From contig OZ020493.1 in assembly GCA_963971405.1 (NCBI GenBank), forward strand, positions 1,674,001 through 1,738,000: a stretch of 64,000 bases of DNA. The letters run 5' to 3'. The stretch comes from Psococerastis gibbosa (Eukaryota; Arthropoda; Insecta; Psocodea; Psocidae). A program made the position numbers and the translations under genes. Position 1 is the stretch's first letter; each line of letters begins with the position of its first letter. Of this stretch, positions 1 through 64,000 are shown piece after piece. The notes beneath the pieces are model-generated. The model saw nothing but the letters and a program-made list of their open reading frames with translations, was not told the DNA's origin and ran no database searches.

Positions 1-363
1 CCCCCTCCTCGAGCACTGTGCGACGTGGTTCATACTTCATGGTCATATATAAGGGATAACCAAGTTTTTATTTCCACGCTCGAATTAGTAAACAGTGAAA
101 TCATAAGGTACTCAAGTCTACAGTAGACTTATCTAATTCTTCAGCATGCAGGTGAAGTACTGGAAGTGCCGGACTAACCACTATCTTTTTTTTTCTAGCA
201 GTCGGGCTGTTTCAATTGACTAGTGGGTACAATGTTTGACTGATTATGCAAAAAATGTACATCAATTCCTACACACAGAGGGAATTTCAAACGTGAAGAC
301 AAACTCCAGTGAATTGCGGAAGACTTTCGAAAATCGGACAACTACATAAATATTTGTGTGTGA
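1..363 (+). repeat. Module B'' (3' part, cut by window start)
   Basis: The window opens inside the C tract of a B''-class copy. Diagnostic bases are CATACTTCATGG, ATATAAGGG, AACCAAG, ATTTCCACG, AAGGTAC, ATGCAAAAAATG and the exit sequence TTTGTGTGTGAG. Elsewhere in the window B'' always follows a short B', so a B' probably lies just upstream of the window. Confidence 0.9.
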
Positions 364-700
364 GTACTTTTGGACTCAGGGGCGTAATGTGTCCTTCCCT
401 CCCCCAGCCTCGGGCATTGTAAGACGTGGTGGTTCATACGCCATGGTCCCCTTTGCAGCATTATGAATAGTAGCCTTCCTAATAAGGAATATACATAAAA
501 GATTTAATACAGTTTGTGGGTGAGTACTTATGGACTCGGGGCGAACAGCTACACCTATGTATATAAATATATATGTGGGGAATAAGGAATATTTATAAGG
601 AAGGAATAACCCAGTTTTTATTTGCACACACCAATTAGTAAAGTGTAAACTCATGTCTGCAGTAGACAAATTTAAGATCTACATATATATTTGTGTGTGA
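364..700 (+). repeat. Module A, class A_a (reference copy)
   Basis: This is a 337 bp dimer. Subunit A1 runs from the anchor GTACTTTTGGACTC to the next anchor GTACTTATGGACTC 160 bp later; subunit A2 takes the remaining 177 bp. A1 and A2 share the anchor and a downstream AATAAGGAATAT block, showing that A arose from two related units. A_a is marked by GGGCATT, GCCATGG, CCTTCC, GTATATAAATA, GTGGGG, CACACACC and GACAAATTT. It is also the left end of a 4.7 kb block repeated from 12,128. A minus-strand frame of 97 codons (376-669) lies inside it and is judged non-coding. Confidence 0.93.
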
Positions 701-1037
701 GTACTTTTGGACTCAGGGGCGTAATGTGTCCTTCCCTCCCCCAGCCTCGAGCATTGTAAGACGTGGTGGTTCATACGTCATTTTCCCCTTTGCAGCATTA
801 TGAATAGTAGCATTTCTAATAAGGAATATACATAAAAGATTTAATACAGTTTGTGGGTGAGTACTTATGGACTCGGGGCGAACAGCTACACCTATGTTAA
901 TAAATATATATGTAGGGAATAAGGAATATTTATAAGGAAGGAATAACCCAGTTTTTATTTGCAGACTCGAATTAGTAAAGTGTAAACTCATGTCTGCAGT
1001 AGACATATTTAAGATCTACATAAATATTGGTGAGTGA
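701..1037 (+). repeat. Module A, class A_d (reference copy)
   Basis: This 337 bp dimer is marked by GAGCATT, GTCATTTT, CATTTCT, GTTAATAAAT, TAGGG, GCAGACTCG and ACATATTTAAG, and it ends in ATATTGGTGAGTGAG. A_d is the class placed directly before module B throughout the array. In place of the TATATAAA found in A_a and A_c it has GTTAATAAA, which removes the TATA-like string but contains AATAAA (899-904). A dyad-symmetric site lies at 990-1006. Confidence 0.93.
990..1006. other. Dyad-symmetric site in A2 (representative)
   Basis: ATGTCTGCAGTAGACAT is an inverted repeat: ATGTCT pairs with AGACAT around GCAGT, whose outer bases pair further by one G-T and one C-G. It recurs near the end of A2 in most A copies. 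In many A_a copies the right arm reads AGACAAAT, which weakens the symmetry. The site matches the dyad of B1 in position and core (CAGTAGAC). It could be a protein-binding site; that is a guess. Confidence 0.6.
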
Positions 1038-1078
1038 GTACTTATGGACTGAAGGGCGTAAAGTTTGGGAAGGCTTTG

Positions 1079-1088
1079 CCCCCCCCCC
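1079..1088 (+). repeat. Variable C tract of module B (representative)
   Basis: A run of C between GGCTTTG and TCCTCGAG varies from 10 to 17 in the copies I counted (10 here; 17 at 34,943-34,959). Its length modulo 3 decides whether a plus-strand frame stays open: 10, 13 and 16 give frames of 60, 61 and 62 codons. The G-rich strand could form a quadruplex in the longest tracts. Slippage, or sequencing error, explains the variation. Confidence 0.85.
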
Positions 1089-1196
1089 TCCTCGAGCACT
1101 GTGCGACGTGGTTCATATTTCATGGTCATATATATGGGATAAACAAGTTTTTATATCCTCGCTCGAATTAGTAAACAGTGAAATCATAACGTACTC

Positions 1197-1213
1197 AAGT
1201 CTACAGTAGACTT
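1197..1213. other. Perfect dyad in B1 (representative)
   Basis: AAGTCTACAGTAGACTT is a perfect 8-bp inverted repeat with a single central base. It is present in nearly all B, B' and B'' copies. The copy near 37,248 has one change (TCAACAG). No CENP-B-type consensus overlaps it. Confidence 0.7.
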
Positions 1214-1447
1214 ATCTAATTCTTCAGCATGCAGGTGAAGTACTGGAAGTGCCGGACTAACCACTATCTTTTTTTTTTCTAGCAGTCGGGCTGTTTCAAT
1301 TGACTAGTGGGTACAATGTTTGACTGATTATGAAAAAAATGTACAACAATTCCTACACACAGAGGGAATTTCAAACGTGAAGACAAACTCCAGTGAATTG
1401 CGGAAGACTTTCGAAAATCGGACAACTACATAAATATTTGTGGGTGA

Positions 1448-2195
1448 GTACTTTTGGACTCAGGGGCGTAATGTGTCCTTCCCTCCCCCAGCCTCGGGCA
1501 TTGTAAGACGTGGTGGTTCATACGCCATGGTCCCCTTTGCAGCATTATGAATAGTAGCATTCCTAATAAGGAATATACATAAAAGATTTAATACAGTTTG
1601 TGGGTGAGTACTTATGGACTCGGGGCGAACAGCTACACCTATGTTAATAAATATATATGTAGGGAATAAGGAATATTTATAAGGAAGGAATAACCCAGTT
1701 TTTATTTGCAGACTCGAATTAGTAAAGTGTAAACTCATGTCTGCAGTAGACATATTTAAGATCTACATAAATATTGGTGAGTGAGTACTTATGGACTGAA
1801 GGGCGTAAAGTTTGGGAAGGCTTTGCCCCCCCCCCCTCCTCGAGCACTGTGCGACGTGGTTCATATTTCATGGTCATATATATGGGATAAACAAGTTTTT
1901 ATATCCTCGCTCGAATTAGTAAACAGTGAAATCATAACGTACTCAAGTCTACAGTAGACTTATCTAATTCTTCAGCATGCAGGTGAAGTACTGGAAGTGC
2001 CGGACTAACCACTATCTTTTTTTTTTCTAGCAGTCGGGCTGTTTCAATTGACTAGTGGGTACAATGTTTGACTGATTATGAAAAAAATGTACAACAATTC
2101 CTACACACAGAGGGAATTTCAAACGTGAAGACAAACTCCAGTGAATTGCGGAAGACTTTCGAAAATCGGACAACTACATAAATATTTGTGGCTGA
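1448..2195 (+). repeat. Mosaic A + B
   Basis: The A copy (1448-1784) has a front half with GGGCATT, GCCATGG and CATTCC, as in A_c, but a back half with GTTAATAAAT, TAGGG and GCAGACTCG, as in A_d. The changeover lies between about 1580 and 1640. It suggests exchange between A_c and A_d, which collapsed an A_c-A_d pair into one module. An ordinary B (1785-2195) follows, leaving with a private TTGTGGCTGAG (c at 2192) that recurs at 13,957. Confidence 0.85.
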
Positions 2196-3541
2196 GTACT
2201 TTTGGACTCAGGGGCGTAATGTGTCCTTCCCTCCCCCAGCCTCGGGCATTGTAAGACGTGGTGGTTCATACGCCATGGTCCCCTTTGCAGCATTATGAAT
2301 AGTAGCATTCCTAATAAGGAATATACATAAAAGATTTAATACAGTTTGTGGGTGAGTACTTATGGACTCGGGGCGAACAGCTACACCTATGTTAATAAAT
2401 ATATATGTAGTGAATAAGGAATATTTATAAGGAAGGAATATCCCAGTTTTTATTTGCACACACCAATTAGTAAAGTGTAAACTCATGTCTGCAGTAGACA
2501 TACTTAAGATCTACATATATATTTGTGTGTGAGTACTTTTGGACTCAGGGGCGTAATGTGTCCTTCCCTCCCCCAGCCTCGTGCATTGTAAGACGTGGTG
2601 GTTCATACGTCATTTTCCCCTTTGCAGCATTTTGAATAGTAGCATTCCTAATAAGGAATATACATAAAAGATTTAATTCAGTATGCGGGTGGGTACTTAT
2701 GGACTCGGGGCGAACAGCTCACCTATATAAATAAATATATATGTAGTGAATAAGGAATATTTATAAGGAAAGAATATCCCAGTTTTTATTTGCACACACC
2801 AATTAGTAAAGTGTAAACTCATGTCTGCAGTAGACATACTTAAGATCTACATATATATTTGTGTGTGAGTACTTTTGGACTCAGGGGCGTAATGTGTCCT
2901 TCCCTCCCCCAGCCTCGAGCATTGTAAGACGTGGTGGTTCATACGCTATGGTCCCCTTTGCAGCATTATGAATAGTAGCCTTCCTAATAAGGAATATACA
3001 TAAAAGATTTAATACAGTTTGTGGGTGAGTACTTATGGACTCGGGGCGAACAGCTACACCTATGTATATAAATATATATGTGGGGAATAAGGAATATTTA
3101 TAAGGAAGGAATAACCCAGTTTTTATTTGCACACACCAATTAGTAAAGTGTAAACTCATGTCTGCAGTAGACATATTTAAGATCTACATATATATTTGTG
3201 TGTGAGTACTTTTGGACTCAGGGGCGTAATGTGTCCTTCCCTCCCCCAGCCTCGAGCATTGTAAGACGTGGTGGTTCATACGTCATTTTCCCCTTTGCAG
3301 CATTATGAATAGGAGCATTTCTAATAAGGAATATACATAAAAGATTTAATACAGTTTGTGGGTGAGTACTTATGGACTCGGGGCGAACAGCTACACCTAT
3401 GTTAATAAATATATATGTAGGGAATAAGGAATATTTATAAGGAAGGAATAACCCAGTTTTTATTTGCAGAACGAATTAGTAAAGTGTAAACTCATGTCTG
3501 CAGTAGACATATTTAAGATCTACATAAATATTGGTGAGTGA
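2196..3541 (+). repeat. Run of four A modules without B
   Basis: Four A copies start at 2196, 2533, 2869 and 3206. The first is a mosaic (A_d-like GTTAATAA with A_c-like TAGTG and CACACACC). The second is A_c with private GTGCATT and CATTTTGAAT. The third is A_a with private GCTATGG. The fourth is A_d with AGGAGC and a 2-bp deletion giving GCAGAACG. All these private variants recur 11,765 bp downstream. Confidence 0.88.
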
Positions 3542-3954
3542 GTACTTATGGACTGAAGGGCGTAAAGTTTGGGAAGGCTTTGCCCCCCCCCCCCCTCCTC
3601 GAGCACTGTGCGACGTGGTTCTTATTTCATGGTCATATATATGGGATAAACAAGTTTTTATATCCTCGCTCGAATTAGTAAACAGTGAAATCATAACGTA
3701 CTCAAGTCTACAGTAGACTTATCTAATTCTTCAGCATGCAGGTGAAGTACTGGAAGTGCCGGACTAACCACTATCTTTTTTTTTTCTAGCAGTCGGGCTG
3801 TTTCAATTGACTAGTGGGTACAATGTTTGACTGATTATGAAAAAAATGTACAACAATTCCTACACACAGAGGGAATTTCAAACGTGAAGACAAACTCCAG
3901 TGAATTGCGGAAGACTTTCGAAAATCGGACAACTACATAAATATTTGTGGGTGA
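3542..3954 (+). repeat. Module B with private variant TTCTTATTT
   Basis: This is an ordinary B whose GGTTCATATTTC reads GGTTCTTATTTC (t at 3622). The same change is found only in the copies at 15,387 and 40,278, so it tags one lineage of duplications. The C tract is 13 long. Confidence 0.88.
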
Positions 3955-5040
3955 GTACTTTTGGACTCAGGGGCGTAATGTGTCCTTCCCTCCCCCAGCC
4001 TCGGGCATTGTAAGACGTGGTGGTTCATACGCCATGGTCCCCTTTGCAGCATTATGAATAGTAGCATTCCTAATAAGGAATATACATAAAAGATTTAATT
4101 CAGTATGCGGGTGGGTACTTATGGACTCGGGGCGAACAGCTCACCTATATAAATAAATATATATGTAGTGAATAAGGAATATTTATAAGGAAGGAATATC
4201 CCAGTTTTTATTTGCACACACCAATTAGTAAAGTGTAAACTCATGTCTGCAGTAGACATACTTAAGATCTACATATATATTTGTGTGTGAGTACTTTTGG
4301 ACTCAGGGGCGTAATGTGTCCTTCCCTCCCCCAGCCTCGAGCATTGTAAGACGTGGTGGTTCATACGTCATTTTCCCCTTTGCAGCATTATGAATAGTAG
4401 CATTTCTAATAAGGAATATACATAAAAGATTTAATACAGTTTGTGGGTGAGTACTTATGGACTCGGGGCGAACAGCTACACCTATGTTAATAAATATATA
4501 TGTAGGGAATAAGGAATATTTATAAGGAAGGAATAACCCAGTTTTTATTTGCAGACTCGAATTAGTAAAGTGTAAACTCATGTCTGCAGTAGACATATTT
4601 AAGATCTACATAAATATTGGTGAGTGAGTACTTATGGACTGAAGGGCGTAAAGTTTGGGAAGGCTTTGCCCCCCCCCCCCCCTCCTCGAGCACTGTGCGA
4701 CGTGGTTCATATTTCATGGTCATATATATGGGATAAACAAGTTTTTATATCCTCGCTCGAATTAGTAAACAGTGAAATCATAACGTACTCAAGTCTACAG
4801 TAGACTTATCTAATTCTTCAGCATGCAGGTGAAGTACTGGAAGTGCCGGACTAACCACTATCTTTTTTTTTCTAGCAGTCGGGCTGTTTCAATTGACTAG
4901 TGGGTACAATGTTTGACTGATTATGAAAAAAATGTACAACAATTCCTACACACAGAGGGAATTTCAAACGTGAAGACAAACTCCAGTGAATTGCGGAAGA
5001 CTTTCGAAAATCGGACAACTACATAAATATTTGTGGGTGA
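3955..5040 (+). repeat. Half HOR: A_c-A_d-B
   Basis: A_c occupies 3955-4290, A_d 4291-4627 and B 4628-5040. This is the front half of the 2,170 bp HOR that dominates from 15.7 kb. It lies at the right-hand end of the block repeated at 15,720-16,802. Confidence 0.87.
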
Positions 5041-5714
5041 GTACTTTTGGACTCAGGGGCGTAATGTGTCCTTCCCTCCCCCAGCCTCGAGCATTGTAAG
5101 ACGTGGTGGTTCATACGCCATGGTCCCCTTTGCAGCATTATGAATAGTAGCATTCCTAATAAGGAATATACATAAAAGATTTAATACAGTTTGTGGGTGA
5201 GTACTTATGGACTCGGGGCGAACAGCTACACCTATGTATATAAATATATATGTGGGGAATAAGGAATATTTATAAGGAAGGAATAACCCAGTTTTTATTT
5301 GCAGACTCGAATTAGTAAAGTGTAAACTCATGTCTGCAGTAGACAAATTTAAGATCTACATATATATTTGTGTGTGAGTACTTTTGGACTCAGGGGCGTA
5401 ATGTGTCCTTCCCTCCCCCAGCCTCGAGCATTGTAAGACGTGGTGGTTCATACGTCATTTTCCCCTTTGCAGCATTATGAATAGTAGCATTCCTAATAAG
5501 GAATATACATAAAAGATTTAATACAGTTTGTGGGTGAGTACTTATGGACTCGGGGCGAACAGCTACACCTATGTTAATAAATATATATGTAGGGAATAAG
5601 GAATATTTATAAGGAAGGAATAACCCAGTTTTTATTTGTAGACTCGAATTAGTAAAGTGTAAACTCATGTCTGCAGTAGACATATTTAAGATCTACATAA
5701 ATATTGGTGAGTGA
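5041..5714 (+). repeat. Mosaic A pair
   Basis: The first A (5041-5377) follows a B yet carries GAGCATT; GGGCATT is otherwise usual after an ordinary B. It is A_a-like (GTATATAA, GTGGGG, GACAAATTT) but has GCAGACTCG of A_d. The second (5378-5714) is A_d with CATTCC and GTAGACTCG. The mismatch with the usual grammar marks the right-hand breakpoint of the 4.7 kb duplication near 5,050. Confidence 0.82.
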
Positions 5715-6322
5715 GTACTTATGGACTGAAGGGCGTAAAGTTTGGGAAGGCTTTGCCCCCCCCCCCCTCCTCGAGCACTGTGCGACGTGGTTCATATTTC
5801 ATGGTCATATATATGGGATAAACAAGTTTTTATATCCTCGCTCGAATTAGTAAACAGTGAAATCATAACGTACTCAAGTCTACAGTAGACTTATCTAATT
5901 CTTCAGCATGCAGGTGAAATGGACTGAAGGGCGTACAGTTTGGGACGGCTTTGCCCCCCCCCCCTCCTCGAGCACTGTGCGACGTGGTTCATACTTCATG
6001 GTCATATATAAGGGATAACCAAGTTTTTATTTCCACGCTCGAATTAGTAAACAGTGAAATCATAAGGTACTCAAGTCTACAGTAGACTTATCTAATTCTT
6101 CAGCATGCAGGTGAAGTACTGGAAGTGCCGGACTAACCACTATCTTTTTTTTTCTAGCAGTCGGGCTGTTTCAATTGACTAGTGGGTACAATGTTTGACT
6201 GATTATGCAAAAAATGTACATCAATTCCTACACACAGAGGGAATTTCAAACGTGAAGACAAACTCCAGTGAATTGCGGAAGACTTTCGAAAATCGGACAA
6301 CTACATAAATATTTGTGTGTGA
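5715..6322 (+). repeat. Composite B'-B''
   Basis: A B1-only unit (B', about 5715-5912) is fused to a full B''. The junction reads GCAGGTGAAATGGACTG at about 5911-5926; the normal B would continue GCAGGTGAAGTACTGG into B2. The B'' that follows has GCGTACAG and GGGACGGC, not GCGTAAAG and GGGAAGGC. The same junction occurs ten times in the window. This copy has GCACTGTGCG after its C tract. Confidence 0.9.
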
Positions 6323-9015
6323 GTACTTTTGGACTCAGGGGCGTAATGTGTCCTTCCCTCCCCCAGCCTCGGGCATTGTAAGACGTGGTGGTTCATACGC
6401 CATGGTCCCCTTTGCAGCATTATGAATAGTAGCATTCCTAATAAGGAATATACATAAAAGATTTAATTCAGTATGCGGGTGGGTACTTATGGACTCGGGG
6501 CGAACAGCTCACCTATGTTAATAAATATATATGTAGTGAATAAGGAATATTTATAAGGAAGGAATATCCCAGTTTTTATTTGCACACACCAATTAGTAAA
6601 GTGTAAACTCATGTCTGCAGTAGACATACTTAAGATCTACATATATATTTGTGTGTGAGTACTTTTGGACTCAGGGGCGTAATGTGTCCTTCCCTCCCCC
6701 AGCCTCGAGCATTGTAAGACGTGGTGGTTCATACGTCATTTTCCCCTTTGCAGCATTATGAATAGTAGCATTCCTAATAAGGAATATACATAAAAGATTT
6801 AATTCAGTATGCGGGTGGGTACTTATGGACTCGGGGCGAACAGCTCACCTATATAAATAAATATATATGTAGTGAATAAGGAATATTTATAAGGAAGGAA
6901 TATCCCAGTTTTTATTTGCACACACCAATTAGTAAAGTGTAAACTCATGTCTGCAGTAGACATACTTAAGATCTACATATATATTTGTGTGTGAGTACTT
7001 TTGGACTCAGGGGCGTAATGTGTCCTTCCCTCCCCCAGCCTCGAGCATTGTAAGACGTGGTGGTTCATACGCCATGGTCCCCTTTGCAGCATTATGAATA
7101 GTAGCATTCCTAATAAGGAATATACATAAAAGATTTAATACAGTTTGTGGGTGAGTACTTATGGACTCGGGGCGAACAGCTACACCTATGTATATAAATA
7201 TATATGTGGGGAATAAGGAATATTTATAAGGAAGGAATAACCCAGTTTTTATTTGCACACACCAATTAGTAAAGTGTAAACTCATGTCTGCAGTAGACAA
7301 ATTTAAGATCTACATATATATTTGTGTGTGAGTACTTTTGGACTCAGGGGCGTAATGTGTCCTTCCCTCCCCCAGCCTCGAGCATTGTAAGACGTGGTGG
7401 TTCATACGTCATTTTCCCCTTTGCAGCATTATGAATAGTAGCATTCCTAATAAGGAATATACATAAAAGATTTAATACAGTTTGTGGGTGAGTACTTATG
7501 GACTCGGGGCGAACAGCTACACCTATGTTAATAAATATATATGTAGGGAATAAGGAATATTTATAAGGAAGGAATAACCCAGTTTTTATTTGCAGACTCG
7601 AATTAGTAAAGTGTAAACTCATGTCTGCAGTAGACATACTTAAGATCTACATATATATTTGTGTGTGAGTACTTTTGGACTCAGGGGCGTAATGTGTCCT
7701 TCCCTCCCCCAGCCTCGAGCATTGTAAGACGTGGTGGTTCATACGTCATTTTCCCCTTTGCAGCATTATGAATAGTAGCATTCCTAATAAGGAATATACA
7801 TAAAAGATTTAATTCAGTATGCGGGTGGGTACTTATGGACTCGGGGCGAACAGCTCACCTATATAAATAAATATATATGTAGTGAATAAGGAATATTTAT
7901 AAGGAAGGAATATCCCAGTTTTTATTTGCACACACCAATTAGTAAAGTGTAAACTCATGTCTGCAGTAGACATACTTAAGATCTACATATATATTTGTGT
8001 GTGAGTACTTTTGGACTCAGGGGCGTAATGTGTCCTTCCCTCCCCCAGCCTCGAGCATTGTAAGACGTGGTGGTTCATACGCCATGGTCCCCTTTGCAGC
8101 ATTATGAATAGTAGCATTCCTAATAAGGAATATACATAAAAGATTTAATACAGTTTGTGGGTGAGTACTTATGGACTCGGGGCGAACAGCTACACCTATG
8201 TATATAAATATATATGTGGGGAATAAGGAATATTTATAAGGAAGGAATAACCCAGTTTTTATTTGCACACACCAATTAGTAAAGTGTAAACTCATGTCTG
8301 CAGTAGACAAATTTAAGATCTACATATATATTTGTGTGTGAGTACTTTTGGACTCAGGGGCGTAATGTGTCCTTCCCTCCCCCAGCCTCGAGCATTGTAA
8401 GACGTGGTGGTTCATACGTCATTTTCCCCTTTGCAGCATTATGAATAGTAGCATTTCTAATAAGGAATATACATAAAAGATTTAATACAGTTTGTGGGTG
8501 AGTACTTATGGACTCGGGGCGAACAGCTACACCTATGTATATAAATATATATGTGGGGAATAAGGAATATTTATAAGGAAGGAATAACCCAGTTTTTATT
8601 TGCACACACCAATTAGTAAAGTGTAAACTCATGTCTGCAGTAGACAAATTTAAGATCTACATATATATTTGTGTGTGAGTACTTTTGGACTCAGGGGCGT
8701 AATGTGTCCTTCCCTCCCCCAGCCTCGAGCATTGTAAGACGTGGTGGTTCATACGTCATTTTCCCCTTTGCAGCATTATGAATAGTAGCATTTCTAATAA
8801 GGAATATACATAAAAGATTTAATACAGTTTGTGGGTGAGTACTTATGGACTCGGGGCGAACAGCTACACCTATGTTAATAAATATATATGTAGGGAATAA
8901 GGAATATTTATAAGGAAGGAATAACCCAGTTTTTATTTGCAGACTCGAATTAGTAAAGTGTAAACTCATGTCTGCAGTAGACATATTTAAGATCTACATA
9001 AATATTGGTGAGTGA
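6323..9015 (+). repeat. Run of eight consecutive A modules
   Basis: A copies start at 6323, 6659, 6995, 7332, 7669, 8005, 8342 and 8679 with no B between them, the longest pure A run in the window. The order is A_c mosaic, A_c, A_a, A_d (with an A_c-like end ACATACTTAAG), A_c, A_a, an A_d/A_a mosaic (GTCATTTT with GTATATAA and GTGGGG) and A_d. The triplet A_c-A_a-A_d appears twice about 1,010 bp apart (6659 and 7669), which suggests a local tandem duplication of three A modules. Confidence 0.9.
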
Positions 9016-9425
9016 GTACTTATGGACTGAAGGGCGTAAAGTTTGGGAAGGCTTTGCCCCCCCCCCCTCCTCGAGCACTGTGCGACGTGGTTCATATTTC
9101 ATGGTCATATATATGGGATAAACAAGTTTTTATATCCTCGCTCGAATTAGTAAACAGTGAAATCATAACGTACTCAAGTCTACAGTAGACTTATCTAATT
9201 CTTCAGCATGCAGGTGAAGTACTGGAAGTGCCGGACTAACCACTATCTTTTTTTTTTCTAGCAGTCGGGCTGTTTCAATTGACTAGTGGGTACAATGTTT
9301 GACTGATTATGAAAAAAATGTACAACAATTCCTACACACAGAGGGAATTTCAAACGTGAAGACAAACTCCAGTGAATTGCGGAAGACTTTCGAAAATCGG
9401 ACAACTACATAAATATTTGTGGGTG
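9016..9425 (+). repeat. Module B
   Basis: This is an ordinary B with AAACAAG, ATATCCTCG and AACGTAC. It ends the eight-module A run and follows an A with an A_d-type end, as all B copies do. Confidence 0.88.
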
Positions 9426-10099
9426 AGTACTTTTGGACTCAGGGGCGTAATGTGTCCTTCCCTCCCCCAGCCTCGGGCATTGTAAGACGTGGTGGTTCAT
9501 ACGCCATGGTCCCCTTTGCAGCATTATGAATAGTAGCCTTCCTAATAAGGAATATACATAAAAGATTTAATTCAGTATGCGGGTGGGTACTTATGGACTC
9601 GGGGCGAACAGCTCACCTATATAAATAAATATATATGTAGTGAATAAGGAATATTTATAAGGAAGGAATATCCCAGTTTTTATTTGCACACACCAATTAG
9701 TAAAGTGTAAACTCATGTCTGCAGTAGACATACTTAAGATCTACATATATATTTGTGTGTGAGTACTTTTGGACTCAGGGGCGTAATGTGTCCTTCCCTC
9801 CCCCAGCCTCGAGCATTGTAAGACGTGGTGGTTCATACGTCATTTTCCCCTTTGCAGCATTATGAATAGTAGCATTTCTAATAAGGAATATACATAAAAG
9901 ATTTAATACAGTTTGTGGGTGAGTACTTATGGACTCGGGGCGAACAGCTACACCTATGTTAATAAATATATATGTAGGGAATAAGGAATATTTATAAGGA
10001 AGGAATAACCCAGTTTTTATTTGCAGACTCGAATTAGTAAAGTGTAAACTCATGTCTGCAGTAGACATATTTAAGATCTACATAAATATTGGTGAGTGA
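9426..10099 (+). repeat. A_c-A_d pair
   Basis: The A_c copy carries CCTTCC, normally an A_a mark, before TTCAGTATGCGG, so it is a small mosaic. The same mosaic recurs at 31,864, 39,526 and 57,928. A typical A_d follows. Confidence 0.87.
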
Positions 10100-10705
10100 G
10101 TACTTATGGACTGAAGGGCGTAAAGTTTGGGAAGGCTTTGCCCCCCCCCCTCCTCGAGCACTGTGCGACGTGGTTCATATTTCATGGTCATATATATGGG
10201 ATAAACAAGTTTTTATATCCTCGCTCGAATTAGTAAACAGTGAAATCATAACGTACTCAAGTCTACAGTAGACTTATCTAATTCTTCAGCATGCAGGTGA
10301 AATGGACTGAAGGGCGTACAGTTTGGGACGGCTTTGCCCCCCCCCCCTCCTCGAGCACTGAGCGACGTGGTTCATACTTCATGGTCATATATAAGGGATA
10401 ACCAAGTTTTTATTTCCACGCTCGAATTAGTAAACAGTGAAATCATAAGGTACTCAAGTCTACAGTAGACTTATCTAATTCTTCAGCATGCAGGTGAAGT
10501 ACTGGAAGTGCCGGACTAACCACTATCTTTTTTTTTCTAGCAGTCGGGCTGTTTCAATTGACTAGTGGGTACAATGTTTGACTGATTATGCAAAAAATGT
10601 ACATCAATTCCTACACACAGAGGGAATTTCAAACGTGAAGACAAACTCCAGTGAATTGCGGAAGACTTTCGAAAATCGGACAACTACATAAATATTTGTG
10701 TGTGA
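10100..10705 (+). repeat. Composite B'-B''
   Basis: The B' to B'' junction GTGAAATGGACTG lies at about 10,297-10,309. This copy has GCACTGAGCG (a at 10,371), which is shared with the composites near 30.5, 38.2, 49.9 and 56.6 kb and separates them from those with GCACTGTGCG. Confidence 0.9.
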
Positions 10706-11453
10706 GTACTTTTGGACTCAGGGGCGTAATGTGTCCTTCCCTCCCCCAGCCTCGAGCATTGTAAGACGTGGTGGTTCAAACGCCATGGTCCCCTTTGCAG
10801 CATTATGAATAGTAGCATTTCTAATAAGGAATATACATAAAAGATTTAATACAGTTTGTGGGTGAGTACTTATGGACTCGGGGCGAACAGCTACACCTAT
10901 GTTAATAAATATATATGTAGGGAATAAGGAATATTTATAAGGAAGGAATAACCCAGTTTTTATTTGCAGACTCGAATTAGTAAAGTGTAAACTCATGTCT
11001 GCAGTAGACATATTTAAGATCTACATAAATATTGGTGAGTGAGTACTTATGGACTGAAGGGCGTAAAGTTTGGGAAGGCTTTGCCCCCCCCCCCCTCCTC
11101 GAGCACTGTGCGACGTGGTTCATATTTCATGGTCATATATATGGGATAAACAAGTTTTTATATCCTCGCTCGAATTAGTAAACAGTGAAATCATAACGTA
11201 CTCAAGTCTACAGTAGACTTATCTAATTCTTCAGCATGCAGGTGAAGTACTGGAAGTGCCGGACTAACCACTATCTTTTTTTTTCTAGCAGTCGGGCTGT
11301 TTCAATTGACTAGTGGGTACAATGTTTGACTGATTATGAAAAAAATGTACAACAATTCCTACACACAGAGGGAATTTCAAACGTGAAGACAAACTCCAGT
11401 GAATTGCGGATGACTTTCGAAAATCGGACAACTACATAAATATTTGTGGGTGA
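10706..11453 (+). repeat. Mosaic A + B
   Basis: The A (10706-11042) joins an A_a/A_c-like front (GCCATGG) to an A_d back, with a private GTTCAAACG. The same arrangement (B'-B'', this mosaic, B) recurs at 31,112, 38,777 and 57,180. The B (11043-11453) has GCGGATGAC where the other copies have GCGGAAGAC. Confidence 0.86.
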
Positions 11454-12801
11454 GTACTTTTGGACTCAGGGGCGTAATGTGTCCTTCCCTCCCCCAGCCT
11501 CGGGCATTGTAAGACGTGGTGGTTCATACGCCATGGTCCCCTTTGCAGCATTATGAATAGTAGCCTTCCTAATAAGGAATATACATAAAAGATTTAATAC
11601 AGTTTGTGGGTGAGTACTTATGGACTCGGGGCGAACAGCTACACCTATGTATATAAATATATATGTGGGGAATAAGGAATATTTATAAGGAAGGAATAAC
11701 CCAGTTTTTATTTGCACACACCAAATAGTAAAGTGTAAACTCATGTCTGCAGTAGACAAATTTAAGATCTACATATATATTTGTGTGTGAGTACTTTTGG
11801 ACTCAGGGGCGTAATGTGTCCTTCCCTCCCCCAGCCTCGAGCATTGTAAGACGTGGTGGTTCATACGCCATGGTCCCCTTTGCAGCATTATGAATAGTAG
11901 CATTTCTAATAAGGAATATACATAAAAGATTTAATACAGTTTGTGGGTGAGTACTTATGGAATCGGGGCGAACAGCTACACCTATGTATATAAATATATA
12001 TGTAGTGAATAAGGAATATTTATAAGGAAGGAATATCCCAGTTTTTATTTGCACACACCAATTAGTAAAGTGTAAACTCATGTCTGCAGTAGACATACTT
12101 AAGATCTACATATATATTTGTGTGTGAGTACTTTTGGACTCAGGGGCGTAATGTGTCCTTCCCTCCCCCAGCCTCGGGCATTGTAAGACGTGGTGGTTCA
12201 TACGCCATGGTCCCCTTTGCAGCATTATGAATAGTAGCCTTCCTAATAAGGAATATACATAAAAGATTTAATACAGTTTGTGGGTGAGTACTTATGGACT
12301 CGGGGCGAACAGCTACACCTATGTATATAAATATATATGTGGGGAATAAGGAATATTTATAAGGAAGGAATAACCCAGTTTTTATTTGCACACACCAATT
12401 AGTAAAGTGTAAACTCATGTCTGCAGTAGACAAATTTAAGATCTACATATATATTTGTGTGTGAGTACTTTTGGACTCAGGGGCGTAATGTGTCCTTCCC
12501 TCCCCCAGCCTCGAGCATTGTAAGACGTGGTGGTTCATACGTCATTTTCCCCTTTGCAGCATTATGAATAGTAGCATTTCTAATAAGGAATATACATAAA
12601 AGATTTAATACAGTTTGTGGGTGAGTACTTATGGACTCGGGGCGAACAGCTACACCTATGTTAATAAATATATATGTAGGGAATAAGGAATATTTATAAG
12701 GAAGGAATAACCCAGTTTTTATTTGCAGACTCGAATTAGTAAAGTGTAAACTCATGTCTGCAGTAGACATATTTAAGATCTACATAAATATTGGTGAGTG
12801 A
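11454..12801 (+). repeat. Run of four A modules
   Basis: Copies start at 11454, 11791, 12128 and 12465: A_a (with CACCAAATAG), a mosaic (GCCATGG, CATTTCT, GTATATAA, TAGTG, private GGAATCGG), A_a and A_d. The third is the only A that follows another A yet has GGGCATT. This fits the left edge of the duplicated block, which begins here and matches 364 onward. Confidence 0.88.
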
Positions 12802-15800
12802 GTACTTATGGACTGAAGGGCGTAAAGTTTGGGAAGGCTTTGCCCCCCCCCCCTCCTCGAGCACTGTGCGACGTGGTTCATATTTCATGGTCATATATAT
12901 GGGATAAACAAGTTTTTATATCCTCGCTCGAATTAGTAAACAGTGAAATCATAACGTACTCAAGTCTACAGTAGACTTATCTAATTCTTCAGCATGCAGG
13001 TGAAGTACTGGAAGTGCCGGACTAACCACTATCTTTTTTTTTTCTAGCAGTCGGGCTGTTTCAATTGACTAGTGGGTACAATGTTTGACTGATTATGAAA
13101 AAAATGTACAACAATTCCTACACACAGAGGGAATTTCAAACGTGAAGACAAACTCCAGTGAATTGCGGAAGACTTTCGAAAATCGGACAACTACATAAAT
13201 ATTTGTGGGTGAGTACTTTTGGACTCAGGGGCGTAATGTGTCCTTCCCTCCCCCAGCCTCGGGCATTGTAAGACGTGGTGGTTCATACGCCATGGTCCCC
13301 TTTGCAGCATTATGAATAGTAGCATTCCTAATAAGGAATATACATAAAAGATTTAATACAGTTTGTGGGTGAGTACTTATGGACTCGGGGCGAACAGCTA
13401 CACCTATGTTAATAAATATATATGTAGGGAATAAGGAATATTTATAAGGAAGGAATAACCCAGTTTTTATTTGCAGACTCGAATTAGTAAAGTGTAAACT
13501 CATGTCTGCAGTAGACATATTTAAGATCTACATAAATATTGGTGAGTGAGTACTTATGGACTGAAGGGCGTAAAGTTTGGGAAGGCTTTGCCCCCCCCCC
13601 CTCCTCGAGCACTGTGCGACGTGGTTCATATTTCATGGTCATATATATGGGATAAACAAGTTTTTATATCCTCGCTCGAATTAGTAAACAGTGAAATCAT
13701 AACGTACTCAAGTCTACAGTAGACTTATCTAATTCTTCAGCATGCAGGTGAAGTACTGGAAGTGCCGGACTAACCACTATCTTTTTTTTTTCTAGCAGTC
13801 GGGCTGTTTCAATTGACTAGTGGGTACAATGTTTGACTGATTATGAAAAAAATGTACAACAATTCCTACACACAGAGGGAATTTCAAACGTGAAGACAAA
13901 CTCCAGTGAATTGCGGAAGACTTTCGAAAATCGGACAACTACATAAATATTTGTGGCTGAGTACTTTTGGACTCAGGGGCGTAATGTGTCCTTCCCTCCC
14001 CCAGCCTCGGGCATTGTAAGACGTGGTGGTTCATACGCCATGGTCCCCTTTGCAGCATTATGAATAGTAGCATTCCTAATAAGGAATATACATAAAAGAT
14101 TTAATACAGTTTGTGGGTGAGTACTTATGGACTCGGGGCGAACAGCTACACCTATGTTAATAAATATATATGTAGTGAATAAGGAATATTTATAAGGAAG
14201 GAATATCCCAGTTTTTATTTGCACACACCAATTAGTAAAGTGTAAACTCATGTCTGCAGTAGACATACTTAAGATCTACATATATATTTGTGTGTGAGTA
14301 CTTTTGGACTCAGGGGCGTAATGTGTCCTTCCCTCCCCCAGCCTCGTGCATTGTAAGACGTGGTGGTTCATACGTCATTTTCCCCTTTGCAGCATTTTGA
14401 ATAGTAGCATTCCTAATAAGGAATATACATAAAAGATTTAATTCAGTATGCGGGTGGGTACTTATGGACTCGGGGCGAACAGCTCACCTATATAAATAAA
14501 TATATATGTAGTGAATAAGGAATATTTATAAGGAAAGAATATCCCAGTTTTTATTTGCACACACCAATTAGTAAAGTGTAAACTCATGTCTGCAGTAGAC
14601 ATACTTAAGATCTACATATATATTTGTGTGTGAGTACTTTTGGACTCAGGGGCGTAATGTGTCCTTCCCTCCCCCAGCCTCGAGCATTGTAAGACGTGGT
14701 GGTTCATACGCTATGGTCCCCTTTGCAGCATTATGAATAGTAGCCTTCCTAATAAGGAATATACATAAAAGATTTAATACAGTTTGTGGGTGAGTACTTA
14801 TGGACTCGGGGCGAACAGCTACACCTATGTATATAAATATATATGTGGGGAATAAGGAATATTTATAAGGAAGGAATAACCCAGTTTTTATTTGCACACA
14901 CCAATTAGTAAAGTGTAAACTCATGTCTGCAGTAGACATATTTAAGATCTACATATATATTTGTGTGTGAGTACTTTTGGACTCAGGGGCGTAATGTGTC
15001 CTTCCCTCCCCCAGCCTCGAGCATTGTAAGACGTGGTGGTTCATACGTCATTTTCCCCTTTGCAGCATTATGAATAGGAGCATTTCTAATAAGGAATATA
15101 CATAAAAGATTTAATACAGTTTGTGGGTGAGTACTTATGGACTCGGGGCGAACAGCTACACCTATGTTAATAAATATATATGTAGGGAATAAGGAATATT
15201 TATAAGGAAGGAATAACCCAGTTTTTATTTGCAGAACGAATTAGTAAAGTGTAAACTCATGTCTGCAGTAGACATATTTAAGATCTACATAAATATTGGT
15301 GAGTGAGTACTTATGGACTGAAGGGCGTAAAGTTTGGGAAGGCTTTGCCCCCCCCCCCCCTCCTCGAGCACTGTGCGACGTGGTTCTTATTTCATGGTCA
15401 TATATATGGGATAAACAAGTTATTATATCCTCGCTCGAATTAGTAAACAGTGAAATCATAACGTACTCAAGTCTACAGTAGACTTATCTAATTCTTCAGC
15501 ATGCAGGTGAAGTACTGGAAGTGCCGGACTAACCACTATCTTTTTTTTTTCTAGCAGTCGGGCTGTTTCAATTGACTAGTGGGTACAATGTTTGACTGAT
15601 TATGAAAAAAATGTACAACAATTCCTACACACAGAGGGAATTTCAAACGTGAAGACAAACTCCAGTGAATTGCGGAAGACTTTCGAAAATCGGACAACTA
15701 CATAAATATTTGTGGGTGAGTACTTTTGGACTCAGGGGCGTAATGTGTCCTTCCCTCCCCCAGCCTCGGGCATTGTAAGACGTGGTGGTTCATACGCCAT

Positions 15801-16812
15801 GGTCCCCTTTGCAGCATTATGAATAGTAGCATTCCTAATAAGGAATATACATAAAAGATTTAATTCAGTATGCGGGTGGGTACTTATGGACTCGGGGCGA
15901 ACAGCTCACCTATATAAATAAATATATATGTAGTGAATAAGGAATATTTATAAGGAAGGAATATCCCAGTTTTTATTTGCACACACCAATTAGTAAAGTG
16001 TAAACTCATGTCTGCAGTAGACATACTTAAGATCTACATATATATTTGTGTGTGAGTACTTTTGGACTCAGGGGCGTAATGTGTCCTTCCCTCCCCCAGC
16101 CTCGAGCATTGTAAGACGTGGTGGTTCATACGTCATTTTCCCCTTTGCAGCATTATGAATAGTAGCATTTCTAATAAGGAATATACATAAAAGATTTAAT
16201 ACAGTTTGTGGGTGAGTACTTATGGACTCGGGGCGAACAGCTACACCTATGTTAATAAATATATATGTAGGGAATAAGGAATATTTATAAGGAAGGAATA
16301 ACCCAGTTTTTATTTGCAGACTCGAATTAGTAAAGTGTAAACTCATGTCTGCAGTAGACATATTTAAGATCTACATAAATATTGCTGAGTGAGTACTTAT
16401 GGACTGAAGGGCGTAAAGTTTGGGAAGGCTTTGCCCCCCCCCCCTCCTCGAGCACTGTGCGACGTGGTTCATATTTCATGGTCATATATATGGGATAAAC
16501 AAGTTTTTATATCCTCGCTCGAATTAGTAAACAGTGAAATCATAACGTACTCAAGTCTACAGTAGACTTATCTAATTCTTCAGCATGCAGGTGAAGTACT
16601 GGAAGTGCCGGACTAACCACTATCTTTTTTTTTCTAGCAGTCGGGCTGTTTCAATTGACTAGTGGGTACAATGTTTGACTGATTATGAAAAAAATGTACA
16701 ACAATTCCTACACACAGAGGGAATTTCAAACGTGAAGACAAACTCCAGTGAATTGCGGAAGACTTTCGAAAATCGGACAACTACATAAATATTTGTGGGT
16801 GAGTACTTTTGG
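12128..16812 (+). repeat. Second copy of the 4.7 kb segment 364-5,050
   Basis: Module order and private variants repeat those of 364-5,050 at a constant offset of 11,764-11,765 bp. Shared marks are GGCTGAG (2192/13,957), GTGCATT (2582/14,347), CATTTTGAAT (2632/14,397), GCTATGG (2947/14,712), AGGAGC (3313/15,078), GCAGAACG (about 3470/15,235) and TTCTTATTT (3622/15,387). A difference is TTATTATATCC at 15,422, which the first copy lacks. The content is A_a, A_d, B, mosaic A, B, four A, B, A_c, A_d, B. Confidence 0.9.
15307..15719 (+). repeat. Module B with TTCTTATTT and TTATTATATCC
   Basis: Two private changes at 15,387 and 15,422 are found together only here and at 40,278/40,313. They link this copy to the 40 kb region at an offset of 24,891 bp. 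The C tract is 13 long. Confidence 0.88.
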
Positions 16813-17888
16813 ACTCAGGGGCGTAATGTGTCCTTCCCTCCCCCAGCCTCGGGCATTGTAAGACGTGGTGGTTCATACGCCATGGTCCCCTTTGCAGCAT
16901 TATGAATAGTAGCCTTCCTAATAAGGAATATACATAAAAGATTTAATACAGTTTGTGGGTGAGTACTTATGGACTCGGGGCGAACAGCTACACCTATGTA
17001 TATAAATATATATGTGGGGAATAAGGAATATTTATAAGGAAGGAATAACCCAGTTTTTATTTGCACACACCAATTAGTAAAGTGTAAACTCATGTCTGCA
17101 GTAGACAAATTTAAGATCTACATATATATTTGTGTGTGAGTACTTTTGGACTCAGGGGCGTAATGTGTCCTTCCCTCCCCCAGCCTCGAGCATTGTAAGA
17201 CGTGGTGGTTCATACGTCATTTTCCCCTTTGCAGCATTATGAATAGTAGCATTTCTAATAAGGAATATACATAAAAGATTTAATACAGTTTGTGGGTGAG
17301 TACTTATGGACTCGGGGCGAACAGCTACACCTATGTTAATAAATATATATGTAGGGAATAAGGAATATTTATAAGGAAGGAATAACCCAGTTTTTATTTG
17401 CAGACTCGAATTAGTAAAGTGTAAACTCATGTCTGCAGTAGACATATTTCAGATCTACATAAATATTGGTGAGTGAGTACTTATGGACTGAAGGGCGTAA
17501 AGTTTGGGAAGGCTTTGCCCCCCCCCCCCTCCTCGAGCACTGTGCGACGTGGTTCATATTTCATGGTCATATATATGGGATAAACAAGTTTTTATATCCT
17601 CGCTCGAATTAGTAAACAGTGAAATCATAACGTACTCAAGTCTACAGTAGACTTATCTAATTCTTCAGCACGCAGGTGAAGTACTGGAAGTGCCGGACTA
17701 ACCACTATCTTTTTTTTTTCTAGCAGTCGGGCTGTTTCAATTGACTAGTGGGTACAATGTTTGACTGATTATGAAAAAAATGTACAACAATTCCTACACA
17801 CAGAGGGAATTTCAAACGTGAAGACAGACTCCAGTGAATTGCGGAAGACTTTCGAAAATCGGACAACTACATAAATATTTGTGGGTGA
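15720..17888 (+). repeat. HOR copy 1 (A_c-A_d-B-A_a-A_d-B)
   Basis: This is the first full higher-order repeat of the regular tract. Modules start at 15,720 (A_c), 16,056 (A_d), 16,393 (B), 16,803 (A_a), 17,140 (A_d) and 17,477 (B). Private marks are ATTGCTGAG (c at 16,385), ATATTTCAG near 17,449, CACGCAGG (17,671) and AAGACAGAC near 17,825. The first recurs at 43,446; the second and third recur at 42.3-42.6 kb and 44.5-44.7 kb. Confidence 0.93.
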
Positions 17889-20058
17889 GTACTTTTGGAC
17901 TCAGGGGCGTAATGTGTCCTTCCCTCCCCCAGCCTCGGGCATTGTAAGACGTGGTGGTTCATACGCCATGGTCCCCTTTGCAGCATTATGAATAGTAGCA
18001 TTCCTAATAAGGAATATACATAAAAGATTTAATTCAGTATGCGGGTGGGTACTTATGGACTCGGGGCGAACAGCTCACCTATATAAATAAATATATATGT
18101 AGTGAATAAGGAATATTTATAAGGAAGGAATATCCCAGTTTTTATTTGCACACACCAATTAGTAAAGTGTAAACTCATGTCTGCAGTAGACATACTTAAG
18201 ATCTACATATATATTTGTGTGTGAGTACTTTTGGACTCAGGGGCGTAATGTGTCCTTCCCTCCCCCAGCCTCGAGCATTGTAAGACGTGGTGGTTCATAC
18301 GTCATTTTCCCCTTTGCAGCATTATGAATAGTAGCATTTCTAATAAGGAATATACATAAAAGATTTAATACAGTTTGTGGGTGAGTACTTATGGACTCGG
18401 GGCGAACAGCTACACCTATGTTAATAAATATATATGTAGGGAATAAGGAATATTTATAAGGAAGGAATAACCCAGTTTTTATTTGCAGACTCGAATTAGT
18501 AAAGTGTAAACTCATGTCTGCAGTAGACATATTTAAGATCTACATAAATATTGGTGAGTGAGTACTTATGGACTGAAGGGCGTAAAGTTTGGGAAGGCTT
18601 TGCCCCCCCCCCCCCTCCTCGAGCACTGTGCGACGTGGTTCATATTTCATGGTCATATATATGGGATAAACAAGTTTTTATATCCTCGCTCGAATTAGTA
18701 AACAGTGAAATCATAACGTACTCAAGTCTACAGTAGACTTATCTAATTCTTCAGCATGCAGGTGAAGTACTGGAAGTGCCGGACTAACCACTATCTTTTT
18801 TTTTCTAGCAGTCGGGCTGTTTCAATTGACTAGTGGGTACAATGTTTGACTGATTATGAAAAAAATGTACAACAATTCCTACACACAGAGGGAATTTCAA
18901 ACGTGAAGACAAACTCCAGTGAATTGCGGAAGACTTTCGAAAATCGGACAACTACATAAATATTTGTGGGTGAGTACTTTTGGACTCAGGGGCGTAATGT
19001 GTCCTTCCCTCCCCCAGCCTCGGGCATTGTAAGACGTGGTGGTTCATACGCCATGGTCCCCTTTGCAGCATTATGAATAGTAGCCTTCCTAATAAGGAAT
19101 ATACATAAAAGATTTAATACAGTTTGTGGGTGAGTACTTATGGACTCGGGGCGAACAGCTACACCTATGTATATAAATATATATGTGGGGAATAAGGAAT
19201 ATTTATAAGGAAGGAATAACCCAGTTTTTATTTGCACACACCAATTAGTAAAGTGTAAACTCATGTCTGCAGTAGACAAATTTAAGATCTACATATATAT
19301 TTGTGTGTGAGTACTTTTGGACTCAGGGGCGTAATGTGTCCTTCCCTCCCCCAGCCTCGAGCATTGTAAGACGTGGTGGTTCATACGTCATTTTCCCCTT
19401 TGCAGCATTATGAATAGTAGCATTTCTAATAAGGAATATACATAAAAGATTTAATACAGTTTGTGGGTGAGTACTTATGGACTCGGGGCGAACAGCTACA
19501 CCTATGTTAATAAATATATATGTAGGGAATAAGGAATATTTATAAGGAAGGAATAACCCAGTTTTTATTTGCAGACTCGAATTAGTAAAGTGTAAACTCA
19601 TGTCTGCAGTAGACATATTTAAGATCTACATAAATATTGGTGAGTGAGTACTTATGGACTGAAGGGCGTAAAGTTTGGGAAGGCTTTGCCCCCCCCCCCT
19701 CCTCGAGCACTGTGCGACGTGGTTCATATTTCATGGTCATATTTATGGGATAAACAAGTTTTTATATCCTCGCTCGAATTAGTAAACAGTGAAATCATAA
19801 CGTACTCAAGTCTACAGTAGACTTATCTAATTCTTCAGCATGCAGGTGAAGTACTGGAAGTGCCGGACTAACCACTATCTTTTTTTTTTCTAGCAGTCGG
19901 GCTGTTTCAATTGACTAGTGGGTACAATGTTTGACTGATTATGAAAAAAATGTACAACAATTCCTACACACAGAGGGAATTTCAAACGTGAAGACAAACT
20001 CCAGTGAATTGCGGAAGACTTTCGAAAATCGGACAACTACATAAATATTTGTGGGTGA
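17889..20058 (+). repeat. HOR copy 2
   Basis: The unit is 2,170 bp in the order A_c (17,889), A_d (18,225), B, A_a (18,974), A_d (19,311), B. The second B carries ATATTTATGGG near 19,741 in place of ATATATATGGG, a mark also seen at 46.8 kb in the copy offset by about 27,060 bp. Confidence 0.93.
18082..18089 (+). promoter_or_regulatory. TATA-like TATAAATA in A_c (representative)
   Basis: A_c copies contain CTATATAAATAAAT and A_a copies GTATATAAATAT, both close to a TATA box. A_d copies have GTTAATAAAT instead. The A+T-rich setting makes chance matches likely, so promoter function is only a possibility. Confidence 0.2.
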
Positions 20059-22230
20059 GTACTTTTGGACTCAGGGGCGTAATGTGTCCTTCCCTCCCCC
20101 AGCCTCGGGCATTGTAAGACGTGGTGGTTCATACGCCATGGTCCCCTTTGCAGCATTATGAATAGTAGCATTCCTAATAAGGAATATACATAAAAGATTT
20201 AATTCAGTATGCGGGTGGGTACTTATGGACTCGGGGCGAACAGCTCACCTATATAAATAAATATATATGTAGTGAATAAGGAATATTTATAAGGAAGGAA
20301 TATCCCAGTTTTTATTTGCACACACCAATTAGTAAAGTGTAAACTCATGTCTGCAGTAGACATACTTAAGATCTACATATATATTTGTGTGTGAGTACTT
20401 TTGGACTCAGGGGCGTAATGTGTCCTTCCCTCCCCCAGCCTCGAGCATTGTAAGACGTGGTGGTTCATACGTCATTTTCCCCTTTGCAGCATTATGAATA
20501 GTAGCATTTCTAATAAGGAATATACATAAAAGATTTAATACAGTTTGTGGGTGAGTACTTATGGACTCGGGGCGAACAGCTACACCTATGTTAATAAATA
20601 TATATGTAGGGAATAAGGAATATTTATAAGGAAGGAATAACCCAGTTTTTATTTGCAGACTCGAATTAGTAAAGTGTAAACTCATGTCTGCAGTAGACAT
20701 ATTTAAGATCTACATAAATATTGGTGAGTGAGTACTTATGGACTGAAGGGCGTAAAGTTTGGGAAGGCTTTGCCCCCCCCCCCTCCTCGAGCACTGTGCG
20801 ACGTGGTTCATATTTCATGGTCATATATATGGGATAAACAAGTTTTTATATCCTCGCTCGAATTAGTAAACAGTGAAATCATAACGTACTCAAGTCTACA
20901 GTAGACTTATCTAATTCTTCAGCATGCAGGTGAAGTACTGGAAGTGCCGGACTAACCACTATCTTTTTTTTTCTAGCAGTCGGGCTGTTTCAATTGACTA
21001 GTGGGTACAATGTTTGACTGATTATGAAAAAAATGTACAACAATTCCTACACACAGAGGGAATTTCAAACGTGAAGACAAACTCCAGTGAATTGCGGAAG
21101 ACTTTCGAAAATCGGACAACTACATAAATATTTGTGGGTGAGTACTTTTGGACTCAGGGGCGTAATGTGTCCTTCCCTCCCCCAGCCTCGGGCATTGTAA
21201 GACGTGGTGGTTCATACGCCATGGTCCCCTTTGCAGCATTATGAATAGTAGCCTTCCTAATAAGGAATATACATAAAAGATTTAATACATTTTGTGGGTG
21301 AGTACTTATGGACTCGGGGCGAACAGCTACACCTATGTATATAAATATATATGTGGGGAATAAGGAATATTTATAAGGAAGGAATAACCCAGTTTTTATT
21401 TGCACACACCAATTAGTAAAGTGTAAACTCATGTCTGCAGTAGACAAATTTAAGATCTACATATATATTTGTGTGTGAGTACTTTTGGACTCAGGGGCGT
21501 AATGTGTCCTTCCCTCCCCCAGCCTCGAGCATTGTAAGACGTGGTGGTTCATACGTCATTTTCCCCTTTGCAGCATTATGAATAGTAGCATTTCTAATAA
21601 GGAATATACATAAAAGATTTAATACAGTTTGTGGGTGAGTACTTATGGACTCGGGGCGAACAGCTACACCTATGTTAATAAATATATATGTAGGGAATAA
21701 GGAATATTTATAAGGAAGGAATAACCCAGTTTTTATTTGCAGACTCGAATTAGTAAAGTGTAAACTCATGTCTGCAGTAGACATATTTAAGATCTACATA
21801 AATATTGGTGAGTGAGTACTTATGGACTGAAGGGCGTAAAGTTTGGGAAGGCTTTGCCCCCCCCCCCCCCCTCCTCGAGCACTGTGCGACGTGGTTCATA
21901 TTTCATGGTCATATTTATGGGATAAACAAGTTTTTATATCCTCGCTCGAATTAGTAAACAGTGAAATCATAACGTACTCAAGTCTACAGTAGACTTATCT
22001 AATTCTTCAGCATGCAGGTGAAGTACTGGAAGTGCCGGACTAACCACTATCTTTTTTTTTTCTAGCAGTCGGGCTGTTTCAATTGACTAGTGGGTACAAT
22101 GTTTGACTGATTATGAAAAAAATGTACAACAATTCCTACACACAGAGGGAATTTCAAACGTGAAGACAAACTCCAGTGAATTGCGGAAGACTTTCGAAAA
22201 TCGGACAACTACATAAATATTTGTGGGTGA
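20059..22230 (+). repeat. HOR copy 3
   Basis: Order A_c, A_d, B, A_a, A_d, B; 2,172 bp, with the extra length in homopolymers (C15 in the second B). The A_a copy has private AATACATTTTG near 21,290, found again only near 48,300. The second B carries ATATTTATGGG. Confidence 0.93.
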
Positions 22231-24404
22231 GTACTTTTGGACTCAGGGGCGTAATGTGTCCTTCCCTCCCCCAGCCTCGGGCATTGTAAGACGTGGTGGT
22301 TCATACGCCATGGTCCCCTTTGCAGCATTATGAATAGTAGCATTCCTAATAAGGAATATACATAAAAGATTTAATTCAGTATGCGGGTGGGTACTTATGG
22401 ACTCGGGGCGAACAGCTCACCTATATAAATAAATATATATGTAGTGAATAAGGAATATTTATAAGGAAGGAATATCCCAGTTTTTATTTGCACACACCAA
22501 TTAGTAAAGTGTAAACTCATGTCTGCAGTAGACATACTTAAGATCTACATATATATTTGTGTGTGAGTACTTTTGGACTCAGGGGCGTAATGTGTCCTTC
22601 CCTCCCCCAGCCTCGAGCATTGTAAGACGTGGTGGTTCATACGTCATTTTCCCCTTTGCAGCATTATGAATAGTAGCATTTCTAATAAGGAATATACATA
22701 AAAGATTTAATACAGTTTGTGGGTGAGTACTTATGGACTCGGGGCGAACAGCTACACCTATGTTAATAAATATATATGTAGGGAATAAGGAATATTTATA
22801 AGGAAGGAATAACCCAGTTTTTATTTGCAGACTCGAATTAGTAAAGTGTAAACTCATGTCTGCAGTAGACATATTTAAGATCTACATAAATATTGGTGAG
22901 TGAGTACTTATGGACTGAAGGGCGTAAAGTTTGGGAAGGCTTTGCCCCCCCCCCCCCCCCTCCTCGAGCACTGTGCGACGTGGTTCATATTTCATGGTCA
23001 TATATATGGGATAAACAAGTTTTTATATCCTCGCTCGAATTAGTAAACAGTGAAATCATAACGTACTCAAGTCTACAGTAGACTTATCTAATTCTTCAGC
23101 ATGCAGGTGAAGTACTGGAAGTGCCGGACTAACCACTATCTTTTTTTTTCTAGCAGTCGGGCTGTTTCAATTGACTAGTGGGTACAATGTTTGACTGATT
23201 ATGAAAAAAATGTACAACAATTCCTACACACAGAGGGAATTTCAAACGTGAAGACAAACTCCAGTGAATTGCGGAAGACTTTCGAAAATCGGACAACTAC
23301 ATAAATATTTGTGGGTGAGTACTTTTGGACTCAGGGGCGTAATGTGTCCTTCCCTCCCCCAGCCTCGGGCATTGTAAGACGTGGTGGTTCATACGCCATG
23401 GTCCCCTTTGCAGCATTATGAATAGTAGCCTTCCTAATAAGGAATATACATAAAAGATTTAATACAGTTTGTGGGTGAGTACTTATGGACTCGGGGCGAA
23501 CAGCTACACCTATGTATATAAATATATATGTGGGGAATAAGGAATATTTATAAGGAAGGAATAACCCAGTTTTTATTTGCACACACCAATTAGTAAAGTG
23601 TAAACTCATGTCTGCAGTAGACAAATTTAAGATCTACATATATATTTGTGTGTGAGTACTTTTGGACTCAGGGGCGTAATGTGTCCTTCCCTCCCCCAGC
23701 CTCGAGCATTGTAAGACGTGGTGGTTCATACGTCATTTTCCCCTTTGCAGCATTATGAATAGTAGCATTTCTAATAAGGAATATACATAAAAGATTTAAT
23801 ACAGTTTGTGGGTGAGTACTTATGGACTCGGGGCGAACAGCTACACCTATGTTAATAAATATATATGTAGGGAATAAGGAATATTTATAAGGAAGGAATA
23901 ACCCAGTTTTTATTTGCAGACTCGAATTAGTAAAGTGTAAACTCATGTCTGCAGTAGACATATTTCAGATCTACATAAATATTGGTGAGTGAGTACTTAT
24001 GGACTGAAGGGCGTAAAGTTTGGGAAGGCTTTGCCCCCCCCCCCCTCCTCGAGCACTGTGCGACGTGGTTCATATTTCATGGTCATATATATGGGATAAA
24101 CAAGTTTTTATATCCTCGCTCGAATTAGTAAACAGTGAAATCATAACGTACTCAAGTCTACAGTAGACTTATCTAATTCTTCAGCATGCAGGTGAAGTAC
24201 TGGAAGTGCCGGACTAACCACTATCTTTTTTTTTTCTAGCAGTCGGGCTGTTTCAATTGACTAGTGGGTACAATGTTTGACTGATTATGAAAAAAATGTA
24301 CAACAATTCCTACACACAGAGGGAATTTCAAACGTGAAGACAAACTCCAGTGAATTGCGGAAGACTTTCGAAAATCGGACAACTACATAAATATTTGTGG
24401 GTGA
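22231..24404 (+). repeat. HOR copy 4
   Basis: Order A_c, A_d, B, A_a, A_d, B; 2,174 bp. The first B has a C16 tract. The last A_d ends with ATATTTCAG (near 23,965), as in copies 1 and 5. Confidence 0.93.
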
Positions 24405-26574
24405 GTACTTTTGGACTCAGGGGCGTAATGTGTCCTTCCCTCCCCCAGCCTCGGGCATTGTAAGACGTGGTGGTTCATACGCCATGGTCCCCTTTGCAGC
24501 ATTATGAATAGTAGCATTCCTAATAAGGAATATACATAAAAGATTTAATTCAGTATGCGGGTGGGTACTTATGGACTCGGGGCGAACAGCTCACCTATAT
24601 AAATAAATATATATGTAGTGAATAAGGAATATTTATAAGGAAGGAATATCCCAGTTTTTATTTGCACACACCAATTAGTAAAGTGTAAACTCATGTCTGC
24701 AGTAGACATACTTAAGATCTACATATATATTTGTGTGTGAGTACTTTTGGACTCAGGGGCGTAATGTGTCCTTCCCTCCCCCAGCCTCGAGCATTGTAAG
24801 ACGTGGTGGTTCATACGTCATTTTCCCCTTTGCAGCATTATGAATAGTAGCATTTCTAATAAGGAATATACATAAAAGATTTAATACAGTTTGTGGGTGA
24901 GTACTTATGGACTCGGGGCGAACAGCTACACCTATGTTAATAAATATATATGTAGGGAATAAGGAATATTTATAAGGAAGGAATAACCCAGTTTTTATTT
25001 GCAGACTCGAATTAGTAAAGTGTAAACTCATGTCTGCAGTAGACATATTTAAGATCTACATAAATATTGGTGAGTGAGTACTTATGGACTGAAGGGCGTA
25101 AAGTTTGGGAAGGCTTTGCCCCCCCCCCCCTCCTCGAGCACTGTGCGACGTGGTTCATATTTCATGGTCATATATATGGGATAAACAAGTTTTTATATCC
25201 TCGCTCGAATTAGTAAACAGTGAAATCATAACGTACTCAAGTCTACAGTAGACTTATCTAATTCTTCAGCATGCAGGTGAAGTACTGGAAGTGCCGGACT
25301 AACCACTATCTTTTTTTTTCTAGCAGTCGGGCTGTTTCAATTGACTAGTGGGTACAATGTTTCACTGATTATGAAAAAAATGTACAACAATTCCTACACA
25401 CAGAGGGAATTTCAAACGTGAAGACAAACTCCAGTGAATTGCGGAAGACTTTCGAAAATCGGACAACTACATAAATATTTGTGGGTGAGTACTTTTGGAC
25501 TCAGGGGCGTAATGTGTCCTTCCCTCCCCCAGCCTCGGGCATTGTAAGACGTGGTGGTTCATACGCCATGGTCCCCTTTGCAGCATTATGAATAGTAGCC
25601 TTCCTAATAAGGAATATACATAAAAGATTTAATACAGTTTGTGGGTGAGTACTTATGGACTCGGGGCGAACAGCTACACCTATGTATATAAATATATATG
25701 TGGGGAATAAGGAATATTTATAAGGAAGGAATAACCCAGTTTTTATTTGCACACACCAATTAGTAAAGTGTAAACTCATGTCTGCAGTAGACAAATTTAA
25801 GATCTACATATATATTTGTGTGTGAGTACTTTTGGACTCAGGGGCGTAATGTGTCCTTCCCTCCCCCAGCCTCGAGCATTGTAAGACGTGGTGGTTCATA
25901 CGTCATTTTCCCCTTTGCAGCATTATGAATAGTAGCATTTCTAATAAGGAATATACATAAAAGATTTAATACAGTTTGTGGGTGAGTACTTATGGACTCG
26001 GGGCGAACAGCTACACCTATGTTAATAAATATATATGTAGGGAATAAGGAATATTTATAAGGAAGGAATAACCCAGTTTTTATTTGCAGACTCGAATTAG
26101 TAAAGTGTAAACTCATGTCTGCAGTAGACATATTTCAGATCTACATAAATATTGGTGAGTGAGTACTTATGGACTGAAGGGCGTAAAGTTTGGGAAGGCT
26201 TTGCCCCCCCCCCCCTCCTCGAGCACTGTGCGACGTGGTTCATATTTCATGGTCATATATATGGGATAAACAAGTTTTTATATCCTCGCTCGAATTAGTA
26301 AACAGTGAAATCATAACGTACTCAAGTCTACAGTAGACTTATCTAATTCTTCAGCATGCAGGTGAAGTACTGGAAGTGCCGGACTAACCACTATCTTTTT
26401 TTTTTCTAGCAGTCGGGCTGTTTCAATTGACTAGTGGGTACAATGTTTGACTGATTATGAAAAAAATGTACAACAATTCCTACACACAGAGGGAATTTCA
26501 AACGTGAAGACAAACTCCAGTGAATTGCGGAAGACTTTCGAAAATCGGACAACTACATAAATATTTGTGGGTGA
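24405..26574 (+). repeat. HOR copy 5
   Basis: Order A_c, A_d, B, A_a, A_d, B; 2,170 bp. The first B has TTTCACTG (c at 25,363) where other copies read TTTGACTG. The next HOR copy has the same change at 27,532, so these neighbours are probably recent tandem duplicates. Confidence 0.93.
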
Positions 26575-28744
26575 GTACTTTTGGACTCAGGGGCGTAATG
26601 TGTCCTTCCCTCCCCCAGCCTCGGGCATTGTAAGACGTGGTGGTTCATACGCCATGGTCCCCTTTGCAGCATTATGAATAGTAGCATTCCTAATAAGGAA
26701 TATACATAAAAGATTTAATTCAGTATGCGGGTGGGTACTTATGGACTCGGGGCGAACAGCTCACCTATATAAATAAATATATATGTAGTGAATAAGGAAT
26801 ATTTATAAGGAAGGAATATCCCAGTTTTTATTTGCACACACCAATTAGTAAAGTGTAAACTCATGTCTGCAGTAGACATACTTAAGATCTACATATATAT
26901 TTGTGTGTGAGTACTTTTGGACTCAGGGGCGTAATGTGTCCTTCCCTCCCCCAGCCTCGAGCATTGTAAGACGTGGTGGTTCATACGTCATTTTCCCCTT
27001 TGCAGCATTATGAATAGTAGCATTTCTAATAAGGAATATACATAAAAGATTTAATACAGTTTGTGGGTGAGTACTTATGGACTCGGGGCGAACAGCTACA
27101 CCTATGTTAATAAATATATATGTAGGGAATAAGGAATATTTATAAGGAAGGAATAACCCAGTTTTTATTTGCAGACTCGAATTAGTAAAGTGTAAACTCA
27201 TGTCTGCAGTAGACATATTTAAGATCTACATAAATATTGGTGAGTGAGTACTTATGGACTGAAGGGCGTAAAGTTTGGGAAGGCTTTGCCCCCCCCCCCT
27301 CCTCGAGCACTGTGCGACGTGGTTCATATTTCATGGTCATATATATGGGATAAACAAGTTTTTATATCCTCGCTCGAATTAGTAAACAGTGAAATCATAA
27401 CGTACTCAAGTCTACAGTAGACTTATCTAATTCTTCAGCATGCAGGTGAAGTACTGGAAGTGCCGGACTAACCACTATCTTTTTTTTTCTAGCAGTCGGG
27501 CTGTTTCAATTGACTAGTGGGTACAATGTTTCACTGATTATGAAAAAAATGTACAACAATTCCTACACACAGAGGGAATTTCAAACGTGAAGACAAACTC
27601 CAGTGAATTGCGGAAGACTTTCGAAAATCGGACAACTACATAAATATTTGTGGGTGAGTACTTTTGGACTCAGGGGCGTAATGTGTCCTTCCCTCCCCCA
27701 GCCTCGGGCATTGTAAGACGTGGTGGTTCATACGCCATGGTCCCCTTTGCAGCATTATGAATAGTAGCCTTCCTAATAAGGAATATACATAAAAGATTTA
27801 ATACAGTTTGTGGGTGAGTACTTATGGACTCGGGGCGAACAGCTACACCTATGTATATAAATATATATGTGGGGAATAAGGAATATTTATAAGGAAGGAA
27901 TAACCCAGTTTTTATTTGCACACACCAATTAGTAAAGTGTAAACTCATGTCTGCAGTAGACAAATTTAAGATCTACATATATATTTGTGTGTGAGTACTT
28001 TTGGACTCAGGGGCGTAATGTGTCCTTCCCTCCCCCAGCCTCGAGCATTGTAAGACGTGGTGGTTCATACGTCATTTTCCCCTTTGCAGCATTATGAATA
28101 GTAGCATTTCTAATAAGGAATATACATAAAAGATTTAATACAGTTTGTGGGTGAGTACTTATGGACTCGGGGCGAACAGCTACACCTATGTTAATAAATA
28201 TATATGTAGGGAATAAGGAATATTTATAAGGAAGGAATAACCCAGTTTTTATTTGCAGACTCGAATTAGTAAAGTGTAAACTCATGTCTGCAGTAGACAT
28301 ATTTAAGATCTACATAAATATTGGTGAGTGAGTACTTATGGACTGAAGGGCGTAAAGTTTGGGAAGGCTTTGCCCCCCCCCCCCCTCCTCGAGCACTGTG
28401 CGACGTGGTTCATATTTCATGGTCATATTTATGGGATAAACAAGTTTTTATATCCTCGCTCGAATTAGTAAACAGTGAAATCATAACGTACTCAAGTCTA
28501 CAGTAGACTTATCTAATTCTTCAGCATGCAGGTGAAGTACTGGAAGTGCCGGACTAACCACTATCTTTTTTTTTTCTAGCAGTCGGGCTGTTTCAATTGA
28601 CTAGTGGGTACAATGTTTGACTGATTATGAAAAAAATGTACAACAATTCCTACACACAGAGGGAATTTCAAACGTGAAGACAAACTCCAGTGAATTGCGG
28701 AAGACTTTCGAAAATCGGACAACTACATAAATATTTGTGGGTGA
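26575..28744 (+). repeat. HOR copy 6
   Basis: Order A_c, A_d, B, A_a, A_d, B; 2,170 bp. It shares TTTCACTG with copy 5, but its second B has ATATTTATGGG near 28,427. From about here the segment to 34.9 kb recurs at an offset of about 26,065 bp. Confidence 0.93.
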
Positions 28745-29828
28745 GTACTTTTGGACTCAGGGGCGTAATGTGTCCTTCCCTCCCCCAGCCTCGGGCATTG
28801 TAAGACGTGGTGGTTCATACGCCATGGTCCCCTTTGCAGCATTATGAATAGTAGCATTCCTAATAAGGAATATACATAAAAGATTTAATTCAGTATGCGG
28901 GTGGGTACTTATGGACTCGGGGCGAACAGCTCACCTATATAAATAAATATATATGTAGTGAATAAGGAATATTTATAAGGAAGGAATATCCCAGTTTTTA
29001 TTTGCACACACCAATTAGTAAAGTGTAAACTCATGTCTGCAGTAGACATACTTAAGATCTACATATATATTTGTGTGTGAGTACTTTTGGACTCAGGGGC
29101 GTAATGTGTCCTTCCCTCCCCCAGCCTCGAGCATTGTAAGACGTGGTGGTTCATACGTCATTTTCCCCTTTGCAGCATTATGAATAGTAGCATTTCTAAT
29201 AAGGAATATACATAAAAGATTTAATACAGTTTGTGGGTGAGTACTTATGGACTCGGGGCGAACAGCTACACCTATGTTAATAAATATATATGTAGGGAAT
29301 AAGGAATATTTATAAGGAAGGAATAACCCAGTTTTTATTTGCAGACTCGAATTAGTAAAGTGTAAACTCATGTCTGCAGTAGACATATTTAAGATCTACA
29401 TAAATATTGGTGAGTGAGTACTTATGGACTGAAGGGCGTAAAGTTTGGGAAGGCTTTGCCCCCCCCCCCTCCTCGAGCACTGTGCGACGTGGTTCATATT
29501 TCATGGTCATATTTATGGGATAAACAAGTTTTTATATCCTCGCTCGAATTAGTAAACAGTGAAATCATAACGTACTCAAGTCTACAGTAGACTTATCTAA
29601 TTCTTCAGCATGCAGGTGAAGTACTGGAAGTGCCGGACTAACCACTATCTTTTTTTTTTCTAGCAGTCGGGCTGTTTCAATTGACTAGTGGGTACAATGT
29701 TTGACTGATTATGAAAAAAATGTACAACAATTCCTACACACAGAGGGAATTTCAAACGTGAAGACAAACTCCAGTGAATTGCGGAAGACTTTCGAAAATC
29801 GGACAACTACATAAATATTTGTGGGTGA
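28745..29828 (+). repeat. Half HOR: A_c-A_d-B
   Basis: The regular tract breaks after this half unit: the next module is A_c again instead of A_a. The B has ATATTTATGGG. This is the kind of product expected from out-of-register exchange between the two halves of the HOR. Confidence 0.9.
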
Positions 29829-30501
29829 GTACTTTTGGACTCAGGGGCGTAATGTGTCCTTCCCTCCCCCAGCCTCGGGCATTGTAAGACGTGGTGGTTC
29901 ATACGCCATGGTCCCCTTTGCAGCATTATGAATAGTAGCATTCCTAATAAGGAATATACATAAAAGATTTAATTCAGTATGCGGGTGGGTACTTATGGAC
30001 TCGGGGCGAACAGCTCACCTATATAAATAAATATATATGTAGTGAATAAGGAATATTTATAAGGAAGGAATATCCCAGTTTTTATTTGCACACACCAATT
30101 AGTAAAGTGTAAACTCATGTCTGCAGTAGACATACTTAAGATCTACATATATATTTGTGTGTGAGTACTTTTGGACTCAGGGGCGTAATGTGTCCTTCCC
30201 TCCCCCAGCCTCGAGCATTGTAAGACGTGGTGGTTCATACGTCATTTTCCCCTTTGCAGCATTATGAATAGTAGCATTTCAAATAAGGAATATACATAAA
30301 AGATTTAATACAGTTTGTGGGTGAGTACTTATGGACTCGGGGCGAACAGCTACACCTATGTTAATAAATATATATGTAGGGAATAAGGAATATTTATAAG
30401 GAAGGAATAACCCAGTTTTTATTTGCAGACTCGAATTAGTAAAGTGTAAACTCATGTCTGCAGTAGACATATTTAAGATCTACATAAATATTGGTGAGTG
30501 A
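29829..30501 (+). repeat. A_c-A_d pair, A_d with CATTTCAAATAAG
   Basis: The A_d copy has a single change (a at 30,281) that recurs at 37,946, 49,692 and 56,351. All four copies stand directly before a B'-B'' composite with GCACTGAGCG, so the pair and the composite were copied together. The change shortens the minus-strand frame to 63 codons. Confidence 0.9.
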
Positions 30502-31111
30502 GTACTTATGGACTGAAGGGCGTAAAGTTTGGGAAGGCTTTGCCCCCCCCCCCCTCCTCGAGCACTGTGCGACGTGGTTCATATTTCATGGTCATATATA
30601 TGGGATAAACAAGTTTTTATATCCTCGCTCGAATTAGTAAACAGTGAAATCATAACGTACTCAAGTCTACAGTAGACTTATCTAATTCTTCAGCATGCAG
30701 GTGAAATGGACTGAAGGGCGTACAGTTTGGGACGGCTTTGCCCCCCCCCCCCCTCCTCGAGCACTGAGCGACGTGGTTCATACTTCATGGTCATATATAA
30801 GGGATAACCAAGTTTTTATTTCCACGCTCGAATTAGTAAACAGTGAAATCATAAGGTACTCAAGTCTACAGTAGACTTATCTAATTCTTCAGCATGCAGG
30901 TGAAGTACTGGAAGTGCCGGACTAACCACTATCTTTTTTTTTCTAGCAGTCGGGCTGTTTCAATTGACTAGTGGGTACAATGTTTGACTGATTATGCAAA
31001 AAATGTACATCAATTCCTACACACAGAGGGAATTTCAAACGTGAAGACAAACTCCAGTGAATTGCGGAAGACTTTCGAAAATCGGACAACTACATAAATA
31101 TTTGTGTGTGA
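30502..31111 (+). repeat. Composite B'-B''
   Basis: Junction GTGAAATGGACTG at about 30,701, with GCACTGAGCG in B''. It matches the composites at 38,167 and 56,572, each with the same modules on both sides. Confidence 0.9.
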
Positions 31112-31863
31112 GTACTTTTGGACTCAGGGGCGTAATGTGTCCTTCCCTCCCCCAGCCTCGAGCATTGTAAGACGTGGTGGTTCATACGCCATGGTCCCCT
31201 TTGCAGCATTATGAATAGTAGCATTTCTAATAAGGAATATACATAAAAGATTTAATACAGTTTGTGGGTGAGTACTTATGGACTCGGGGCGAACAGCTAC
31301 ACCTATGTTAATAAATATATATGTAGGGAATAAGGAATATTTATAAGGAAGGAATAACCCAGTTTTTATTTGCAGACTCGAATTAGTAAAGTGTAAACTC
31401 ATGTCTGCAGTAGACATATTTAAGATCTACATAAATATTGGTGAGTGAGTACTTATGGACTGAAGGGCGTAAAGTTTGGGAAGGCTTTGCCCCCCCCCCC
31501 CCCCTCCTCGAGCACTGTGCGACGTGGTTCATATTTCATGGTCATATATATGGGATAAACAAGTTTTTATATCCTCGCTCGAATTAGTAAACAGTGAAAT
31601 CATAACGTACTCAAGTCTACAGTAGACTTATCTAATTCTTCAGCATGCAGGTGAAGTACTGGAAGTGCCGGACTAACCACTATCTTTTTTTTTCTAGCAG
31701 TCGGGCTGTTTCAATTGACTAGTGGGTACAATGTTTGACTGATTATGAAAAAAAATGTACAACAATTCCTACACACAGAGGGAATTTCAAACGTGAAGAC
31801 AAACTCCAGTGAATTGCGGAAGACTTTCGAAAATCGGACAACTACATAAATATTTGTGGGTGA
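31112..31863 (+). repeat. Mosaic A + B
   Basis: The A (31112-31448) has GAGCATT, GCCATGG and CATTTCT in front and an A_d back half. The B (31449-31863) has a C15 tract and eight a's in ATGAAAAAAAATG, one more than usual. Confidence 0.88.
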
Positions 31864-33620
31864 GTACTTTTGGACTCAGGGGCGTAATGTGTCCTTCCCT
31901 CCCCCAGCCTCGGGCATTGTAAGACGTGGTGGTTCATACGCCATGGTCCCCTTTGCAGCATTATGAATAGTAGCCTTCCTAATAAGGAATATACATAAAA
32001 GATTTAATTCAGTATGCGGGTGGGTACTTATGGACTCGGGGCGAACAGCTCACCTATATAAATAAATATATATGTAGTGAATAAGGAATATTTATAAGGA
32101 AGGAATATCCCAGTTTTTATTTGCACACACCAATTAGTAAAGTGTAAACTCATGTCTGCAGTAGACATACTTAAGATCTACATATATATTTGTGTGTGAG
32201 TACTTTTGGACTCAGGGGCGTAATGTGTCCTTCCCTCCCCCAGCCTCGAGCATTGTAAGACGTGGTGGTTCATACGTCATTTTCCCCTTTGCAGCATTAT
32301 GAATAGTAGCATTTCTAATAAGGAATATACATAAAAGATTTAATACAGTTTGTGGGTGAGTACTTATGGACTCGGGGCGAACAGCTACACCTATGTTAAT
32401 AAATATATATGTAGGGAATAAGGAATATTTATAAGGAAGGAATAACCCAGTTTTTATTTGCAGACTCGAATTAGTAAAGTGTAAACTCATGTCTGCAGTA
32501 GACATATTTAAGATCTACATAAATATTGGTGAGTGAGTACTTATGGACTGAAGGGCGTAAAGTTTGGGAAGGCTTTGCCCCCCCCCCCTCCTCGAGCACT
32601 GTGCGACGTGGTTCATATTTCATGGTCATATATATGGGATAAACAAGTTTTTATATCCTCGCTCGAATTAGTAAACAGTGAAATCATAACGTACTCAAGT
32701 CTACAGTAGACTTATCTAATTCTTCAGCATGCAGGTGAAGTACTGGAAGTGCCGGACTAACCACTATCTTTTTTTTTTCTAGCAGTCGGGCTGTTTCAAT
32801 TGACTAGTGGGTACAATGTTTGACTGATTATGAAAAAAATGTACAACAATTCCTACACACAGAGGGAATTTCAAACGTGAAGACAAACTCCAGTGAATTG
32901 CGGAAGACTTTCGAAAATCGGACAACTACATAAATATTTGTGGGTGAGTACTTTTGGACTCAGGGGCGTAATGTGTCCTTCCCTCCCCCAGCCTCGGGCA
33001 TTGTAAGACGTGGTGGTTCATACGCCATGGTCCCCTTTGCAGCATTATGAATAGTAGCATTCCTAATAAGGAATATACATAAAAGATTTAATTCAGTATG
33101 CGGGTGGGTACTTATGGACTCGGGGCGAACAGCTCACCTATATAAATAAATATATATGTAGTGAATAAGGAATATTTATAAGGAAGGAATATCCCAGTTT
33201 TTATTTGCACACACCAATTAGTAAAGTGTAAACTCATGTCTGCAGTAGACATACTTAAGATCTACATATATATTTGTGTGTGAGTACTTTTGGACTCAGG
33301 GGCGTAATGTGTCCTTCCCTCCCCCAGCCTCGAGCATTGTAAGACGTGGTGGTTCATACGTCATTTTCCCCTTTGCAGCATTATGAATAGTAGCATTTCT
33401 AATAAGGAATATACATAAAAGATTTAATACAGTTTGTGGGTGAGTACTTATGGACTCGGGGCGAACAGCTACACCTATGTTAATAAATATATATGTAGGG
33501 AATAAGGAATATTTATAAGGAAGGAATAACCCAGTTTTTATTTGCAGACTCGAATTAGTAAAGTGTAAACTCATGTCTGCAGTAGACATATTTAAGATCT
33601 ACATAAATATTGGTGAGTGA
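31864..33620 (+). repeat. A_c-A_d-B-A_c-A_d
   Basis: Two A_c-A_d pairs (31,864 and 32,948) are separated by one B (32,537-32,947). The first A_c is the CCTTCC mosaic and the second is typical. The set recurs at 39,526 and 57,928. Confidence 0.9.
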
Positions 33621-34227
33621 GTACTTATGGACTGAAGGGCGTAAAGTTTGGGAAGGCTTTGCCCCCCCCCCTCCTCGAGCACTGTGCGACGTGGTTCATA
33701 TTTCATGGTCATATATATGGGATAAACAAGTTTTTATATCCTCGCTCGAATTAGTAAACAGTGAAATCATAACGTACTCAAGTCTACAGTAGACTTATCT
33801 AATTCTTCAGCATGCAGGTGAAATGGACTGAAGGGCGTACAGTTTGGGACGGCTTTGCCCCCCCCCCCCTCCTCGAGCACTGTGCGACGTGGTTCATACT
33901 TCATGGTCATATATAAGGGATAACCAAGTTTTTATTTCCACGCTCGAATTAGTAAACAGTGAAATCATAAGGTACTCAAGTCTACAGTAGACTTATCTAA
34001 TTCTTCAGCATGCAGGTGAAGTACTGGAAGTGCCGGACTAACCACTATCTTTTTTTTTCTAGCAGTCGGGCTGTTTCAATTGACTAGTGGGTACAATGTT
34101 TGACTGATTATGCAAAAAATGTACATCAATTCCTACACACAGAGGGAATTTCAAACGTGAAGACAAACTCCAGTGAATTGCGGAAGACTTTCGAAAATCG
34201 GACAACTACATAAATATTTGTGTGTGA
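33621..34227 (+). repeat. Composite B'-B''
   Basis: Junction at about 33,818; C10 in B'. Unlike the composite at 30.5 kb, B'' has GCACTGTGCG, as at 59,685 and in the last two composites of the window. Confidence 0.9.
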
Positions 34228-35317
34228 GTACTTTTGGACTCAGGGGCGTAATGTGTCCTTCCCTCCCCCAGCCTCGAGCATTGTAAGACGTGGTGGTTCA
34301 TACGCCATGGTCCCCTTTGCAGCATTATGAATAGTAGTATTTCTAATAAGGAATATACATAAAAGATTTAATACAGTTTGTGGGTGAGTACTTATGGACT
34401 CGGGGCGAACAGCTACACCTATGTTAATAAATATATATGTAGTGAATAAGGAATATTTATAAGGAAGGAATATCCCAGTTTTTATTTGCACACACCAATT
34501 AGTAAAGTGTAAACTCATGTCTGCAGTAGACATACTTAAGATCTACATATATATTTGTGTGTGAGTACTTTTGGACTCAGGGGCGTAATGTGTCCTTCCC
34601 TCCCCCAGCCTCGAGCATTGTAAGACGTGGTGGTTCATACGTCATTTTCCCCTTTGCAGCATTATGAATAGTAGCATTTCTAATAAGGAATATACATAAA
34701 AGATTTAATACAGTTTGTGGGTGAGTACTTATGGACTCGGGGCGAACAGCTACACCTATGTTAATAAATATATATGTAGGGAATAAGGAATATTTATAAG
34801 GAAGGAATAACCCAGTTTTTATTTGCAGACTCGAATTAGTAAAGTGTAAACTCATGTCTGCAGTAGACATATTTAAGATCTACATAAATATTGGTGAGTG
34901 AGTACTTATGGACTGAAGGGCGTAAAGTTTGGGAAGGCTTTGCCCCCCCCCCCCCCCCCTCCTCGAGCACTGTGCGACGTGGTTCATATTTCATGGTCAT
35001 ATTTATGGGATAAACAAGTTTTTATATCCTCGCTCGAATTAGTAAACAGTGAAATCATAACGTACTCAAGTCTACAGTAGACTTATCTAATTCTTCAGCA
35101 TGCAGGTGAAGTACTGGAAGTGCCGGACTAACCACTATCTTTTTTTTTCTAGCAGTCGGGCTGTTTCAATTCACTAGTGGGTACAATGTTTGACTGATTA
35201 TGAAAAAAATGTACATCAATTCCTACACACAGAGGGAATTTCAAACGTGAAGACAAACTCCAGTGAATTGCGGAAGACTTTCGAAAATCGGACAACTACA
35301 TAAATATTTGTGTGTGA
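34228..35317 (+). repeat. Tandem duplication unit 1: mosaic A, A_d, hybrid B
   Basis: The first A has private TAGTATTTC (near 34,336) with GTTAATAA, TAGTG and CACACACC; an A_d follows. The B (34,902-35,317) is a hybrid: its front is ordinary B (AAACAAG, ATATCCTCG, AACGTAC) and its back is B'' (GTACATCAATTCC, TTTGTGTGTGAG), with TTCACTAG in between. The exchange lies in B2 near 35.2 kb. The C tract of 17 is the longest I counted. Confidence 0.9.
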
Positions 35318-36406
35318 GTACTTTTGGACTCAGGGGCGTAATGTGTCCTTCCCTCCCCCAGCCTCGAGCATTGTAAGACGTGGTGGTTCATACGCCATGG
35401 TCCCCTTTGCAGCATTATGAATAGTAGTATTTCTAATAAGGAATATACATAAAAGATTTAATACAGTTTGTGGGTGAGTACTTATGGACTCGGGGCGAAC
35501 AGCTACACCTATGTTAATAAATATATATGTAGTGAATAAGGAATATTTATAAGGAAGGAATATCCCAGTTTTTATTTGCACACACCAATTAGTAAAGTGT
35601 AAACTCATGTCTGCAGTAGACATACTTAAGATCTACATATATATTTGTGTGTGAGTACTTTTGGACTCAGGGGCGTAATGTGTCCTTCCCTCCCCCAGCC
35701 TCGAGCATTGTAAGACGTGGTGGTTCATACGTCATTTTCCCCTTTGCAGCATTATGAATAGTAGCATTTCTAATAAGGAATATACATAAAAGATTTAATA
35801 CAGTTTGTGGGTGAGTACTTATGGACTCGGGGCGAACAGCTACACCTATGTTAATAAATATATATGTAGGGAATAAGGAATATTTATAAGGAAGGAATAA
35901 CCCAGTTTTTATTTGCAGACTCGAATTAGTAAAGTGTAAACTCATGTCTGCAGTAGACATATTTAAGATCTACATAAATATTGGTGAGTGAGTACTTATG
36001 GACTGAAGGGCGTAAAGTTTGGGAAGGCTTTGCCCCCCCCCCCCCCCTCCTCGAGCACTGTGCGACGTGGTTCATATTTCATGGTCATATTTATGGGATA
36101 AACAAGTTTTTATATCCTCGCTCGAATTAGTAAACAGTGAAATCATAACGTACTCAAGTCTACAGTAGACTTATCTAATTCTTCAGCATGCAGGTGAAGT
36201 ACTGGAAGTGCCGGACTAACCACTATCTTTTTTTTTTCTAGCAGTCGGGCTGTTTCAATTGACTAGTGGGTACAATGTTTGACTGATTATGAAAAAAATG
36301 TACAACAATTCCTACACACAGAGGGAATTTCAAACGTGAAGACAAACTCCAGTGAATTGCGGAAGACTTTCGAAAATCGGACAACTACATAAATATTTGT
36401 GGGTGA
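35318..36406 (+). repeat. Tandem duplication unit 2: mosaic A, A_d, B
   Basis: It repeats the previous unit at an offset of 1,090 bp, including TAGTATTTC near 35,426. Its B is entirely ordinary except for ATATTTATGGG and a C15 tract. The hybrid B in unit 1 is therefore probably the crossover point that made this duplication. Confidence 0.9.
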
Positions 36407-37493
36407 GTACTTTTGGACTCAGGGGCGTAATGTGTCCTTCCCTCCCCCAGCCTCGGGCATTGTAAGACGTGGTGGTTCATACGCCATGGTCCCCTTTGCA
36501 GCATTATGAATAGTAGCCTTCCTAATAAGGAATATACATAAAAGATTTAATACAGTTTGTGGGTGAGTACTTATGGACTCGGGGCGAACAGCTACACCTA
36601 TGTATATAAATATATATGTGGGGAATAAGGAATATTTATAAGGAAGGAATAACCCAGTTTTTATTTGCACACACCAATTAGTAAAGTGTAAACTCATGTC
36701 TGCAGTAGACAAATTTAAGATCTACATATATATTTGTGTGTGAGTACTTTTGGACTCAGGGGCGTAATGTGTCCTTCCCTCCCCCAGCCTCGAGCATTGT
36801 AAGACGTGGTGGTTCATACGTCATTTTCCCCTTTGCAGCATTATGAATAGTAGCATTTCTAATAAGGAATATACATAAAAGATTTAATACAGTTTGTGGG
36901 TGAGTACTTATGGACTCGGGGCGAACAGCTACACCTATGTTAATAAATATATATGTAGGGAATAAGGAATATTTATAAGGAAGGAATAACCCAGTTTTTA
37001 TTTGCAGACTCGAATTAGTAAAGTGTAAACTCATGTCTGCAGTAGACATATTTAAGATCTACATAAATATTGGTGAGTGAGTACTTATGGACTGAAGGGC
37101 GTAAAGTTTGGGAAGGCTTTGCCCCCCCCCCCCCTCCTCGAGCACTGTGCGACGTGGTTCATATTTCATGGTCATATTTATGGGATAAACAAGTTTTTAT
37201 ATCCTCGCTCGAATTAGTAAACAGTGAAATCATAACGTACTCAAGTCAACAGTAGACTTATCTAATTCTTCAGCATGCAGGTGAAGTACTGGAAGTGCCG
37301 GACTAACCACTATCTTTTTTTTTTCTAGCAGTCGGGCTGTTTCAATTGACTAGTGGGTACAATGTTTGACTGATTATGAAAAAAATGTACAACAATTCCT
37401 ACACACAGAGGGAATTTCAAACGTGAAGACAAACTCCAGTGAATTGCGGAAGACTTTCGAAAATCGGACAACTACATAAATATTTGTGGGTGA
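36407..37493 (+). repeat. Half HOR: A_a-A_d-B
   Basis: This is the back half of the HOR. The B has ATATTTATGGG and AGTCAACAGTAG near 37,248, the latter a private change that breaks the dyad. From about here the order repeats 28.7-33.6 kb at an offset of about 7,663 bp. Confidence 0.9.
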
Positions 37494-38166
37494 GTACTTT
37501 TGGACTCAGGGGCGTAATGTGTCCTTCCCTCCCCCAGCCTCGGGCATTGTAAGACGTGGTGGTTCATACGCCATGGTCCCCTTTGCAGCATTATGAATAG
37601 TAGCATTCCTAATAAGGAATATACATAAAAGATTTAATTCAGTATGCGGGTGGGTACTTATGGACTCGGGGCGAACAGCTCACCTATATAAATAAATATA
37701 TATGTAGTGAATAAGGAATATTTATAAGGAAGGAATATCCCAGTTTTTATTTGCACACACCAATTAGTAAAGTGTAAACTCATGTCTGCAGTAGACATAC
37801 TTAAGATCTACATATATATTTGTGTGTGAGTACTTTTGGACTCAGGGGCGTAATGTGTCCTTCCCTCCCCCAGCCTCGAGCATTGTAAGACGTGGTGGTT
37901 CATACGTCATTTTCCCCTTTGCAGCATTATGAATAGTAGCATTTCAAATAAGGAATATACATAAAAGATTTAATACAGTTTGTGGGTGAGTACTTATGGA
38001 CTCGGGGCGAACAGCTACACCTATGTTAATAAATATATATGTAGGGAATAAGGAATATTTATAAGGAAGGAATAACCCAGTTTTTATTTGCAGACTCGAA
38101 TTAGTAAAGTGTAAACTCATGTCTGCAGTAGACATATTTAAGATCTACATAAATATTGGTGAGTGA
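37494..38166 (+). repeat. A_c-A_d pair, A_d with CATTTCAAATAAG
   Basis: Same pair as at 29,829; the diagnostic a is at 37,946. It precedes a composite with GCACTGAGCG. Confidence 0.9.
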
Positions 38167-38776
38167 GTACTTATGGACTGAAGGGCGTAAAGTTTGGGAA
38201 GGCTTTGCCCCCCCCCCCCTCCTCGAGCACTGTGCGACGTGGTTCATATTTCATGGTCATATATATGGGATAAACAAGTTTTTATATCCTCGCTCGAATT
38301 AGTAAACAGTGAAATCATAACGTACTCAAGTCTACAGTAGACTTATCTAATTCTTCAGCATGCAGGTGAAATGGACTGAAGGGCGTACAGTTTGGGACGG
38401 CTTTGCCCCCCCCCCCCCTCCTCGAGCACTGAGCGACGTGGTTCATACTTCATGGTCATATATAAGGGATAACCAAGTTTTTATTTCCACGCTCGAATTA
38501 GTAAACAGTGAAATCATAAGGTACTCAAGTCTACAGTAGACTTATCTAATTCTTCAGCATGCAGGTGAAGTACTGGAAGTGCCGGACTAACCACTATCTT
38601 TTTTTTTCTAGCAGTCGGGCTGTTTCAATTGACTAGTGGGTACAATGTTTGACTGATTATGCAAAAAATGTACATCAATTCCTACACACAGAGGGAATTT
38701 CAAACGTGAAGACAAACTCCAGTGAATTGCGGAAGACTTTCGAAAATCGGACAACTACATAAATATTTGTGTGTGA
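38167..38776 (+). repeat. Composite B'-B''
   Basis: Junction at about 38,366-38,378; GCACTGAGCG in B''. It corresponds to 30,502-31,111 at an offset of 7,665 bp. Confidence 0.9.
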
Positions 38777-39525
38777 GTACTTTTGGACTCAGGGGCGTAA
38801 TGTGTCCTTCCCTCCCCCAGCCTCGAGCATTGTAAGACGTGGTGGTTCATACGCCATGGTCCCCTTTGCAGCATTATGAATAGTAGCATTTCTAATAAGG
38901 AATATACATAAAAGATTTAATACAGTTTGTGGGTGAGTACTTATGGACTCGGGGCGAACAGCTACACCTATGTTAATAAATATATATGTAGGGAATAAGG
39001 AATATTTATAAGGAAGGAATAACCCAGTTTTTATTTGCAGACTCGAATTAGTAAAGTGTAAACTCATGTCTGCAGTAGACATATTTAAGATCTACATAAA
39101 TATTGGTGAGTGAGTACTTATGGACTGAAGGGCGTAAAGTTTGGGAAGGCTTTGCCCCCCCCCCCCCTCCTCGAGCACTGTGCGACGTGGTTCATATTTC
39201 ATGGTCATATATATGGGATAAACAAGTTTTTATATCCTCGCTCGAATTAGTAAACAGTGAAATCATAACGTACTCAAGTCTACAGTAGACTTATCTAATT
39301 CTTCAGCATGCAGGTGAAGTACTGGAAGTGCCGGACTAACCACTATCTTTTTTTTTCTAGCAGTCGGGCTGTTTCAATTGACTAGTGGGTACAATGTTTG
39401 ACTGATTATGAAAAAAATGTACAACAATTCCTACACACAGAGGGAATTTCAAACGTGAAGACAAACTCCAGTGAATTGCGGAAGACTTTCGAAAATCGGA
39501 CAACTACATAAATATTTGTGGGTGA
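38777..39525 (+). repeat. Mosaic A + B
   Basis: Same mosaic A as at 31,112 (GCCATGG, CATTTCT, A_d back half) followed by an ordinary B with a C13 tract. Confidence 0.88.
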
Positions 39526-40610
39526 GTACTTTTGGACTCAGGGGCGTAATGTGTCCTTCCCTCCCCCAGCCTCGGGCATTGTAAGACGTGGTGGTTCATA
39601 CGCCATGGTCCCCTTTGCAGCATTATGAATAGTAGCCTTCCTAATAAGGAATATACATAAAAGATTTAATTCAGTATGCGGGTGGGTACTTATGGACTCG
39701 GGGCGAACAGCTCACCTATATAAATAAATATATATGTAGTGAATAAGGAATATTTATAAGGAAGGAATATCCCAGTTTTTATTTGCACACACCAATTAGT
39801 AAAGTGTAAACTCATGTCTGCAGTAGACATACTTAAGATCTACATATATATTTGTGTGTGAGTACTTTTGGACTCAGGGGCGTAATGTGTCCTTCCCTCC
39901 CCCAGCCTCGAGCATTGTAAGACGTGGTGGTTCATACGTCATTTTCCCCTTTGCAGCATTATGAATAGTAGCATTTCTAATAAGGAATATACATAAAAGA
40001 TTTAATACAGTTTGTGGGTGAGTACTTATGGACTCGGGGCGAACAGCTACACCTATGTTAATAAATATATATGTAGGGAATAAGGAATATTTATAAGGAA
40101 GGAATAACCCAGTTTTTATTTGCAGACTCGAATTAGTAAAGTGTAAACTCATGTCTGCAGTAGACATATTTAAGATCTACATAAATATTGGTGAGTGAGT
40201 ACTTATGGACTGAAGGGCGTAAAGTTTGGGAAGGCTTTGCCCCCCCCCCCCTCCTCGAGCACTGTGCGACGTGGTTCTTATTTCATGGTCATATATATGG
40301 GATAAACAAGTTATTATATCCTCGCTCGAATTAGTAAACAGTGAAATCATAACGTACTCAAGTCTACAGTAGACTTATCTAATTCTTCAGCATGCAGGTG
40401 AAGTACTGGAAGTGCCGGACTAACCACTATCTTTTTTTTTTCTAGCAGTCGGGCTGTTTCAATTGACTAGTGGGTACAATGTTTGACTGATTATGAAAAA
40501 AATGTACAACAATTCCTACACACAGAGGGAATTTCAAACGTGAAGACAAACTCCAGTGAATTGCGGAAGACTTTCGAAAATCGGACAACTACATAAATAT
40601 TTGTGGGTGA
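39526..40610 (+). repeat. A_c-A_d-B with TTCTTATTT and TTATTATATCC
   Basis: The B (40,199-40,610) carries the two private changes seen at 15,387 and 15,422, here at 40,278 and 40,313. Its left neighbours match the 32 kb region instead. This B therefore sits at a junction between two separately copied segments. Confidence 0.9.
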
Positions 40611-42780
40611 GTACTTTTGGACTCAGGGGCGTAATGTGTCCTTCCCTCCCCCAGCCTCGGGCATTGTAAGACGTGGTGGTTCATACGCCATGGTCCCCTT
40701 TGCAGCATTATGAATAGTAGCATTCCTAATAAGGAATATACATAAAAGATTTAATTCAGTATGCGGGTGGGTACTTATGGACTCGGGGCGAACAGCTCAC
40801 CTATATAAATAAATATATATGTAGTGAATAAGGAATATTTATAAGGAAGGAATATCCCAGTTTTTATTTGCACACACCAATTAGTAAAGTGTAAACTCAT
40901 GTCTGCAGTAGACATACTTAAGATCTACATATATATTTGTGTGTGAGTACTTTTGGACTCAGGGGCGTAATGTGTCCTTCCCTCCCCCAGCCTCGAGCAT
41001 TGTAAGACGTGGTGGTTCATACGTCATTTTCCCCTTTGCAGCATTATGAATAGTAGCATTTCTAATAAGGAATATACATAAAAGATTTAATACAGTTTGT
41101 GGGTGAGTACTTATGGACTCGGGGCGAACAGCTACACCTATGTTAATAAATATATATGTAGGGAATAAGGAATATTTATAAGGAAGGAATAACCCAGTTT
41201 TTATTTGCAGACTCGAATTAGTAAAGTGTAAACTCATGTCTGCAGTAGACATATTTAAGATCTACATAAATATTGGTGAGTGAGTACTTATGGACTGAAG
41301 GGCGTAAAGTTTGGGAAGGCTTTGCCCCCCCCCCCTCCTCGAGCACTGTGCGACGTGGTTCATATTTCATGGTCATATATATGGGATAAACAAGTTTTTA
41401 TATCCTCGCTCGAATTAGTAAACAGTGAAATCATAACGTACTCAAGTCTACAGTAGACTTATCTAATTCTTCAGCATGCAGGTGAAGTACTGGAAGTGCC
41501 GGACTAACCACTATCTTTTTTTTTCTAGCAGTCGGGCTGTTTCAATTGACTAGTGGGTACAATGTTTGACTGATTATGAAAAAAATGTACAACAATTCCT
41601 ACACACAGAGGGAATTTCAAACGTGAAGACAAACTCCAGTGAATTGCGGAAGACTTTCGAAAATCGGACAACTACATAAATATTTGTGGGTGAGTACTTT
41701 TGGACTCAGGGGCGTAATGTGTCCTTCCCTCCCCCAGCCTCGGGCATTGTAAGACGTGGTGGTTCATACGCCATGGTCCCCTTTGCAGCATTATGAATAG
41801 TAGCCTTCCTAATAAGGAATATACATAAAAGATTTAATACAGTTTGTGGGTGAGTACTTATGGACTCGGGGCGAACAGCTACACCTATGTATATAAATAT
41901 ATATGTGGGGAATAAGGAATATTTATAAGGAAGGAATAACCCAGTTTTTATTTGCACACACCAATTAGTAAAGTGTAAACTCATGTCTGCAGTAGACAAA
42001 TTTAAGATCTACATATATATTTGTGTGTGAGTACTTTTGGACTCAGGGGCGTAATGTGTCCTTCCCTCCCCCAGCCTCGAGCATTGTAAGACGTGGTGGT
42101 TCATACGTCATTTTCCCCTTTGCAGCATTATGAATAGTAGCATTTCTAATAAGGAATATACATAAAAGATTTAATACAGTTTGTGGGTGAGTACTTATGG
42201 ACTCGGGGCGAACAGCTACACCTATGTTAATAAATATATATGTAGGGAATAAGGAATATTTATAAGGAAGGAATAACCCAGTTTTTATTTGCAGACTCGA
42301 ATTAGTAAAGTGTAAACTCATGTCTGCAGTAGACATATTTCAGATCTACATAAATATTGGTGAGTGAGTACTTATGGACTGAAGGGCGTAAAGTTTGGGA
42401 AGGCTTTGCCCCCCCCCCCCCTCCTCGAGCACTGTGCGACGTGGTTCATATTTCATGGTCATATATATGGGATAAACAAGTTTTTATATCCTCGCTCGAA
42501 TTAGTAAACAGTGAAATCATAACGTACTCAAGTCTACAGTAGACTTATCTAATTCTTCAGCACGCAGGTGAAGTACTGGAAGTGCCGGACTAACCACTAT
42601 CTTTTTTTTTTCTAGCAGTCGGGCTGTTTCAATTGACTAGTGGGTACAATGTTTGACTGATTATGAAAAAAATGTACAACAATTCCTACACACAGAGGGA
42701 ATTTCAAACGTGAAGACAAACTCCAGTGAATTGCGGAAGACTTTCGAAAATCGGACAACTACATAAATATTTGTGGGTGA
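40611..42780 (+). repeat. HOR copy 7
   Basis: A_c, A_d, B, A_a, A_d, B; 2,170 bp. The last A_d has ATATTTCAG (near 42,340) and the last B has CACGCAGG (near 42,562), matching HOR copy 1 at an offset of 24,891 bp. Confidence 0.93.
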
Positions 42781-44949
42781 GTACTTTTGGACTCAGGGGC
42801 GTAATGTGTCCTTCCCTCCCCCAGCCTCGGGCATTGTAAGACGTGGTGGTTCATACGCCATGGTCCCCTTTGCAGCATTATGAATAGTAGCATTCCTAAT
42901 AAGGAATATACATAAAAGATTTAATTCAGTATGCGGGTGGGTACTTATGGACTCGGGGCGAACAGCTCACCTATATAAATAAATATATATGTAGTGAATA
43001 AGGAATATTTATAAGGAAGGAATATCCCAGTTTTTATTTGCACACACCAATTAGTAAAGTGTAAACTCATGTCTGCAGTAGACATACTTAAGATCTACAT
43101 ATATATTTGTGTGTGAGTACTTTTGGACTCAGGGGCGTAATGTGTCCTTCCCTCCCCCAGCCTCGAGCATTGTAAGACGTGGTGGTTCATACGTCATTTT
43201 CCCCTTTGCAGCATTATGAATAGTAGCATTTCTAATAAGGAATATACATAAAAGATTTAATACAGTTTGTGGGTGAGTACTTATGGACTCGGGGCGAACA
43301 GCTACACCTATGTTAATAAATATATATGTAGGGAATAAGGAATATTTATAAGGAAGGAATAACCCAGTTTTTATTTGCAGACTCGAATTAGTAAAGTGTA
43401 AACTCATGTCTGCAGTAGACATATTTAAGATCTACATAAATATTGCTGAGTGAGTACTTATGGACTGAAGGGCGTAAAGTTTGGGAAGGCTTTGCCCCCC
43501 CCCCCTCCTCGAGCACTGTGCGACGTGGTTCATATTTCATGGTCATATATATGGGATAAACAAGTTTTTATATCCTCGCTCGAATTAGTAAACAGTGAAA
43601 TCATAACGTACTCAAGTCTACAGTAGACTTATCTAATTCTTCAGCATGCAGGTGAAGTACTGGAAGTGCCGGACTAACCACTATCTTTTTTTTTCTAGCA
43701 GTCGGGCTGTTTCAATTGACTAGTGGGTACAATGTTTGACTGATTATGAAAAAAATGTACAACAATTCCTACACACAGAGGGAATTTCAAACGTGAAGAC
43801 AAACTCCAGTGAATTGCGGAAGACTTTCGAAAATCGGACAACTACATAAATATTTGTGGGTGAGTACTTTTGGACTCAGGGGCGTAATGTGTCCTTCCCT
43901 CCCCCAGCCTCGGGCATTGTAAGACGTGGTGGTTCATACGCCATGGTCCCCTTTGCAGCATTATGAATAGTAGCCTTCCTAATAAGGAATATACATAAAA
44001 GATTTAATACAGTTTGTGGGTGAGTACTTATGGACTCGGGGCGAACAGCTACACCTATGTATATAAATATATATGTGGGGAATAAGGAATATTTATAAGG
44101 AAGGAATAACCCAGTTTTTATTTGCACACACCAATTAGTAAAGTGTAAACTCATGTCTGCAGTAGACAAATTTAAGATCTACATATATATTTGTGTGTGA
44201 GTACTTTTGGACTCAGGGGCGTAATGTGTCCTTCCCTCCCCCAGCCTCGAGCATTGTAAGACGTGGTGGTTCATACGTCATTTTCCCCTTTGCAGCATTA
44301 TGAATAGTAGCATTTCTAATAAGGAATATACATAAAAGATTTAATACAGTTTGTGGGTGAGTACTTATGGACTCGGGGCGAACAGCTACACCTATGTTAA
44401 TAAATATATATGTAGGGAATAAGGAATATTTATAAGGAAGGAATAACCCAGTTTTTATTTGCAGACTCGAATTAGTAAAGTGTAAACTCATGTCTGCAGT
44501 AGACATATTTCAGATCTACATAAATATTGGTGAGTGAGTACTTATGGACTGAAGGGCGTAAAGTTTGGGAAGGCTTTGCCCCCCCCCCCCTCCTCGAGCA
44601 CTGTGCGACGTGGTTCATATTTCATGGTCATATATATGGGATAAACAAGTTTTTATATCCTCGCTCGAATTAGTAAACAGTGAAATCATAACGTACTCAA
44701 GTCTACAGTAGACTTATCTAATTCTTCAGCACGCAGGTGAAGTACTGGAAGTGCCGGACTAACCACTATCTTTTTTTTTTCTAGCAGTCGGGCTGTTTCA
44801 ATTGACTAGTGGGTACAATGTTTGACTGATTATGAAAAAAATGTACAACAATTCCTACACACAGAGGGAATTTCAAACGTGAAGACAAACTCCAGTGAAT
44901 TGCGGAAGACTTTCGAAAATCGGACAACTACATAAATATTTGTGGGTGA
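42781..44949 (+). repeat. HOR copy 8
   Basis: A_c, A_d, B, A_a, A_d, B; 2,169 bp. It has ATTGCTGAG (43,446), ATATTTCAG and CACGCAGG (44,732). Like copy 7 it corresponds to HOR copy 1, but at an offset of 27,061 bp, exactly one HOR more. Copies 7 and 8 are therefore a tandem duplication of the same ancestral unit. Confidence 0.93.
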
Positions 44950-47118
44950 GTACTTTTGGACTCAGGGGCGTAATGTGTCCTTCCCTCCCCCAGCCTCGGG
45001 CATTGTAAGACGTGGTGGTTCATACGCCATGGTCCCCTTTGCAGCATTATGAATAGTAGCATTCCTAATAAGGAATATACATAAAAGATTTAATTCAGTA
45101 TGCGGGTGGGTACTTATGGACTCGGGGCGAACAGCTCACCTATATAAATAAATATATATGTAGTGAATAAGGAATATTTATAAGGAAGGAATATCCCAGT
45201 TTTTATTTGCACACACCAATTAGTAAAGTGTAAACTCATGTCTGCAGTAGACATACTTAAGATCTACATATATATTTGTGTGTGAGTACTTTTGGACTCA
45301 GGGGCGTAATGTGTCCTTCCCTCCCCCAGCCTCGAGCATTGTAAGACGTGGTGGTTCATACGTCATTTTCCCCTTTGCAGCATTATGAATAGTAGCATTT
45401 CTAATAAGGAATATACATAAAAGATTTAATACAGTTTGTGGGTGAGTACTTATGGACTCGGGGCGAACAGCTACACCTATGTTAATAAATATATATGTAG
45501 GGAATAAGGAATATTTATAAGGAAGGAATAACCCAGTTTTTATTTGCAGACTCGAATTAGTAAAGTGTAAACTCATGTCTGCAGTAGACATATTTAAGAT
45601 CTACATAAATATTGGTGAGTGAGTACTTATGGACTGAAGGGCGTAAAGTTTGGGAAGGCTTTGCCCCCCCCCCCCTCCTCGAGCACTGTGCGACGTGGTT
45701 CATATTTCATGGTCATATATATGGGATAAACAAGTTTTTATATCCTCGCTCGAATTAGTAAACAGTGAAATCATAACGTACTCAAGTCTACAGTAGACTT
45801 ATCTAATTCTTCAGCATGCAGGTGAAGTACTGGAAGTGCCGGACTAACCACTATCTTTTTTTTTCTAGCAGTCGGGCTGTTTCAATTGACTAGTGGGTAC
45901 AATGTTTGACTGATTATGAAAAAAATGTACAACAATTCCTACACACAGAGGGAATTTCAAACGTGAAGACAAACTCCAGTGAATTGCGGAAGACTTTCGA
46001 AAATCGGACAACTACATAAATATTTGTGGGTGAGTACTTTTGGACTCAGGGGCGTAATGTGTCCTTCCCTCCCCCAGCCTCGGGCATTGTAAGACGTGGT
46101 GGTTCATACGCCATGGTCCCCTTTGCAGCATTATGAATAGTAGCCTTCCTAATAAGGAATATACATAAAAGATTTAATACAGTTTGTGGGTGAGTACTTA
46201 TGGACTCGGGGCGAACAGCTACACCTATGTATATAAATATATATGTGGGGAATAAGGAATATTTATAAGGAAGGAATAACCCAGTTTTTATTTGCACACA
46301 CCAATTAGTAAAGTGTAAACTCATGTCTGCAGTAGACAAATTTAAGATCTACATATATATTTGTGTGTGAGTACTTTTGGACTCAGGGGCGTAATGTGTC
46401 CTTCCCTCCCCCAGCCTCGAGCATTGTAAGACGTGGTGGTTCATACGTCATTTTCCCCTTTGCAGCATTATGAATAGTAGCATTTCTAATAAGGAATATA
46501 CATAAAAGATTTAATACAGTTTGTGGGTGAGTACTTATGGACTCGGGGCGAACAGCTACACCTATGTTAATAAATATATATGTAGGGAATAAGGAATATT
46601 TATAAGGAAGGAATAACCCAGTTTTTATTTGCAGACTCGAATTAGTAAAGTGTAAACTCATGTCTGCAGTAGACATATTTAAGATCTACATAAATATTGG
46701 TGAGTGAGTACTTATGGACTGAAGGGCGTAAAGTTTGGGAAGGCTTTGCCCCCCCCCCCTCCTCGAGCACTGTGCGACGTGGTTCATATTTCATGGTCAT
46801 ATTTATGGGATAAACAAGTTTTTATATCCTCGCTCGAATTAGTAAACAGTGAAATCATAACGTACTCAAGTCTACAGTAGACTTATCTAATTCTTCAGCA
46901 TGCAGGTGAAGTACTGGAAGTGCCGGACTAACCACTATCTTTTTTTTTTCTAGCAGTCGGGCTGTTTCAATTGACTAGTGGGTACAATGTTTGACTGATT
47001 ATGAAAAAAATGTACAACAATTCCTACACACAGAGGGAATTTCAAACGTGAAGACAAACTCCAGTGAATTGCGGAAGACTTTCGAAAATCGGACAACTAC
47101 ATAAATATTTGTGGGTGA
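44950..47118 (+). repeat. HOR copy 9
   Basis: A_c, A_d, B, A_a, A_d, B; 2,169 bp. It corresponds to HOR copy 2, including ATATTTATGGG near 46,801. Confidence 0.93.
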
Positions 47119-49239
47119 GTACTTTTGGACTCAGGGGCGTAATGTGTCCTTCCCTCCCCCAGCCTCGGGCATTGTAAGACGTGGTGGTTCATACGCCATG
47201 GTCCCCTTTGCAGCATTATGAATAGTAGCATTCCTAATAAGGAATATACATAAAAGATTTAATTCAGTATGCGGGTGGGTACTTATGGACTCGGGGCGAA
47301 CAGCTCACCTATATAAATAAATATATATGTAGTGAATAAGGAATATTTATAAGGAAGGAATATCCCAGTTTTTATTTGCACTTTACTTTGGACTATTTGC
47401 ACTAGTACTTTTGGACTCAGGGGCGTAATGTGTCCTTCCCTCCCCCAGCCTCGAGCATTGTAAGACGTGGTGGTTCATACGTCATTTTCCCCTTTGCAGC
47501 ATTATGAATAGTAGCATTTCTAATAAGGAATATACATAAAAGATTTAATACAGTTTGTGGGTGAGTACTTATGGACTCGGGGCGAACAGCTACACCTATG
47601 TTAATAAATATATATGTAGGGAATAAGGAATATTTATAAGGAAGGAATAACCCAGTTTTTATTTGCAGACTCGAATTAGTAAAGTGTAAACTCATGTCTG
47701 CAGTAGACATATTTAAGATCTACATAAATATTGGTGAGTGAGTACTTATGGACTGAAGGGCGTAAAGTTTGGGAAGGCTTTGCCCCCCCCCCCTCCTCGA
47801 GCACTGTGCGACGTGGTTCATATTTCATGGTCATATATATGGGATAAACAAGTTTTTATATCCTCGCTCGAATTAGTAAACAGTGAAATCATAACGTACT
47901 CAAGTCTACAGTAGACTTATCTAATTCTTCAGCATGCAGGTGAAGTACTGGAAGTGCCGGACTAACCACTATCTTTTTTTTTCTAGCAGTCGGGCTGTTT
48001 CAATTGACTAGTGGGTACAATGTTTGACTGATTATGAAAAAAATGTACAACAATTCCTACACACAGAGGGAATTTCAAACGTGAAGACAAACTCCAGTGA
48101 ATTGCGGAAGACTTTCGAAAATCGGACAACTACATAAATATTTGTGGGTGAGTACTTTTGGACTCAGGGGCGTAATGTGTCCTTCCCTCCCCCAGCCTCG
48201 GGCATTGTAAGACGTGGTGGTTCATACGCCATGGTCCCCTTTGCAGCATTATGAATAGTAGCCTTCCTAATAAGGAATATACATAAAAGATTTAATACAT
48301 TTTGTGGGTGAGTACTTATGGACTCGGGGCGAACAGCTACACCTATGTATATAAATATATATGTGGGGAATAAGGAATATTTATAAGGAAGGAATAACCC
48401 AGTTTTTATTTGCACACACCAATTAGTAAAGTGTAAACTCATGTCTGCAGTAGACAAATTTAAGATCTACATATATATTTGTGTGTGAGTACTTTTGGAC
48501 TCAGGGGCGTAATGTGTCCTTCCCTCCCCCAGCCTCGAGCATTGTAAGACGTGGTGGTTCATACGTCATTTTCCCCTTTGCAGCATTATGAATAGTAGCA
48601 TTTCTAATAAGGAATATACATAAAAGATTTAATACAGTTTGTGGGTGAGTACTTATGGACTCGGGGCGAACAGCTACACCTATGTTAATAAATATATATG
48701 TAGGGAATAAGGAATATTTATAAGGAAGGAATAACCCAGTTTTTATTTGCAGACTCGAATTAGTAAAGTGTAAACTCATGTCTGCAGTAGACATATTTAA
48801 GATCTACATAAATATTGGTGAGTGAGTACTTATGGACTGAAGGGCGTAAAGTTTGGGAAGGCTTTGCCCCCCCCCCCCCCTCCTCGAGCACTGTGCGACG
48901 TGGTTCATATTTCATGGTCATATTTATGGGATAAACAAGTTTTTATATCCTCGCTCGAATTAGTAAACAGTGAAATCATAACGTACTCAAGTCTACAGTA
49001 GACTTATCTAATTCTTCAGCATGCAGGTGAAGTACTGGAAGTGCCGGACTAACCACTATCTTTTTTTTTTCTAGCAGTCGGGCTGTTTCAATTGACTAGT
49101 GGGTACAATGTTTGACTGATTATGAAAAAAATGTACAACAATTCCTACACACAGAGGGAATTTCAAACGTGAAGACAAACTCCAGTGAATTGCGGAAGAC
49201 TTTCGAAAATCGGACAACTACATAAATATTTGTGGGTGA
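47119..49239 (+). repeat. HOR copy 10, with filler deletion in A_c
   Basis: A_c, A_d, B, A_a, A_d, B, but 2,121 bp because the A_c copy has lost 72 bp and gained 22 bp of filler at its 3' end (47,382-47,403). It corresponds to HOR copy 3, sharing AATACATTTTG near 48,300, but copy 3 lacks the deletion. The deletion is therefore younger than the segmental duplication. Confidence 0.93.
47382..47403 (+). other. Filler DNA at a deletion in A_c (first copy)
   Basis: After TTTATTTGCAC the expected 72 bases up to AGTACTTTTGG are missing, replaced by 22 bases: a stretch with TTTACTTTGGACT, then ATTTGCACT. The pieces look templated: TACTTTGGACT resembles the right flank TACTTTTGGACT, ATTTGCAC copies the left flank, and CACTTTACT is the reverse complement of AGTAAAGTG in the lost segment. 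Templated fillers are typical of polymerase-theta-type end joining; that mechanism is inference. The loss removes the dyad and the A-to-A junction. Confidence 0.85.
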
Positions 49240-49912
49240 GTACTTTTGGACTCAGGGGCGTAATGTGTCCTTCCCTCCCCCAGCCTCGGGCATTGTAAGA
49301 CGTGGTGGTTCATACGCCATGGTCCCCTTTGCAGCATTATGAATAGTAGCATTCCTAATAAGGAATATACATAAAAGATTTAATTCAGTATGCGGGTGGG
49401 TACTTATGGACTCGGGGCGAACAGCTCACCTATATAAATAAATATATATGTAGTGAATAAGGAATATTTATAAGGAAGGAATATCCCAGTTTTTATTTGC
49501 ACACACCAATTAGTAAAGTGTAAACTCATGTCTGCAGTAGACATACTTAAGATCTACATATATATTTGTGTGTGAGTACTTTTGGACTCAGGGGCGTAAT
49601 GTGTCCTTCCCTCCCCCAGCCTCGAGCATTGTAAGACGTGGTGGTTCATACGTCATTTTCCCCTTTGCAGTATTATGAATAGTAGCATTTCAAATAAGGA
49701 ATATACATAAAAGATTTAATACAGTTTGTGGGTGAGTACTTATGGACTCGGGGCGAACAGCTACACCTATGTTAATAAATATATATGTAGGGAATAAGGA
49801 ATATTTATAAGGAAGGAATAACCCAGTTTTTATTTGCAGACTCGAATTAGTAAAGTGTAAACTCATGTCTGCAGTAGACATATTTAAGATCTACATAAAT
49901 ATTGGTGAGTGA
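49240..49912 (+). repeat. A_c-A_d pair, A_d with CATTTCAAATAAG
   Basis: The A_d carries the lineage mark at 49,692 and a private GCAGTATTATG near 49,669. It replaces the ordinary A_d expected from the alignment with HOR copy 4, so the switch to the other lineage lies within or just before this pair. Confidence 0.9.
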
Positions 49913-50519
49913 GTACTTATGGACTGAAGGGCGTAAAGTTTGGGAAGGCTTTGCCCCCCCCCCCTCCTCGAGCACTGTGCGACGTGGTTCATATTTCATG
50001 GTCATATATATGGGATAAACAAGTTTTTATATCCTCGCTCGAATTAGTAAACAGTGAAATCATAACGTACTCAAGTCTACAGTAGACTTATCTAATTCTT
50101 CAGCATGCAGGTGAAATGGACTGAAGGGCGTACAGTTTGGGACGGCTTTGCCCCCCCCCCCTCCTCGAGCACTGAGCGACGTGGTTCATACTTCATGGTC
50201 ATATATAAGGGATAACCAAGTTTTTATTTCCACGCTCGAATTAGTAAACAGTGAAATCATAAGGTACTCAAGTCTACAGTAGACTTATCTAATTCTTCAG
50301 CATGCAGGTGAAGTACTGGAAGTGCCGGACTAACCACTATCTTTTTTTTTCTAGCAGTCGGGCTGTTTCAATTGACTAGTGGGTACAATGTTTGACTGAT
50401 TATGCAAAAAATGTACATCAATTCCTACACACAGAGGGAATTTCAAACGTGAAGACAAACTCCAGTGAATTGCGGAAGACTTTCGAAAATCGGACAACTA
50501 CATAAATATTTGTGTGTGA
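49913..50519 (+). repeat. Composite B'-B''
   Basis: Junction at about 50,111; GCACTGAGCG in B''. Unlike the composites at 30.5, 38.2 and 56.6 kb it is followed by A_c, not by the GCCATGG/A_d mosaic. A crossover downstream of the composite is implied. Confidence 0.9.
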
Positions 50520-52689
50520 GTACTTTTGGACTCAGGGGCGTAATGTGTCCTTCCCTCCCCCAGCCTCGAGCATTGTAAGACGTGGTGGTTCATACGCCAT
50601 GGTCCCCTTTGCAGCATTATGAATAGTAGCATTCCTAATAAGGAATATACATAAAAGATTTAATTCAGTATGCGGGTGGGTACTTATGGACTCGGGGCGA
50701 ACAGCTCACCTATATAAATAAATATATATGTAGTGAATAAGGAATATTTATAAGGAAGGAATATCCCAGTTTTTATTTGCACACACCAATTAGTAAAGTG
50801 TAAACTCATGTCTGCAGTAGACATACTTAAGATCTACATATATATTTGTGTGTGAGTACTTTTGGACTCAGGGGCGTAATGTGTCCTTCCCTCCCCCAGC
50901 CTCGAGCATTGTAAGACGTGGTGGTTCATACGTCATTTTCCCCTTTGCAGCATTATGAATAGTAGCATTTCTAATAAGGAATATACATAAAAGATTTAAT
51001 ACAGTTTGTGGGTGAGTACTTATGGACTCGGGGCGAACAGCTACACCTATGTTAATAAATATATATGTAGGGAATAAGGAATATTTATAAGGAAGGAATA
51101 ACCCAGTTTTTATTTGCAGACTCGAATTAGTAAAGTGTAAACTCATGTCTGCAGTAGACATATTTAAGATCTACATAAATATTGGTGAGTGAGTACTTAT
51201 GGACTGAAGGGCGTAAAGTTTGGGAAGGCTTTGCCCCCCCCCCCCCTCCTCGAGCACTGTGCGACGTGGTTCATATTTCATGGTCATATATATGGGATAA
51301 ACAAGTTTTTATATCCTCGCTCGAATTAGTAAACAGTGAAATCATAACGTACTCAAGTCTACAGTAGACTTATCTAATTCTTCAGCATGCAGGTGAAGTA
51401 CTGGAAGTGCCGGACTAACCACTATCTTTTTTTTTCTAGCAGTCGGGCTGTTTCAATTGACTAGTGGGTACAATGTTTGACTGATTATGAAAAAAATGTA
51501 CAACAATTCCTACACACAGAGGGAATTTCAAACGTGAAGACAAACTCCAGTGAATTGCGGAAGACTTTCGAAAATCGGACAACTACATAAATATTTGTGG
51601 GTGAGTACTTTTGGACTCAGGGGCGTAATGTGTCCTTCCCTCCCCCAGCCTCGGGCATTGTAAGACGTGGTGGTTCATACGCCATGGTCCCCTTTGCAGC
51701 ATTATGAATAGTAGCCTTCCTAATAAGGAATATACATAAAAGATTTAATACAGTTTGTGGGTGAGTACTTATGGACTCGGGGCGAACAGCTACACCTATG
51801 TATATAAATATATATGTGGGGAATAAGGAATATTTATAAGGAAGGAATAACCCAGTTTTTATTTGCACACACCAATTAGTAAAGTGTAAACTCATGTCTG
51901 CAGTAGACAAATTTAAGATCTACATATATATTTGTGTGTGAGTACTTTTGGACTCAGGGGCGTAATGTGTCCTTCCCTCCCCCAGCCTCGAGCATTGTAA
52001 GACGTGGTGGTTCATACGTCATTTTCCCCTTTGCAGCATTATGAATAGTAGCATTTCTAATAAGGAATATACATAAAAGATTTAATACAGTTTGTGGGTG
52101 AGTACTTATGGACTCGGGGCGAACAGCTACACCTATGTTAATAAATATATATGTAGGGAATAAGGAATATTTATAAGGAAGGAATAACCCAGTTTTTATT
52201 TGCAGACTCGAATTAGTAAAGTGTAAACTCATGTCTGCAGTAGACATATTTCAGATCTACATAAATATTGGTGAGTGAGTACTTATGGACTGAAGGGCGT
52301 AAAGTTTGGGAAGGCTTTGCCCCCCCCCCCTCCTCGAGCACTGTGCGACGTGGTTCATATTTCATGGTCATATATATGGGATAAACAAGTTTTTATATCC
52401 TCGCTCGAATTAGTAAACAGTGAAATCATAACGTACTCAAGTCTACAGTAGACTTATCTAATTCTTCAGCATGCAGGTGAAGTACTGGAAGTGCCGGACT
52501 AACCACTATCTTTTTTTTTTCTAGCAGTCGGGCTGTTTCAATTGACTAGTGGGTACAATGTTTGACTGATTATGAAAAAAATGTACAACAATTCCTACAC
52601 ACAGAGGGAATTTCAAACGTGAAGACAAACTCCAGTGAATTGCGGAAGACTTTCGAAAATCGGACAACTACATAAATATTTGTGGGTGA
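50520..52689 (+). repeat. HOR copy 11
   Basis: A_c, A_d, B, A_a, A_d, B; 2,170 bp. The first A_c has GAGCATT because it follows B''. It matches HOR copy 9 at an offset of about 5,571 bp. The last A_d has ATATTTCAG near 52,250, which copy 9 lacks. Confidence 0.92.
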
Positions 52690-54813
52690 GTACTTTTGGA
52701 CTCAGGGGCGTAATGTGTCCTTCCCTCCCCCAGCCTCGGGCATTGTAAGACGTGGTGGTTCATACGCCATGGTCCCCTTTGCAGCATTATGAATAGTAGC
52801 ATTCCTAATAAGGAATATACATAAAAGATTTAATTCAGTATGCGGGTGGGTACTTATGGACTCGGGGCGAACAGCTCACCTATATAAATAAATATATATG
52901 TAGTGAATAAGGAATATTTATAAGGAAGGAATATCCCAGTTTTTATTTGCACTTTACTTTGGACTATTTGCACTAGTACTTTTGGACTCAGGGGCGTAAT
53001 GTGTCCTTCCCTCCCCCAGCCTCGAGCATTGTAAGACGTGGTGGTTCATACGTCATTTTCCCCTTTGCAGCATTATGAATAGTAGCATTTCTAATAAGGA
53101 ATATACATAAAAGATTTAATACAGTTTGTGGGTGAGTACTTATGGACTCGGGGCGAACAGCTACACCTATGTTAATAAATATATATGTAGGGAATAAGGA
53201 ATATTTATAAGGAAGGAATAACCCAGTTTTTATTTGCAGACTCGAATTAGTAAAGTGTAAACTCATGTCTGCAGTAGACATATTTAAGATCTACATAAAT
53301 ATTGGTGAGTGAGTACTTATGGACTGAAGGGCGTAAAGTTTGGGAAGGCTTTGCCCCCCCCCCCCCTCCTCGAGCACTGTGCGACGTGGTTCATATTTCA
53401 TGGTCATATATATGGGATAAACAAGTTTTTATATCCTCGCTCGAATTAGTAAACAGTGAAATCATAACGTACTCAAGTCTACAGTAGACTTATCTAATTC
53501 TTCAGCATGCAGGTGAAGTACTGGAAGTGCCGGACTAACCACTATCTTTTTTTTTCTAGCAGTCGGGCTGTTTCAATTGACTAGTGGGTACAATGTTTGA
53601 CTGATTATGAAAAAAATGTACAACAATTCCTACACACAGAGGGAATTTCAAACGTGAAGACAAACTCCAGTGAATTGCGGAAGACTTTCGAAAATCGGAC
53701 AACTACATAAATATTTGTGGGTGAGTACTTTTGGACTCAGGGGCGTAATGTGTCCTTCCCTCCCCCAGCCTCGGGCATTGTAAGACGTGGTGGTTCATAC
53801 GCCATGGTCCCCTTTGCAGCATTATGAATAGTAGCCTTCCTAATAAGGAATATACATAAAAGATTTAATACAGTTTGTGGGTGAGTACTTATGGACTCGG
53901 GGCGAACAGCTACACCTATGTATATAAATATATATGTGGGGAATAAGGAATATTTATAAGGAAGGAATAACCCAGTTTTTATTTGCACACACCAATTAGT
54001 AAAGTGTAAACTCATGTCTGCAGTAGACAAATTTAAGATCTACATATATATTTGTGTGTGAGTACTTTTGGACTCAGGGGCGTAATGTGTCCTTCCCTCC
54101 CCCAGCCTCGAGCATTGTAAGACGTGGTGGTTCATACGTCATTTTCCCCTTTGCAGCATTATGAATAGTAGCATTTCTAATAAGGAATATACATAAAAGA
54201 TTTAATACAGTTTGTGGGTGAGTACTTATGGACTCGGGGCGAACAGCTACACCTATGTTAATAAATATATATGTAGGGAATAAGGAATATTTATAAGGAA
54301 GGAATAACCCAGTTTTTATTTGCAGACTCGAATTAGTAAAGTGTAAACTCATGTCTGCAGTAGACATATTTAAGATCTACATAAATATTGGTGAGTGAGT
54401 ACTTATGGACTGAAGGGCGTAAAGTTTGGGAAGGCTTTGCCCCCCCCCCCCCCCTCCTCGAGCACTGTGCGACGTGGTTCATATTTCATGGTCATATTTA
54501 TGGGATAAACAAGTTTTTATATCCTCGCTCGAATTAGTAAACAGTGAAATCATAACGTACTCAAGTCTACAGTAGACTTATCTAATTCTTCAGCATGCAG
54601 GTGAAGTACTGGAAGTGCCGGACTAACCACTATCTTTTTTTTTTCTAGCAGTCGGGCTGTTTCAATTGACTAGTGGGTACAATGTTTGACTGATTATGAA
54701 AAAAATGTACAACAATTCCTACACACAGAGGGAATTTCAAACGTGAAGACAAACTCCAGTGAATTGCGGAAGACTTTCGAAAATCGGACAACTACATAAA
54801 TATTTGTGGGTGA
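52690..54813 (+). repeat. HOR copy 12, with the same filler deletion
   Basis: A_c, A_d, B, A_a, A_d, B; 2,124 bp. The filler and breakpoints in A_c are identical to those of HOR copy 10, so the two share one event and were separated by a duplication with offset 5,571 bp. The A_a lacks the AATACATTTTG mark of copy 10. The second B has a C15 tract and ATATTTATGGG. Confidence 0.92.
52953..52974 (+). other. Filler DNA at a deletion in A_c (second copy)
   Basis: Identical in sequence and position within the module to the filler at 47,382-47,403. An independent event with the same filler is very unlikely; this is a copy. Confidence 0.85.
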
Positions 54814-55898
54814 GTACTTTTGGACTCAGGGGCGTAATGTGTCCTTCCCTCCCCCAGCCTCGGGCATTGTAAGACGTGGTGGTTCATACGCCATGGTCCC
54901 CTTTGCAGCATTATGAATAGTAGCATTCCTAATAAGGAATATACATAAAAGATTTAATTCAGTATGCGGGTGGGTACTTATGGACTCGGGGCGAACAGCT
55001 CACCTATATAAATAAATATATATGTAGTGAATAAGGAATATTTATAAGGAAGGAATATCCCAGTTTTTATTTGCACACACCAATTAGTAAAGTGTAAACT
55101 CATGTCTGCAGTAGACATACTTAAGATCTACATATATATTTGTGTGTGAGTACTTTTGGACTCAGGGGCGTAATGTGTCCTTCCCTCCCCCAGCCTCGAG
55201 CATTGTAAGACGTGGTGGTTCATACGTCATTTTCCCCTTTGCAGCATTATGAATAGTAGCATTTCTAATAAGGAATATACATAAAAGATTTAATACAGTT
55301 TGTGGGTGAGTACTTATGGACTCGGGGCGAACAGCTACACCTATGTTAATAAATATATATGTAGGGAATAAGGAATATTTATAAGGAAGGAATAACCCAG
55401 TTTTTATTTGCAGACTCGAATTAGTAAAGTGTAAACTCATGTCTGCAGTAGACATATTTAAGATCTACATAAATATTGGTGAGTGAGTACTTATGGACTG
55501 AAGGGCGTAAAGTTTGGGAAGGCTTTGCCCCCCCCCCCCTCCTCGAGCACTGTGCGACGTGGTTCATATTTCATGGTCATATTTATGGGATAAACAAGTT
55601 TTTATATCCTCGCTCGAATTAGTAAACAGTGAAATCATAACGTACTCAAGTCTACAGTAGACTTATCTAATTCTTCAGCATGCAGGTGAAGTACTGGAAG
55701 TGCCGGACTAACCACTATCTTTTTTTTTTCTAGCAGTCGGGCTGTTTCAATTGACTAGTGGGTACAATGTTTGACTGATTATGAAAAAAATGTACAACAA
55801 TTCCTACACACAGAGGGAATTTCAAACGTGAAGACAAACTCCAGTGAATTGCGGAAGACTTTCGAAAATCGGACAACTACATAAATATTTGTGGGTGA
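54814..55898 (+). repeat. Half HOR: A_c-A_d-B
   Basis: Same half unit as 28,745-29,828, including ATATTTATGGG in the B near 55,580, at an offset of about 26,069 bp. Confidence 0.9.
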
Positions 55899-56571
55899 GT
55901 ACTTTTGGACTCAGGGGCGTAATGTGTCCTTCCCTCCCCCAGCCTCGGGCATTGTAAGACGTGGTGGTTCATACGCCATGGTCCCCTTTGCAGCATTATG
56001 AATAGTAGCATTCCTAATAAGGAATATACATAAAAGATTTAATTCAGTATGCGGGTGGGTACTTATGGACTCGGGGCGAACAGCTCACCTATATAAATAA
56101 ATATATATGTAGTGAATAAGGAATATTTATAAGGAAGGAATATCCCAGTTTTTATTTGCACACACCAATTAGTAAAGTGTAAACTCATGTCTGCAGTAGA
56201 CATACTTAAGATCTACATATATATTTGTGTGTGAGTACTTTTGGACTCAGGGGCGTAATGTGTCCTTCCCTCCCCCAGCCTCGAGCATTGTAAGACGTGG
56301 TGGTTCATACGTCATTTTCCCCTTTGCAGCATTATGAATAGTAGCATTTCAAATAAGGAATATACATAAAAGATTTAATACAGTTTGTGGGTGAGTACTT
56401 ATGGACTCGGGGCGAACAGCTACACCTATGTTAATAAATATATATGTAGGGAATAAGGAATATTTATAAGGAAGGAATAACCCAGTTTTTATTTGCAGAC
56501 TCGAATTAGTAAAGTGTAAACTCATGTCTGCAGTAGACATATTTAAGATCTACATAAATATTGGTGAGTGA
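55899..56571 (+). repeat. A_c-A_d pair, A_d with CATTTCAAATAAG
   Basis: The lineage mark is at 56,351. The pair matches 29,829-30,501 at an offset of 26,070 bp. Confidence 0.9.
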
Positions 56572-57179
56572 GTACTTATGGACTGAAGGGCGTAAAGTTT
56601 GGGAAGGCTTTGCCCCCCCCCCCTCCTCGAGCACTGTGCGACGTGGTTCATATTTCATGGTCATATATATGGGATAAACAAGTTTTTATATCCTCGCTCG
56701 AATTAGTAAACAGTGAAATCATAACGTACTCAAGTCTACAGTAGACTTATCTAATTCTTCAGCATGCAGGTGAAATGGACTGAAGGGCGTACAGTTTGGG
56801 ACGGCTTTGCCCCCCCCCCCCTCCTCGAGCACTGAGCGACGTGGTTCATACTTCATGGTCATATATAAGGGATAACCAAGTTTTTATTTCCACGCTCGAA
56901 TTAGTAAACAGTGAAATCATAAGGTACTCAAGTCTACAGTAGACTTATCTAATTCTTCAGCATGCAGGTGAAGTACTGGAAGTGCCGGACTAACCACTAT
57001 CTTTTTTTTTCTAGCAGTCGGGCTGTTTCAATTGACTAGTGGGTACAATGTTTGACTGATTATGCAAAAAATGTACATCAATTCCTACACACAGAGGGAA
57101 TTTCAAACGTGAAGACAAACTCCAGTGAATTGCGGAAGACTTTCGAAAATCGGACAACTACATAAATATTTGTGTGTGA
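56572..57179 (+). repeat. Composite B'-B''
   Basis: Junction at about 56,771-56,783; GCACTGAGCG in B''. Counterpart of 30,502-31,111. Confidence 0.9.
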
Positions 57180-57927
57180 GTACTTTTGGACTCAGGGGCG
57201 TAATGTGTCCTTCCCTCCCCCAGCCTCGAGCATTGTAAGACGTGGTGGTTCATACGCCATGGTCCCCTTTGCAGCATTATGAATAGTAGCATTTCTAATA
57301 AGGAATATACATAAAAGATTTAATACAGTTTGTGGGTGAGTACTTATGGACTCGGGGCGAACAGCTACACCTATGTTAATAAATATATATGTAGGGAATA
57401 AGGAATATTTATAAGGAAGGAATAACCCAGTTTTTATTTGCAGACTCGAATTAGTAAAGTGTAAACTCATGTCTGCAGTAGACATATTTAAGATCTACAT
57501 AAATATTGGTGAGTGAGTACTTATGGACTGAAGGGCGTAAAGTTTGGGAAGGCTTTGCCCCCCCCCCCCTCCTCGAGCACTGTGCGACGTGGTTCATATT
57601 TCATGGTCATATATATGGGATAAACAAGTTTTTATATCCTCGCTCGAATTAGTAAACAGTGAAATCATAACGTACTCAAGTCTACAGTAGACTTATCTAA
57701 TTCTTCAGCATGCAGGTGAAGTACTGGAAGTGCCGGACTAACCACTATCTTTTTTTTTCTAGCAGTCGGGCTGTTTCAATTGACTAGTGGGTACAATGTT
57801 TGACTGATTATGAAAAAAATGTACAACAATTCCTACACACAGAGGGAATTTCAAACGTGAAGACAAACTCCAGTGAATTGCGGAAGACTTTCGAAAATCG
57901 GACAACTACATAAATATTTGTGGGTGA
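57180..57927 (+). repeat. Mosaic A + B
   Basis: Same mosaic (GCCATGG, CATTTCT, A_d back half) as at 31,112, followed by an ordinary B. The B lacks the extra a seen in its 31 kb counterpart. Confidence 0.88.
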
Positions 57928-59684
57928 GTACTTTTGGACTCAGGGGCGTAATGTGTCCTTCCCTCCCCCAGCCTCGGGCATTGTAAGACGTGGTGGTTCA
58001 TACGCCATGGTCCCCTTTGCAGCATTATGAATAGTAGCCTTCCTAATAAGGAATATACATAAAAGATTTAATTCAGTATGCGGGTGGGTACTTATGGACT
58101 CGGGGCGAACAGCTCACCTATATAAATAAGTATATATGTAGTGAATAAGGAATATTTATAAGGAAGGAATATCCCAGTTTTTATTTGCACACACCAATTA
58201 GTAAAGTGTAAACTCATGTCTGCAGTAGACATACTTAAGATCTACATATATATTTGTGTGTGAGTACTTTTGGACTCAGGGGCGTAATGTGTCCTTCCCT
58301 CCCCCAGCCTCGAGCATTGTAAGACGTGGTGGTTCATACGTCATTTTCCCCTTTGCAGCATTATGAATAGTAGCATTTCTAATAAGGAATATACATAAAA
58401 GATTTAATACAGTTTGTGGGTGAGTACTTATGGACTCGGGGCGAACAGCTACACCTATGTTAATAAATATATATGTAGGGAATAAGGAATATTTATAAGG
58501 AAGGAATAACCCAGTTTTTATTTGCAGACTCGAATTAGTAAAGTGTAAACTCATGTCTGCAGTAGACATATTTAAGATCTACATAAATATTGGTGAGTGA
58601 GTACTTATGGACTGAAGGGCGTAAAGTTTGGGAAGGCTTTGCCCCCCCCCCCTCCTCGAGCACTGTGCGACGTGGTTCATATTTCATGGTCATATATATG
58701 GGATAAACAAGTTTTTATATCCTCGCTCGAATTAGTAAACAGTGAAATCATAACGTACTCAAGTCTACAGTAGACTTATCTAATTCTTCAGCATGCAGGT
58801 GAAGTACTGGAAGTGCCGGACTAACCACTATCTTTTTTTTTTCTAGCAGTCGGGCTGTTTCAATTGACTAGTGGGTACAATGTTTGACTGATTATGAAAA
58901 AAATGTACAACAATTCCTACACACAGAGGGAATTTCAAACGTGAAGACAAACTCCAGTGAATTGCGGAAGACTTTCGAAAATCGGACAACTACATAAATA
59001 TTTGTGGGTGAGTACTTTTGGACTCAGGGGCGTAATGTGTCCTTCCCTCCCCCAGCCTCGGGCATTGTAAGACGTGGTGGTTCATACGCCATGGTCCCCT
59101 TTGCAGCATTATGAATAGTAGCATTCCTAATAAGGAATATACATAAAAGATTTAATTCAGTATGCGGGTGGGTACTTATGGACTCGGGGCGAACAGCTCA
59201 CCTATATAAATAAATATATATGTAGTGAATAAGGAATATTTATAAGGAAGGAATATCCCAGTTTTTATTTGCACACACCAATTAGTAAAGTGTAAACTCA
59301 TGTCTGCAGTAGACATACTTAAGATCTACATATATATTTGTGTGTGAGTACTTTTGGACTCAGGGGCGTAATGTGTCCTTCCCTCCCCCAGCCTCGAGCA
59401 TTGTAAGACGTGGTGGTTCATACGTCATTTTCCCCTTTGCAGCATTATGAATAGTAGCATTTCTAATAAGGAATATACATAAAAGATTTAATACAGTTTG
59501 TGGGTGAGCACTTATGGACTCGGGGCGAACAGCTACACCTATGTTAATAAATATATATGTAGGGAATAAGGAATATTTATAAGGAAGGAATAACCCAGTT
59601 TTTATTTGCAGACTCGAATTAGTAAAGTGTAAACTCATGTCTGCAGTAGACATATTTAAGATCTACATAAATATTGGTGAGTGA
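57928..59684 (+). repeat. A_c-A_d-B-A_c-A_d
   Basis: Counterpart of 31,864-33,620 at an offset of 26,064 bp. Private changes are ATAAGTATATATG near 58,130 and GTGAGCACTTATGG near 59,510; the second alters one anchor. Confidence 0.9.
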
Positions 59685-60293
59685 GTACTTATGGACTGAA
59701 GGGCGTAAAGTTTGGGAAGGCTTTGCCCCCCCCCCTCCTCGAGCACTGTGCGACGTGGTTCATATTTCATGGTCATATATATGGGATAAACAAGTTTTTA
59801 TATCCTCGCTCGAATTAGTAAACAGTGAAATCATAACGTACTCAAGTCTACAGTAGACTTATCTAATTCTTCAGCATGCAGGTGAAATGGACTGAAGGGC
59901 GTACAGTTTGGGACGGCTTTGCCCCCCCCCCCCCCTCCTCGAGCACTGTGCGACGTGGTTCATACTTCATGGTCATATATAAGGGATAACCAAGTTTTTA
60001 TTTCCACGCTCGAATTAGTAAACAGTGAAATCATAAGGTACTCAAGTCTACAGTAGACTTATCTAATTCTTCAGCATGCAGGTGAAGTACTGGAAGTGCC
60101 GGACTAACCACTATCTTTTTTTTTCTAGCAGTCGGGCTGTTTCAATTGACTAGTGGGTACAATGTTTGACTGATTATGCAAAAAATGTACATCAATTCCT
60201 ACACACAGAGGGAATTTCAAACGTGAAGACAAACTCCAGTGAATTGCGGAAGACTTTCGAAAATCGGACAACTACATAAATATTTGTGTGTGA
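59685..60293 (+). repeat. Composite B'-B''
   Basis: Counterpart of 33,621-34,227, with GCACTGTGCG. Junction at about 59,881-59,893. Confidence 0.9.
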
Positions 60294-60967
60294 GTACTTT
60301 TGGACTCAGGGGCGTAATGTGTCCTTCCCTCCCCCAGCCTCGAGCATTGTAAGACGTGGTGGTTCATACGCCATGGTCCCCTTTGCAGCATTATGAATAG
60401 TAGTATTTCTAATAAGGAATATACATAAAAGATTTAATACAGTTTGTGGGTGAGTACTTATGGACTCGGGGCGAACAGCTACACCTATGTTAATAAATAT
60501 ATATGTAGTGAATAAGGAATATTTATAAGGAAGGAATATCCCAGTTTTTATTTGCACACACCAATTAGTAAAGTGTAAACTCATGTCTGCAGTAGACATA
60601 CTTAAGATCTACATATATATTTGTGTGTGAGTACTTTTGGACTCAGGGGCGTAATGTGTCCTTCCCTCCCCCAGCCTCGAGCATTGTAAGACGTGGTGGT
60701 TCATACGTCATTTTCCCCTTTGCAGCATTATGAATAGTAGCATTTCTAATAAGGAATATACATAAAAGATTTAATACAGTTTGTGGGTGAGTACTTATGG
60801 ACTCGGGGCGAACAGCTACACCTATGTTAATAAATATATATGTAGGGAATAAGGAATATTTATAAGGAAGGAATAACCCAGTTTTTATTTGCAGACTCGA
60901 ATTAGTAAAGTGTAAACTCATGTCTGCAGTAGACATATTTAAGATCTACATAAATATTGGTGAGTGA
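60294..60967 (+). repeat. Mosaic A (TAGTATTTC) and A_d
   Basis: Counterpart of 34,228-34,901. After this pair the two regions part: 34.9 kb continues with the hybrid B of the 1,090 bp duplication, whereas 60,968 continues with a hybrid B'. The right end of the 8 kb duplication is therefore close to 60.97 kb. Confidence 0.9.
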
Positions 60968-61577
60968 GTACTTATGGACTGAAGGGCGTAAAGTTTGGGA
61001 AGGCTTTGCCCCCCCCCCCCTCCTCGAGCACTGTGCGACGTGGTTCATATTTCATGGTCATATATATGGGATAACCAAGTTTTTATTTCCACGCTCGAAT
61101 TAGTAAACAGTGAAATCATAAGGTACTCAAGTCTACAGTAGACTTATCTAATTCTTCAGCATGCAGGTGAAATGGACTGAAGGGCGTACAGTTTGGGACG
61201 GCTTTGCCCCCCCCCCCCCTCCTCGAGCACTGTGCGACGTGGTTCATACTTCATGGTCATATATAAGGGATAACCAAGTTTTTATTTCCACGCTCGAATT
61301 AGTAAACAGTGAAATCATAAGGTACTCAAGTCTACAGTAGACTTATCTAATTCTTCAGCATGCAGGTGAAGTACTGGAAGTGCCGGACTAACCACTATCT
61401 TTTTTTTTCTAGCAGTCGGGCTGTTTCAATTGACTAGTGGGTACAATGTTTGACTGATTATGCAAAAAATGTACATCAATTCCTACACACAGAGGGAATT
61501 TCAAACGTGAAGACAAACTCCAGTGAATTGCGGAAGACTTTCGAAAATCGGACAACTACATAAATATTTGTGTGTGA
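60968..61577 (+). repeat. Composite hybrid B'-B''
   Basis: This B' starts as ordinary B (CATATTTCATGG, ATATATGGG) and switches to B'' marks (AACCAAG, ATTTCCACG, AAGGTAC) at about 61,063-61,075. It then runs through the usual junction near 61,171 into a full B''. The switch shows exchange or conversion between B and B''. Confidence 0.9.
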
Positions 61578-62924
61578 GTACTTTTGGACTCAGGGGCGTA
61601 ATGTGTCCTTCCCTCCCCCAGCCTCGAGCATTGTAAGACGTGGTGGTTCATACGCCATGGTCCCCTTTGCAGCATTATGAATAGTAGCATTCCTAATAAG
61701 GAATATACATAAAAGATTTAATACAGTTTGTGGGTGAGTACTTATGGACTCGGGGCGAACAGCTACACCTATGTATATAAATATATATGTGGGGAATAAG
61801 GAATATTTATAAGGAAGGAATAACCCAGTTTTTATTTGCACACACCAATTAGTAAAGTGTAAACTCATGTCTGCAGTAGACAAATTTAAGATCTACATAT
61901 ATATTTGTGTGTGAGTACTTTTGGACTCAGGGGCGTAATGTGTCCTTCCCTCCCCCAGCCTCGAGCATTGTAAGACGTGGTGGTTCATACGTCATTTTCC
62001 CCTTTGCAGCATTATGAATAGTAGCATTCCTAATAAGCAATATACATAAAAGATTTAATACAGTTTGTGGGTGAGTACTTATGGACTCGGGGCGAACAGC
62101 TCACCTATATAAATAAATATATATGTAGTGAATAAGGAATATTTATAAGGAAGGAATATCCCAGTTTTTATTTGCACACACCAATTAGTAAAGTGTAAAC
62201 TCATGTCTGCAGTAGACATACTTAAGATCTACATATATATTTGTGTGTGAGTACTTTTGGACTCAGGGGCGTAATGTGTCCTTCCCTCCCCCAGCCTCGA
62301 GCATTGTAAGACGTGGTGGTTCATACGCCATGGTCCCCTTTGCAGCATTATGAATAGTAGCATTCCTAATAAGGAATATACATAAAAGATTTAATACAGT
62401 TTGTGGGTGAGTACTTATGGACTCGGGGCGAACAGCTACACCTATGTATATAAATATATATGTGGGGAATAAGGAATATTTATAAGGAAGGAATAACCCA
62501 GTTTTTATTTGCACACACCAATTAGTAAAGTGTAAACTCATGTCTGCAGTAGACAAATTTAAGATCTACATATATATTTGTGTGTGAGTACTTTTGGACT
62601 CAGGGGCGTAATGTGTCCTTCCCTCCCCCAGCCTCGAGCATTGTAAGACGTGGTGGTTCATACGTCATTTTCCCCTTTGCAGCATTATGAATAGTAGCAT
62701 TTCTAATAAGGAATATACATAAAAGATTTAATACAGTTTGTGGGTGAGTACTTATGGACTCGGGGCGAACAGCTACACCTATGTTAATAAATATATATGT
62801 AGGGAATAAGGAATATTTATAAGGAAGGAATAACCCAGTTTTTATTTGCAGACTCGAATTAGTAAAGTGTAAACTCATGTCTGCAGTAGACATATTTAAG
62901 ATCTACATAAATATTGGTGAGTGA
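61578..62924 (+). repeat. Run of four A modules
   Basis: Copies start at 61,578 (A_a with GAGCATT and CATTCC), 61,915 (an A_c-like mosaic with ATACAG and GCTCACC, and private AATAAGCAA near 62,031), 62,251 (A_a) and 62,588 (A_d). The first two are repeated from 63,538. Confidence 0.9.
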
Positions 62925-63537
62925 GTACTTATGGACTGAAGGGCGTAAAGTTTGGGAAGGCTTTGCCCCCCCCCCCCCTCCTCGAGCACTGTGCGACGTG
63001 GTTCATATTTCATGGTCATATATATGGGATAACCAAGTTTTTATTTCCACGCTCGAATTAGTAAACAGTGAAATCATAAGGTACTCAAGTCTACAGTAGA
63101 CTTATCTAATTCTTCAGCATGCAGGTGAAATGGACTGAAGGGCGTACAGTTTGGGACGGCTTTGCCCCCCCCCCCCCCCTCCTCGAGCACTGTGCGACGT
63201 GGTTCATACTTCATGGTCATATATAAGGGATAACCAAGTTTTTATTTCCACGCTCGAATTAGTAAACAGTGAAATCATAAGGTACTCAAGTCTACAGTAG
63301 ACTTATCTAATTCTTCAGCATGCAGGTGAAGTACTGGAAGTGCCGGACTAACCACTATCTTTTTTTTTCTAGCAGTCGGGCTGTTTCAATTGACTAGTGG
63401 GTACAATGTTTGACTGATTATGCAAAAAATGTACATCAATTCCTACACACAGAGGGAATTTCAAACGTGAAGACAAACTCCAGTGAATTGCGGAAGACTT
63501 TCGAAAATCGGACAACTACATAAATATTTGTGTGTGA
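62925..63537 (+). repeat. Composite hybrid B'-B''
   Basis: Same B-to-B'' switch as in the composite at 60,968, with the junction near 63,125; C15 in B''. With the preceding four A modules it forms a unit of 1,960 bp that starts again at 63,538. Confidence 0.9.
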
Positions 63538-64000
63538 GTACTTTTGGACTCAGGGGCGTAATGTGTCCTTCCCTCCCCCAGCCTCGAGCATTGTAAGACG
63601 TGGTGGTTCATACGCCATGGTCCCCTTTGCAGCATTATGAATAGTAGCATTCCTAATAAGGAATATACATAAAAGATTTAATACAGTTTGTGGGTGAGTA
63701 CTTATGGACTCGGGGCGAACAGCTACACCTATGTATATAAATATATATGTGGGGAATAAGGAATATTTATAAGGAAGGAATAACCCAGTTTTTATTTGCA
63801 CACACCAATTAGTAAAGTGTAAACTCATGTCTGCAGTAGACAAATTTAAGATCTACATATATATTTGTGTGTGAGTACTTTTGGACTCAGGGGCGTAATG
63901 TGTCCTTCCCTCCCCCAGCCTCGAGCATTGTAAGACGTGGTGGTTCATACGTCATTTTCCCCTTTGCAGCATTATGAATAGTAGCATTCCTAATAAGCAA
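63538..64000 (+). repeat. A_a and start of A_c-like mosaic (cut by window end)
   Basis: A_a (63,538-63,874) and the first 126 bp of the next A. The last bases carry AATAAGCAA, as at about 62,031, so a tandem repeat of the 1,960 bp unit continues beyond the window. Confidence 0.9.

Follow-up and report, generated by a model that had tools for sequence, protein, structure and literature searches.

The locus examined here raises two questions, namely how a satellite array with several nested levels of repetition comes into being and on what kind of chromosome this has happened. The window, a stretch of 64,000 nucleotides from the barklouse Psococerastis gibbosa (OZ020493.1:1674001-1738000), is located on a 12.03-Mb scaffold labelled Y. 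With a probability of roughly 0.7, we consider it to be part of a single noncoding array of about 351 kb on this scaffold that has grown in a stepwise fashion. The array has a single orientation and reaches far past both ends of the window, from about position 1548513 of OZ020493.1, directly 3' of an A-rich run, to about position 1900019. The sequence was read at positions 1543001-1553000, 1560001-1798000 (238 kb) and 1897001-1901000 of the scaffold; the other approximately 106 kb of the array are known from motif positions only. The GC content of the window is 39.4%, compared to 34% for the scaffold as given in the accessible sections of the genome report (PMC12559846).

The modules follow each other head to tail, and 169 complete ones (113 A, 44 B, 10 C and two of 623 bp) occupy positions 342-63852 of the window on the forward strand, with partial modules at its ends (1-341 and 63853-64000). 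The A modules measure 336 or 337 bp (for example 342-678, forward strand, 337 bp) and the B modules 409-416 bp (for example 1016-1425, forward, 410 bp), in good agreement with the A modules of 337 bp and B modules of 410 bp proposed in the initial annotation. B consists of an A-like head of about 205 bp followed by a tail of about 203 bp which is unmatched elsewhere in the array, and C is a B module with a doubled head, as at 5693-6300 (forward, 608 bp). The two 623-bp junction modules at 47097-47719 and, 5,571 bp further on, at 52668-53290 (both forward) are each made up of two A modules joined out of register. Similarly, the 238 kb read comprise 625 modules, 425 of which are A (335-338 bp), 127 B (409-416 bp) and 43 C (606-613 bp); the remaining 30 have lengths of 241, 330, 402, 491, 565-569, 623 or 771 bp, plus one module of 2,856 bp that contains a transposon. 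The mean column identity to the consensus amounts to 97.3% for A (n=422), 99.1% for B (n=127) and 98.7% for C (n=43). Reverse-strand hits of the start motif most likely originate from an inverted stretch within A, not from inverted modules. Periods of 337, 1,084 and 2,170 bp had been predicted, and self-matching of the window peaks at 337 bp (0.435), 1,085 bp (0.412) and 2,170 bp (0.391), and also at 748 bp, the median being 0.26.

Clustering divides the 425 A copies in the 238 kb read into the variants a (147 copies), b (99) and c (97), plus smaller groups. Variant b differs from a at 12 positions and c from a at 20, and copies belonging to the same variant differ at 2.8-4.4 positions on average. 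Within the window, the module preceding a B or C is variant a in 52 of 54 cases and a 623-bp module in the other two. The six-module unit baBcaB of 2,170 bp occurs in seven tandem copies at 14612-29806, adjacent copies being 99.8% alike, and in three tandem copies in a shifted phase at 39840-46348 (both on the forward strand). Six-module tandem positions number 40 in the observed order; shuffling the modules 1,000 times never gave more than 5, and shuffling the blocks 1,000 times never more than 25 (mean 4.2). Thus, the six-module higher-order repeat (HOR) that had been suggested for this stretch is real, although its tandem runs of seven and three copies together account for only 34% of the window; outside them, caC, aB, daB, dcbaB and other blocks are found. 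The features by which a HOR satellite is recognized are all present, namely a head-to-tail tandem array, different modules per unit, near-identical copies of the unit and a fixed order beyond chance. Tag spacings near 1280/1083/750/2880 recur in the right part of the array; as the number of pairs separated by 9-24 kb lies within the shuffled range (best 9, compared to a maximum of 11 in 300 shuffles of the spacings), a longer HOR is not claimed there.

Below the module, the proposed level of subunits of 160-208 bp is weak and holds only in part. The two halves of A have no more than a 32-bp stretch in common (29/32 identical; score 47, compared to a mean of 16.6 and a maximum of 24 in shuffles), although neighbouring core motifs are spaced alternately by about 157-160 and about 177-181 bp. 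At 86 of 117 positions, the 5' part of B agrees with that of A (score 83, shuffle maximum 28), and the 3' part of the B head is similar to the second half of A, a similarity given here without shuffle control. In contrast, the last ~203 bp of B, and hence half of this module, match nothing else, as comparisons to A and to the B head yielded scores of 16 each, inside the shuffle range. A free-standing unit of 185 bp at the left array edge matches the second half of A (156/198). Hence, A may have arisen from two joined subunits and B from an A-like unit and an unrelated segment. Taken together, the overall picture of a nested HOR satellite stands and the expected periods were recovered, whereas the clarity attributed to all four levels was overstated with regard to the subunits and to the share of the window in the canonical HOR.

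The highest of these levels, copying of multi-kilobase blocks, was likewise recovered. A search inside the window (long homopolymers squashed, gapless pairs of at least 2,300 bases, starting from the 900 longest seeds) revealed near-identical stretches of 2.3-12.5 kb which recur up to about 50 kb apart; the pairs listed are 99.2%-99.9% identical and separated by 1.1 to 49.6 kb. The longest pair (12,489 bases, 99.81%) is the HOR run matched to itself one unit on. On the forward strand, the block at 26910-35110 recurs at 52975-61171 (99.90%, 26,065 bp apart, 8,113 squashed bases), the block at 350-5918 recurs at 12114-17680 (99.80%, 11,764 bp apart, 5,524 squashed bases), and two neighbouring copies 5,571 bp apart fill most of 44835-55690 (44835-50115 and 50406-55690; 99.83%, 5,237 squashed bases). 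Both 623-bp junction modules carry the same scar in the latter pair, which marks it as a product of block copying. Near-identical HOR copies might, as an alternative, have been collapsed, expanded or misjoined during assembly, so that part of the block structure would be an error. The identity of up to 99.9% between blocks would be in line with this, as would the 358 gaps and 91 hand-corrected joins that the available part of the genome report gives for the assembly as a whole (PMC12559846). However, the 238 kb read do not contain a single N, and the copies have private differences and unequal HOR numbers (seven versus three). In addition, a mean HiFi read of about 9.4 kb, as derived from the 22.19 Gb in 2.36 million reads given there (PMC12559846), implies that single reads can cover the module and the 2.17-kb levels. 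We therefore regard a substantial contribution of assembly errors as unlikely.

The array was further placed within the assembly of 409 Mb, which derives from one male. Allowing up to three mismatches, the core motif was found 598 times in forward and never in reverse orientation, and the B-tail tag 280 times in forward and never in reverse orientation; all matches listed are located on the Y scaffold, and none of those listed represents a counterpart beyond the array. The stretches read contain 452 of the 598 core motif and 190 of the 280 B-tail tag matches, and the unread ~106 kb would, at equal density, account for the remainder, so that the counts fit one array. Thus, as far as motif searches with up to three mismatches reach, the satellite is a single locus restricted to the Y scaffold in this assembly. 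Copies of three motifs on the reverse strand were absent from the whole assembly at this threshold, which speaks against a dispersed transposon family within that limit. At both ends of the array the units are diverged: the B tails of the left and right edge are 87.1% alike (176/202) and share only 78.2% (left) and 77.7% (right) with the core consensus, compared to an average of 98.6% in 400 random pairs of core tails. The edge-type tail is present at both edges, and the five other matches to it are core-type copies with three mismatches. Such edges would fit turnover in the interior with relics left at the array ends. A dispersed element about 410 bp long is located in the left flank; further copies, 85-95% identical, occur on other scaffolds as well as at other sites of the Y scaffold (40 of 8,834 candidates scored). 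As this element is common to other scaffolds, the Y scaffold appears to be part of the P. gibbosa genome and is unlikely to be a contaminant. A frame adjoining the left edge looks like the last part of a LINE reverse transcriptase but gave no Pfam match above the cut-off.

These results are best accommodated by a stepwise process of unequal exchange and segmental duplication that keeps the register of the modules, and this is the mechanism we favour. Accordingly worded as a sequence of events, diverged subunits of about 160-200 bp would have been joined to form A, and an A-like unit together with the unrelated segment of about 203 bp would have given rise to B. Amplification of the trimer A-A-B (1,084 bp) might have followed, and the trimer variants baB and caB would then have been combined into the 2,170-bp HOR. 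Finally, unequal exchange, conversion or template switching may have copied stretches of 2-12 kb inside the array. Exchange in register with the modules predicts regular module lengths, as found in 167 of the 169 complete modules of the window; the rare events out of register would have produced the scars, which could later have been copied as well. Turnover was probably concentrated in the interior, so that old diverged units remained at both ends. Copies of variant a differ at 2.48 positions within 1.5 kb and at 2.33 beyond 100 kb, and this lack of a rise with distance leaves a purely local exchange model without support and makes unequal exchange indistinguishable from long-range conversion. 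In variants b and c, differences between copies rise with distance, but only modestly. If the Y-labelled element has no partner, exchange would have occurred between sister chromatids or inside one chromatid.

Is the array likely to have a function? In the window, no Rfam family matched at gathering scores, and in the first 5 kb none matched even with the threshold relaxed to E=1; a tRNA search gave no match either, which leaves an array of a known RNA family or of tRNAs without support. The array might nevertheless be transcribed, as a noncoding RNA or gene family present in many copies on a Y-like chromosome, since many A modules contain a minus-strand open frame of 100 amino acids; 17 of these frames lie within the first 12 kb. 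We consider this very improbable. Apart from the missing Rfam match, module lengths of 336/337 bp break the frame from one module to the next, and among 310 copies 18 synonymous, 61 non-synonymous and five stop variants were counted, in line with the fractions of 0.23/0.73/0.04 expected for random change. The frame thus behaves as neutral, which argues against a coding array. Constraint could be hinted at by the B tail, which is less variable than the B head (diversity 0.0081 versus 0.0157). Together with the confinement to one array on one scaffold and the finding that satellite arrays act as units of the centromere in Chionographis, a holocentric plant, as described in the available part of that study (PMC10264360), this might suggest a functional segregation element, such as a kinetochore-recruiting or pairing site that retains an unpaired Y or B chromosome. 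However, the chromosomes of P. gibbosa are reported to be holokinetic (PMC6910881, as far as accessible), the matches listed for the array motifs (up to three mismatches) include none on other scaffolds, and the CENP-B box motif had no match in the window or in the 238 kb read; a role in segregation is therefore quite unlikely. We thus prefer the reading of a noncoding, presumably functionless array grown by exchange. It apparently represents an undescribed family, as judged by Rfam and by the open-access literature, in which the papers listed on barklouse satellites (20 of 395), on P. gibbosa (four, with no satellite in their titles), and on HORs in insects, holocentrics and B or Y chromosomes contained no description of the A/B family.

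The scaffold itself is conspicuous. In the accessible text on assembly iuPsoGibb1.1 (409.21 Mb in total, mitochondrion 17.08 kb), chromosomes 2, 4, 6, 7 and Y measure 52.57, 49.17, 46.55, 34.83 and 12.03 Mb, and the 12.03-Mb scaffold with its 34% GC is the one named Y (PMC12559846). In a FISH study that included P. gibbosa, as far as available, a male karyotype of 2n = 16 + X(0) was confirmed, the chromosomes being holokinetic (PMC6910881), and this karyotype conflicts with the label Y. Commonly, bark lice are X(0): a review, consulted in excerpts, names two neo-XY Amphipsocidae as the only exceptions among the species studied (PMC8490342), and the partially available report on Loensia variegata of the same family states that a male was assembled and a Y not found (PMC13219991). 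Since the P. gibbosa assembly comprises eight autosomes and an X, as the karyotype predicts, the Y would be additional to this set and would not have arisen by fusion of an autosome. It may possibly be a B chromosome, a Y derived from a B or an overlooked Y; in psyllids, B chromosomes are described to segregate regularly with respect to the X (PMC8490342, same excerpts). Tentatively, and at somewhat less than even odds, it might be hypothesized that, in an otherwise X(0) species, the scaffold represents either a B chromosome or a B that was recruited as a Y. The array would then be a satellite private to a partnerless chromosome, and its nested HORs would have arisen in the absence of exchange between homologs. 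Of 134 listed kinase matches (from the 123 of 587 candidates that were scored), one, with two in-frame stops, was located on the Y scaffold, whose length would predict about 3.9; this count is suggestive, but only suggestive, of a gene-poor scaffold.

As HOR satellites are already known as a kind, the nesting alone is not new, and its importance is outweighed by the position as a single locus on a Y-labelled scaffold in a species for which X(0) males are reported. The setting is useful, as an assembled single-locus array in a holokinetic insect is found here on a scaffold for which the male karyotype of 16 + X(0) has no room. The array is thus a candidate probe for FISH or PCR that may reveal whether the Y-labelled element is a Y, a B or of some other kind. 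If it is a B, the array would be a direct probe for the origin of a Y from a B in barklice, and if it lacks a partner, the array would show how far HOR formation can proceed without exchange between homologs.

In primate alpha-satellite HOR arrays, including DYZ3 of the human Y, diverged monomers are locked in a multi-monomer unit that is present in near-identical tandem copies, with old diverged units at the edges. The array of P. gibbosa is alike in its multi-module unit, its near-identical tandem copies and its diverged edge units. It differs in its two unequal module types, A and B, the latter with an unrelated segment, in the absence of a CENP-B box match and in the holokinetic chromosomes of its host. 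The satellite Chio of the plant Chionographis japonica, as described in the accessible part of the study, forms many megabase arrays of 23- and 28-bp monomers in mixed orientation, associated with CENH3 and with HORs in one cluster (PMC10264360). Both are satellite arrays with HORs in a holocentric genome, whereas P. gibbosa has one array in one orientation. In the cricket Eneoptera surinamensis, according to the portion available, many satellite families are enriched on the neo-Y and were mapped by FISH only to this Y-type chromosome (PMC5527012). Satellites assigned to a Y-type or Y-labelled element are common to both insects, but in P. gibbosa there is one array, and the Y status of its scaffold conflicts with cytology. 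Finally, low-copy satellites of Tribolium castaneum form dimeric HORs of variants near 63-83 bp, as reported in the sections available (PMC10218199). Here as there, length variants of an insect satellite are combined in HOR units; in contrast to these dimers, the unit of P. gibbosa unites six modules in 2,170 bp and is accompanied by block copies of several kilobases.

Within the array, a piggyBac-like DNA transposon is inserted into an A module (a unit of 336/337 bp) at C21:1771600-1774123, outside the window. Each end of the insert is flanked by TTAA, the termini read CCCATT/AATGGG, and an uninterrupted frame of 634 aa matches the Pfam domain DDE_Tnp_1_7 (E 1.2e-74). As this is the single such insert found in the 238 kb read (C21:1560001-1798000), it seems to be younger than the last copying there. 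In the B modules, those of the window included, diversity in the tail is roughly half that in the A-like head (0.0081 vs 0.0157 over the 127 copies of these 238 kb). A further B-tail variant is private to the right part of the array, at C21:1782135-1897420 and outside the window, where its 74 exact matches are recurrently spaced near 1280, 1083, 750 and 2880 bp.

The scaffold carrying the array, C21 (12,031,718 bp), is labelled Y (PMC12559846), which is at odds with the X(0) karyotype published for P. gibbosa (PMC6910881). One of the 134 kinase matches listed lies on C21, and it contains two in-frame stops. Mitochondrial cox1 has been copied many times into nuclear scaffolds (43 matches, the mitochondrion itself included), with a near-complete copy, split in two pieces, on another chromosome scaffold (C14:11085363-11086704); none of the matches listed in this search of the assembly lies on C21. 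The mitochondrial contig itself (C68) contains a tandem repeat with a unit of ~36 bp at 7720-8119, recognised by a 12-residue motif recurring in three frames; 36-bp repeats are described from the mitochondrial control region of Psococerastis albimaculata (PMC3632521).
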